Origin: Astropecten irregularis
Lineage: Eukaryota; Echinodermata; Asteroidea; Paxillosida; Astropectinidae
Length of the DNA stretch: 64,000 nucleotides
NCBI GenBank assembly: GCA_963971285.1
Contig: OZ020247.1
Coordinates: forward strand, 11,738,614 to 11,802,613
Direction of reading: 5' to 3'
A program made the translations under genes and the position numbers. Positions 1 through 64,000 of the stretch are shown one piece after another. The notes under the pieces were generated by a model. That model saw nothing but the letters and a program-made list of their open reading frames with translations, ran no database searches and was not told the origin of the DNA. The first letter of the stretch is position 1; every line of letters starts with the position of its first letter.

Positions 1-3000
1 TAAAAAAGTGTGTCATAGTCTTAGTATATAGTCTTAATTGCGCCTGCATCGCTGTTTTCTCGCATAACGTGTGGTGCTATACTTGGATTTTCGGCCATGA
101 ACATGACTTTGGATTTTGGCACAGGCCATACCATCCTGTAGGGTACATCTGGGGCTACATTTCATGCAAGTTTCAGATCAATAGCCTCAGTATTGGGGGA
201 GAAATTTCAAACTCTAGCGTAAAAACGTGTGTCATAGTCTAAGTGCAGTCTTAGTTGCGCCTGCTTCGCTGTTTTCTCGCATAGCGTGTGGTGCTATACT
301 TGGATTTTCGTCCAAGAACATGACTTTGGATTTCACCACAGCCCATACCGTCCTGTAGGGTACATCTGGGACTACATTTCGTGCAAGTTTTAGCTCGATT
401 GCCTCAGTATTTGGGGAGAAATTTCAAACTCTTCCGTAAAAAGGTTTGTCATAGTCTAAGGGCAGTCTTAATCGCGCCTTCTTCGCTGTTTTCTCGTATA
501 GCGTGTGGTGCTATACTTGGATTTTCGGGCATGAAAATGACTTTGGATTTTGGCACAGACCATACCATCCTGTAGGGTACATCTGGGGCTACATTTCGTG
601 CAAGTTTCAGATCGATAGCCTCAGTATTTGGGGAGAAATTTCAAACTATAGTGTAAAAAAAAGTGTCTCATAGTCTTAGTGCAGTCTTAATTGCGCCTGC
701 TCGGCTGTTTTCTCGCATAGCGTGTGGGGCTATACTTGGATTTTCGGCCAAGAACATGACTTTGGATTTCACCACAGCCCACACCATCCTGTAGGGTCCA
801 TCTGGGGCTACATTTTGTGCAAGTTTCAGATTGATAGCCTCAGTATTTGGGGAGAAATTTCAAACTCTAGCGTAAAAAAGTGTCTCATAGTCTTAGTGTA
901 TAGTCTTAATTGCGCCTGCTCGGCTGTTTTCTCGCATAGCGTGTGGTGCTATACTTGGATTTTCGGCCAAGAACATGACTTTGGATTTCACCACAGCCCA
1001 TACCACCCTGTAGGGTACATCTGGGGCTACATTTCGTGCAAGTTTCAGATTGATAGCCTCAGTATTTGGGGAGAAATTTCAAACTCTAGCGTAAAAACGT
1101 GTGTCATAGTCTATAAGTGCAGTCTTAATTGCGCCTGCTTTTCTGTTTTCTCGCATACCGTGTGGTGCTATACTTGGATTTTCGGCCATGAACATGACTT
1201 TGGATTTTAGCACAGGCCATACCATCCTGTAGGGTACATCTGGGGCTACATTTCATGCAAGTTTCAGATCGATAGCCTCAGTATTTGGGGAGATATTTCA
1301 AACTCTAGCGTAAAAAAGTGTGTCATAGTCTATAAGTGCAGTCTTAATTGCGCCTGCTTTTCTGTTTTCTCGCATAGCGTGTGGTGTTATACTTGGATTT
1401 TCGGCCCTGAACATGACTTTGGATTTCGGCTCAGCCCATACCATCCTGTAGGGTACATTTGGGGCTACATTTCGTGCAGGTTTCAGCTCGATATCTTCAG
1501 TATTGGGGGAGAAATTTTAAACTCTAGCTTAAAAATTGTCTCATAGTGTAAGTGCTGTCTTAATTGCGCCTGCTTCATTGTTTTCTCGCATAGCATGTGG
1601 TGATATATTTGGATTTTTGGCCATAAACATGACTTTGTATTTCGTCACAGACCATACCATCCTGTAGGATATATCTGGGGCTACATTTCGTGCAAGTTTC
1701 AGCTCGATATCTTCAGTATTGGGGGAGAAATTTTAAACTCTAGCTTAAAAATTGTCTCATAGTGTAAGTGCTGTCTTAATTGCGCCTGCTTCATTGTTTT
1801 CTCGCATAGCATGTGGTGATATATTTGGATTTTCGGCCATGAACATGACTTTGGATTTTGGCACAGCCCCTACCATCCTGTAGGTTACATCTGGGGCTAC
1901 ATTTCGTGCAAGTTTCAGCTCGATAGCATCAGTATTGGGGGAGAAATTTCAAACTGTAGCGTAAAAAAGTGTCTCATAGTCTAAGTGCAGTCTTAATTGC
2001 GCCTGCTTCGCTGTTTTTTCGGATAGCGTGTGGTGCTATACTTGGATTTTCGGCCATGAACATGTCTTTAAATGTTATTTAAGCCCCTACCATCCTGTAG
2101 GTTACATCTGGGGCTACATTTCGTGCAAGTTTTAGCTCGATTGCCTCAGTATTTGGGGAGAAATTTCAAACTCTTCCGTAAAAAAGTTTGTCATAGTCTA
2201 AGGGCAGTCTTAATCGCGCCTTCTTCGCTGTTTTCTCGTATAGCGTTTCAGATCAATACTTGGATTTTCGGCCATGAAAATGACTTTGGATTTTGGCACA
2301 GACCATACCATCCTGTAGGGTACATCTGGGGCTACATTTCGTGCAAGTTTTAGCTTGATAGCCTCAGTATTTGGGGAGAAATTTCAAACTCTAGCATAAA
2401 AACGTGTGTCATAGTCTAAGTGCAGTCTTAATTGCGCCTGCTTCGCTGTTTTCTCGCATAGCGTGTGGTGCTATACTTGGAATTTCGGCCATGAACATGA
2501 CTTTGGATTTTGGCACAGGCCATACCATCCTGTAGGGTACATCTGGGGCTACATTTCGTGCAAGTTTTAGCTCGATTGCGTCAGTATTTGGGGAGAAATT
2601 TTAAACTCTTCCGTAAAAAAGTTTGTCATAGTCTAAGGGCAGTCTTAATCGCGCCTTCTTCGCTGTTTTCTCGTATAGCATGTGGTGCTATACTTGGATT
2701 TTAGGCCATGAACATGACTTTGGATTTTACCACAGACCATACCATCCTGTAGGTTACATCTGGGGCTACATTTCGTTCAAGTTTCAGATTGATAGCTTCA
2801 GTATTTGGGGAGAAATTTTAAACTCTAGCGTAAAAACGTGTGTCATAGTCTATAAGTGCAGTCTTAATTGCGCCTGCTTTTCTGTTTTCTCGCATACCGT
2901 GTGGTGCTATACTTGGATTTTCGGCCATGAACATGACTTTGGATTTTAGCACAGGCCATACCATCCTGTAGGGTACATCTGGGGCTACATTTCATGCAAG

Positions 3001-4341
3001 TTTCAGATCAATAGCCTCAGTATTTGAGGAGAAATTTCAAACTCTAGCTTAAAAAAGTGTGTCATAGTCTAAGTGTATAATTATGTATAGTCTTAATTGC
3101 GCCTGCTTCGCTGTTTTCTCGCATAACGTGTGGTGCTATACTTGGATTTTCGGCCCTGAACATGACTTTGGATTTTGGCACAGGCCATACCATCCTGTAG
3201 GGTACATCTGGGGCTACATTTCGTGCAAGTTTTAGTTCGATAGCCTCAGTATTTAGGGAGATATTTCAAACTCGAGCGTAAAAAAGTGTGTCATAGTCTA
3301 AGTGCAGCCTTAATTGCGCCTGCTTCGCTGTTTTCTCGCATAGCGTGTGGGGCTATACTTGGATTTTCGGCCAAGAACATGACTTTGGATTTCACCACAG
3401 CCCACACCATCCTGTAGGGTCCATCTGGGGCTACATTTTGTGCAAGTTTCAGATTGATAGCCTCAGTATTTGGGGAGAAATTTCAAACTCTAGCGTAAAA
3501 AAGTGTCTCATAGTCTTAGTGTATAGTCTTAATTGCGCCTGCTCGGCTGTTTTCTCGCATAGCGTGTGGTGCTATACTTGGATTTTCGGCCAAGAACATG
3601 ACGTTGGATTTCACCACAGCCCACACCATCCTGTAGAGTACATCTGGGGCTACATTTCGTGCAAGTTTCAGATTGATAGCCTCAGTATTTGGGGAGAAAT
3701 TTCAAACTCTAGCGTAAAAAAGTGTGTCATAGTCTATAAGTGCAGTCTTAATTGCGCCTGCTTTTCTGTTTTCTCGCATACCGTGTGGTGCTATACTTGG
3801 ATTTTCGGCCATGAACATGACTTTGGATTTTAGCACAGGCCATACCATCCTGTAGGGTACATCTGGGGCTACATTTCATGCAAGTTTCAGATCGATAGCC
3901 TCAGTATTTGGGGAGATATTTCAATTTCTAGCGTACAAAATGTGTCATAGTCTATAAGTGCAGTCTTAATTGCGCCTGCTTCGCTGTTTTCTCGCATAGC
4001 GTGTGGTGCTATACTTGGATTTTCGGCCAAGAACATGACTTTGGATTTCACCACAGCCCACACCATCCTGTAGAGTACATCTGGGGCTACATTTCGTGCA
4101 AGTTTCAGATTGATAGCCTCAGTATTTGGGGAGAAATTTCAAACTCTAGCGTAAAAAAGTGTGTCATAGTCTATAAGTGCAGTCTTAATTGCGCCTGCTT
4201 TTCTGTTTTCTCGCATAGCGTGTGGTGCTATACTTGGAATTTCGGCCATGAACATGACTTTGGATTTTGGCACAGGCCATACCATCCTGTAGGGTACATC
4301 AGGGGCTACATTTCCTGTAAGTTGTAGCTCGATAGCCTAAG

Positions 4342-4640
4342 CAGGCGCGGTTCTAGAGCCAAAATTTTTTGGGGGCTAGAAGAGCCATTATTTTTTTGGG
4401 GGGCTAGAAGACCCAATATTTTGGGTTCTTCTAACACTCGCTTCTGCTATGTCTTATTAGGGGTCGAAATAGATGCACATTATAGGCCACACAACGCGTT
4501 TTTTATGTAATTGGCGCTTAATAACTGAAAAAATCCAGTATTTTCAAGAAATTTTTTTTTCACTTGCATTTTTTTTTGGGGGGCTAGACACAATTTTGGG
4601 GGGGCTATAGCCCCCCTAGCCCCCCGTAGAACCGCGCCTG
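4342..4640. mobile_element. Non-autonomous hAT-type MITE inside satellite A
   Basis: The 299-bp insert has matching inverted ends: CAGGCGCGGTTCTA at the left (from 4342) and its reverse complement at the right (to 4640). It is flanked on both sides by the identical 8-bp AGCCTAAG (4334-4341 and 4641-4648). An 8-bp target duplication with ends starting CAG is the known signature of hAT transposons. The interior is rich in T and G runs and has no transposase frame, so the copy must have been moved by an enzyme encoded elsewhere. The interrupted satellite unit can be rejoined exactly across the insertion. Confidence 0.92.
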
Positions 4641-4684
4641 AGCCTAAGTATTGAGGGTGAAATTCCAAACTCTCACTTAAAAAA

Positions 4685-4740
4685 AGTGTCTCATGTTTTT
4701 AGTGCAGTCTTTTAAGACTGCACTAAAAACATGAGACACT
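4685..4740. repeat. Perfect 27-bp fold-back palindrome in satellite A
   Basis: Arms 4685-4711 and 4714-4740 are exact reverse complements, separated only by TT. The left arm is ordinary satellite sequence (agtgtctcat...gcagtctt). The right arm is the same sequence inverted, and it replaces the stretch from aattgcgcc to the ttttc that normally precedes tcgcatagcg. This looks like a replication template switch onto the opposite strand rather than an independent insertion. Confidence 0.95.
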
Positions 4741-5591
4741 TCGCATAGCGTGTGGTGTTATACTTGGATTTTCGGCCATGAACATGACTTTGGATTTTAG
4801 CACAGGCCATACCATCCTGTAGGGTACATCTGGGGCTACATTTCATGCAAGTTTCAGATCAATAGCCTCAGTATTTGAGGAGAAATTTCAAACTCTAGCT
4901 TAAAAAAGTGTGTCATAGTCTAAGTGTATATGTATAGTCTTAATTGCGCCTGCTTCGCTGTTTTCTCGCATAACGTGTGGTGCTATACTTGGATTTTCGG
5001 CCATGAACATGACTTTGGATTTTGGCACAGGCCATACCATCCTGTAGGGTACATCTGGGGCTACATTTCGTGCAAGTTTTAGTTCGATAGCCTCAGTATT
5101 TGGGGAGATATTTCAAACTCTAGCGTAAAAGAGTGTGTCATAGTCTAAGTGCAGTCTTAATTGCGCCTGCTTCGCTGTTTTCTCGCATAGCGTGTGGTGC
5201 TATACTTGGATTTTCGGCCAAGAACATGACTTTGGATTTCACCACAGCCCATACCGTCCTGTAGGGTACATCTGGGACTACATTCCGTGCAAGTTTTAGC
5301 TCGATAGCCTCAGTATTGAGGGAGAAATTTCAAACTCAAGCGTAAAAAAAGGGTCTCATAGTTTTAGTGCACGTCTTAATTGCGCCTGCTCGGCTGTTTT
5401 TTCGGATAGCGTGTGGTGCTTTACTTGGATTTTCGGCCATGAACATGACTTTGGATTTTGGCACAGGCCATACCATTTTGTAGGGTACATATGGGGCTAC
5501 ATTTCGTGCAAGTTTCAGATCGATAGCGTCAGTATTTGGGGAGAAATTTCAAACTGTAGCGTAAAAATAGCGTGTGGTTTTATACTTGGAA

Positions 5592-5850
5592 ACTGATGCA
5601 AGCTGATATCGAACATAATTATGACCCATGAGGGCGCTATTTTGTAAACAACCTTTCACGAGATGCACGCATGTTGTGAGAACAGCACAGCTCTTCGGTG
5701 AAATATTTGTCTCTTTTCTTGCCCGGAACTAAGCAGATTAGGCAATTTCCAGGTGAGATTGGTCTTGTGTTGACTACAGATTATCTTGAATACATGTTTA
5801 CCTCGAGACGAAGTATTTTTGTAGCTTTTTTGCAGCCGATTTTAAAAGTT
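5592..5850 (+). other. Duplicated segment, locus I copy (possible 5' exon and donor)
   Basis: This segment aligns with 59345-59605 through shared blocks: actgat followed by cgaacat, gacccatgagggcgct, ctttcttgcccg-like text, aagcagan(n)aggca, ttccaggtgag, gattatctt, and acgaagtatttttgt followed by a T-run and gcag. The ttccag/GTGAG at 5747-5757 would be a good splice donor and the T-rich tract ending gcag near 5843 a good acceptor, so it may include the first exon of a gene. The ATG at 5618 opens a short frame here, but the corresponding frame in the other copy stops almost at once, so I do not call it coding. Confidence 0.55.
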
Positions 5851-6271
5851 TTATGACTGTCTGTACGTCTGACATGTCTGACAGTGACAAGTTGACAACA
5901 CATTAAATGTAGGCCTACGTGTGCGTTGTAATTTGTAGCTATGTTGTCTTCATCGTTAGCAAGTTAAGATCTCACAACTCGCAACCAGTATTGAGGTCTA
6001 GAATAGCCCTTTTATCATTCCAAAAGCACTTTGAACATTTTACCATGGAGGTAGGAAAAGACCTACCTCCGGCTCCATGATTTTACCAGCGTTCCCTTTT
6101 GCACAATCGCTGAGACAAATGTGTGACAATCTTGCCAGCATTTTCTAGTGCAGGGAGTCCACAGTGCATGAGTGTACCCGTGTGCAGTGCAGTTATTTTC
6201 GTTGCTTGCGTGTTGAGTGTCATTCGTTGTGACTCTGTCCTTATCTATTCTTTGCCTTGGAACTAAAAACA
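5851..6271. other. Intergenic or intronic DNA, no gene seen
   Basis: No recognisable gene. The one structure visible is a short hairpin near 6044-6078, where ggaggtagg pairs with cctacctcc across six bases, with catgg and ccatg just outside. That motif resembles the ends of the palindromic MITE at 60298 and may be a decayed relic of it. A 69-codon frame on the minus strand (6063-6272) resembles no family I know. Confidence 0.5.
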
Positions 6272-6674
6272 CCTGGGGCCAATTTCATAGAGCTGCTTAG
6301 CATAAACATTCGCTTAGCATGACATTTCTGTCTTAATAAAAACAGGATTAACAACCAAACTTCCATGTGTTGTGTATCACTTGTTATTTGGCTGTTGTTC
6401 GCTGACCACGAATATCAAATGGAATTTTCAATGGTGGTTTGTTTCGAAGCTGGTCAACTTGTACGCCGACCAACTCGTACGCCAACCAACTCGTACGCCG
6501 TTTGGTCAACTCGTACGCCATTCAACTCGTACGCCGAGTCAGCGTACGAGTTGGGGCGTACGAGTTGGTCGGCGTTCGAGTTGACCAGCATTTGTTTGTT
6601 TTATTGGACAAGAGCTTCTATTTTTGTGCTAAGCAATTTTTTGTGCTAAGCAGCTCTATGAAATTGGCCCCAGG
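6272..6674. mobile_element. MITE with GGGGCCAATTTCAT ends, copy 1
   Basis: Inverted ends of about 30 bp: cctggggccaatttcat with agagctgcttagca following at the left, and its reverse complement ending ggccccagg at 6674. Internal text (gcttagcatgacatttctg, gtgttgtgtatcacttgt, aatatcaaatgga) matches the reverse complement of 54861-55080, so these are two copies of one family in opposite orientation. No protein is encoded. This copy is longer because a fold-back minisatellite sits at 6449-6589. I see no clear target duplication, so the superfamily is unassigned. Confidence 0.88.
6449..6589. repeat. Fold-back minisatellite of caactcgtacgcc units within the MITE
   Basis: The motif accaactcgtacgcc and variants are repeated about five times on one strand and then about three times inverted, from gctggtcaac at 6449 to gttgaccagc at 6589. 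The arms could pair over roughly 45 bp. The other copy of the MITE (54861-55080) lacks the block, so it arose inside this copy. Frames read through it are repeat artefacts. Confidence 0.9.
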
Positions 6675-7054
6675 CAATATTAAGCGTGCTCACATAAAAC
6701 AGGGATAGGACTATCAGCAGTTTGCATGAGGTTTGTTGATGGTAACTCTCTTCTTACACTTGTACTTCTTACTCTTCTATTGTAGAACATTCGGTGATAG
6801 TGTAGTTTAGACCACTTATTAAGCAGTTAATGGTTTTGAGCATTTCTGCTGTGAAATGTCACATCTTCGTTAGCGTTTTGCCCCATAATTTCCCTCACTG
6901 ATTAAAAGCCCTGCCCACTTTCCACAAATTTAAGCTTAATATCCAAGAGTACTGTTGCCACCACCAAGATACATGTACATGTATTTAGGTGAGTTACTTT
7001 ACAAAAAGTGGTTTAAGCTGCAATTGGTGGCCAGTGGCCTTAATTACACTATTA
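6675..7054. other. No gene seen
   Basis: Moderately AT-rich DNA. I find no exon, no repeat and no recognisable element. A short acatgtacatgta palindrome lies near 6970. Confidence 0.4.
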
Positions 7055-7310
7055 GTTTGATACCAAACATTTTCTCCATTGACCACTTTGAATTTTGTCT
7101 GTATTTTGTTATTCCAGATTGGTAGGCCTTGGGCCAAAAATCCTAGAGCTCTTTTGAAGATGAAGACAGCGATAAAGTCCAGGAACTGCCTCATAACAGA
7201 GATTCGATCTTGTGAGTAGAACCCTTTATTACTCCATTTGAACGATTTTGACATGACCAGTCGTATAGGCCAAGGGCTCCAAAGTTGTTAACTGAAATAA
7301 CCACCAAGAA
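7055..7310 (+). other. Duplicated segment with candidate exon, locus I copy
   Basis: Matches 62735-63000 over about 250 bp, including agtccaggaactgcctcataac and a block beginning tataggccaagggctccaaa. A candidate exon lies at 7118-7211, between attccag and GTGAGT. In the frame that keeps most sense it reads SSFEDEDSDKVQELPHN (the partner has SFEDSDQVQELPHN), but stops or a frame change occur just upstream in both copies. On the minus strand a frame also stays open across it (6994-7254). Because similarity continues beyond the splice sites, the exon call is tentative. I do not recognise the family. Confidence 0.45.
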
Positions 7311-7358
7311 AATTTGAATATTTGTGGTTTAATGACTCAGCATGGTGTTCCCTAGTCT

Positions 7359-7404
7359 ATGTGATAGACACACTCGCCGTACAGCGAGCAAGCGCCTATC
7401 ACAT
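7359..7404. other. Nested stem-loop
   Basis: atgtgatag (7359-7367) pairs with ctatcacat (7396-7404). Inside it ctcgc pairs with gcgag around cgtaca. It lies in single-copy DNA about 150 bp upstream of the first exon-like module. The role is unknown and it may be chance. Confidence 0.4.
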
Positions 7405-7560
7405 GCGTGCAGATCTCCTGATTAATTATGCAAACCAACCCAGCACTGACCGCTCTAAGTTATCCGTTGCATATTTTTGTACCTTGTTCTTTGAGACATC
7501 ATCTCCTAGCAGTTTTTATAAATCTTAAAACTCATTTCAGATATAATTTAGACTTTCCAG

Positions 7561-7648
7561 AGTTTGCAAGAAAATTAGAAGAAGAAGTTAGTGGATCCAT
7601 TGAAGATTATGGCAGGCTGTCAAGGTCTGGATCTAAATCATCGCACAG
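7561..7648 (+). CDS. Exon-like module, copy 1 (outer, ancestral type)
   Basis: An 88-bp segment bounded by a pyrimidine-rich acceptor (gactttccag) and a donor (cacag/GTATGA). The reading frame is open and gives FARKLEEEVSGSIEDYGRLS followed by RSGSKSSHR: an acidic, helix-prone start and a basic serine/arginine tail. The split codons (two bases at each end, length not divisible by three) mean that joining two copies would break the frame. Ten further copies lie at 9347, 10050, 10606, 13264, 14241, 25684, 28173, 29150, 32025 and 53422. This one and 53422 have GGATCT (Ser-Gly-Ser), where the inner copies have CGATCT (Ser-Arg-Ser). Sequence after the donor (attcgacaccgggctcact...) is the apparent ancestor of the 192-bp satellite. 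I do not recognise the protein family. The constant splice sites make a real exon plausible but not proven. Confidence 0.5.
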
Positions 7649-7739
7649 GTATGATGTCTCAATCTTTTCCCAGATTCCAAAAAATCAAATTCGACACCGG
7701 GCTCACTCGAAATTTATCCGAATTTAGCATTGTTGTCAC

Positions 7740-10025
7740 GGGTCGAAAAGTCACAGTTTGCACCAGCTCGGGACCCGAGCGCCACGGGTCTCCGGGTCTC
7801 GAACCTGGGATTTCTGGTCCAGGTCTGGACCTGTTCCAAACTGCCACTTTTTTACACGTCAGTCAAAAATTAAAATTCTGCAGATCCGGGTCTCAAACCT
7901 GGGATTTCTGGCTCACAGGTCCAGACTTGTTCCAAGCTGCCACTTTTTGACACGTCAGTCAAAAATTAAAATTCTGCAGATTCGGGTCTCGAACCTGGGA
8001 TTTCAGGCTCACAGATCCAGACCTGTTCCAAACTGCCAGTTTTTGACACGCGAGTTGAAAAAAAAAATTTGTGCAGATTCGGGCCTCGAACCTGGGATTT
8101 CAGGCTCACAGGTCCGGACCTGTTCCAAACTGCCACTTGTTGACCCGCGAGTTGAAATATAAAAATTCTGCAGATTCGGGTCTCGAACCTGGGATTTCAG
8201 GCTCACAGGTCCGGACCTGTTCCAAACTGCCACTTCTTTACACTCAAGTTGAAAACATTTTTTTCCAGATTTGGGTCTCAAACCTAGGATTTCTGGCTCA
8301 CAGGTCCGAAACTGTTCCAAACTGCCACTTTTTAACACTCAAGTTGAAATTTTTTTTTTTCCAGATTCGGGTCTCAAACCTGGGATTTCTGGCTCACAGG
8401 GTCGGACCTGTTCCAAACTGCCACTTTTTTACACTCAAGTTGAAAATTTTTTTTTTCCAGATTCGGGTCTTAAACCTGGGATTTCAGGCTCACAGGTCCG
8501 GACTTGTTCCAAGAGTGCCGCTTTTTGACACGTCAGTCAAAAATTAAAATTCTGCAGCTCCGGGTCTCGAACCTGGGATTTCTGGCTCACAGGTCCGGAC
8601 TTGTTCCAAAAGTGCCACTTTTTGACACGTCAGTCAAAAATTAAAATTCTGCAGCTCCGGGTCTCAAACCTGGGATTTCTGGCTCACAGGTCCGAACTTG
8701 TTCCAAACTGCCACTTTTTGACCTGCAAGTTGAAATATAAAAATTCTGCAGATTCGGGTCTCGAACCTTGGATTTCAGGCTCACAGGTCCGGACCTGTTC
8801 CAAACTGCCACTTTTTGACACGCGAGTTGAAATATAAAAATTCTGCAGATTCGGGTCTCGAACCTGGGATTTCAGGCTCACAGGTCCGGACCTGTTCCAA
8901 ACTGCCACTTTTTGACCCGCGAGTTGAAATATAAAAATTCTGCAGATTCGGGTCTCGAACCTGGGATTTCAGGCTCACAGGTCCGGACCTGTTCCAAACA
9001 ACCACTTTTAGACACGTGAGTCCAAAAAAAAAAACCTTCTCCTCCGGGTCGCGAACCTTGGATTTCTGGCTCTCAGGTCCGGACCTGTTCCAAAAGTGCC
9101 ACTTTTTGACACGTCAGTCAAAAATTAAAATTCTGCAGCTCCGGGTCTCAAACCTGGGATTTCTGGCTCACAGGTCCAGACCTGTTCCAAACTGCCACTT
9201 TTTGACACGCGAGTTGAAATATAAAAATTGTGCAGATTTGGGTCTCGAACCTGGGATTTCAGGCTCATAGGTCCGGACCTGTTCCAAACTGCCACTTTTT
9301 GACACGTGTCTGAAAACTCATTTCATTCATGATTTTGACTTTTCAGAATTTGCAAGAAAACTAGAAGAAGAAGCTGTTGATCCATTGATGATTATGGCAG
9401 GCTGTCAAGGTCTGGATCTAAATCATCGCACAGGTATGTCTCAATCTTTTCCAAGATTTCCAAAAATCAAATTCGACACTATCGAAATATATCCGAATTC
9501 GGGTCTCGAACCTGGGATTTCTGGCTCACAGGTCCGGACCTGTTCCAAACTGCCACTTTTTGACACGCGAGTTGAAAAAAATTTTTTTTCCAGATTCGGG
9601 TCTCGAACCTGGGATTTCAGGCTCACGGACCTGTTCCAAACTGCCACTTTTTGACCCGCGAGTTTAAATATAAAAATTATGCAGATTCGGGTCTCGAACC
9701 TGGGATTTCAGGCTCACAGGGTCAGATCTGTTCCAAACTGCCACTTTTTGACCCGCGAGTTGAAATATAAAAATTCTGCAGATTCGGGTCTCGAACCTGG
9801 GATTTCAGGCTCACAGGTCCGGACCTGTTCCAAACTGCCACTTTTTGACACGCGAGTTGAAAAATAAATTCTGCAGATTCGGGTCTCGAACCTGGGATTT
9901 CAGGCTCACGTGTCTGGTCCGGACCTGTTCCAAACTGCCGCTTTTTGACCCGCGATTCGGGTCTCGAACCTGGGATTTTTGACTCTCAGGTCCAGACCTG
10001 TTCCAAACTGTCACTTTTTGACACG
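7740..10025 (+). repeat. Array B1, ~97-bp tandem repeat
   Basis: About 22 copies of a unit containing gggtctcgaacctgggattt, ggctcacaggtccggacctg, ttccaaactgccac and ttttgacacgcgagttgaaa, with a spacing of 95-98 bp (7793, 7889, 7985, 8082, 8178, and on to 9958). It is interrupted by module copy 2 at 9320-9480. On the minus strand each unit holds GGTTCGAGACC, an exact match to the tRNA B-box consensus GGTTCGANNCC, with a TGGCAGTTTGG A-box-like stretch upstream. Derivation from a tRNA-type SINE is therefore possible (inference). The unit shares a core with the 192-bp monomer in opposite orientation. Confidence 0.95.
9347..9433 (+). pseudogene. Exon-like module, copy 2 (frameshifted)
   Basis: Keeps the acceptor (gacttttcag) and the donor (cacag/GTATGT). 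It is 87 bp long: the text gaagctagtggatcc has become gaagctgttgatcc with one base lost, so the frame breaks after FARKLEEE. It sits inside array B1 and has outer-type flanks (tctgaaaactcatttcat). It looks like an early, decayed duplicate. Confidence 0.6.
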
Positions 10026-10049
10026 TGTCTGAAAACTCATTTCATTCAG

Positions 10050-10114
10050 CAGAAGCTGTTGATCCATTGACAATTATGGCCGGCTGTCAAGGTCTTAATC
10101 TAAATCATCGACAA
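10050..10114 (+). pseudogene. Exon-like module, copy 3 (5'-truncated)
   Basis: About 22 bp of the 5' part of the exon are missing: ttcattcag is followed directly by cagaagctgttgatcc. The donor has changed from cacaggtatg to gacaagtatg. It shares the gctgttgatcc lesion with copy 2, so the two are likely sisters. It marks the switch from the 97-bp array to the 192-bp array. Confidence 0.6.
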
Positions 10115-10605
10115 GTATGTCTCAATATTTTCCAAAATTCCAAAAAATCAAATTCGACCCCGGACTCGCTCGAAATATATAAAAATTTGACCTTATCATC
10201 ACGGGTCCAAAAGGTGGAGTTTTCACCAGGTCCGGACCTGTTGGCCAACGGGCAGTTTTCACCAGGTCCGGACCTGATAGCCAGGGGTCCCGAGTGCGAG
10301 ACCCGAAACCGCATAAGTTTTTTTTCCCAACACCAAAAAATCTAATCTATCATCCGACTTGCTTGATATATATCAAAATTTAGCATTATCATCACGGGTC
10401 CAAAAGTTGGAGTTTTCACCAGGTCCGGACCTGTTAGCCAACGGGCAGTTTTCACCAGGTCCGGACCTGACAGCCAGGGGTCCCGGGTGTGAGACCCAAA
10501 ACTGCATAATTTTTTTTCCTGGCGCTCAGGTCCGGACCTGTTCCAAACTGCCACTTTTTGATACTTGTCTGAAAACGTATTTCATATATTATTTTGACTC
10601 TTCAG

Positions 10606-10690
10606 AATTTGCGAGACTTGAAGAAGAAGCTAGTGGATCCATTGAAGATTATGGCAGGCTGTCAAGGTCTCGATCTAAATCATCGCACAG
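10606..10690 (+). CDS. Exon-like module, copy 4
   Basis: Acceptor gactcttcag and donor cacag/GTATGA are present. The exon is 85 bp because of an in-frame 3-bp loss (gcgagacttg for gcaagaaaacttg), giving FARLEEEASGSIEDYGRLS then RSRSKSSHR. First of the inner-type copies with Ser-Arg-Ser. It is preceded by a piece of the 97-bp unit (ggtccggacctgttccaaac) and followed by 192-bp monomers. Confidence 0.45.
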
Positions 10691-13263
10691 GTATGATGTC
10701 TCAATCTTTTCCCAGATTCCAAAAAATCTAATTCGACACCAGACTCACTCGAAATATATCTGATTTTGGCATTATTGTCACGTGTCAAATAGTTGGAGTT
10801 TTCACCAGGTCCGGACCTGTTAGCCAATGGCATGTTTTCACCAGGTCCGGACCTGACAGCCAGGGGTCCCGGGTGCCAGACCTTAAACGGCATAATTTTT
10901 TTTCCCAACACCAAAAAATCTTATCTGACATCAGACTCTCTTGAAATATATAAAAATTTGGCATTATCATCACGGGTCCAAAAGTTGGAGTTTTCACCAG
11001 GTCCGAACCTGTTAGCCAACGGGCAGTTTTCACCAGGTCCGGACGTGATAGCCAGGGGTCCCGAGTGCGAGACCCGAAACTGCATAATTTTTTTTCCTGA
11101 CACCAAAAAATCTAATCTATCATCGGACTTGCTTGAAATATATCAAAATTTAGCATTATCATCACTGGTCCAAAAGTTGGAGTTTTCACCAGGTCAGGAC
11201 CTGTTAGCCAACGGGCAGTTTTCACCAGGTCAGGACCTGACAGCCAGGGGTCCCGGGTGCGAGACCTGAAACGGCATAATTTGTTTTCCCAACACCCAAA
11301 AATCTTATCTGACATCAGACTCTCTTGAAATATATAAAAATTTGGCATTATCATCACGGGTCAAAAAGATGGAGTTTTCACCAGGTCCGAACCTGTGAGC
11401 CAACGGGCAGTTTTCACCAGGTCCGGACCTGACAGCCAGGGGTCCTGGGTGCGAGACCCGAAACGGCATCCCAACACCAAAAAATCTACTCTAACATCGG
11501 ACTCGCTTGAAATATGTAAAAATCATCACGGGTCCAAAAGATGGAGTTTTCACCAGGTCCGGACCTGTTAGCCAACGGGCAGTTTTCACCAGGTCCGGAC
11601 CTGACAGCCAGGGGTCCCGGGTGCAAGACCTGAAACGGCATAATTTTTTTTCCCAACACCTAAAAATCTTATCTGACATCAGACTCTTTTGAAATATATA
11701 AAAATTTGGCATTATCATCACGGGTCAAAAAGATTGAGTTTTCACCAGGTCCGGACCTGTTAGCCAACGGGCAGTTTTCACCAGGTCTGGACCTGATAGC
11801 CAGTGGTCCCGGGTGCGAGACCCGAAACGGCATAATTTTTTTCCCAACACCAAAAAATCTACTCTAACATCAGACTCGCTTGAAATATATAAAAATTTGG
11901 CATTATCATCACGGGTCAAAAAGTTGGAGTTTTCACCAGGTCCGAACCTGTTAGCCAACGGGCAGTTTTCACCAGGTCCGGACGTGATAGCCAGGGGTCC
12001 CGAGTGCGAGACCCGAAACTGCATAATTTTTTTTCCTGACACCAAAAAATCTAATCTATCATCGGACTTGCTTGAAATATATCAAAATTTAGCATTATCA
12101 TCACTGGTCCAAAAGTTGGAGTTTTCACCAGGTCCGGACCTGTTAGCCAACGGGCAGTTTTCACCAGGTCCGGACCTGACAGCCAGGGGTCCCGGGTGCG
12201 AGACCTGAAACGGCATAATTTTTTTTCCCAACACCCAAAAATCTTATCTTACATCAGACTCTCTTGAAATATATAAAAATTTGGCATTATCATCACGGGT
12301 CAAAAAGATGGAGTTTTCACCAGGTCCGAACCTGTGAGCCAACGGGCAGTTTTCACCAGGTCCGGACCTGACAGCCAGGGGTCCTGGGTGCGAGACCCGA
12401 AACGGCATCCCAACACCAAAAAATCTACTCTAACATCGGACTCGCTTGAAATATGTAAAAATTTGGCATTATCATCACGGGTCCAAAAGATGGAGTTTTC
12501 ACCAGGTCCGGACCTGTTAGCCAACGGGCAGTTTTCACCAGGTCCGGACCTGACAGCCAGGGGTCCCGGGTGCAAGACCTGAAACGGCATAATTTTTTTT
12601 CCCAACATCAAAAAATCTTATCTGACATCAGACTCTCTTGAAATATATACAAATTTGGCATTATCATCCAAGTCAAAAAGATGGAGTTTTCACCAGGTCC
12701 AGACCTGTTAGCCAACGGGCAGTTTTCACCAGGTCCGGACCTGATAGCCAGGGGTCCCGAGTGCGAGACCCGAAACCGCATAATTTTTTTTCCTGACACC
12801 AAAAAATCTAATCTATCATCGGACTTGCTTGAAATATATCAAAATTTAGCATTATCATCACTGGTCCAAAAGTTGGAGTTTTCACCAGGTCCGGACCTGT
12901 TAGCCAACGGGCAGTTTTCACCAGGTGCTTCCCTGATAGCCAGGGGTCCCGGGTGCGAGACCTGAAACGGCATAATTTTTTTTCCCAACACCAAAAAATC
13001 TTATCTGACATCAGACTCTCTTGAAATTTATAAAAACTTGGCATTATCATCACTGGTCCAAAAGTTGGAGTTTTCACCAGGTCCGGACCTGTTGGCCAAC
13101 GGACAGTTTTCACCAGGTCCGGACCTGATAGCCAGGGGTCCCGGGTGTGAGACCCAAAACTGCATAATTTTTTTTCCTGGCGCTCAGGTCCGGACCTGTT
13201 CCAAACTGCCACTTTTTGATACTTGTCTGAAAACGTATTTCATATATTATTTTGACTCTTCAG

Positions 13264-13351
13264 AATTTGCAAGAAAACTTGAAGAAGAAGCTAGTGGATC
13301 CATTGAAGATTATGGCAGGCTGTCAAGGTCTCGATCTAAATCATCGCACAG
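13264..13351 (+). CDS. Exon-like module, copy 5
   Basis: Full 88 bp, open, with acceptor gactcttcag and donor cacag/GTATGA. The peptide is FARKLEEEASGSIEDYGRLS then RSRSKSSHR. Downstream, the block ctcgaaatata is doubled, a feature shared only with the copy at 28173, its partner in the 14,909-bp offset duplication. Confidence 0.5.
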
Positions 13352-14240
13352 GTATGATGTCTCAATCTTTTCCCAGATTCCAAAAAATCTAATTCGACAC
13401 CAGACTCACTCGAAATATACTCGAAATATATCTGATTTTGGCATTATTGTCACGTGTCAAATAGTTGGAGTTTTCACCAGGTCCGGACCTGTTAGCCAAC
13501 GGGCAGTTTTCACCAGGTCCGGACCTGACAGCCAGTGGTCCTGGGTGCGAGACCTGAAACGGCAGAATATATTTTCCCAACACCAAAAAATCTTCTCTAC
13601 CATCGGACTGGCTTGAAATATATAAAAATTTGGCATTATCATCACGGGTCCAAAAGTTGGAGTTTTCACCAGGTCCGGACCTGTTAGCCAACGGGCAGTT
13701 TTCACCAGGTCCGGACCTGACAGCCAGTGTTCCCGGGTGCAAGACCTGAAACGGCAGAATATATTTTCCCAACACCAAAAAATCTACTCTAACATCGGAC
13801 TCGCTTGAAATATATAAAAATTTGGCATTATCATCACGGGTCCAAAAGTTGGAGTTTTCACCAGGTCCGGACCTGTTAGCCAACGGGCAGTTTTCACCAG
13901 GTCCGGACCTGATAGCCAGGGGTCCCGGGTGCGAGACCCGAAACGGCATAATTTTCTTTTCCCAACACCAAAAAATCTAATCTGACATCGGACTCGCTTG
14001 AAATATATAAAAATTTGGCATTATCATGACGGGTCAAATAGTTGGAGTTTTCACCAGGTCCGGACCTGTTAGCCAACGGGCAGTTTTCACCAGGTCCGGA
14101 CCTGACAGCCAGGGGTCCCGGGTGTGAGACCCAAAACTGCATAATTTTTTTTCCTGGCGCTCAGGTCCGGACCTGTGCCAAACTGCCACTTTTTTATACT
14201 TGTCTGAAAACGTATTTCATATATTATTTTGACTCTTCAG

Positions 14241-14328
14241 AATTCGCAAGAAAACTTGAAGAAGAAGCTAGTGGATCCATTGAAGATTATGGCAGGCTGT
14301 CAAGGTCTCGATCTAAATCATCGCACAG
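14241..14328 (+). CDS. Exon-like module, copy 6
   Basis: Full 88 bp and open. It has the silent variant aattcgcaag (inner copies elsewhere have aatttgcaag) and an upstream tttttatacttg variant. Both are shared with 29150 and 32025, so these three form one lineage. Acceptor and donor are intact. Confidence 0.5.
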
Positions 14329-16121
14329 GTATGATGTCTCAATCTTTTCCCAGATTCCAAAAAATCTAATTCGACACCAGACTCACTCGAAATATATCTG
14401 ATTTTGGCATTATTGTCACATGTCGAATAGTTGGAGTTTTCACCAGGTCCGGACCTGACAGCCATGGGTCCCGGGTGCGAGACCTGAAACGGCATAATTT
14501 TTTTTCCCAACACCAAAAAATCTTATCTGACATCAGACTCTCTTGAAATATATAAAAATTTGGCATTATCATCACGGGTCACAAAGATGGAGTTTTCACT
14601 AGGTCCGACCCAGTTAGCCAACAGGCAGTTTTCACCATGTCCGGACCTGATAGCCAGGGGTCCCGGGTGCGAGACCCGAAACCGCATAATTTTTTTTCCC
14701 AACACCAAAAAATCTTATCTTACATCAGACTCTCTTGAAATATATACAAATTTGGCATTATCATCACAGGTCCAAAAGTTGGAGTTTTCACCATGTCCAG
14801 ACCTGTTAGCCAACGGGCAGTTTTCACCAGGTCCGGACCTGATAGCCAGGGGTCCCGGGTGCGAGACCCGAAACCGCATAATTTTTTTTCCCAACACCAA
14901 AAAATCTTATCTTACATCAGACTCTCTTGAAATATATAAAAATTTGGCATTATCATCACAGGTCCAAAAGTTGGAGTTTTCACCATGTCCAGACCTGTTA
15001 GCCAACGGGCAGTTTTCACCAGGTCCGGACCTGATAGCCAGGGGTCCCGGGTGCGAGACCCGAAACGGCATAATTTTTTTCCAAACACCAAAAAATCTAC
15101 TCTAACATCGGACTCGCTTGAAATATATAAAAATTTGGCATTATCATCACGGGTCAAAAAGATGGGGTTTTCACCAGGTCCGGACCTGTTAGCCAACGGG
15201 CAGTTTTCACCAGGTCCGGACCTGATAGCCAGGGGTCCCGAGTGCGAGACCCGAAACGGCATAATTTTTTTTCCCAACACCAAAAAATCTTTTCTGACAT
15301 CAGTCTCTCTTGAAATATATAAAAATTTGGCATTATCATCACGGGTCAAAAAGATGGAGTTTTCACCAGGTCCGGACCTGTTAGCCAACGAGCAGTTTTC
15401 ACCAGGTCCGGACCTGATAGCCAGGGGTCCCGGGTGCGAGACCCGAAACGGCATAATTTTTTTCCCAACACCAAAAAATCTACTCTAACATCGGACTCGC
15501 TTGAAATATATGAAAATTTGGCATTATCATCACGGGTCAAAAAGATGGAGTTTTCACCAGGTCCGGACCTGTTAGCCAACGGGTAGTTTTCACCAGGTCC
15601 GGACCTGACAGCCAGGGGTCCCGGGTGCAAGACCTGAAAAGGCATAATTTTTTTTCCCAACACCAAAAAATCTTATCTGACATCAGACTCTCTTGAAATA
15701 TATAAAAATTTGGCATTATCATCACGGGTCAAAAAGATCGAGTTTTCACCAGGTCCGGACCTGTTAGCCAACGGGCAGTTTTCACAAGGTCCGGACCTGA
15801 CAGCAGGGGTCCCGGGTGCGAGACCCGAAACGGCATAATTTTTTTCCCAACACCAAAAAATCTACTCTAACATCGGACTCGGGTGCGAGACCTGAAACAG
15901 CATAATTTTTTTTCCCAACACCAAAAAATCTTATCTTACATCAGACTCTCTTGAAATATATAAAAATTTGGCTTTATCATCACGGGTCAAAAAGATGGAG
16001 TTTTCACCAGGTCCGGACCTGTTAGCCAACGGGCAGTTTTCACCAGGTCCGGACCTGACAGCAGGGGTCCCGGGTGCGAGACCTGAAACAGCATAATTTG
16101 TTTTCCCAACACCAAAAAATC

Positions 16122-19100
16122 TTATCTGACATCAGACTCTCTTGAAATATATAACAATTTGGCATTATCATCACTGGTCAAAAAGATGTAGTTTTCATCA
16201 GGTCCGGACCTGTTAGCCAACGGGCAGTTTTCACCAGGTCCGGACCTGATAGCCAGGGGTCCCGGGTACGAGACCCGAAACGGCATAATTTTTTTTCCCA
16301 ACACCAAAAAATCTACTCTAACATCGGACTCGCTTGAAATATATAAAAATTTGGCATTATCATCACGGGTCAAAAAGTTGGAGTTTTCACCAGGTCCGGA
16401 CCTGTTAGCCAACGGGCAGTTTTCACCAGGTCCGGACCTGACAGCCAGGGGTCCCGGGTGCAAGACCTGAAAAGGCATAATTTTTTTTCCCAACACCAAA
16501 AAATCTTATCTGACATCAGACTCTCTTGAAATATATAAAAATTTGGCATCATCATCACAGGTCAAAAAGATGAAGTTTTCACCCGGTCCGGACCTGTTAG
16601 CCAACGGGCAGTTTTCACCAGGTCCGGACCTGATAGCCAAGGGTCCCGGGTGCGAGACCCGAAACGGCATAATTTTTTTTCCAAACACCAAAAAATCTAC
16701 TCTAACAACGGACTCGCTTGAAATATATAAAAATTTGGCATTATCATCACTGGTCCAAAAGTTGGAGTTTTCACCAGGTCCGGACCTGTTAGCCAACAGG
16801 CAGTTTTCACCAGGTCCGGACCTGATAGCCAGGGGTCCCGGGTGCGAGACCTGAAACAGCATAATTTTTTTTCCCAACACCAAAAAATCTTATCTTACAT
16901 CAGACTCTCTTGAAATATATAAAAATTTGGCATTATCATCACGGGTCCAAAAGTTGGAGTTTTCACCAGGTCCGGACCTGTTAGCCAAAGGGCAGTTTTC
17001 ACCAGGTCCGGACCTGACAGCCAGGGGTCCCGGGTGCAAGACCTGAAACAGCATAATTTTTTTTCCCAACACCAAAAAATCTTATCTGACATCAGACTCT
17101 CTTGAAATATATAAAAATTTGGCATTATCATGACGGGTCAAAAAGATGGAGTTTTCACCAGGTCCGGACATGTTAGCCAACGGGCAGTTTTCACCAGGTC
17201 CGGACCTGACAGCAGGGGTCCCGTGTGCAAGACCTGAAACAGCATAATTTTTTTTCCCAACACCAAAAAATCTTATCTTACATCAGACTCTCTTGAAATA
17301 TATAAAAATTTGGCATTATCATCACAGGTCAAAAAGATGGAGTTTTCACCAGGTCCGGACCTGATAGCCAACGGGCAGTTTTCACCAGGTCCGGACCTGA
17401 TAGCCAGGGGTCCCGTGTGCAAGACCCGAAACCGCATAATTTTTTTTCCTGACACCAAAAAATCTAATCTAACATCGGACTCGCTTGAAATATATACAAA
17501 TTTGGCATTATCATCACGGGTCCAAAAGTTGGAGTTTTCACCAGGTCCGGACCTGTTAGCCAACGGGCAGTTTTCACCAGGTCCAGACCTGATAGCCAGG
17601 GGTCTCGGGTGCGAGACCCGAAACGGCATCATTTTTTTTCCCAACACCAAAAAATCTTATCTGACATCAGTCTCTCTTGAAATATATAAAAATTTGGCAT
17701 TATCATCACGGGTCAAAAAGATGGAGTTTTCACCAGGTCCGGACCTGTTAGCCAACGGGCAGTTTTCACCAGGTCCGGACCTGATAGCCAGGGGTCCCGG
17801 GTACGAGACCCGAAACGGCATAATTTTTTTTCCCAACACCAAAAAATCTACTCTAACATCGGACTCGCTTGAAATATATAAAAATTTGGCATTATCATCA
17901 CGGGTCAAAAAGTTGGAGTTTTCACCAGGTCCGGACCTGTTAGCCAACGGGCAGTTTTCACCAGGTCCGGACCTGACAGCCAGGGGTCCCGGGTGCAAGA
18001 CCTGAAAAGGCATAATTTTTTTTCCCAACACCAAAAAATCTTATCTGACATCAGACTCTCTTGAAATATATAAAAATTTGGCATCATCATCACAGGTCAA
18101 AAAGATGGAGTTTTCACCCGGTCCGGACCTGTTAGCCAACGGGCAGTTTTCACCAGGTCCGGACCTGATAGCCAAGGGTCACGGGTGCGAGACCGGAAAC
18201 GGCATAATTTTTTTTCCAAACACCAAAAAATCTACTCTAACAACGGACTCGCTTGAAATATATAAAAATTTGGCATTATCATCACTGGTCCAAAAGTTGG
18301 AGTTTTCACCAGGTCCGGACCTGTTAGCCAACAGGCAGTTTTCACCAGGTCCGGACCTGATAGCCAGGGGTCCCGGGTGCAAGACCCGAAACGGCATAAT
18401 TTTTTTTCCCAACACCAAAGAATCTTATCTGACATCAGTCTCTCTTGAAATATATAAAAATTTGGCATTATCATCACGGGTCAAAAAGATGGAGTTTTCA
18501 CCAGGTCCGGACCTGTTAGCCAACGGGCAGTTTTCACCAGGTCTGGACCTGATAGCCAGGGGTCCCGGGTGCGAGACCCGAAACGGCATAATTTTTTTTC
18601 CCAACACCAAAAAATCTACTCTAACATCGGATTCGCTTGAAATATATAAAAATTTGGCATTATCATCACGGGTCAAAAAGTTGGAGTTTTCACCAGGTCC
18701 GGACCTGATAGCCAGGGGTCCTGGGTGCGAGACCCGAAACGGCATAATTTTTTTTCCAAACACCAAAAAATCTACTCTAACAACGGACTCGCTTGAAATA
18801 TATAAAAATTTGGCATTATCATCACTGGTCCAAAAGTTGGAGTTTTCACCAGGTCCGGACCTGTTAGCCAACAGGCAGTTTTCACCAGGTCCGGACCTGA
18901 TAGCCAGGGGTCCCGGGTGCGAGACCCGAAACGGCATAATTTGTTTTCCCAACACCAAAGAATCTTATCTGACATCAGTCTCTCTTGAAATATATAAAAA
19001 TTTGGCATTATCATCACGGGTCAAAAAGATGGAGTTTTCACCAGGTCCGGACCTGTTAGCCAACGGGCAGTTTTCACCAGGTCTGGACCTGATAGCCAGG

Positions 19101-19300
19101 GGTCCCGGGTGCGAGACCCGAAACGGCATAATTTTTTTTCCCAACACCAAAAAATCTAATCTGACATCGGATTCGCTTGAAATATATAAAAATTTGGCAT
19201 TATCATGACGGGTCAAATAGTTGGAGTTTTCACCAGGTCCGGACCTGTTAGCCAACGGGCAGTTTTCACCAGGTCCGGACCTGACAGCCAGGGGTCCCTG
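16122..19300 (+). repeat. Segmental duplication block Q, first copy
   Basis: Recurs at 33906-37090 (offset 17,784) and 37944-41120 (offset 21,822). The last two copies are 4,038 bp apart, which is 21 monomers plus 6 bp, and the third copy continues in register with 19300-21900. Singular marks such as the agatgtagttttcatc unit and the gtgtgcaagacc unit travel with every copy. Very few differences are visible (for example one base near 38860), so the duplications are young. Confidence 0.85.
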
Positions 19301-20308
19301 GTGAGAGACCCGAAACGGCATAATTTTTTCTCCACACTCCAAAAAATCTAATCTGACATCGGACTCGCTTGAAATATATAAAAATTTGGCATTATCATCA
19401 CGGGTCAAAAAGATGGAGTTTTCACCAGGTCCGGACCTGTTAGCCAACGGGCAGTTTTCACCAGGTCCAGACCTGATAGCCAGGGGTCTCGGGTGCGAGA
19501 CCCGAAACGGCATCATTTTTTTTCCCAACACCAAAAAATCTTATCTGACATCAGTCTCTCTTGAAATATATAAAAATTTGGCATTATCATCACGGGTCAA
19601 AAAGATGGAGTTTTCACCAGGTCCGGACCTGTTAGCCAATGGGCAGTTTTCACCAGGTCCGGACCTGATAGCCAGGGGTCCCTGGTGAGAGACCCGAAAC
19701 GGCATAATTTTTTCTCCACACTCCAAAAAATCTAATCTGACATCGGACTCGCTTGAAATATATAAAAATTTGGCATTATCATCACGGGTCAAAAAGATGG
19801 AGTTTTCACCAGGTCCGGACCTGTTAGCCAACGGGCAGTTTTCACCAGGTCCAGACCTGATAGCCAGGGGTCTCGGGTGCGAGACCCGAAACGGCATCAT
19901 TTTTTTTCCCAACACCAAAAAATCTTATCTGACATCAGTCTCTCTTGAAATATATAAAAATTTGGCATTATCATCACGGGTCAAAAAGATGGAGTTTTCA
20001 CCAGGTCCGGACCTGTTAGCCAACGGGCAGTTTTCACCAGGTCCGGACCTGATAGCCAGGGGTCCCGGGTACGAGACCCGAAACGGCATAATTTTTTTTC
20101 CCAACACCAAAAAATCTACTCTAACATCGGACTCGTTTGATATATATAAAAATTTGGCATTATCATCACGGGTCAAAAAGTTGGAGTTTTCACCAGGTCC
20201 GGACCTGTTAGCCAACGGGCAGTTTTCACCAGGTCCGGACCTGACAGCCAGGGGTCCCGGGTGCAAGACCTGAAAAGGCATAATTTTTTTTCCCAACACC
20301 AAAAAATC

Positions 20309-23300
20309 TTATCTGACATCAGACTCTCTTGAAATATATAAAAATTTGGCATCATCATCACAGGTCAAAAAGATGGAGTTTTCACCCGGTCCGGACCTGT
20401 TAGCCAACGGGCAGTTTTCACCAGGTCCGGACCTGATAGCCAAGGGTCCCGGGTGCGAGACCCGAAACGGCATAATTTTTTTTCCAAACACCAAAAAATC
20501 TACTCTAACAACGGACTCGCTTGAAATATATAAAAATTTGGCATTATCATCACTGGTCCAAAAGTTGGAGTTTTCACCAGGTCCGGACCTGTTAGCCAAC
20601 AGGCAGTTTTCACCAGGTCCGGACCTGATAGCCAGGGGTCCCGGGTGCAAGACCCGAAACGGCTTAATTTTTTTTCCCAACACCAAAGAATCTTATCTGA
20701 CATCAGTCTCTCTTGAAATATATAAAAATTTGGCATTATCATCACGGGTCAAAAAGATGGAGTTTTCACCAGGTCCGGACCTGTTAGCCAACGGGCAGTT
20801 TTCACCAGGTCTGGACCTGATAGCCAGGGGTCCCGGGTGCGAGACCCGAAACGGCATAATTTTTTTTCCCAACACCAAAAAATCTACTCTAACATCGGAT
20901 TCGCTTGAAATATATAAAAATTTGGCATTATCATCACGGGTCAAAAAGTTGGAGTTTTCACCAGGTCCGGACCTGATAGCCAGGGGTCCTGGGTGCGAGA
21001 CCCGAAACGGCATAATTTTTTTTCCAAACACCAAAAAATCTACTCTAACAACGGACTCGCTTGAAATATATAAAAATTTGGCATTATCATCACTGGTCCA
21101 AAAGTTGGAGTTTTCACCAGGTCCGGACCTGTTAGCCAACAGGCAGTTTTCACCAGGTCCGGACCTGATAGCCAAGGGTCCCGGGTGCGAGACCCGAAAC
21201 GGCATCATTTTTTTTCCCAACACCAAAGAATCTTATCTGACATCAGTCTCTCTTGAAATATATAAAAATTTGGCATTATCATCACGGGTCAAAAAGATGG
21301 AGTTTTCACCAGGTCCGGACCTGTTAGCCAACGGGCAGTTTTCACCAGGTCTGGACCTGATAGCCAGGGGTCCCGGGTGCGAGACCCGAAACGGCATAAT
21401 TTTTTTTCCCAACACCAAAAAATCTAATCTGACATCGGATTCGCTTGAAATATATAAAAATTTGGCATTATCATGACGGGTCAAATAGTTGGAGTTTTCA
21501 CCAGGTCCGGACCTGTTAGCCAACGGGCAGTTTTCACCAGGTCCGGACCTGACAGCCAGGGGTCCCTGGTGAGAGACCCGAAACGGCATAATTTTTTCTC
21601 CACACTCCAAAAAATCTAATCTGACATCGGACTCGCTTGAAATATATAAAAATTTGGCATTATCATCACGGGTCAAAAAGATGGAGTTTTCACCAGGTCC
21701 GGACCTGTTAGCCAACGGGCAGTTTTCACCAGGTCCAGACCTGATAGCCAGGGGTCTCGGGTGCGAGACCCGAAACGGCATCATTTTTTTTCCCAACACC
21801 AAAAAATCTTATCTGACATCAGTCTCTCTTGAAATATATAAAAATTTGGCATTATCATCACGGGTCAAAAAGATGGAGTTTTCACCAGGTCCGGACCTGT
21901 TAGCCAACGGGCAGTTTTCACCAGGTCCGGACCTGATAGCCAGGGGTCCCGGGTACGAGACCCGAAACGGCATAATTTTTTTTCCCAACACCAAAAAATC
22001 TACTCTAACATCGGACTCGTTTGATATATATAAAAATTTGGCATTATCATCACGGGTCAAAAAGTTGGAGTTTTCACCAGGTCCGGACCTGTTAGCCAAC
22101 GGGCAGTTTTCACCAGGTCCGGACCTGACAGCCAGGGGTCCCGGGTGCAAGACCTGAAAAGGCATAATTTTTTTTCCCAACACCAAAAAATCTTATCTGA
22201 CATCAGACTCTCTTGAAATATATAAAAATTTGGCATCATCATCACAGGTCAAAAAGATGGAGTTTTCACCCGGTCCGGACCTGTTAGCCAACGGGCAGTT
22301 TTCACCAGGTCCGGACCTGATAGCCAAGGGTCCCGGGTGCGAGACCCGAAACGGCATAATTTTTTTTCCAAACACCAAAAAATCTACTCTAACAACGGAC
22401 TCGCTTGAAATATATAAAAATTTGGCATTATCATCACTGGTCCAAAAGTTGGAGTTTTCACCAGGTCCGGACCTGTTAGCCAACAGGCAGTTTTCACCAG
22501 GTCCGGACCTGATAGCCAGGGGTCCCGGGTGCAAGACCCGAAACGGCTTAATTTTTTTTCCCAACACCAAAGAATCTTATCTGACATCAGTCTCTCTTGA
22601 AATATATAAAAATTTGGCATTATCATCACGGGTCAAAAAGATGGAGTTTTCACCAGGTCCGGACCTGTTAGCCAACGGGCAGTTTTCACCAGGTCTGGAC
22701 CTGATAGCCAGGGGTCCCGGGTGCGAGACCCGAAACGGCATAATTTTTTTTCCCAACACCAAAAAATCTACTCTAACATCGGATTCGCTTGAAATATATA
22801 AAAATTTGGCATTATCATCACGGGTCAAAAAGTTGGAGTTTTCACCAGGTCCGGACCTGATAGCCAGGGGTCCTGGGTGCGAGACCCGAAACGGCATAAT
22901 TTTTTTTCCAAACACCAAAAAATCTACTCTAACAACGGACTCGCTTGAAATATATAAAAATTTGGCATTATCATCACTGGTCCAAAAGTTGGAGTTTTCA
23001 CCAGGTCCGGACCTGTTAGCCAACAGGCAGTTTTCACCAGGTCCGGACCTGATAGCCAAGGGTCCCGGGTGCGAGACCCGAAACGGCATCATTTTTTTTC
23101 CCAACACCAAAGAATCTTATCTGACATCAGTCTCTCTTGAAATATATAAAAATTTGGCATTATCATCACGGGTCAAAAAGATGGAGTTTTCACCAGGTCC
23201 GGACCTGTTAGCCAACGGGCAGTTTTCACCAGGTCTGGACCTGATAGCCAGGGGTCCCGGGTGCGAGACCCGAAACGGCATAATTTTTTTTCCCAACACC

Positions 23301-24076
23301 AAAAAATCTAATCTGACATCGGATTCGCTTGAAATATATAAAAATTTGGCATTATCATGACGGGTCAAATAGTTGGAGTTTTCACCAGGTCCGGACCTGT
23401 TAGCCAACGGGCAGTTTTCACCAGGTCCGGACCTGACAGCCAGGGGTCCCTGGTGAGAGACCCGAAACGGCATAATTTTTTCTCCACACTCCAAAAAATC
23501 TAATCTGACATCGGACTCGCTTGAAATATATAAAAATTTGGCATTATCATCACGGGTCAAAAAGATGGAGTTTTCACCAGGTCCGGACCTGTTAGCCAAC
23601 GGGCAGTTTTCACCAGGTCCAGACCTGATAGCCAGGGGTCTCGGGTGCGAGACCCGAAACGGCATCATTTTTTTTCCCAACACCAAAAAATCTTATCTGA
23701 CATCAGTCTCTCTTGAAATATATAAAAATTTGGCATTATCATCACGGGTCAAAAAGATGGAGTTTTCACCAGGTCCGGACCTGTTAGCCAACGGGCAGTT
23801 TTCACCAGGTCCGGACCTGATAGCCAGGGGTCCCGGGTACGAGACCCGAAACGGCATAATTTTTTTTCCCAACACCAAAAAATCTACTCTAACATCGGAC
23901 TCGCTTGAAATATATAAAAATTTGGCATTATCATCACGGGTCAAAAAGTTGGAGTTTTCACCAGGTCCGGACCTGTTAGCCAACGGGCAGTTTTCACCAG
24001 GTCCGGACCTGATAGCCAGGGGTCCCGGGTGCGAGACCCGAAACGGCATAATTTGTTTTCCCAACACCAAAGAATC
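20309..24076 (+). repeat. 1,884-bp higher-order repeat, two tandem copies
   Basis: 20309-22192 and 22193-24076 are successive near-identical blocks of 1,884 bp. That is ten monomers, one of which lacks a 36-bp subrepeat (10 x 192 - 36); the short monomer is visible at about 20930-21085 and 22815-22970. The same block recurs from 42131, 44975, 48395 and 50279. Shortened versions of 960 bp (five monomers) and 1,536 bp (eight monomers) lie at 24077, 44015 and 46859. This is the pattern of unequal exchange seen in centromere-like satellites. Confidence 0.9.
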
Positions 24077-25683
24077 TTATCTGACATCAGTCTCTCTTGA
24101 AATATATAAAAATTTGGCATTATCATCACGGGTCAAAAAGATGGAGTTTTCACCAGGTCCGGACCTGTTAGCCAACGGGCAGTTTTCACCAGGTCTGGAC
24201 CTGATAGCCAGGGGTCCCGGGTGCGAGACCCGAAACGGCATAATTTTTTTTCCCAACACCAAAAAATCTAATCTGACATCGGATTCGCTTGAAATATATA
24301 AAAATTTGGCATTATCATGACGGGTCAAATAGTTGGAGTTTTCACCAGGTCCGGACCTGTTAGCCAAGGGGCAGTTTTCACCAGGTCCGGACCTGACAGC
24401 CAGGGGTCCCTGGTGAGAGACCCGAAACGGCATAATTTTTTCTCCACACTCCAAAAAATCTAATCTGACATCGGACTCGCTTGAAATATATAAAAATTTG
24501 GCATTATCATCACGGGTCAAAAAGATGGAGTTTTCACCAGGTCCGGACCTGTTAGCCAACGGGCAGTTTTCACCAGGTCCAGACCTGATAGCCAGGGGTC
24601 TCGGGTGCGAGACCCGAAACGGCATCATTTTTTTTCCCAACACCAAAAAATCTTATCTGACATCAGTCTCTCTTGAAATATATAAAAATTTGGCATTATC
24701 ATCACGGGTCAAAAAGATGGAGTTTTCACCAGGTCCGGACCTGTTAGCCAACGGGCAGTTTTCACCAGGTCCGGACCTGATAGCCAGGGGTCCCGGGTAC
24801 GAGACCCGAAACGGCATAATTTTTTTTCCCAACACCAAAAAATCTACTCTAACATCGGACTCGTTTGATATATATAAAAATTTGGCATTATCATCACGGG
24901 TCAAAAAGTTGGAGTTTTCACCAGGTCCGGACCTGTTAGCCAACGGGCAGTTTTCACCAGGTCCGGACCTGACAGCCAGGGGTCCCGGGTGCAAGACCTG
25001 AAAAGGCATAATTTTTTTTCCCAACACCAAAAAATCTTATCTGACATCAGACTCTCTTGAAATATATAAAAATTTGGCATCATCATCACAGGTCAAAAAG
25101 ATGGAGTTTTCACCCGGTCCGGACCTGTTAGCCAACGGGCAGTTTTCACCAGGTCCGGACCTGATAGCCAAGGGTCCCGGGTGCGAGACCCGAAACGGCA
25201 TAATTTTTTTTCCAAACACCAAAAAATCTACTCTAACAACGGACTCGCTTGAAATATATAAAAATTTGGCATTATCATCACTGGTCCAAAAGTTGGAGTT
25301 TTCACCAGGTCCGGACCTGTTAGCCAACAGGCAGTTTTCACCAGGTCCGGACCTGATAGCCAGGGGTCCCGGGTGCAAGACCCGAAACGGCATAATTTTT
25401 TTTCCCAACACCAAAGAATCTTATCTGACATCAGTCTCTCTTGAAATATATAAAAATTTGGCATTATCATCACGGGTCAAAAAGATGGAGTTTTCACCAG
25501 GTCCGGACCTGTTAGCCAACGGGCAGTTTTCACCAGGTCCGGACCTGATAGCCAGGGGTCCCGGGTGTGAGACCCAAAACTGCATAATTTTTTTTCCTGG
25601 CGCTCAGGTCCGGACCTGTTCCAAACTGCCACTTTTTGATACTTGTCTGAAAACGTATTTCATATATTATTTTGACTCTTCAG

Positions 25684-25771
25684 AATTTGCAAGAAAACTT
25701 GAAGAAGAAGCTAGTGGATCCATTGAAGATTATGGCAGGCTGTCAAGGTCTCGATCTAAATCATCGCACAG
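25684..25771 (+). CDS. Exon-like module, copy 7
   Basis: Full 88 bp, open, inner type (Ser-Arg-Ser), acceptor and donor intact. It closes the first large run of 192-bp monomers. Just upstream is the composite lead-in cctggcgctcaggtccggac that precedes every inner copy. Confidence 0.5.
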
Positions 25772-28172
25772 GTATGATGTCTCAATCTTTTCCCAGATTC
25801 CAAAAAATCTAATTCGACACCAGACTCACTCGAAATATATCTGATTTTGGCATTATTGTCACGTGTCAAATAGTTGGAGTTTTCACCAGGTCCGGACCTG
25901 TTAGCCAACGGGCAGTTTTCACCAGGTCCGGACCTGACAGCCAGTGGTCCTGGGTGCGAGACCTGAAACGGCAGAATATATTTTCCCAACACCAAAAAAT
26001 CTACTCTACCATCGGACTGGCTTGAAATATATAAAAATTTGGCATTATCATCACGGGTCCAAAAGTTGGAGTTTTCACCAGGTCCGGACCTGTTAGCCAA
26101 CGGGCAGTTTTCACCAGGTCCGGACCTGACAGCCAGTGTTCCCGGGTGCAAGACCTGAAACGGCAGAATATATTTTCCCAACACCAAAAAATCTACTCTA
26201 ACATCGGACTCGCTTGAAATATATAAAAATTTGGCATTATCATCACGGGTCCAAAAGTTGGAGTTTTCACAAGGTCCGGACCTGTTAGCCAACGGGCAGT
26301 TTTCACCAGGTCCGGACCTGATAGCCAGGGGTCCCGGGTGCGAGACCCGAAACGGCATAATTTTTTCTCCACACTCCAAAAAATCTAATCTGACATCGGA
26401 CTCGCTTGAAATATATAAAAATTTGGCGTTATCATGACGGTTCAAAAAGTTGGAGTTTTCACCAGGTCCGGACCTGTTAGCCAACGGGCAGTTTTCACCA
26501 GGTCCGGACCTGATAGCCAGGGGTCCCGGGTGCGAGACCCGAAACGGCATAATTTTATTTCCCAACACCAAAAAATCTTATCTGACATCAGTCTCTCTTA
26601 AAATATATAAAAATTTGGCATTATCATCACGGGTCAAAAAGATTGAGTTTTCACCAGGTCCGGACCTGTTAGCCAACGGGCAGTTTTCACCAGGTCTGGA
26701 CCTGATAGCCAGTGGTCCCGGGTGCGAGACCCGAAACGGCATAATTTTTTTCCCAACACCAAAAAATCTACTCTAACATCAGACTCGCTTGAAATATATA
26801 AAAATTTGGCATTATCATCACGGGTCAAAAAGTTGGAGTTTTCACCAGGTCCGAACCTGTTAGCCAACGGGCAGTTTTCACCAGGTCCGGACGTGATAGC
26901 CAGGGGTCCCGAGTGCGAGACCCGAAACTGCATAATTTTTTTTCCTGACACCAAAAAATCTAATCTATCATCGGACTTGCTTGAAATATATCAAAATTTA
27001 GCATTATCATCACTGGTCCAAAAGTTGGAGTTTTCACCAGGTCCGGACCTGTTAGCCAACGGGCAGTTTTCACCAGGTCCGGACCTGACAGCCAGGGGTC
27101 CCGGGTGCGAGACCTGAAACGGCATAATTTTTTTTCCCAACACCCAAAAATCTTATCTTACATCAGACTCTCTTGAAATATATAAAAATTTGGCATTATC
27201 ATCACGGGTCAAAAAGATGGAGTTTTCACCAGGTCCGAACCTGTGAGCCAACGGGCAGTTTTCACCAGGTCCGGACCTGACAGCCAGGGGTCCTGGGTGC
27301 GAGACCCGAAACGGCATCCCAACACCAAAAAATCTACTCTAACATCGGACTCGCTTGAAATATGTAAAAATTTGGCATTATCATCACGGGTCCAAAAGAT
27401 GGAGTTTTCACCAGGTCCGGACCTGTTAGCCAACGGGCAGTTTTCACCAGGTCCGGACCTGACAGCCAGGGGTCCCGGGTGCAAGACCTGAAACGGCATA
27501 ATTTTTTTTCCCAACATCAAAAAATCTTATCTGACATCAGACTCTCTTGAAATATATACAAATTTGGCATTATCATCCAAGTCAAAAAGATGGAGTTTTC
27601 ACCAGGTCCAGACCTGTTAGCCAACGGGCAGTTTTCACCAGGTCCGGACCTGATAGCCAGGGGTCCCGAGTGCGAGACCCGAAACCGCATAATTTTTTTT
27701 CCTGACACCAAAAAATCTAATCTATCATCGGACTTGCTTGAAATATATCAAAATTTAGCATTATCATCACTGGTCCAAAAGTTGGAGTTTTCACCAGGTC
27801 CGGACCTGTTAGCCAACGGGCAGTTTTCACCAGGTGCTTCCCTGATAGCCAGGGGTCCCGGGTGCGAGACCTGAAACGGCATAATTTTTTTTCCCAACAC
27901 CAAAAAATCTTATCTGACATCAGACTCTCTTGAAATTTATAAAAACTTGGCATTATCATCACTGGTCCAAAAGTTGGAGTTTTCACCAGGTCCGGACCTG
28001 TTGGCCAACGGACAGTTTTCACCAGGTCCGGACCTGATAGCCAGGGGTCCCGGGTGTGAGACCCAAAACTGCATAATTTTTTTTCCTGGCGCTCAGGTCC
28101 GGACCTGTTCCAAACTGCCACTTTTTGATACTTGTCTGAAAACGTATTTCATATATTATTTTGACTCTTCAG

Positions 28173-28260
28173 AATTTGCAAGAAAACTTGAAGAAGAAGC
28201 TAGTGGATCCATTGAAGATTATGGCAGGCTGTCAAGGTCTCGATCTAAATCATCGCACAG
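28173..28260 (+). CDS. Exon-like module, copy 8
   Basis: Base-for-base partner of copy 5 (offset 14,909), including the doubled ctcgaaatata downstream. 88 bp, open, both splice sites intact. Confidence 0.5.
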
Positions 28261-29149
28261 GTATGATGTCTCAATCTTTTCCCAGATTCCAAAAAATCTA
28301 ATTCGACACCAGACTCACTCGAAATATACTCGAAATATATCTGATTTTGGCATTATTGTCACGTGTCAAATAGTTGGAGTTTTCACCAGGTCCGGACCTG
28401 TTAGCCAACGGGCAGTTTTCACCAGGTCCGGACCTGACAGCCAGTGGTCCTGGGTGCGAGACCTGAAACGGCAGAATATATTTTCCCAACACCAAAAAAT
28501 CTTCTCTACCATCGGACTGGCTTGAAATATATAAAAATTTGGCATTATCATCACGGGTCCAAAAGTTGGAGTTTTCACCAGGTCCGGACCTGTTAGCCAA
28601 CGGGCAGTTTTCACCAGGTCCGGACCTGACAGCCAGTGTTCCCGGGTGCAAGACCTGAAACGGCAGAATATATTTTCCCAACACCAAAAAATCTACTCTA
28701 ACATCGGACTCGCTTGAAATATATAAAAATTTGGCATTATCATCACGGGTCCAAAAGTTGGAGTTTTCACCAGGTCCGGACCTGTTAGCCAACGGGCAGT
28801 TTTCACCAGGTCCGGACCTGATAGCCAGGGGTCCCGGGTGCGAGACCCGAAACGGCATAATTTTCTTTTCCCAACACCAAAAAATCTAATCTGACATCGG
28901 ACTCGCTTGAAATATATAAAAATTTGGCATTATCATGACGGGTCAAATAGTTGGAGTTTTCACCAGGTCCGGACCTGTTAGCCAACGGGCAGTTTTCACC
29001 AGGTCCGGACCTGACAGCCAGGGGTCCCGGGTGTGAGACCCAAAACTGCATAATTTTTTTTCCTGGCGCTCAGGTCCGGACCTGTGCCAAACTGCCACTT
29101 TTTTATACTTGTCTGAAAACGTATTTCATATATTATTTTGACTCTTCAG

Positions 29150-29237
29150 AATTCGCAAGAAAACTTGAAGAAGAAGCTAGTGGATCCATTGAAGATTATG
29201 GCAGGCTGTCAAGGTCTCGATCTAAATCATCGCACAG
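29150..29237 (+). CDS. Exon-like module, copy 9
   Basis: Partner of copy 6 (offset 14,909), with the aattcgcaag variant. 88 bp, open, both splice sites intact. Downstream monomers carry the unusual gtccgacccagttagcc variant seen also after copies 6 and 10. Confidence 0.5.
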
Positions 29238-32024
29238 GTATGATGTCTCAATCTTTTCCCAGATTCCAAAAAATCTAATTCGACACCAGACTCACTCGAA
29301 ATATATCTGATTTTGGCATTATTGTCACATGTCGAATAGTTGGAGTTTTCACCAGGTCCGGACCTGACAGCCATGGGTCCCGGGTGCGAGACCTGAAACG
29401 GCATAATTTTTTTTCCCAACACCAAAAAATCTTATCTGACATCAGACTCTCTTGAAATATATAAAAATTTGGCATTATCATCACGGGTCACAAAGATGGA
29501 GTTTTCACTAGGTCCGACCCAGTTAGCCAACAGGCAGTTTTCACCATGTCCGGACCTGATAGCCAGGGGTCCCGGGTGCGAGACCCGAAACCGCATAATT
29601 TTTTTTCCCAACACCAAAAAATCTTATCTTACATCAGACTCTCTTGAAATATATACAAATTTGGCATTATCATCACAGGTCCAAAAGTTGGAGTTTTCAC
29701 CATGTCCAGACCTGTTAGCCAACGGGCAGTTTTCACCAGGTCCGGACCTGACAGCCAGGGGTCCCGGGTGCGAGACCTGAAACGGCATAATTTTTTTTCC
29801 CAACACCAAAAAATCTTATCTTACATCAGACTCTCTTGAAATATATAAAAATTTGGCATTATCATCACGGGTCACAAAGATGGAGTTTTCACTAGGTCCG
29901 ACCCAGTTAGCCAACAGGCAGTTTTCACCATGTCCGGACCTGATAGCCAGGGGTCCCGGGTGCGAGACCCGAAACCGCATAATTTTTTTTCCCAACACCA
30001 AAAAATCTTATCTTACATCAGACTCTCTTGAAATATATACAAATTTGGCATTATCATCACAGGTCCAAAAGTTGGAGTTTTCACCATGTCCAGACCTGTT
30101 AGCCAACGGGCAGTTTTCACCAGGTCCGGACCTGATAGCCAGGGGTCCCGGGTGCGAGACCCGAAACGGCATAATTTTTTTCCAAACACCAAAAAATCTA
30201 CTCTAACATCGGACTCGCTTGAAATATATAAAAATTTGGCATTATCATCACGGGTCAAAAAGATGGGGTTTTCACCAGGTCCGGACCTGTTAGCCAACGG
30301 GCAGTTTTCACCAGGTCCGGACCTGATAGCCAGGGGTCCCGAGTGCGAGACCCGAAACGGCATAATTTTTTTTCCCAACACCAAAAAATCTTTTCTGACA
30401 TCAGTCTCTCTTGAAATATATAAAAATTTGGCATTATCATCACGGGTCAAAAAGATGGAGTTTTCACCAGGTCCGGACCTGTTAGCCAACGAGCAGTTTT
30501 CACCAGGTCCGGACCTGATAGCCAGGGGTCCCGGGTGCGAGACCCGAAACGGCATAATTTTTTTCCCAACACCAAAAAATCTACTCTAACATCGGACTCG
30601 CTTGAAATATATGAAAATTTGGCATTATCATCACGGGTCAAAAAGTTGGAGTTTTCACCAGGTCCGGACCTGTTAGCCAACGGGTAGTTTTCACCAGGTC
30701 CGGACCTGACAGCCAGGGGTCCCGGGTGCAAGACCTGAAAAGGCATAATTTTTTTTCCCAACACCAAAAAATCTTATCTGACATCAGACTCTCTTGAAAT
30801 ATATAAAAATTTGGCATTATCATCATGGGTCAAAAAGATCGAGTTTTCACCAGGTCCGGACCTGTTAGCCAACGGGCAGTTTTCACAAGGTCCGGACCTG
30901 ACAGCAGGGGTCCCAGGTGCGAGACCCGAAACGGCATAATTTTTTTCCCAACACCAAAAAATCTACTCTAACATCGGACTCGGGTGCGAGACCTGAAACA
31001 GCATAATTTTTTTTCCCAACACCAAAAAATCTTATCTTACATCAGACTCTCTTGAAATATATAAAAATTTGGCTTTATCATCACGGGTCAAAAAGATGGA
31101 GTTTTCACCAGGTCCGGACCTGTTAGCCAACGGGCAGTTTTCACCAGGTCCGGACCTGACAGCAGGGGTCCCGGGTGCGAGACCTGAAACAGCATAATTT
31201 GTTTTCCCAACACCAAAAAATCTTATCTGACATCAGACTCTCTTGAAATATATAACAATTTGGCATTATCATCACGGGTCAAAAAGATGTAGTTTTCATC
31301 AGGTCCGGACCTGTTAGCCAACCGGCAGTTTTCACCAGGTCCGGACCTGATAGCCAGGGATCCCGGGTGCGAGACCCGAAACGGCATAATTTTTTTTCGC
31401 AACACCAAAAAATCTTATCTGACATCAGACTCTCTTGAAATATATAAAAATTTGGCATTATCATCACGGGTCAAAAAGATGGAGTTTTCACCAGGTCCGG
31501 ACCTGTTAGCCAACGAGCAGTTTTCACCAGGTCCGGACCTGATAGCCAGGGGTCCCGGGTGCGAGACCCGAAACGGCATAATTTTTTTCCCAACACCAAA
31601 AAATCTACTCTAACATCGGACTCGCTTGAAATATATGAAAATTTGGCATTATCATCACGGGTCAAAAAGTTGGAGTTTTCACCAGGTCCGGACCTGTTAG
31701 CCAACGGGTAGTTTTCACCAGGTCCGGACCTGACAGCCAGGGGTCCTGGGTGCAAGACCTGAAAAGGCATAATTTTTTTTCCCAACACCAAAAAATCTTA
31801 TCTGACATCAGACTCTCTTGAAATATATAAAAATTTGGCATTATCATCACGGGTCCAAAAGTTGGAGTTTTCACCAGGTACGGACCTGATAGCCAGGGGT
31901 CCCGGGTGTGAGACCCAAAACTGCATAATTTTTTTTCCTGGCGCTCAGGTCCGGACCTGTGCCAAACTGCCACTTTTTTATACTTGTCTGAAAACGTATT
32001 TCATATATTATTTTGACTCTTCAG

Positions 32025-32112
32025 AATTCGCAAGAAAACTTGAAGAAGAAGCTAGTGGATCCATTGAAGATTATGGCAGGCTGTCAAGGTCTCGATCTAA
32101 ATCATCGCACAG
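32025..32112 (+). CDS. Exon-like module, copy 10
   Basis: Third member of the aattcgcaag lineage, 2,875 bp after copy 9. 88 bp, open, splice sites intact. After it come more than 21 kb of monomers with no further module until 53422. Confidence 0.5.
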
Positions 32113-35100
32113 GTATGATGTCTCAATCTTTTCCCAGATTCCAAAAAATCTAATTCGACACCAGACTCACTCGAAATATATCTGATTTTGGCATTATTGT
32201 CACATGTCGAATAGTTGGAGTTTTCACCAGGTCCGGACCTGACAGCCATGGGTCCCGGGTGCGAGACCTGAAACGGCATAATTTTTTTTCCCAACACCAA
32301 AAAATCTTATCTGACATCAGACTCTCTTGAAATATATAAAAATTTGGCATTATCATCACGGGTCAAATAGTTGGAGTTTTCACCAGGTCCGGACCTGATA
32401 GCCAACGGGCAGTTTTCACCAGGTCCGGACCTGACAGCCAGGGGTCCCGGGTGCGAGACCTGAAACGGCATAATTTTTTTTCCCAACACCAAAAAATCTT
32501 ATCTTACATCAGACTCTCTTGAAATATATAAAAATTTGGCATTATCATCACGGGTCACAAAGATGGAGTTTTCACTAGGTCCGACCCAGTTAGCCAACAG
32601 GCAGTTTTCACCATGTCCGGACCTGATAGCCAGGGGTCCCGGGTGCGAGACCCGAAACCGCATAATTTTTTTTCCCAACACCAAAAAATCTTATCTTACA
32701 TCAGACTCTCTTGAAATATATAAAAATTTGGCATTATCATCACAGGTCCAAAAGTTGGAGTTTTCACCATGTCCAGACCTGTTAGCCAACGGGCAGTTTT
32801 CACCAGGTCCGGACCTGATAGCCAGGGGTCCCGGGTGCGAGACCCGAAACGGCATAATTTTTTTCCAAACACCAAAAAATCTACTCTAACATCGGACTCG
32901 CTTGAAATATATAAAAATTTGGCATTATCATCACGGGTCAAAAAGATGGGGTTTTCACCAGGTCCGGACCTGTTAGCCAACGGGCAGTTTTCACCAGGTC
33001 CGGACCTGATAGCCAGGGGTCCCGAGTGCGAGACCCGAAACGGCATAATTTTTTTTCCCAACACCAAAAAATCTTTTCTGACATCAGTCTCTCTTGAAAT
33101 ATATAAAAATTTGGCATTATCATCACGGGTCAAAAAGATGGAGTTTTCACCAGGTCCGGACCTGTTAGCCAACGAGCAGTTTTCACCAGGTCCGGACCTG
33201 ATAGCCAGGGGTCCCGGGTGCGAGACCCGAAACGGCATAATTTTTTTCCCAACACCAAAAAATCTACTCTAACATCGGACTCGCTTGAAATATATGAAAA
33301 TTTGGCATTATCATCACGGGTCAAAAAGTTGGAGTTTTCACCAGGTCCGGACCTGTTAGCCAACGGGTAGTTTTCACCAGGTCCGGACCTGACAGCCAGG
33401 GGTCCCGGGTGCAAGACCTGAAAAGGCATAATTTTTTTTCCCAACACCAAAAAATCTTATCTGACATCAGACTCTCTTGAAATATATAAAAATTTGGCAT
33501 TATCATCACGGGTCAAAAAGATCGAGTTTTCACCAGGTCCGGACCTGTTAGCCAACGGGCAGTTTTCACAAGGTCCGGACCTGACAGCAGGGGTCCCGGG
33601 TGCGAGACCCGAAACGGCATAATTTTTTTCCCAACACCAAAAAATCTACTCTAACATCGGACTCGGGTGCGAGACCTGAAACAGCATAATTTTTTTTCCC
33701 AACACCAAAAAATCTTATCTTACATCAGACTCTCTTGAAATATATAAAAATTTGGCTTTATCATCACGGGTCAAAAAGATGGAGTTTTCACCAGGTCCGG
33801 ACCTGTTAGCCAACGGGCAGTTTTCACCAGGTCCGGACCTGACAGCAGGGGTCCCGGGTGCGAGACCTGAAACAGCATAATTTGTTTTCCCAACACCAAA
33901 AAATCTTATCTGACATCAGACTCTCTTGAAATATATAACAATTTGGCATTATCATCACTGGTCAAAAAGATGTAGTTTTCATCAGGTCCGGACCTGTTAG
34001 CCAACGGGCAGTTTTCACCAGGTCCGGACCTGATAGCCAGGGGTCCCGGGTACGAGACCCGAAACGGCATAATTTTTTTTCCCAACACCAAAAAATCTAC
34101 TCTAACATCGGACTCGCTTGAAATATATAAAAATTTGGCATTATCATCACGGGTCAAAAAGTTGGAGTTTTCACCAGGTCCGGACCTGTTAGCCAACGGG
34201 CAGTTTTCACCAGGTCCGGACCTGACAGCCAGGGGTCCCGGGTGCAAGACCTGAAAAGGCATAATTTTTTTTCCCAACACCAAAAAATCTTATCTGACAT
34301 CAGACTCTCTTGAAATATATAAAAATTTGGCATCATCATCACAGGTCAAAAAGATGAAGTTTTCACCCGGTCCGGACCTGTTAGCCAACGGGCAGTTTTC
34401 ACCAGGTCCGGACCTGATAGCCAAGGGTCCCGGGTGCGAGACCCGAAACGGCATAATTTTTTTTCCAAACACCAAAAAATCTACTCTAACAACGGACTCG
34501 CTTGAAATATATAAAAATTTGGCATTATCATCACTGGTCCAAAAGTTGGAGTTTTCACCAGGTCCGGACCTGTTAGCCAACAGGCAGTTTTCACCAGGTC
34601 CGGACCTGATAGCCAGGGGTCCCGGGTGCGAGACCTGAAACAGCATAATTTTTTTTCCCAACACCAAAAAATCTTATCTTACATCAGACTCTCTTGAAAT
34701 ATATAAAAATTTGGCATTATCATCACGGGTCCAAAAGTTGGAGTTTTCACCAGGTCCGGACCTGTTAGCCAAAGGGCAGTTTTCACCAGGTCCGGACCTG
34801 ACAGCCAGGGGTCCCGGGTGCAAGACCTGAAACAGCATAATTTTTTTTCCCAACACCAAAAAATCTTATCTGACATCAGACTCTCTTGAAATATATAAAA
34901 ATTTGGCATTATCATGACGGGTCAAAAAGATGGAGTTTTCACCAGGTCCGGACATGTTAGCCAACGGGCAGTTTTCACCAGGTCCGGACCTGACAGCAGG
35001 GGTCCCGTGTGCAAGACCTGAAACAGCATAATTTTTTTTCCCAACACCAAAAAATCTTATCTTACATCAGACTCTCTTGAAATATATAAAAATTTGGCAT

Positions 35101-38100
35101 TATCATCACAGGTCAAAAAGATGGAGTTTTCACCAGGTCCGGACCTGATAGCCAACGGGCAGTTTTCACCAGGTCCGGACCTGATAGCCAGGGGTCCCGT
35201 GTGCAAGACCCGAAACCGCATAATTTTTTTTCCTGACACCAAAAAATCTAATCTAACATCGGACTCGCTTGAAATATATACAAATTTGGCATTATCATCA
35301 CGGGTCCAAAAGTTGGAGTTTTCACCAGGTCCGGACCTGTTAGCCAACGGGCAGTTTTCACCAGGTCCAGACCTGATAGCCAGGGGTCTCGGGTGCGAGA
35401 CCCGAAACGGCATCATTTTTTTTCCCAACACCAAAAAATCTTATCTGACATCAGTCTCTCTTGAAATATATAAAAATTTGGCATTATCATCACGGGTCAA
35501 AAAGATGGAGTTTTCACCAGGTCCGGACCTGTTAGCCAACGGGCAGTTTTCACCAGGTCCGGACCTGATAGCCAGGGGTCCCGGGTACGAGACCCGAAAC
35601 GGCATAATTTTTTTTCCCAACACCAAAAAATCTACTCTAACATCGGACTCGCTTGAAATATATAAAAATTTGGCATTATCATCACGGGTCAAAAAGTTGG
35701 AGTTTTCACCAGGTCCGGACCTGTTAGCCAACGGGCAGTTTTCACCAGGTCCGGACCTGACAGCCAGGGGTCCCGGGTGCAAGACCTGAAAAGGCATAAT
35801 TTTTTTTCCCAACACCAAAAAATCTTATCTGACATCAGACTCTCTTGAAATATATAAAAATTTGGCATCATCATCACAGGTCAAAAAGATGGAGTTTTCA
35901 CCCGGTCCGGACCTGTTAGCCAACGGGCAGTTTTCACCAGGTCCGGACCTGATAGCCAAGGGTCACGGGTGCGAGACCGGAAACGGCATAATTTTTTTTC
36001 CAAACACCAAAAAATCTACTCTAACAACGGACTCGCTTGAAATATATAAAAATTTGGCATTATCATCACTGGTCCAAAAGTTGGAGTTTTCACCAGGTCC
36101 GGACCTGTTAGCCAACAGGCAGTTTTCACCAGGTCCGGACCTGATAGCCAGGGGTCCCGGGTGCAAGACCCGAAACGGCATAATTTTTTTTCCCAACACC
36201 AAAGAATCTTATCTGACATCAGTCTCTCTTGAAATATATAAAAATTTGGCATTATCATCACGGGTCAAAAAGATGGAGTTTTCACCAGGTCCGGACCTGT
36301 TAGCCAACGGGCAGTTTTCACCAGGTCTGGACCTGATAGCCAGGGGTCCCGGGTGCGAGACCCGAAACGGCATAATTTTTTTTCCCAACACCAAAAAATC
36401 TACTCTAACATCGGATTCGCTTGAAATATATAAAAATTTGGCATTATCATCACGGGTCAAAAAGTTGGAGTTTTCACCAGGTCCGGACCTGATAGCCAGG
36501 GGTCCTGGGTGCGAGACCCGAAACGGCATAATTTTTTTTCCAAACACCAAAAAATCTACTCTAACAACGGACTCGCTTGAAATATATAAAAATTTGGCAT
36601 TATCATCACTGGTCCAAAAGTTGGAGTTTTCACCAGGTCCGGACCTGTTAGCCAACAGGCAGTTTTCACCAGGTCCGGACCTGATAGCCAGGGGTCCCGG
36701 GTGCGAGACCCGAAACGGCATAATTTGTTTTCCCAACACCAAAGAATCTTATCTGACATCAGTCTCTCTTGAAATATATAAAAATTTGGCATTATCATCA
36801 CGGGTCAAAAAGATGGAGTTTTCACCAGGTCCGGACCTGTTAGCCAACGGGCAGTTTTCACCAGGTCTGGACCTGATAGCCAGGGGTCCCGGGTGCGAGA
36901 CCCGAAACGGCATAATTTTTTTTCCCAACACCAAAAAATCTAATCTGACATCGGATTCGCTTGAAATATATAAAAATTTGGCATTATCATGACGGGTCAA
37001 ATAGTTGGAGTTTTCACCAGGTCCGGACCTGTTAGCCAACGGGCAGTTTTCACCAGGTCCGGACCTGACAGCCAGGGGTCCCTGGTGAGAGACCCGAAAC
37101 GGCATAATTTTTTCTCCACACTCCAAAAAATCTAATCTGACATCAGTCTCTCTTGAAATATATAAAAATTTGGCATTATCATCACGGGTCAAAAAGATGG
37201 AGTTTTCACCAGGTCCGGACCTGTTAGCCAACGAGCAGTTTTCACCAGGTCCGGACCTGATAGCCAGGGGTCCCGGGTGCGAGACCCGAAACGGCATAAT
37301 TTTTTTCCCAACACCAAAAAATCTACTCTAACATCGGACTCGCTTGAAATATATGAAAATTTGGCATTATCATCACGGGTCAAAAAGTTGGAGTTTTCAC
37401 CAGGTCCGGACCTGTTAGCCAACGGGTAGTTTTCACCAGGTCCGGACCTGACAGCCAGGGGTCCCGGGTGCAAGACCTGAAAAGGCATAATTTTTTTTCC
37501 CAACACCAAAAAATCTTATCTGACATCAGACTCTCTTGAAATATATAAAAATTTGGCATTATCATCACGGGTCAAAAAGACCTGTTAGCCAACGGGTAGT
37601 TTTCACCAGGTCCGGACCTGACAGCCAGGGGTCCCGGGTGCGAGACCCGAAACGGCATAATTTTTTTCCCAACACCAAAAAATCTACTCTAACATCGGAC
37701 TCGGGTGCGAGACCTGAAACAGCATAATTTTTTTTCCCAACACCAAAAAATCTTATCTTACATCAGACTCTCTTGAAATATATAAAAATTTGGCTTTATC
37801 ATCACGGGTCAAAAAGATGGAGTTTTCACCAGGTCCGGACCTGTTAGCCAACGGGCAGTTTTCACCAGGTCCGGACCTGACAGCAGGGGTCCCGGGTGCG
37901 AGACCTGAAACAGCATAATTTGTTTTCCCAACACCAAAAAATCTTATCTGACATCAGACTCTCTTGAAATATATAACAATTTGGCATTATCATCACGGGT
38001 CAAAAAGATGTAGTTTTCATCAGGTCCGGACCTGTTAGCCAACGGGCAGTTTTCACCAGGTCCGGACCTGATAGCCAGGGGTCCCGGGTACGAGACCCGA

Positions 38101-41100
38101 AACGGCATAATTTTTTTTCCCAACACCAAAAAATCTACTCTAACATCGGACTCGCTTGAAATATATAAAAATTTGGCATTATCATCACGGGTCAAAAAGT
38201 TGGAGTTTTCACCAGGTCCGGACCTGTTAGCCAACGGGCAGTTTTCACCAGGTCCGGACCTGACAGCCAGGGGTCCCGGGTGCAAGACCTGAAAAGGCAT
38301 AATTTTTTTTCCCAACACCAAAAAATCTTATCTGACATCAGACTCTCTTGAAATATATAAAAATTTGGCATCATCATCACAGGTCAAAAAGATGAAGTTT
38401 TCACCCGGTCCGGACCTGTTAGCCAACGGGCAGTTTTCACCAGGTCCGGACCTGATAGCCAAGGGTCCCGGGTGCGAGACCCGAAACGGCATAATTTTTT
38501 TTCCAAACACCAAAAAATCTACTCTAACAACGGACTCGCTTGAAATATATAAAAATTTGGCATTATCATCACTGGTCCAAAAGTTGGAGTTTTCACCAGG
38601 TCCGGACCTGTTAGCCAACAGGCAGTTTTCACCAGGTCCGGACCTGATAGCCAGGGGTCCCGGGTGCGAGACCTGAAACAGCATAATTTTTTTTCCCAAC
38701 ACCAAAAAATCTTATCTTACATCAGACTCTCTTGAAATATATAAAAATTTGGCATTATCATCACGGGTCCAAAAGTTGGAGTTTTCACCAGGTCCGGACC
38801 TGTTAGCCAAAGGGCAGTTTTCACCAGGTCCGGACCTGACAGCCAGGGGTCCCGGGTGGAAGACCTGAAACAGCATAATTTTTTTTCCCAACACCAAAAA
38901 ATCTTATCTGACATCAGACTCTCTTGAAATATATAAAAATTTGGCATTATCATGACGGGTCAAAAAGATGGAGTTTTCACCAGGTCCGGACATGTTAGCC
39001 AACGGGCAGTTTTCACCAGGTCCGGACCTGACAGCAGGGGTCCCGTGTGCAAGACCTGAAACAGCATAATTTTTTTTCCCAACACCAAAAAATCTTATCT
39101 TACATCAGACTCTCTTGAAATATATAAAAATTTGGCATTATCATCACAGGTCAAAAAGATGGAGTTTTCACCAGGTCCGGACCTGATAGCCAACGGGCAG
39201 TTTTCACCAGGTCCGGACCTGATAGCCAGGGGTCCCGTGTGCAAGACCCGAAACCGCATAATTTTTTTTCCTGACACCAAAAAATCTAATCTAACATCGG
39301 ACTCGCTTGAAATATATACAAATTTGGCATTATCATCACGGGTCCAAAAGTTGGAGTTTTCACCAGGTCCGGACCTGTTAGCCAACGGGCAGTTTTCACC
39401 AGGTCCAGACCTGATAGCCAGGGGTCTCGGGTGCGAGACCCGAAACGGCATCATTTTTTTTCCCAACACCAAAAAATCTTATCTGACATCAGTCTCTCTT
39501 GAAATATATAAAAATTTGGCATTATCATCACGGGTCAAAAAGATGGAGTTTTCACCAGGTCCGGACCTGTTAGCCAACGGGCAGTTTTCACCAGGTCCGG
39601 ACCTGATAGCCAGGGGTCCCGGGTACGAGACCCGAAACGGCATAATTTTTTTTCCCAACACCAAAAAATCTACTCTAACATCGGACTCGCTTGAAATATA
39701 TAAAAATTTGGCATTATCATCACGGGTCAAAAAGTTGGAGTTTTCACCAGGTCCGGACCTGTTAGCCAACGGGCAGTTTTCACCAGGTCCGGACCTGACA
39801 GCCAGGGGTCCCGGGTGCAAGACCTGAAAAGGCATAATTTTTTTTCCCAACACCAAAAAATCTTATCTGACATCAGACTCTCTTGAAATATATAAAAATT
39901 TGGCATCATCATCACAGGTCAAAAAGATGGAGTTTTCACCCGGTCCGGACCTGTTAGCCAACGGGCAGTTTTCACCAGGTCCGGACCTGATAGCCAAGGG
40001 TCACGGGTGCGAGACCGGAAACGGCATAATTTTTTTTCCAAACACCAAAAAATCTACTCTAACAACGGACTCGCTTGAAATATATAAAAATTTGGCATTA
40101 TCATCACTGGTCCAAAAGTTGGAGTTTTCACCAGGTCCGGACCTGTTAGCCAACAGGCAGTTTTCACCAGGTCCGGACCTGATAGCCAGGGGTCCCGGGT
40201 GCAAGACCCGAAACGGCATAATTTTTTTTCCCAACACCAAAGAATCTTATCTGACATCAGTCTCTCTTGAAATATATAAAAATTTGGCATTATCATCACG
40301 GGTCAAAAAGATGGAGTTTTCACCAGGTCCGGACCTGTTAGCCAACGGGCAGTTTTCACCAGGTCTGGACCTGATAGCCAGGGGTCCCGGGTGCGAGACC
40401 CGAAACGGCATAATTTTTTTTCCCAACACCAAAAAATCTACTCTAACATCGGATTCGCTTGAAATATATAAAAATTTGGCATTATCATCACGGGTCAAAA
40501 AGTTGGAGTTTTCACCAGGTCCGGACCTGATAGCCAGGGGTCCTGGGTGCGAGACCCGAAACGGCATAATTTTTTTTCCAAACACCAAAAAATCTACTCT
40601 AACAACGGACTCGCTTGAAATATATAAAAATTTGGCATTATCATCACTGGTCCAAAAGTTGGAGTTTTCACCAGGTCCGGACCTGTTAGCCAACAGGCAG
40701 TTTTCACCAGGTCCGGACCTGATAGCCAGGGGTCCCGGGTGCGAGACCCGAAACGGCATAATTTGTTTTCCCAACACCAAAGAATCTTATCTGACATCAG
40801 TCTCTCTTGAAATATATAAAAATTTGGCATTATCATCACGGGTCAAAAAGATGGAGTTTTCACCAGGTCCGGACCTGTTAGCCAACGGGCAGTTTTCACC
40901 AGGTCTGGACCTGATAGCCAGGGGTCCCGGGTGCGAGACCCGAAACGGCATAATTTTTTTTCCCAACACCAAAAAATCTAATCTGACATCGGATTCGCTT
41001 GAAATATATAAAAATTTGGCATTATCATGACGGGTCAAATAGTTGGAGTTTTCACCAGGTCCGGACCTGTTAGCCAACGGGCAGTTTTCACCAGGTCCGG

Positions 41101-42130
41101 ACCTGACAGCCAGGGGTCCCTGGTGAGAGACCCGAAACGGCATAATTTTTTCTCCACACTCCAAAAAATCTAATCTGACATCGGACTCGCTTGAAATATA
41201 TAAAAATTTGGCATTATCATCACGGGTCAAAAAGATGGAGTTTTCACCAGGTCCGGACCTGTTAGCCAACGGGCAGTTTTCACCAGGTCCAGACCTGATA
41301 GCCAGGGGTCTCGGGTGCGAGACCCGAAACGGCATCATTTTTTTTCCCAACACCAAAAAATCTTATCTGACATCAGTCTCTCTTGAAATATATAAAAATT
41401 TGGCATTATCATCACGGGTCAAAAAGATGGAGTTTTCACCAGGTCCGGACCTGTTAGCCAATGGGCAGTTTTCACCAGGTCCGGACCTGATAGCCAGGGG
41501 TCCCTGGTGAGAGACCCGAAACGGCATAATTTTTTCTCCACACTCCAAAAAATCTAATCTGACATCGGACTCGCTTGAAATATATAAAAATTTGGCATTA
41601 TCATCACGGGTCAAAAAGATGGAGTTTTCACCAGGTCCGGACCTGTTAGCCAACGGGCAGTTTTCACCAGGTCCAGACCTGATAGCCAGGGGTCTCGGGT
41701 GCGAGACCCGAAACGGCATCATTTTTTTTCCCAACACCAAAAAATCTTATCTGACATCAGTCTCTCTTGAAATATATAAAAATTTGGCATTATCATCACG
41801 GGTCAAAAAGATGGAGTTTTCACCAGGTCCGGACCTGTTAGCCAACGGGCAGTTTTCACCAGGTCCGGACCTGATAGCCAGGGGTCCCGGGTACGAGACC
41901 CGAAACGGCATAATTTTTTTTCCCAACACCAAAAAATCTACTCTAACATCGGACTCGTTTGATATATATAAAAATTTGGCATTATCATCACGGGTCAAAA
42001 AGTTGGAGTTTTCACCAGGTCCGGACCTGTTAGCCAACGGGCAGTTTTCACCAGGTCCGGACCTGACAGCCAGGGGTCCCGGGTGCAAGACCTGAAAAGG
42101 CATAATTTTTTTTCCCAACACCAAAAAATC

Positions 42131-45100
42131 TTATCTGACATCAGACTCTCTTGAAATATATAAAAATTTGGCATCATCATCACAGGTCAAAAAGATGGAG
42201 TTTTCACCCGGTCCGGACCTGTTAGCCAACGGGCAGTTTTCACCAGGTCCGGACCTGATAGCCAAGGGTCCCGGGTGCGAGACCCGAAACGGCATAATTT
42301 TTTTTCCAAACACCAAAAAATCTACTCTAACAACGGACTCGCTTGAAATATATAAAAATTTGGCATTATCATCACTGGTCCAAAAGTTGGAGTTTTCACC
42401 AGGTCCGGACCTGTTAGCCAACAGGCAGTTTTCACCAGGTCCGGACCTGATAGCCAGGGGTCCCGGGTGCAAGACCCGAAACGGCTTAATTTTTTTTCCC
42501 AACACCAAAGAATCTTATCTGACATCAGTCTCTCTTGAAATATATAAAAATTTGGCATTATCATCACGGGTCAAAAAGATGGAGTTTTCACCAGGTCCGG
42601 ACCTGTTAGCCAACGGGCAGTTTTCACCAGGTCTGGACCTGATAGCCAGGGGTCCCGGGTGCGAGACCCGAAACGGCATAATTTTTTTTCCCAACACCAA
42701 AAAATCTACTCTAACATCGGATTCGCTTGAAATATATAAAAATTTGGCATTATCATCACGGGTCAAAAAGTTGGAGTTTTCACCAGGTCCGGACCTGATA
42801 GCCAGGGGTCCTGGGTGCGAGACCCGAAACGGCATAATTTTTTTTCCAAACACCAAAAAATCTACTCTAACAACGGACTCGCTTGAAATATATAAAAATT
42901 TGGCATTATCATCACTGGTCCAAAAGTTGGAGTTTTCACCAGGTCCGGACCTGTTAGCCAACAGGCAGTTTTCACCAGGTCCGGACCTGATAGCCAAGGG
43001 TCCCGGGTGCGAGACCCGAAACGGCATAATTTTTTTTCCCAACACCAAAGAATCTTATCTGACATCAGTCTCTCTTGAAATATATAAAAATTTGGCATTA
43101 TCATCACGGGTCAAAAAGATGGAGTTTTCACCAGGTCCGGACCTGTTAGCCAACGGGCAGTTTTCACCAGGTCTGGACCTGATAGCCAGGGGTCCCGGGT
43201 GCGAGACCCGAAACGGCATAATTTTTTTTCCCAACACCAAAAAATCTAATCTGACATCGGATTCGCTTGAAATATATAAAAATTTGGCATTATCATGACG
43301 GGTCAAATAGTTGGAGTTTTCACCAGGTCCGGACCTGTTAGCCAACGGGCAGTTTTCACCAGGTCCGGACCTGACAGCCAGGGGTCCCTGGTGAGAGACC
43401 CGAAACGGCATAATTTTTTCTCCACACTCCAAAAAATCTAATCTGACATCGGACTCGCTTGAAATATATAAAAATTTGGCATTATCATCACGGGTCAAAA
43501 AGATGGAGTTTTCACCAGGTCCGGACCTGTTAGCCAACGGGCAGTTTTCACCAGGTCCAGACCTGATAGCCAGGGGTCTCGGGTGCGAGACCCGAAACGG
43601 CATCATTTTTTTTCCCAACACCAAAAAATCTTATCTGACATCAGTCTCTCTTGAAATATATAAAAATTTGGCATTATCATCACGGGTCAAAAAGATGGAG
43701 TTTTCACCAGGTCCGGACCTGTTAGCCAACGGGCAGTTTTCACCAGGTCCGGACCTGATAGCCAGGGGTCCCGGGTACGAGACCCGAAACGGCATAATTT
43801 TTTTTCCCAACACCAAAAAATCTACTCTAACATCGGACTCGCTTGAAATATATAAAAATTTGGCATTATCATCACGGGTCAAAAAGTTGGAGTTTTCACC
43901 AGGTCCGGACCTGTTAGCCAACGGGCAGTTTTCACCAGGTCCGGACCTGATAGCCAGGGGTCCCGGGTGCGAGACCCGAAACGGCATAATTTGTTTTCCC
44001 AACACCAAAGAATCTTATCTGACATCAGTCTCTCTTGAAATATATAAAAATTTGGCATTATCATCACGGGTCAAAAAGATGGAGTTTTCACCAGGTCCGG
44101 ACCTGTTAGCCAACGGGCAGTTTTCACCAGGTCTGGACCTGATAGCCAGGGGTCCCGGGTGCGAGACCCGAAACGGCATAATTTTTTTTCCCAACACCAA
44201 AAAATCTAATCTGACATCGGATTCGCTTGAAATATATAAAAATTTGGCATTATCATGACGGGTCAAATAGTTGGAGTTTTCACCAGGTCCGGACCTGTTA
44301 GCCAAGGGGCAGTTTTCACCAGGTCCGGACCTGACAGCCAGGGGTCCCTGGTGAGAGACCCGAAACGGCATAATTTTTTCTCCACACTCCAAAAAATCTA
44401 ATCTGACATCGGACTCGCTTGAAATATATAAAAATTTGGCATTATCATCACGGGTCAAAAAGATGGAGTTTTCACCAGGTCCGGACCTGTTAGCCAACGG
44501 GCAGTTTTCACCAGGTCCAGACCTGATAGCCAGGGGTCTCGGGTGCGAGACCCGAAACGGCATCATTTTTTTTCCCAACACCAAAAAATCTTATCTGACA
44601 TCAGTCTCTCTTGAAATATATAAAAATTTGGCATTATCATCACGGGTCAAAAAGATGGAGTTTTCACCAGGTCCGGACCTGTTAGCCAACGGGCAGTTTT
44701 CACCAGGTCCGGACCTGATAGCCAGGGGTCCCGGGTACGAGACCCGAAACGGCATAATTTTTTTTCCCAACACCAAAAAATCTACTCTAACATCGGACTC
44801 GTTTGATATATATAAAAATTTGGCATTATCATCACGGGTCAAAAAGTTGGAGTTTTCACCAGGTCCGGACCTGTTAGCCAACGGGCAGTTTTCACCAGGT
44901 CCGGACCTGACAGCCAGGGGTCCCGGGTGCAAGACCTGAAAAGGCATAATTTTTTTTCCCAACACCAAAAAATCTTATCTGACATCAGACTCTCTTGAAA
45001 TATATAAAAATTTGGCATCATCATCACAGGTCAAAAAGATGGAGTTTTCACCCGGTCCGGACCTGTTAGCCAACGGGCAGTTTTCACCAGGTCCGGACCT

Positions 45101-48100
45101 GATAGCCAAGGGTCCCGGGTGCGAGACCCGAAACGGCATAATTTTTTTTCCAAACACCAAAAAATCTACTCTAACAACGGACTCGCTTGAAATATATAAA
45201 AATTTGGCATTATCATCACTGGTCCAAAAGTTGGAGTTTTCACCAGGTCCGGACCTGTTAGCCAACAGGCAGTTTTCACCAGGTCCGGACCTGATAGCCA
45301 GGGGTCCCGGGTGCAAGACCCGAAACGGCATAATTTTTTTTCCCAACACCAAAGAATCTTATCTGACATCAGTCTCTCTTGAAATATATAAAAATTTGGC
45401 ATTATCATCACGGGTCAAAAAGATGGAGTTTTCACCAGGTCCGGACCTGTTAGCCAACGGGCAGTTTTCACCAGGTCTGGACCTGATAGCCAGGGGTCCC
45501 GGGTGCGAGACCCGAAACGGCATAATTTTTTTTCCCAACACCAAAAAATCTACTCTAACATCGGATTCGCTTGAAATATATAAAAATTTGGCATTATCAT
45601 CACGGGTCAAAAAGTTGGAGTTTTCACCAGGTCCGGACCTGATAGCCAGGGGTCCTGGGTGCGAGACCCGAAACGGCATAATTTTTTTTCCAAACACCAA
45701 AAAATCTACTCTAACAACGGACTCGCTTGAAATATATAAAAATTTGGCATTATCATCACTGGTCCAAAAGTTGGAGTTTTCACCAGGTCCGGACCTGTTA
45801 GCCAACAGGCAGTTTTCACCAGGTCCGGACCTGATAGCCAAGGGTCCCGGGTGCGAGACCCGAAACGGCATAATTTTTTTTCCCAACACCAAAGAATCTT
45901 ATCTGACATCAGTCTCTCTTGAAATATATAAAAATTTGGCATTATCATCACGGGTCAAAAAGATGGAGTTTTCACCAGGTCCGGACCTGTTAGCCAACGG
46001 GCAGTTTTCACCAGGTCTGGACCTGATAGCCAGGGGTCCCGGGTGCGAGACCCGAAACGGCATAATTTTTTTTCCCAACACCAAAAAATCTAATCTGACA
46101 TCGGATTCGCTTGAAATATATAAAAATTTGGCATTATCATGACAGGTCAAATAGTTGGAGTTTTCACCAGGTCCGGACCTGTTAGCCAACGGGCAGTTTT
46201 CACCAGGTCCGGACCTGACAGCCAGGGGTCCCTGGTGAGAGACCCGAAACGGCATAATTTTTTCTCCACACTCCAAAAAATCTAATCTGACATCGGACTC
46301 GCTTGAAATATATAAAAATTTGGCATTATCATCACGGGTCAAAAAGATGGAGTTTTCACCAGGTCCGGACCTGTTAGCCAACGGGCAGTTTTCACCAGGT
46401 CCAGACCTGATAGCCAGGGGTCTCGGGTGCGAGACCCGAAACGGCATCATTTTTTTTCCCAACACCAAAAAATCTTATCTGACATCAGTCTCTCTTGAAA
46501 TATATAAAAATTTGGCATTATCATCACGGGTCAAAAAGATGGAGTTTTCACCAGGTCCGGACCTGTTAGCCAACGGGCAGTTTTCACCAGGTCCGGACCT
46601 GATAGCCAGGGGTCCCGGGTACGAGACCCGAAACGGCATAATTTTTTTTCCCAACACCAAAAAATCTACTCTTACATCGGACTCGCTTGAAATATATAAA
46701 AATTTGGCATTATCATCACGGGTCAAAAAGTTGGAGTTTTCACCAGGTCCGGACCTGTTAGCCAACGGGCAGTTTTCACCAGGTCCGGACCTGACAGCCA
46801 GGGGTCCCGGGTGCAAGACCTGAAAAGGCATAATTTTTTTTCCCAACACCAAAAAATCTTATCTGACATCAGACTCTCTTGAAATATATAAAAATTTGGC
46901 ATCATCATCACAGGTCAAAAAGATGGAGTTTTCACCCGGTCCGGACCTGTTAGCCAACGGGCAGTTTTCACCAGGTCCGGACCTGATAGCCAAGGGTCCC
47001 GGGTGCGAGACCCGAAACGGCATAATTTTTTTTCCAAACACCAAAAAATCTACTCTAACAACGGACTCGCTTGAAATATATAAAAATTTGGCATTATCAT
47101 CACGGGTCAAAAAGATGGAGTTTTCACCAGGTCCGGACCTGTTAGCCAACGGGCAGTTTTCACCAGGTCCGGACCTGATAGCCAGGGGTCCCGGGTACGA
47201 GACCCGAAACGGCATAATTTTTTTTCCCAACACCAAAAAATCTACTCTAACATCGGACTCGCTTGAAATATATAAAAATTTGGCATTATCATCACGGGTC
47301 AAAAAGTTGGAGTTTTCACCAGGTCCGGACCTGTTAGCCAACGGGCAGTTTTCACCAGGTCCGGACCTGATAGCCAGGGGTCCCGGGTGCGAGACCCGAA
47401 ACGGCATAATTTGTTTTCCCAACACCAAAGAATCTTATCTGACATCAGTCTCTCTTGAAATATATAAAAATTTGGCATTATCATCACGGGTCAAAAAGAT
47501 GGAGTTTTCACCAGGTCCGGACCTGTTAGCCAACGGGCAGTTTTCACCAGGTCTGGACCTGATAGCCAGGGGTCCCGGGTGCGAGACCCGAAACGGCATA
47601 ATTTTTTTTCCCAACACCAAAAAATCTAATCTGACATCGGATTCGCTTGAAATATATAAAAATTTGGCATTATCATGACGGGTCAAATAGTTGGAGTTTT
47701 CACCAGGTCCGGACCTGTTAGCCAAGGGGCAGTTTTCACCAGGTCCGGACCTGACAGCCAGGGGTCCCTGGTGAGAGACCCGAAACGGCATAATTTTTTC
47801 TCCACACTCCAAAAAATCTAATCTGACATCGGACTCGCTTGAAATATATAAAAATTTGGCATTATCATCACGGGTCAAAAAGATGGAGTTTTCACCAGGT
47901 CCGGACCTGTTAGCCAACGGGCAGTTTTCACCAGGTCCAGACCTGATAGCCAGGGGTCTCGGGTGCGAGACCCGAAACGGCATCATTTTTTTTCCCAACA
48001 CCAAAAAATCTTATCTGACATCAGTCTCTCTTGAAATATATAAAAATTTGGCATTATCATCACGGGTCAAAAAGATGGAGTTTTCACCAGGTCCGGACCT

Positions 48101-51100
48101 GTTAGCCAACGGGCAGTTTTCACCAGGTCCGGACCTGATAGCCAGGGGTCCCGGGTACGAGACCCGAAACGGCATAATTTTTTTTCCCAACACCAAAAAA
48201 TCTACTCTAACATCGGACTCGTTTGATATATATAAAAATTTGGCATTATCATCACGGGTCAAAAAGTTGGAGTTTTCACCAGGTCCGGACCTGTTAGCCA
48301 ACGGGCAGTTTTCACCAGGTCCGGACCTGACAGCCAGGGGTCCCGGGTGCAAGACCTGAAAAGGCATAATTTTTTTTCCCAACACCAAAAAATCTTATCT
48401 GACATCAGACTCTCTTGAAATATATAAAAATTTGGCATCATCATCACAGGTCAAAAAGATGGAGTTTTCACCCGGTCCGGACCTGTTAGCCAACGGGCAG
48501 TTTTCACCAGGTCCGGACCTGATAGCCAAGGGTCCCGGGTGCGAGACCCGAAACGGCATAATTTTTTTTCCAAACACCAAAAAATCTACTCTAACAACGG
48601 ACTCGCTTGAAATATATAAAAATTTGGCATTATCATCACTGGTCCAAAAGTTGGAGTTTTCACCAGGTCCGGACCTGTTAGCCAACAGGCAGTTTTCACC
48701 AGGTCCGGACCTGATAGCCAGGGGTCCCGGGTGCAAGACCCGAAACGGCATAATTTTTTTTCCCAACACCAAAGAATCTTATCTGACATCAGTCTCTCTT
48801 GAAATATATAAAAATTTGGCATTATCATCACGGGTCAAAAAGATGGAGTTTTCACCAGGTCCGGACCTGTTAGCCAACGGGCAGTTTTCACCAGGTCTGG
48901 ACCTGATAGCCAGGGGTCCCGGGTGCGAGACCCGAAACGGCATAATTTTTTTTCCCAACACCAAAAAATCTACTCTAACATCGGATTCGCTTGAAATATA
49001 TAAAAATTTGGCATTATCATCACGGGTCAAAAAGTTGGAGTTTTCACCAGGTCCGGACCTGATAGCCAGGGGTCCTGGGTGCGAGACCCGAAACGGCATA
49101 ATTTTTTTTCCAAACACCAAAAAATCTACTCTAACAACGGACTCGCTTGAAATATATAAAAATTTGGCATTATCATCACTGGTCCAAAAGTTGGAGTTTT
49201 CACCAGGTCCGGACCTGTTAGCCAACAGGCAGTTTTCACCAGGTCCGGACCTGATAGCCAAGGGTCCCGGGTGCGAGACCCGAAACGGCATAATTTTTTT
49301 TCCCAACACCAAAGAATCTTATCTGACATCAGTCTCTCTTGAAATATATAAAAATTTGGCATTATCATCACGGGTCAAAAAGATGGAGTTTTCACCAGGT
49401 CCGGACCTGTTAGCCAACGGGCAGTTTTCACCAGGTCTGGACCTGATAGCCAGGGGTCCCGGGTGCGAGACCCGAAACGGCATAATTTTTTTTCCCAACA
49501 CCAAAAAATCTAATCTGACATCGGATTCGCTTGAAATATATAAAAATTTGGCATTATCATGACAGGTCAAATAGTTGGAGTTTTCACCAGGTCCGGACCT
49601 GTTAGCCAACGGGCAGTTTTCACCAGGTCCGGACCTGACAGCCAGGGGTCCCTGGTGAGAGACCCGAAACGGCATAATTTTTTCTCCACACTCCAAAAAA
49701 TCTAATCTGACATCGGACTCGCTTGAAATATATAAAAATTTGGCATTATCATCACGGGTCAAAAAGATGGAGTTTTCACCAGGTCCGGACCTGTTAGCCA
49801 ACGGGCAGTTTTCACCAGGTCCAGACCTGATAGCCAGGGGTCTCGGGTGCGAGACCCGAAACGGCATCATTTTTTTTCCCAACACCAAAAAATCTTATCT
49901 GACATCAGTCTCTCTTGAAATATATAAAAATTTGGCATTATCATCACGGGTCAAAAAGATGGAGTTTTCACCAGGTCCGGACCTGTTAGCCAACGGGCAG
50001 TTTTCACCAGGTCCGGACCTGATAGCCAGGGGTCCCGGGTACGAGACCCGAAACGGCATAATTTTTTTTCCCAACACCAAAAAATCTACTCTTACATCGG
50101 ACTCGCTTGAAATATATAAAAATTTGGCATTATCATCACGGGTCAAAAAGTTGGAGTTTTCACCAGGTCCGGACCTGTTAGCCAACGGGCAGTTTTCACC
50201 AGGTCCGGACCTGACAGCCAGGGGTCCCGGGTGCAAGACCTGAAAAGGCATAATTTTTTTTCCCAACACCAAAAAATCTTATCTGACATCAGACTCTCTT
50301 GAAATATATAAAAATTTGGCATCATCATCACAGGTCAAAAAGATGGAGTTTTCACCCGGTCCGGACCTGTTAGCCAACGGGCAGTTTTCACCAGGTCCGG
50401 ACCTGATAGCCAAGGGTCCCGGGTGCGAGACCCGAAACGGCATAATTTTTTTTCCAAACACCAAAAAATCTACTCTAACAACGGACTCGCTTGAAATATA
50501 TAAAAATTTGGCATTATCATCACTGGTCCAAAAGTTGGAGTTTTCACCAGGTCCGGACCTGTTAGCCAACAGGCAGTTTTCACCAGGTCCGGAACTGATA
50601 GCCAGGGGTCCCGGGTGCAAGACCCGAAACGGCATAATTTTTTTTCCCAACACCAAAGAATCTTATCTGACATCAGTCTCTCTTGAAATATATAAAAATT
50701 TGGCATTATCATCACGGGTCAAAAAGATGGAGTTTTCACCAGGTCCGGACCTGTTAGCCAACGGGCAGTTTTCACCAGGTCTGGACCTGATAGCCAGGGG
50801 TCCCGGGTGCGAGACCCGAAACGGCATAATTTTTTTTCCCAACACCAAAAAATCTACTCTAACATCGGATTCGCTTGAAATATATAAAAATTTGGCATTA
50901 TCATCACGGGTCAAAAAGTTGGAGTTTTCACCAGGTCCGGACCTGATAGCCAGGGGTCCTGGGTGCGAGACCCGAAACGGCATAATTTTTTTTCCAAACA
51001 CCAAAAAATCTACTCTAACAACGGACTCGCTTGAAATATATAAAAATTTGGCATTATCATCACTGGTCCAAAAGTTGGAGTTTTCACCAGGTCCGGACCT

Positions 51101-52270
51101 GTTAGCCAACAGGCAGTTTTCACCAGGTCCGGACCTGATAGCCAAGGGTCCCGGGTGCGAGACCCGAAACGGCATAATTTTTTTTCCCAACACCAAAGAA
51201 TCTTATCTGACATCAGTCTCTCTTGAAATATATAAAAATTTGGCATTATCATCACGGGTCAAAAAGATGGAGTTTTCACCAGGTCCGGACCTGTTAGCCA
51301 ACGGGCAGTTTTCACCAGGTCTGGACCTGATAGCCAGGGGTCCCGGGTGCGAGACCCGAAACGGCATAATTTTTTTTCCCAACACCAAAAAATCTAATCT
51401 GACATCGGATTCGCTTGAAATATATAAAAATTTGGCATTATCATGACAGGTCAAATAGTTGGAGTTTTCACCAGGTCCGGACCTGTTAGCCAACGGGCAG
51501 TTTTCACCAGGTCCGGACCTGACAGCCAGGGGTCCCTGGTGAGAGACCCGAAACGGCATAATTTTTTCTCCACACTCCAAAAAATCTAATCTGACATCGG
51601 ACTCGCTTGAAATATATAAAAATTTGGCATTATCATCACGGGTCAAAAAGATGGAGTTTTCACCAGGTCCGGACCTGTTAGCCAACGGGCAGTTTTCACC
51701 AGGTCCAGACCTGATAGCCAGGGGTCTCGGGTGCGAGACCCGAAACGGCATCATTTTTTTTCCCAACACCAAAAAATCTTATCTGACATCAGTCTCTCTT
51801 GAAATATATAAAAATTTGGCATTATCATCACGGGTCAAAAAGATGGAGTTTTCACCAGGTCCGGACCTGTTAGCCAACGGGCAGTTTTCACCAGGTCCGG
51901 ACCTGATAGCCAGGGGTCCCGGGTACGAGACCCGAAACGGCATAATTTTTTTTCCCAACACCAAAAAATCTACTCTAACATCGGACTCGCTTGAAATATA
52001 TAAAAATTTGGCATTATCATCACGGGTCAAAAAGTTGGAGTTTTCACCAGGTCCGGACCTGTTAGCCAACGGGCAGTTTTCACCAGGTCCGGACCTGACA
52101 GCCAAGGGTCCCGGGTGCGAGACCCGAAACGGCATAATTTTTTTTCCCAACACCAAAGAATCTTATCTGACATCAGTCTCTCTTGAAATATATAAAAATT
52201 TGGCATTATCATCACGGGTCAAAAAGATGGAGTTTTCACCAGGTCCGGACCTGTTAGCCAACGGGCAGTT
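42131..52270 (+). repeat. Higher-order repeat run, second domain
   Basis: Successive 1,884-bp units begin at 42131, 44975, 48395 and 50279, with 960-bp and 1,536-bp deletion forms at 44015 and 46859. This domain is the late counterpart of 20309-25030 but longer. Markers such as gacaggtcaaatag (near 46142, 49562, 51446) are shared only by neighbouring blocks here, showing amplification after the two domains separated. Confidence 0.85.
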
Positions 52271-53421
52271 TTCACCAGGTCCGGACCTGACAGCCAGGGG
52301 TCCCGGGTGCAAGACCTGAAACGGCATAATTTTCTTTTCCCAACACCAAAAAATCTAATCTGACATCGGACTCGCTTGAAATATATAAAAATTTGGCATT
52401 ATCATGACGGGTCAAATAGTTGGAGTTTTCACCAGGTCCGGACCTGTTAGCCAACGGGCAGTTTTCACCAGGTCCGGACCTGACAGCCAGGGGTCCCGGG
52501 TGCGAGACCCGAAACGGCATAATTTTTTCTCCACACTCCAAAAAATCTAATCTGACATCGGACTCGCTTGAAATATATAAAAATTTGGCGTTATCATGAC
52601 GGTTCAAAAAGTTGGAGTTTTCACCAGGTCCGGACCTGTTAGCCAACGAGCAGTTTTCACCAGGTCCGGACCTGATAGCCAGGGGTCCCGGGTGCGAGAC
52701 CCGAAACGGCATAATTTTATTTCCCAACACCAAAAAATCTTATCTGACATCAGTCTCTCTTGAAATATATAAAAATTTGGCATTATCATCACGGGTCAAA
52801 AAGATTGAGTTTTCACCAGGTCCGGACCTGTTAGCCAACGGGCAGTTTTCTCCAGGTCCGGACCTGATAGCCAACGAGCAGTTTTCACCAGGTCCGGACC
52901 TGATAGCCAGGGGTCCCGGGTGCGAGACCCTAAACGGCATAATTTTTTTTCAGACTCCAAAAAATCTAATCTGATTTCGGACTCGCTTGAAATATATAAA
53001 AATTTAGTATTATCATCACGGGTCAAAAAGTTTGAGTTTTCACCAGGTCCGGACTTGATAGCAAACAGGCAGTTTTCACCAGGTCCGGATCTGATAGCTA
53101 GGGGTCCCGAATGCGAGACCCAAAACGGCTTAATTTTTTTTCCCAACACCAAAAAATCTAATCTGACATCAGACTCTCTTGAAATATATCAAAATTTGGC
53201 ATTATCATCATGGGTCAAAAAGTGGATGTTTTCACCAGGTCCGGACCTGATAGCCAACGGCCAGTTTTCACTAGGTCCGGACCTGATAGCCAGGGGTCCC
53301 GGGTGCGAGACCCGAAACCGCATAATTTTTTTTCCTGGCGCTCAGGTCGGGACCTGTTCCAAACTGCCACTTTTTGACACGTGTCTGAAAACTTATTTCA
53401 TATATAATTTTGTCTTTTCAG

Positions 53422-53509
53422 AATTTGCTAGAAAACTAGAAAAAGAAGCTAGTGGATCCATTGAAGATTATGACAGGCTGTCAAGGTCTGGATCTAAATC
53501 ATCGCACAG
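53422..53509 (+). CDS. Exon-like module, copy 11 (outer, ancestral type)
   Basis: 88 bp, open: FARKLEKEASGSIEDYDRLS then RSGSKSSHR. Acceptor gtcttttcag, donor cacag/GTATGA. Like copy 1 it has GGATCT (Ser-Gly-Ser), and its downstream text (tcaaattcgacacc, caccagctcaggacccgag) matches copy 1 rather than the monomers. It ends the satellite domain. If any copy belongs to a working gene, copies 1 and 11 are the best candidates. Joined directly to the next exon at 54211, it would not keep the sphingomyelinase-like frame. Confidence 0.5.
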
Positions 53510-53689
53510 GTATGATGTCTAAATCTTTTCCCAGATTAAACAAAAAATCAAATTCGACACCACACTCACTTGAAATACATCCAATTTTGCATTATTGTCA
53601 CGGGTCAAAAAGTTGCAGTTTTCACCAGCTCAGGACCCGAGAGCCACTTTTTGACTCTTTAATCGAAAAAAAAATTGAATAGAAAAAAT

Positions 53690-54088
53690 CGAACTTTGGA
53701 TTTCGACTTGTTATGTCTTGTTGTGACTTGTAATGACTTATGATGTTTTATTTTGACTTGTTATGACTTGCGGTGACTTGTGGTGACTTGTGGTGACTTG
53801 TGATGACTTGTGATGACTTTGTGGTGACTTGTGATGACTTGTGGTGACTTGTGGTGACTTGTGATGACTTGTGGTGACTTGTGATGACTTGTGATGACTT
53901 GCGGTGACTTGAGGTGACTTGTGAAAACTTGCGGTGACTTGTGGTGACTTGCGGTGACTTGTGATGACTTGCGGTGACTTGCGGTGACTTGTGGTGACTT
54001 GAGGTGACTTGTGATGACTTGTGATGACTTGTGGTGACTTGTGTTGCCCTCTGGTGACTTGTGTTGCCCTCTGGTGACTTGTGATGAG
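53690..54088. repeat. 10-bp minisatellite (gtgacttgtg)
   Basis: About 38 copies of a 10-bp unit, gtgacttgtg or gatgacttgt, ending in two copies of an 18-bp variant with ttgccctctg. Open frames on the minus strand (Ser/His/Lys-rich) come only from the repetition. Confidence 0.95.
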
Positions 54089-54210
54089 TCAATAACCAAC
54101 TGTGGCAAGACTCCAACAAACACTAAGAAGTTTTGGGGGTATTTTTTATACTGTACCATTTCATGTGGAGGAAATTATAGTTTTCCTCTGACTTTTGTAC
54201 TGATTTGCAG

Positions 54211-54431
54211 GGTGATCGCTGTTGTACTGTCTAGACCCCGGACAACCCGTTCACCCGTATAAAAACCACCTACTACGTGAACAAGCCCGGTATGAGGATG
54301 GATTACATCCTGTATGATACCAGTGACTTAACTTGAGAGTAGCCTGATACTGGCCAGCATACCAGGGACCAACATACACTACTCAGACCACACAGGTGTA
54401 GAAGCCCTCTTTGAAATGCAGAAGATCAAAG
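54211..54431 (+). pseudogene. Decayed exon of a neutral sphingomyelinase-like gene
   Basis: A 221-bp candidate exon lies between tgatttgcag and GTCAGT. One frame gives DNPFTRIKTTYYVNKPG then MRMDYILYDTSDLT. After a one-base loss near 54333 another frame continues ESSLILASIPGTNIHYSDHT then GVEALFEMQKIK. The pattern G-x-R-x-D-Y-(V/I)-L-Y followed by S-D-H is that of the C-terminal part of neutral sphingomyelinases (SMPD2 type) of the endonuclease/exonuclease/phosphatase fold, where the SDH histidine is catalytic. These enzymes cut sphingomyelin to ceramide and phosphocholine. An in-frame TAG at 54232-54234 and the frameshift indicate a relic, unless they are sequencing errors. The rest of the catalytic domain is not in the window. 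Confidence 0.7.
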
Positions 54432-54465
54432 GTCAGTCCTAACTCATTAGCTTTTATTGAAAGGT

Positions 54466-54596
54466 GAACAAAGAAAAATTGACTGGAGCGGGTTTCAAAC
54501 AGGTCTGTGACCTCCTGAATACCGTACAGGCGCTCTACCAACTGATCTATCCAGCCCTACGTTGGTGGTTTCCCTAAAAGTCAATTATCTTTGTTC
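54466..54596 (-). mobile_element. tRNA-derived SINE or tRNA relic between inverted arms
   Basis: Read on the minus strand, 54555 down to 54481 looks like a tRNA: an intact A-box region (atcagttggtagagcg) and a B-box-like gtttgaaaccc, followed by cgctccagtcaatttttc. The anticodon arm is degraded. Flanking it, gaacaaagaaaaattgact (54466-54484) is inverted as agtcaattatctttgttc (54579-54596). Either two SINE tails face each other, or a tRNA-like core lies in a small inverted-repeat element. It falls in the intron between the two sphingomyelinase-like exons. Confidence 0.7.
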
Positions 54597-54860
54597 GTTT
54601 GGCAGTCAGAAGCCATGAAACCACGCACATAGGCCTACTGCTTCAGTCAGTTTCCCTTGTGGTTATTTGATGATTATATCATTATTTTTATATTATATTT
54701 GTACATCAGTTGACCCGAGCCTTGGTCTGAACTATGCAAACCTGTTGTATGGTTTTATTGTGTATAATTATTTCAATATTCATTGCAATCATGACCTGCA
54801 GTGAATATTGTCAAAGTGTTCAATCAAGATTGTAAATTGAGCATTGAGTGAGTGAAATAA

Positions 54861-55080
54861 CCTGGAGCCAATTTCATTTAACTGCTAAGCACAAAAATGT
54901 CTTGCCCAATACAAAAGCAAACAACCATTAAAAGTTGCATTTGATATTCATGGTCAATGAACAACAGGCAAAGAGCAATCACAAGTGATACACAACACAT
55001 TCAAATGTTTTTTTATTAAGACAGAAATGTCATGCTTAGCAAATGTTTGTGCTAAGCAGCGCCGTAAAATTGGCCCCTGT
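54861..55080. mobile_element. MITE with GGGGCCAATTTCAT ends, copy 2
   Basis: About 219 bp. It starts cctggagccaatttcat and ends aattggcccctgt, with gctaagca text at both ends. Its reverse complement follows the copy at 6272-6674 almost throughout, but lacks the fold-back minisatellite. It lies in the same intron as the SINE. Confidence 0.85.
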
Positions 55081-55202
55081 TGATTGCTAATAGTGGCAAG
55101 GTTGAGAAGTATTGGTGTACAGCCAATACACAGTGTTTTCAGAAACAAGTTTTGTTGTTGTTCATCTTTCTCTGTTATTATTTCTTTGACTGAATACTGT
55201 AG

Positions 55203-55369
55203 GTCTAGGATCCAACGTTTCAGGCAACGAGGAGGAGCATCTCTCTGCGCTACTGGAAATCCTTCTGTATATCAATAATTTCAACCTGGTCACTAAGGAA
55301 CAGCATGTCTAGTACCTCATGTCCTCATTCGTCATCTTTCTCCTACTGGTATGCTTGTGGCTGGGTTGA
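55203..55369 (+). pseudogene. Decayed last exon of the sphingomyelinase-like gene
   Basis: The acceptor tgaatactgtag is followed by a frame that joins in phase to the preceding exon (AAA G + GT gives Gly). It reads LGSNVSGNEEEHLSALLEIL then LYINNFNLVTKEQHV, then a TAG at 55310-55312, then YLMSSFVIFLLLVCLWLG and a TGA at 55367. The hydrophobic run after the stop looks like a membrane helix, as expected for SMPD2-type enzymes, which have C-terminal membrane segments. Phase agreement with the upstream exon supports the link. The TAG before the membrane helix supports loss of function. Confidence 0.55.
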
Positions 55370-55434
55370 GTCTTCCACTGTTGCACCAGCCGGTCTGCAC
55401 CTGTTTTGTGCTCTAGAGCTCTAGAGGCTCTAGA

Positions 55435-55750
55435 GATAATTTGTCACGGGATGATGACATCCTAAAATCAAGATGATGACATCCTGAGATAATTTATCAC
55501 GGGATGATGACATCCTAAAATCAAGATGATGACATCCTGAGATAATTTATCACGGAAATTGACATCCTAAAATCAAGATGACGACATCCTGAGATAATTT
55601 ATCACGGAAATTGACATCCAAAAATCAAGATGACGACTTCTTGAGATAATTTATCACGGGATGACGACATCCTAAAATCAAGATGACGACTTCTTGAGAT
55701 AATTTATCTCGGGATGACGACATCCTAAAATCAAGATATCATCATCCCAA
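55435..55750 (+). repeat. ~53-bp tandem repeat
   Basis: Six units start gataatttatcacggg at 55435, 55488, 55541, 55593, 55645 and 55698. Each also contains catcctaaaatcaagatga. Within a unit the phrase gatgatgacatcct appears twice, so the unit itself grew from a shorter duplication. Confidence 0.95.
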
Positions 55751-56539
55751 GATGCTTAGTCTCAAGATCTCAACAAGTCGGATGGCACCTCTAGGGTTCC
55801 ATACATTTACATTTCTAAAACTGTATTTATTACAATTGTCAAAGTGCCTGAACCAAAGAAATTAATATGTACAAATGCACAATTTGAAGTGGATCAAGAA
55901 TCTATAATCCTATTTATTCTTTTCTTACTGGCTGTATAGAAATTGATATAAATCTATCACAACATTATTATAGCTGAAGAAAGTATCAAAGTACGTAACA
56001 ATGATGTGCGCCAATATGAATGACGACCACAAATCTTACAGAAATGGTTATACAATACAGTGGAATGTCACTACAACAAACACGGCAGGATTCACAGAAA
56101 TTGTCCATTATAGTGGTCAATTGTATACAAAATTGGGAGCCAAGGATGATGTTCAGTAAAGCCCAATGTTCATTGTAGCAGCGTTCCACTGTACTGTACT
56201 TTTTTTCTACATTGTATAAACTCAATAAGTAATACATGTGTAATGTTCATGTACAGCTTTAGACACATCAGTATCTATTACTGAACATTGACATATTGTG
56301 TATGCTTGAGAGTTTGGAATGCTTGATGTTTCAATTCATGGCTTTTAGGCTTTGAGAAAGATCATGGTTTGATGGAAATGTCAGTTGCCTTGATATATTT
56401 CTGGTCATTCTTGTGGTTGATGAGCAGTTTGCAGCATTTTATCACTCATATATTTTAATGTATATTTATTCAGATTGACTTCAATATACATCATTATCAG
56501 TGTGTATGTCAGGTTTTTCAACTGACCGAATTGCAGTGC
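55751..56539. other. No gene seen
   Basis: AT-rich single-copy DNA. A minus-strand frame of 83 codons (55986-56237) resembles nothing I know. It could be 3' UTR or intergenic DNA after the sphingomyelinase-like relic. Confidence 0.4.
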
Positions 56540-56580
56540 AACATTTGATCAGGTTCGAATCCTGCTCTAGTCAATATAAC
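56540..56580 (+). mobile_element. 3' part of a tRNA-derived SINE
   Basis: GGTTCGAATCC at 56552-56562 is a perfect Pol III B-box and is followed by tgctctagtcaat, the same kind of tail as the SINE at 54466. The upstream A-box half is not recognisable, so this is a truncated or decayed copy. Confidence 0.55.
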
Positions 56581-57835
56581 CTCGTCCACCATTCTACAAT
56601 ATTTATCATGTCAGAGTCTACAGAATGGTTGTAGTATGTACAAACTGTAGTATTGCAAATGGAAGTTTGTATCTATGCCAAGTTTAGCAAAGACACATTA
56701 CAATAATGTGTGAAGAAAGTAACTTTCAAGCTGTATGTATTTTATCTTAAATTTGACATGTTTTCCTCTGTCAAAATTATGTCAGTTATCTGGGCCTAAT
56801 TGCATCAAATGTTGAAATTAGGGGCGCAATTTTAGCAATGCCAAATTTAATTTTAATTTTAATTTTCTGCCCTTATGACATCTCAGTCGACTAAAGGAAC
56901 TAGCACTGACAAGAGATGCAAAATTATGCGTCCTTTTCCATGACTTAGTGAATAAATCTGGGCTAGAGAGAAGGAACGGGAGGGAGGGAGGGGTTTCAAC
57001 ACGCATGCTCTTAATGGACACATGGCCATATCCGCATTCATTCATGCGAAAAATCAGTCAAGTGTGAACAAATCCACATTTGAAGGCAGATATCTCTGTC
57101 ATCCCTTGCTCATTTTCCCTGTAGTTTCTAGAAATGTGATTGATTCTTTAAAATTAAATGATCGTTGTGCAAATTACTTTTTGAATGCCTTGATTCATAT
57201 TGTCTTTATTCATTCATGCATGAAGTATGTATCATATGAACGGTATCAAATGAAAGCTGAGGAACTTAGCTTTCCAGATATGTGTCATTTATTATTCAAA
57301 AGTGAAATTAAAATTGGATTAAACATAGACAAATCTCGGTTTTGTTTTATCTGGGACACCCTGTAAATATTCATGCTCAAGTATTATTCTCAATGCTCTC
57401 TTTTGAATTCTTTCAAGCAAATAACTTTGACATTTAGAGAGCCATTCCATACAGGTGTGGCATATTCAGTTATGAAATTTGGTCATAATGCATGTTTTGA
57501 CAGAATCCTTTATACTTGGCAAAGTAGCTCCCCATGGATTACGCTGTTCTATGTTACAATCTATGCTGTATTTGGTAGCTCTCATTATGATATTCATAAT
57601 TCAAATTCAATCAAACATTTAGAAAATTGGGGTTTTTCACAAGTTGAAATTCTGAGAAGGATTCTGGCACTAATTCATTCATAGATTAGTCCAATCATAG
57701 ATAAGGAGTTTAAACATACTTTTAACCATATCAGGCGATATTCAAATAAATGATTTGAAACGATGGCAAGTAACACAAATATCATGTCTTGAGTTTCATT
57801 CATTACTGAGTCCGAGTATAATGAGCTTAAACAAT
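56581..57835. other. Unassigned DNA with two adjacent open frames
   Basis: Two plus-strand frames, 57022-57366 (114 codons) and 57373-57684 (103 codons), follow each other. They are rich in Ile, Phe, Ser and His, show no domain I recognise, and one ends on the widespread repeat-end motif gggacaccctgta. I regard them as probably non-coding, possibly inside an old transposon. No other exon is evident. Confidence 0.35.
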
Positions 57836-58020
57836 TTTGATCTTCAGAAGATCAAAAATCCTGTGAAAGGATTTATAAATACTGTGGGCATTTTGCATTG
57901 TTTCCTTTAAAAAGTGGGCACCGTATGGGACTGGAAATTTCATACATGACTGTTATTGTATCTTTCTTTACTATGAATCTGCATTTCTTTAACAAAACCA
58001 AAGTATGATATTAACTTTAA
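57836..58020. mobile_element. Fold-back element E, partial copy
   Basis: Starts with the hairpin ttttgatcttcagaagatc and ends ccaaagtatgatattaactt. It matches the reverse complement of the middle of the copy at 58492-59024 (gggcaccgtatgg, catgactg, gatctgcanttcttt-like text). No coding capacity. Confidence 0.7.
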
Positions 58021-58491
58021 TTTAGTACATTTAGGCTGATTTTAAGTCAGAACCTAAACATCTTCCATTTACCATAAAACTGGGTTCCATGTCTGTTGGC
58101 CTCCAATACTAAGGTAAATAATGGAATCGTTGGGCCATTTTTATTTAAAACCCTAAATCTCAGTGTCTGTTGCTCATGAAATGTGATGTCAATCCAAATC
58201 GAAGATGACATCATTATAACTTCATCAATAATTGATCCAAGCAAGAGACCTCACGCCCCGCCCCCATGCACACACCCACACATTTCAATATAGTAGGAAT
58301 CATTTTGTAGAATAAAAGTTTCATTCAACATCACTGTTGACTCTATGAAAGTTTCCAAAGACAATTAGTTTGATTTGAAGACCCCAGCTTGTAATAGCTT
58401 ACATGGTTTCATTGGAGAGTTCATTTTAATTGTTTAGGCCAAATTTTATCAATTTTCTTTTTCCCATCTAAATATTTTTTTTATTATTGAT
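58021..58491. other. No gene seen
   Basis: Spacer between two copies of element E. AT-rich, with a short cacacaccc-like tract near 58268. No exon or repeat is identified. Confidence 0.4.
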
Positions 58492-59024
58492 GCAAAGGTA
58501 GTATCATACTTTGGTAGCATATACTGAAACAGAAATCTGCAAGGTTTACTTATAACTTGCAGGGTGTAAAGATGGTGTTTGTAGGAACGTAGTTGTCTGC
58601 CTGAAATGCTGTATTTATCCAGAAAAGAGTAAAACCAGTGATCAAAATGATTTTTGATCTTTAGAAGATCAAAATTAAAGGTAATATCATACTTTGGTTT
58701 TTATCAAAGAAGTGCAGATGGGCCAAAATATCAAGGGAGACACATTCCCAGTCATCTGCGAAAATTTCAGTTCCATACGGTGCCCGTTTTTAGCGAAAAT
58801 CGTGAAAAACGGCCACAGTATTTCACAGTATTTTTTATCTTTAAAAGATCAAAAAGATTTTCGGTTGTTGTTCTACTGATTTCTTGATAAATACACCATT
58901 TCAAGCGGAACAATTTTAACGGTGGGTTTCTACCAGCACCATCTTCATCCCCTGAAAGTTATACGTAAATATGTGAACATTTCTGTTTTGGTTGCTAACC
59001 AAAGTATGATACTACCTTTAAAAT
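58492..59024. mobile_element. Fold-back element E, full copy with ~180-bp inverted ends
   Basis: The left end aaaggtagtatcatactttg (58495) is repeated inverted at the right (ccaaagtatgatactacctt, to about 59020). Similarity of the arms continues inward for roughly 180 bp: the acagaaat, taacttgcagg, agatggtg, gcttgaaatg and gatctt hairpin blocks occur in mirror order. The ttttgatcttnagaagatca hairpin occurs at 58652, with a weaker version near 58835. No protein frame, so non-autonomous. The target duplication is unclear. Confidence 0.8.
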
Positions 59025-59344
59025 CGCGCCCTTAGCTAATTCCAACTTCAATGACCAATGACAAAAGAAAATCAGAAAATTTGAAATGGATTTGTTTCTT
59101 TCTTTCTTTGTTCAATTTGTATAATTATTGATGCCTTCGTTTGTTTATTTTGGTGTGATTTATTTGTTTTATAAGTTGAACTGGCAGCATATTAGAAATA
59201 ATTGGCACTGTTGATTTTACGTTGGTATAATTATATTCTCTAATTATATTCTTTAAGTAGTATAAACGACCTGGCTCAAGTCGCTCAACCAAAGATCCCG
59301 CCTAAATAGGATCTTTGGCTCAACTTTGTAATAATTACAACAAA

Positions 59345-59605
59345 AAAACTGATAGCGAACATCCGACCCATGAGGGCGCTTTTGTTGTAAACACACACTC
59401 ATTCATAAAAGACCATGTGTACATCATCAGCTGCTGCATTGAATGATTTCAGGAGATTTTTGTCTGCTTTCCTGCCCGAGTCATAAGCAGAAGAGGCATT
59501 TTCCAGGTGAGTCTTGGTCTGAGGTTTACTAGAGATTATCTTAGATACATTTTTAGCTCAAAACGAAGTATTTTTGTGGCTTTTTTTGCAGCAAACTTTA
59601 AATGC
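59345..59605 (+). other. Duplicated segment, locus II copy
   Basis: Partner of 5592-5850 with the same order of landmarks, including a splice-donor-like ttccag/GTGAG at 59501-59511 and a T-rich tract ending gcag near 59592. The frame from the ATG of gacccatgagggcgct stops after six codons, which argues against coding use and suits a 5' UTR exon or promoter-proximal DNA. Confidence 0.55.
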
Positions 59606-59849
59606 CACTTCAACTTGTACAAGAATTGCACTGACGACCATTTTGTGCACGACTCTATGGAACCAGCAGAGGGCGTTTTGAGATAAATTGCTGAGCACTG
59701 CTGTATTCAAAGAGTCATTGTAGGTTAAAAAAAATCCCGTAAAACTCACTGTTTAGATATGCTATCCCAGTGTTACACAGCTGAGATTGAAGTTCATCAT
59801 AACTTGTATTCAGTAAGGTAACTGGAATTCTTTCTTTCTTTCTTTCCTA

Positions 59850-59945
59850 TGTTTCTACCATCACCATCTTTATACCCTGTAAGTTATAGCTATAGGTAAA
59901 TCTTTGAAGATTTCTGTTTTGGTATGCTACCACAAGTACCAGTAA
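59850..59945. mobile_element. Fold-back element E, end fragment
   Basis: Text such as tttctaccatcaccatcttt, ccctgtaagttatag and tttctgttttgg follows the right end of the full copy at 58492-59024 in the same orientation. The terminal ctaccttt is lost. A short ttctttcttt run precedes it. Confidence 0.7.
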
Positions 59946-60297
59946 CAAAGTTACTTATACATGTGTGATGAGGTATGTAGGCCTGCAACCTTTAAGAAAA
60001 AAGGGTTATCCTCTAACTTCCAAGAGTAATCTTGAGGGAAAGAATTCCACTAATGACCATTACGGAAAAAGGATTATATCCTCCAAGAGTAACTTATTGG
60101 ATACAAATTATGATGAACGTGTGGAAAACCTGGGTAGCATATCTGAAAAGTGAGTTTTACATTGTTTTTTTTTTACCTACAAATTGTACACTTCCAATAC
60201 AGCGGCAGCCAATTTGCTCAAAACACCCTCGATCTGTTGGTTCCATAGAGTTGTGTACAAATTATGGTCATCAGTGGAATTCTTTATGAAACGAATA

Positions 60298-60561
60298 CAC
60301 CGATCCGACGGAGCGACCATGGAGGTAGAAAACACCCGCCATTACTGCATGCAATGTCTCCACCCGTATTTTGTCCGGCAACAAAATAATTTAAGTCTGC
60401 CACAATATACTGCGGGGTGTACATCCCCTAATCAGACATACACCCTGCAATTATAGGGTGTGGCGGACGTAAATTCTTTGGTTGGGGGACAAAATATGGC
60501 CGGGGACACACCAGTAATGGCGGATGCTTTCTACCTCCATGGTCTCGCCGTCAGATCAGTG
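60298..60561. mobile_element. 264-bp palindromic MITE
   Basis: The two halves are imperfect reverse complements almost to the centre: gaccatggaggtagaaa (from 60315) mirrors tttctacctccatggtc (to 60544), and cgccattactg, tattttgtcc, gtctgcca and gggtgta blocks mirror likewise. Outermost bases cac(c/t)gatc(c/t)gacgg are flanked by TA on each side (60296-60297, 60562-60563), which would fit a Tc1/mariner-type TA target. No transposase is encoded. A frame of about 90 codons across it is incidental. Confidence 0.85.
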
Positions 60562-60594
60562 TATACCGCTACTGTTAGATACACATATCGTAAA

Positions 60595-60767
60595 AAATGT
60601 TCTGCTTGAAATGCTGTACTTCTCCAGAAAAGAGTTTACATCAATTTTTTAAAGATACAAATTTAAAGTGAATTAAGATTTTAGAAATACTGTGGGTGTT
60701 TTGTTTTTTATTGTTTTCTCAAAAATTGGGGACCGTCTGGGACCAAATTTTTTACAGATGACTGTTG
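60595..60767. mobile_element. Fold-back element E, internal fragment
   Basis: Contains gcttgaaatgctgtacttct, ccagaaaagagt, aaatactgtggg, ggaccgtctggga and cagatgactgttg in the order found inside the copies at 57836 and 58492. Both inverted ends are missing. Confidence 0.65.
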
Positions 60768-61538
60768 TTGGGTCTGAGTTGGCTTGGGTCAGATATTGTT
60801 GGCTTGGGTCTGGGTTGGCTTGGGTCAGATATTAATGGCTTGGGTTTGAGTTGGCTTGGGTTTGAGTTGGCTTGGTTTGAGTTGGTTTGGTTGGCTTGGT
60901 TTGATGAGTTGGCTTGGCTTGAGTTGGCTTGGGTTGAGTTGGCTTGGCTTGGGTTGAGTTGGCTTGGGTTGAGTTGGCATGGGTCTGAGTTGGCATGGGT
61001 CTGAGTTGGCATGGATCTGAGTTGGCTTGGGTTGAGTTGGCTTGGGTCTGAGTTGGCTTTGATCTGAGTTGGCTTGGGTCTGAGTTGGCTTGGGTCTGAG
61101 TTGGCTTGGGCCCGAGTTGGCTTGGGTCCGAGTTGGCTTGGGTCAGAGTTGGCTTGGGTAGACCTGAGTTGGATTGGGTCCGAGTTGGCTTGGGTCTGAG
61201 TTGGCTTGGGTTAAGTTGGTTTGAGTATGAGTTGGCTTGGGTCTGAGTTGGCTTGGGTCTAAGATTTGGTTTGGGTCTAAGATTTGGCTTGCGTCTGAGT
61301 TGGTGTGAGTATGAGTTGGCATGAGTTTGAGTTGGCTTGGGTAAAGTTGGTTTTGGTCTGATTTGGCTTGGGTCCAAGTTGCCTTTGGTCCGAATTGGTT
61401 TGGTCTGAATTGAATATGGGTCTGAGTGGGATTTGGTTGGCTTTGGTTGCATTGGTTTGGGCTGAATTGGCTTGGGTCCGAGTTGGCTTTGTTTGGCTTT
61501 GGGTCTGAGTTGGCTTTGGTCTGAGTTTGGTTGGGTCA
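60768..61538 (+). repeat. 16-bp minisatellite (gagttggcttgggtct), block 1
   Basis: About 45 copies of gagttggcttgggtct and shorter forms such as gagttggcttggg. A minus-strand frame of 235 codons (Gln/Pro/Thr/Asn-rich) runs through it purely because the repeat lacks stops. Confidence 0.95.
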
Positions 61539-61627
61539 TCGTTTTGCGATGAAGTCATACCGAATTTGAATAGATGAATATTTTAATAATTTCATGAATT
61601 ATTTTGTATTTGTGTATTTCTTTGTAG

Positions 61628-61759
61628 GGACAGATTCTGCAGACCATCCTTTCACCACTGTATCTGACTCCAGATGAGGTTGAATTACTTGCAATCCCCT
61701 TCCCTGGCTCATTCTGACTTGTGCTGACAAATTGAAGGAACTCCTTGCGGTACAAATGA
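61628..61759 (+). pseudogene. Candidate exon, possibly Rho-GEF (DH domain)-like, broken
   Basis: A 132-bp segment between a good acceptor (tttctttgtag) and a perfect donor (GTAAGT). The first frame reads GQILQTILSPLYLTPDEVEL then LAIPFPGSF and a TGA at 61715. With a change of frame, ILTCADKLKELLAVQM follows up to the donor. The pattern of a leucine-rich start, LTPDEVELL and a later KLKELL faintly recalls the DH domain of Rho guanine-nucleotide exchange factors, but the match is weak. The frame change means it is a relic or contains an error. It lies in locus II between the two minisatellite blocks. Confidence 0.35.
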
Positions 61760-61849
61760 GTAAGTGACATCTACAATTAATATTCTACATTATTGTTTGC
61801 ACACTGGAAAAAAATTAACCCTAACCCCCTGGGGACATTTTACTGTGTA

Positions 61850-62035
61850 CCATCCTGAATCCTCCACAGTCCTCCAGTGATTTCACTTATACTCAAAATG
61901 AGAGGTACCTGAAGCCTTCAGAATCCTTCAGTGGCCCAACTTAAAAAAATGCGTTTATCCTGAATCCTTGCCACTCCTCAAGTGGTCCTCACTTGAAAAT
62001 GACATTATATCCTGAATCCTCCGAAATCCTCCAAA
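61850..62035 (+). repeat. Degenerate ~55-bp tandem repeat
   Basis: Four loose units start atcctgaatcctcc or variants near 61850, 61908, 61957 and 62009, each with a second cctccagtg-like phrase. They are much diverged. Confidence 0.6.
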
Positions 62036-62300
62036 ACTACCAGAGTATGTTGTATTGTGCAAATGTATTTCGCAGGAGTTGGCCGGGCTACAACCGTCAT
62101 GAATAGAATGAACAACACAACAGTGGAAAGACCAGCCAAGTTGCTTTTATGTCACCGGAAAACGCTTTGAACAAAATATTGATTTTATCAATTTATGGTG
62201 CCATCCACAGAATAAATGAGCTAATAATCAAAACAATTTTAATCACCGTGTGATTGTTAAAACCATACACAATTGTAAGCCTATAAATTTCCTTATTGCA
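62036..62300. other. No gene seen
   Basis: Spacer between the degenerate repeat and the second minisatellite block. I see no frame, repeat or element that I can support. Confidence 0.4.
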
Positions 62301-62673
62301 TGGGTCTGAATTTGTTTCTTATTGATTGGGTCCGGGTTGGGTATGCTTGGGTCCTAGTTGGTAATGCTTGTGTCAGAGTTGGTTACCAGTTCTTAGTTGG
62401 CATGAGTCTGAGTTGGCTTGGCTTGAGTTGGCTTGGATTGAGTTGGCCTGGGTCCGATTTGGCATGGGACTGAGTTGGCTTGGGTCTGAGTTGGCTTGCG
62501 TTCAGGTTGGCTTGGGTCCGAGTTTGCTTGGGTTCAGGTTGGCTTGGGTCTGAGTTGGCTTTGGTCTGAGATGGCTCATGTCTGAATTGGCTTGGGCTGA
62601 GTTTGTTTGGGTTCGAGTTGGCTTAGGTCTGAGTTGGTGTGGGTCCGAGTTGGCTTGTGTCCGAGTTGACTTG
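62301..62673 (+). repeat. 16-bp minisatellite, block 2
   Basis: About 20 copies of the same gagttggcttgggtct unit as block 1, more diverged at its start. The two blocks share orientation and are separated by about 760 bp containing the candidate exon, so they may be parts of one former array. Confidence 0.92.
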
Positions 62674-62734
62674 AAACCGTTGCGGTTCACAGTTTCTTAC
62701 ACGTCTATAGTTGCATGACATTGTTAAACATTTC

Positions 62735-63000
62735 CCCATTGACCACCTTCCACATAACTTTTCTTGCTTTTCATCTTTGTTTCTTATTACCTGTATATTG
62801 TCGCTCCAGGTTGGTATAGCCTTGGACAAAGAATCCTTGCTCTTTTGAAGACAGTGATCAAGTCCAGGAACTGCCTCATAACAAAGATTGGATCTGGTGA
62901 GTAGAACCCTATGTTACTCCATAACCATTTTGACATGGTCGGTCATATAGGCCAAGGGCTCCAAAGTTGTTAACTGAAATAACCACCTGAAATGACAGTA
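62735..63000 (+). other. Duplicated segment with candidate exon, locus II copy
   Basis: Partner of 7055-7310. The candidate exon at 62812-62896 lies between cgctccag and GTGAGT. One frame reads WTKNPCSFEDSDQVQELPHN then KDWIW after an early TAG; another frame is open throughout (WYSLGQRILALLKTVIKSRN). Compared with locus I it lacks 6 bp and has a 1-bp indel, so the two cannot both encode the same frame. Similarity continues past the donor to taactgaaataaccacc. Confidence 0.45.
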
Positions 63001-63442
63001 ACTTCATGATGTTGCATAATGACTCAGCCTGGTGTTCCCTGGTGTCATGTAGGATGACTGACATAAATGAGCAATTTTGAGCCCAAATTCCATACGTACA
63101 TCCAATTTCAAATTTCCAAGATTAACTATCTGGCATGCTTTGAGAGATCTGTAGTAGTACATGTAGTAAATACTGTAAGCTCTAGAGCAGATTCCCTAGA
63201 TCTTCAGAAGTCATGTAGCTTCATGTGCAACACACATCTCGCAGAATAAGGAAAAAGTGAACTGTTTGTACAACTTGCATAGCAGACAAACTCAGGCACT
63301 CCCATTGATTCCCTGCAGCATTTCCCTTGAGGTTTTGGATTTGTTCAGAATTTCATGAAACTTGACAACAAGATGTAGATAAGTACCTCTTTCCAACCTG
63401 CTTCAGGCAAAAACAAAAATATTCCTCGCTGACGGCCCCCTC
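63001..63442. other. No gene seen
   Basis: Single-copy DNA with a possible continuation of similarity to locus I (tggtgttccct at 63032, compare 7343). A 60-codon frame at 63067-63249 shows nothing recognisable. Confidence 0.4.
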
Positions 63443-63902
63443 ATCATTGAAACTTAGCAAATTTCCTTTTGTCCCCCAAAGCAGTTTTTTCACTTTTGGC
63501 CCAAAACTAACTTTTTTTCAGAAATGTACTCTATCTTTCTCATATGTATCTATGACTACCAGGAACCATTTCAAGCAACAAAAATGCCAATCAACTTGTC
63601 TTGGAAGGATTTTGGTGTAATTTGAGACCATTTTATTCATCAGTGAAATTTCACCAATTTACTTTGGTCCCCCAAAGTAGTTTTTTCAATTTTTACCAAA
63701 AACTGACTTTTTCCGATTTACATGTCATCTTCCTCATAGGTATCTATGACTACCAGGAACCATTTCGACCAAGAAAAATGCCAATCAACTTGTCTTGGAA
63801 GGAATTTGGGGTAAGTTGAGACCATTTTATTCATCAGTGAAATTTCACAAATTTGCTTTGGTCCCCCAGAGCAGTTTTTTTCAATTGTTGCCCAAAACTG
63901 AC
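63443..63902 (+). repeat. ~196-bp tandem repeat C
   Basis: About 2.4 copies. The landmark gtcccccaaagcagtttttt lies near 63471, 63668 and 63862; tatctatgactaccaggaac and gccaatcaacttgtcttgga recur with the same spacing. It abuts satellite A directly at 63903. Confidence 0.9.
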
Positions 63903-64000
63903 CGGTCATACCATCCTCTAGGAGTCTAGGGTACATCTGGGGCTAAATTTCGTGCAAGTTTCAGCTTGATAGCTTCAGTATTAGCGTAAAAAAGTGTCCC
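63903..64000 (+). repeat. Start of a second satellite A array
   Basis: cataccatcctctaggag, gggtacatctggggcta and cgtgcaagtttcagcttg match the 218-bp unit at 1-5591 on the same strand, with a short insertion after catcctctagg. The array continues beyond the window. Confidence 0.9.

What the first reader, a model, noticed from the sequence alone, without database searches (positions are those of the whole stretch)
7561..53509. An 88-bp exon-like module, splice sites included, dispersed in eleven copies through a 46-kb satellite
Copies at 7561, 9347, 10050, 10606, 13264, 14241, 25684, 28173, 29150, 32025 and 53422. Ten keep a pyrimidine-rich acceptor and a GTATG donor, and nine keep the open frame beginning FARKLEEE. 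Retained splice sites and frames next to freely drifting satellite suggest either selection or very recent spread. Because 88 is not a multiple of three, a transcript could use only one copy without shifting frame, so the set could act as mutually exclusive exons, or be passengers.
Basis: partly seen in the sequence, partly recalled or inferred. Interest (0 to 1): 0.8.

Follow-up and report, generated by a model that had tools for sequence, protein, structure and literature searches.

The report
Exon-like passenger copied by a satellite
A short exon-like piece sits beside a decayed fragment of a lipid-cutting enzyme gene and has been copied, with the repetitive DNA around it, hundreds of times in an echinoderm-like genome, apparently as a passenger and not as a set of working alternative exons.

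Summary
The eleven copies are real. They sample a family with 422 near-matches in the genome (reversed control 0) on at least seven contigs. The window lies in a 1.8-Mb cluster on contig C10 with 13 places of a decayed exon (B) of an SMPD2-like (sphingomyelin phosphodiesterase 2) gene; 12 of the 13 are preceded by clusters of the 88-bp module in a capped list. One intact gene lies on C16; its matching intron lacks the module. The 192-bp satellite monomer is homologous to sequence starting 10-16 bp after the module's donor, so the satellite was probably seeded there and carried the module along. Within the window copies spread by block duplication: 3151 bp of module plus satellite is duplicated exactly. 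Changes in the module fit neutrality (12 synonymous, 35 nonsynonymous, 4 stop; expected 12.7, 35.6, 2.7), and frameshifted copies are multiplied too. Joined to exon B, the FARKLEEE frame stops after 16 further codons. Mutually exclusive exons are not supported; passengers are. In sets found by module similarity the module diverges less than its flanks; I attribute this mainly to ascertainment. Whether the module was ever a true exon stays open: no parent was found.

The parts
7561..7648 (+). exon-like module copy 1 (88 bp, FARKLEEEV variant; five C10 places share its score and frame length)
9347..9433 (+). copy 2 (87 bp, frameshifted)
10048..10110 (+). copy 3 (truncated; original acceptor stretch and 5' end lost)
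10606..10690 (+). copy 4 (85 bp, one codon lost)
13264..13351 (+). copy 5 (88 bp)
14241..14328 (+). copy 6 (88 bp)
25684..25771 (+). copy 7 (88 bp, identical to copy 5 with 316 bp of surroundings)
28173..28260 (+). copy 8 (in an exact 3151-bp duplicate of the block with copy 5)
29150..29237 (+). copy 9 (in the same exact duplicate; equals copy 6)
32025..32112 (+). copy 10 (equals copies 6 and 9, with 475 bp exact)
53422..53509 (+). copy 11, the one nearest the decayed SMPD2-like exon B
7793..10022 (+). 97-bp satellite
   Evidence: Tandem Repeats Finder
10140..53335 (+). 192/384-bp satellite, homologous to the sequence starting 10-16 bp 3' of the module's donor
11692..14842 (+). 3151-bp stretch (two modules plus satellite) repeated exactly at 26601-29751
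53705..54087 (+). GACTTGTGAT minisatellite, related (about 75%) to one in the A-B intron of the intact C16 gene
54211..54431 (+). decayed exon B of an SMPD2-like gene (in-frame stops and a split frame)
55203..55390 (+). decayed exon C of the SMPD2-like gene (C-terminal part, in-frame stops)

Best explanation
The 88-bp pieces are passengers. A 3' fragment of an SMPD2-like gene, already broken and lying downstream of an exon-like 88-bp module, was duplicated to at least six contigs. On C10 the sequence just 3' of the module's donor grew into a 192-bp satellite by repeated local duplication (unequal exchange, replication slippage or similar). Blocks of a few kb that happened to contain the module were copied with it, and the larger arrangement was duplicated to about 13 places. 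Shown: homology of monomer and module flank, exact block duplication of module and satellite together, 13 decayed exon-B places on C10, an intact C16 gene, a neutral codon pattern. Inferred: the molecular process, the order of events, and that the copies make no protein.
For: Monomer homologous to the donor flank even on C22 (score 55; maximum of 200 shuffles 16), where the flank probe hits only at the modules in the fetched 40 kb. 3151 bp of module plus satellite duplicated exactly. Exons B and C homologous to a C16 gene that matches sphingomyelin phosphodiesterase 2 (PDB 8j2f, E 3.4e-34) and PF03372 (5.5e-10). Of 96 exon-B matches only the C16 one covers the whole query without a stop. Neutral codon pattern over 45 haplotypes. 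Frame-broken copies at more than one place on C9, C10 and C15. On C10 alone the module differs as much as its downstream flank (4.6 v 4.4%, 21 pairs).
Against: Fewer derived states per site in the module than in its flanks: in fully fetched regions 25 in 88 sites against 43 in 85 (Fisher p 0.003); between contigs 6.4% (8.1% without the search core) against 12.5 and 13.0%. Most of these loci were found by module similarity and truncated copies were left out. In C10 the upstream flank (12.1%) differs more than the module (4.6%), and so it does in exon-B-found loci between C19 and C10 (module 4.5%, downstream 5.9%, upstream 12.5%). In pair 14241 v 32025 the module and 475 bp around it are identical while the 500 bp downstream hold 25 mismatches. 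No expression data were available.
Confidence: 0.85

Rival explanations
1. The copies are a cluster of mutually exclusive exons of a live gene; each transcript picks one.
For: Original acceptor stretch in 10 of 11 and GTATG in 11 of 11 window copies; 88 bp is not a multiple of three.
Against: Six of eleven encode the identical peptide. The next recognisable downstream exon is decayed in this unit. No upstream partner exon was recognised (SMPD2 exon A not found by tblastn in the fetched stretches). Codon changes are neutral. Frameshifted copies are multiplied as well.
Confidence: 0.03
2. The module is or was a true exon of a lost or divergent gene that came to lie in front of the SMPD2-like 3' fragment; the chimaera may still be transcribed where the ratio is about one module to one exon B (C9, C19). 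This concerns origin and is compatible with the passenger reading on C10.
For: The nine C9 module places that I fetched each lie 0.6-3 kb upstream of an exon-B match on the same strand; 6 of 7 fetched C19 exon-B loci hold the complete module. Exon-like structure in only 22 of 3000 shuffles of the module.
Against: No parent found: three degenerate codon patterns gave 0 hits, the Pfam scan gave none, and it is absent from the C16 A-B intron. Every exon-B match outside C16 that covers the first half of the query has a stop. The patterns would miss a parent that uses the array's codons or a diverged peptide.
Confidence: 0.4
3. The module was never an exon: a stretch of repeat unit that looks like one by chance.
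For: A 29-codon open frame is common by chance (my estimate, about one in four per frame); a second frame is also open in many copies; neutral codon pattern.
Confidence: 0.45
4. The DNA of the module is itself kept for a non-coding reason (for example a protein-binding or RNA-level function).
For: Lower divergence than flanks in the module-found sets and than the upstream flank in others.
Against: No difference from flanks within C19 in exon-B-found loci, nor from the downstream flank on C10; ascertainment explains part of the rest.
Confidence: 0.08

Closest known systems
Satellite DNA with higher-order repeats
   Same: Head-to-tail monomers, block duplication, near-identity of blocks.
   Different: Some blocks carry an exon-like segment, and the monomer can be traced to that segment's flank.
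SMPD2 / sphingomyelin phosphodiesterase 2 genes (Exo_endo_phos fold)
   Same: Exons B and C downstream of the array are 3' pieces of such a gene; an intact one is on C16.
   Different: The window copies have stops and a split frame; no exon A in the fetched stretches; the 88-bp module is not in the C16 A-B intron.
Satellite-filled introns of Drosophila Y genes kl-3 and kl-5 (PMC6508621; passages seen)
   Same: Satellite lies between exon-like pieces.
   Different: Those genes are expressed and make mRNA; the passages speak of no multiplied exons. Here the fragment is decayed and the exon-like piece is multiplied.
Mutually exclusive exon arrays such as Dscam (recalled)
   Same: Many same-strand exon-like copies between flanking sequence.
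   Different: Little sequence diversity among copies, no live partner exon found, no codon constraint.
Gene-bearing macrosatellites such as D4Z4/DUX4 (PMC12376486, search listing and start of abstract only)
   Same: Gene-related sequence in a tandem array.
   Different: No intact gene was recognised in the window's unit; its open frames were not searched one by one.

Membership tests
Satellite DNA (tandem, homogenised) | long head-to-tail array of similar monomers | tested here: met
   192/384-bp array 10140-53335 and 97-bp array 7793-10022; 206 monomer hits, mean conservation 0.953
Satellite DNA (tandem, homogenised) | block (higher-order) duplication | tested here: met
   blocks of up to 8.2 kb at 97% or more; 3151 bp exact
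Mutually exclusive exons | copies offer different sequences | tested here: not met
   6 of 11 copies give the same peptide
Mutually exclusive exons | common downstream exon open in the right frame | tested here: not met
   exon B stops the FARKLEEE frame 16 codons after the junction codon (read from the frame listed)
Mutually exclusive exons | coding constraint on the copies | tested here: not met
   12 syn, 35 nonsyn, 4 stop against 12.7, 35.6, 2.7 expected
Mutually exclusive exons | spliced transcripts that use one copy | not testable with these tools
   no RNA data
SMPD2-like gene fragment (pseudogene) | homology of downstream exons to SMPD2 | tested here: met
   exons B and C match the C16 gene, which matches sphingomyelin phosphodiesterase 2 in PDB 8j2f; exon B alone gave no such match and only a weak Pfam one (E 0.15)
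SMPD2-like gene fragment (pseudogene) | disabling changes | tested here: met
   every match outside C16 that covers the first half of the exon-B query has a stop, and the second half continues in another frame
SMPD2-like gene fragment (pseudogene) | the 88-bp module is one of the gene's exons | tested here: not met
   no homologue in the C16 A-B intron (12.5; shuffled maximum 21) nor in the 7.2 kb fetched there (17.5; shuffled maximum 20); the 5' part of the gene was not fetched

The most novel reading that the evidence does not exclude
The module is a real orphan exon of a chimaeric transcript unit (new 5' exon plus SMPD2-like 3' remnant) that is still transcribed from many units, so that a satellite has become a bank of hundreds of usable, nearly identical splice-competent exons acting at RNA level.
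Probability: 0.06. Interest if true: 0.65.

Novelty: new member of a known kind. Interest (0 to 1): 0.3.

Why it matters
It is a worked case of how a satellite can be born beside a gene fragment: loci where the flank is found only at the module (C22, C19), a locus with several modules but no 192-bp array in the fetched stretches (C15), and the large array (C10) coexist in one genome. It also warns that kept splice sites and frames inside a young array can reflect recent copying and need not mean selection.

Tried and rejected
Looked for a parent gene of the module with three degenerate codon patterns that avoid some of the array's own codons: 0 hits each; a diverged parent or one using the array's codons would be missed, and the protein search scored only 150 of 456 candidates. 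A Pfam scan of the 30-aa peptide gave nothing. Tested whether the module lies in the C16 A-B intron: no. Tested chance exon-likeness with dinucleotide shuffles: 22 of 3000. A C8 site, first thought a possible parent, holds two copies in a 97-bp-type satellite. Literature searches (PMC open-licence papers only) listed nothing that I recognised as this repeat family or as an SMPD2-derived satellite; of the listed papers I saw only the PMC8210747 outline and PMC6508621 passages. Assembly error as the source of the copies was not tested.
Full report
CHECK OF THE OBSERVATION. Eight of 11 are 88 bp; 9347 is 87 bp, 10606 is 85 bp, and 10050 has a deletion that removes the original acceptor stretch and about 19 bases of the module. 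The original acceptor stretch is kept in 10 of 11 and GTATG in 11 of 11. Nine of 11 keep the original frame to the donor; 7 of 11 do so and begin exactly FARKLEEE. The array is two satellites, about 97 bp (7793-10022) and 192/384 bp (10140-53335).

GENOME CONTEXT. The window is C10:11738614-11802613 of a 475.7-Mb genome in 168 contigs. A 35-nt core of the module with up to 3 mismatches occurs 422 times (296 forward, 126 reverse; reversed control 0); the listed places, which are only the first, lie on C8, C9, C10, C12, C15, C19 and C22. A protein search scored 150 of 456 candidates: 140 on C10 between 10.77 and 12.59 Mb, all on the + strand, and 10 on C15, C19 and C22. The mitochondrial COX1 on C168 reads by genetic code table 9, with 4 of 4 AAA codons at positions that are Asn in the best PDB match, which fits an echinoderm.

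WHAT LIES NEXT TO IT. Downstream of the array are two decayed exons (54211-54431 and 55203-55390). Of 96 matches to exon B in the genome one, on C16, covers the whole query without a stop. The joined translation of four exon pieces of that C16 gene (edges judged by eye) matches sphingomyelin phosphodiesterase 2 (PDB 8j2f, E 3.4e-34) and PF03372 (5.5e-10). Exon B alone gave no such PDB match and a Pfam match below the cut-off (E 0.15). Every match outside C16 that covers the first half of exon B has a stop, and the second half continues in another frame. The minisatellite before exon B is related to one in the C16 intron. The C16 A-B intron shows no trace of the module (12.5 against a shuffled maximum of 21). 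On C10 there are 13 exon-B places; in the capped list, 12 are preceded by a module cluster of 2-44 copies, one has none, and no module follows the last. These counts are lower bounds: the window's cluster counts 7 there and has 11, and one search shows a module about 0.8 kb before one exon B that is not in the list. On C9 and C19 the ratio is near one to one: the nine C9 module places that I fetched each have an exon-B match within 3 kb downstream, and 6 of 7 fetched C19 exon-B loci hold the complete module. The seventh C19 locus and the single C9 locus of that set show none within the 1.5 kb fetched upstream.

WHERE THE SATELLITE CAME FROM. Starting 10-16 bp after the module's donor, the flank aligns to the 192-bp monomer at 67-84% in three window copies and 73-77% on C22, C19 and C15. 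On C22 the score is 55 against a maximum of 16 in 200 shuffles, and there the flank probe hits only at the two modules in the fetched 40 kb. So the monomer is most simply read as an expansion of the sequence that flanks the module. A 97-bp-type satellite lies upstream of the module on C22, C19 and C15 (70-88%) and around it on C8; the window's first copy (7561) has none upstream (score 8).

HOW THE COPIES SPREAD AND WHETHER THEY ARE KEPT. In the window, 11692-14842 is repeated exactly at 26601-29751: 3151 bp with two modules and much satellite. Around 14241 v 32025 and 29150 v 32025 the exact stretch is 475 bp, and around 25684 v 13264 and v 28173 it is 316 bp, each with the module inside; beyond it there is more change, for example 25 mismatches in the 500 bp downstream of 14241 v 32025 against 2 upstream in the gapped alignment. 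In pairs 25684 v 32025 and 10606 v 32025 the module has 1 and 2 mismatches and the aligned flanks (150 bp each side) 7 and 8. So in the youngest block the module is no better kept than the satellite. In the fully fetched regions 33 of 39 module copies are complete and 6 truncated; one more is cut by the edge of a stretch and one weak 36-nt match was left out. Of the 33 complete ones 6 have a shifted frame and 2 a stop. Over 45 distinct haplotypes (46 less one with a chimaeric upstream flank; from 77 rows, some of them the same place fetched twice; truncated copies left out) the module has 51 derived states: 12 synonymous, 35 nonsynonymous, 4 stop, against 12.7, 35.6 and 2.7 expected without selection; codon positions 17, 18, 16. 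In the fully fetched subset of 21 haplotypes the figures are 8, 14 and 3 against 6.7, 17.2 and 1.1. In loci fetched through exon B, so not chosen by the module, the module differs by 0.8% within C19 (flanks 0.7 and 1.3%) and by 4.5% between C19 and C10 (flanks 12.5 and 5.9%); all 5 derived states change the amino acid.

RESULTS AGAINST THIS READING. In sets found by module similarity the module is less diverged than its flanks: 6.4% (8.1% without the search core) against 12.5 and 13.0% between contigs; 25 derived states in 88 sites against 43 in 85 in fully fetched regions, Fisher p 0.003. On C10 alone it equals the downstream flank (4.6 v 4.4%) but not the upstream one (12.1%). I attribute this mainly to how the loci were found, to the leaving out of truncated copies and to satellite junctions upstream, but cannot exclude weak non-coding constraint. 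Exon-like structure appears in only 22 of 3000 shuffles of the module, so the resemblance to an exon may be genuine history; yet no parent was found.

CODING TEST. Read in the FARKLEEE frame into the window's exon B, the sequence continues, after the junction codon, VIAVVLSRPRTTRSPV and stops (16 codons, read from the open frame listed). Since 88 is one more than a multiple of three, the module cannot be inserted before exon B without changing the SMPD2 frame. This, the identity of six of eleven copies and the neutral codon pattern speak against mutually exclusive exons.

CONCLUSION. Passenger copies of an exon-like module in a satellite that grew from the module's own flank beside an SMPD2-like gene fragment. 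The exact recombination process is inferred.

Noticed in passing
window 7793-53335, 347 places: Both satellites share the perfect 14-bp palindrome CAGGTCCGGACCTG (347 exact copies in the window, 0 outside the two arrays). Its conservation is 0.98 against a mean of 0.95 over 206 monomer hits, but other 14-mers of the monomer are kept better (up to 0.997). It may be a shared origin or a binding site.
   Followed up: partly
window 1-5575: A separate 219-bp satellite with open frames of up to 178 aa; related repeats lie downstream of exon B on C22.
   Followed up: partly
window 10140-53335: Because 192 is a multiple of three, the satellite holds open frames of up to 400 aa on the + strand and 273 aa on the - strand; these look like genes but need not be.
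   Followed up: no
window 6455-6583: Two short tandem arrays with mutually reverse-complementary units (CAACTCGTACGCCGAC and, shortened, GTCGGCGTACGAGTTG) face each other.
   Followed up: no
L022 about 1150-1240: Sequence resembling a tRNA-derived element in the decayed unit on C19, between exons B and C (seen by eye, not tested).
   Followed up: no
G000:C131:32162-33484 and G000:C25:9951047-9952018: A COX1 match with a 552-aa frame and no TGA on C131, possibly a bacterial contaminant contig, and a COX1 match with 7 TGA on C25 that looks like a nuclear copy of mitochondrial DNA.
   Followed up: no
window 55203-55312 and G000:C19:7293879-7293988: The 110 bases of exon C are identical between C10 and C19 although the surrounding aligned blocks are 90-93% identical.
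   Followed up: no
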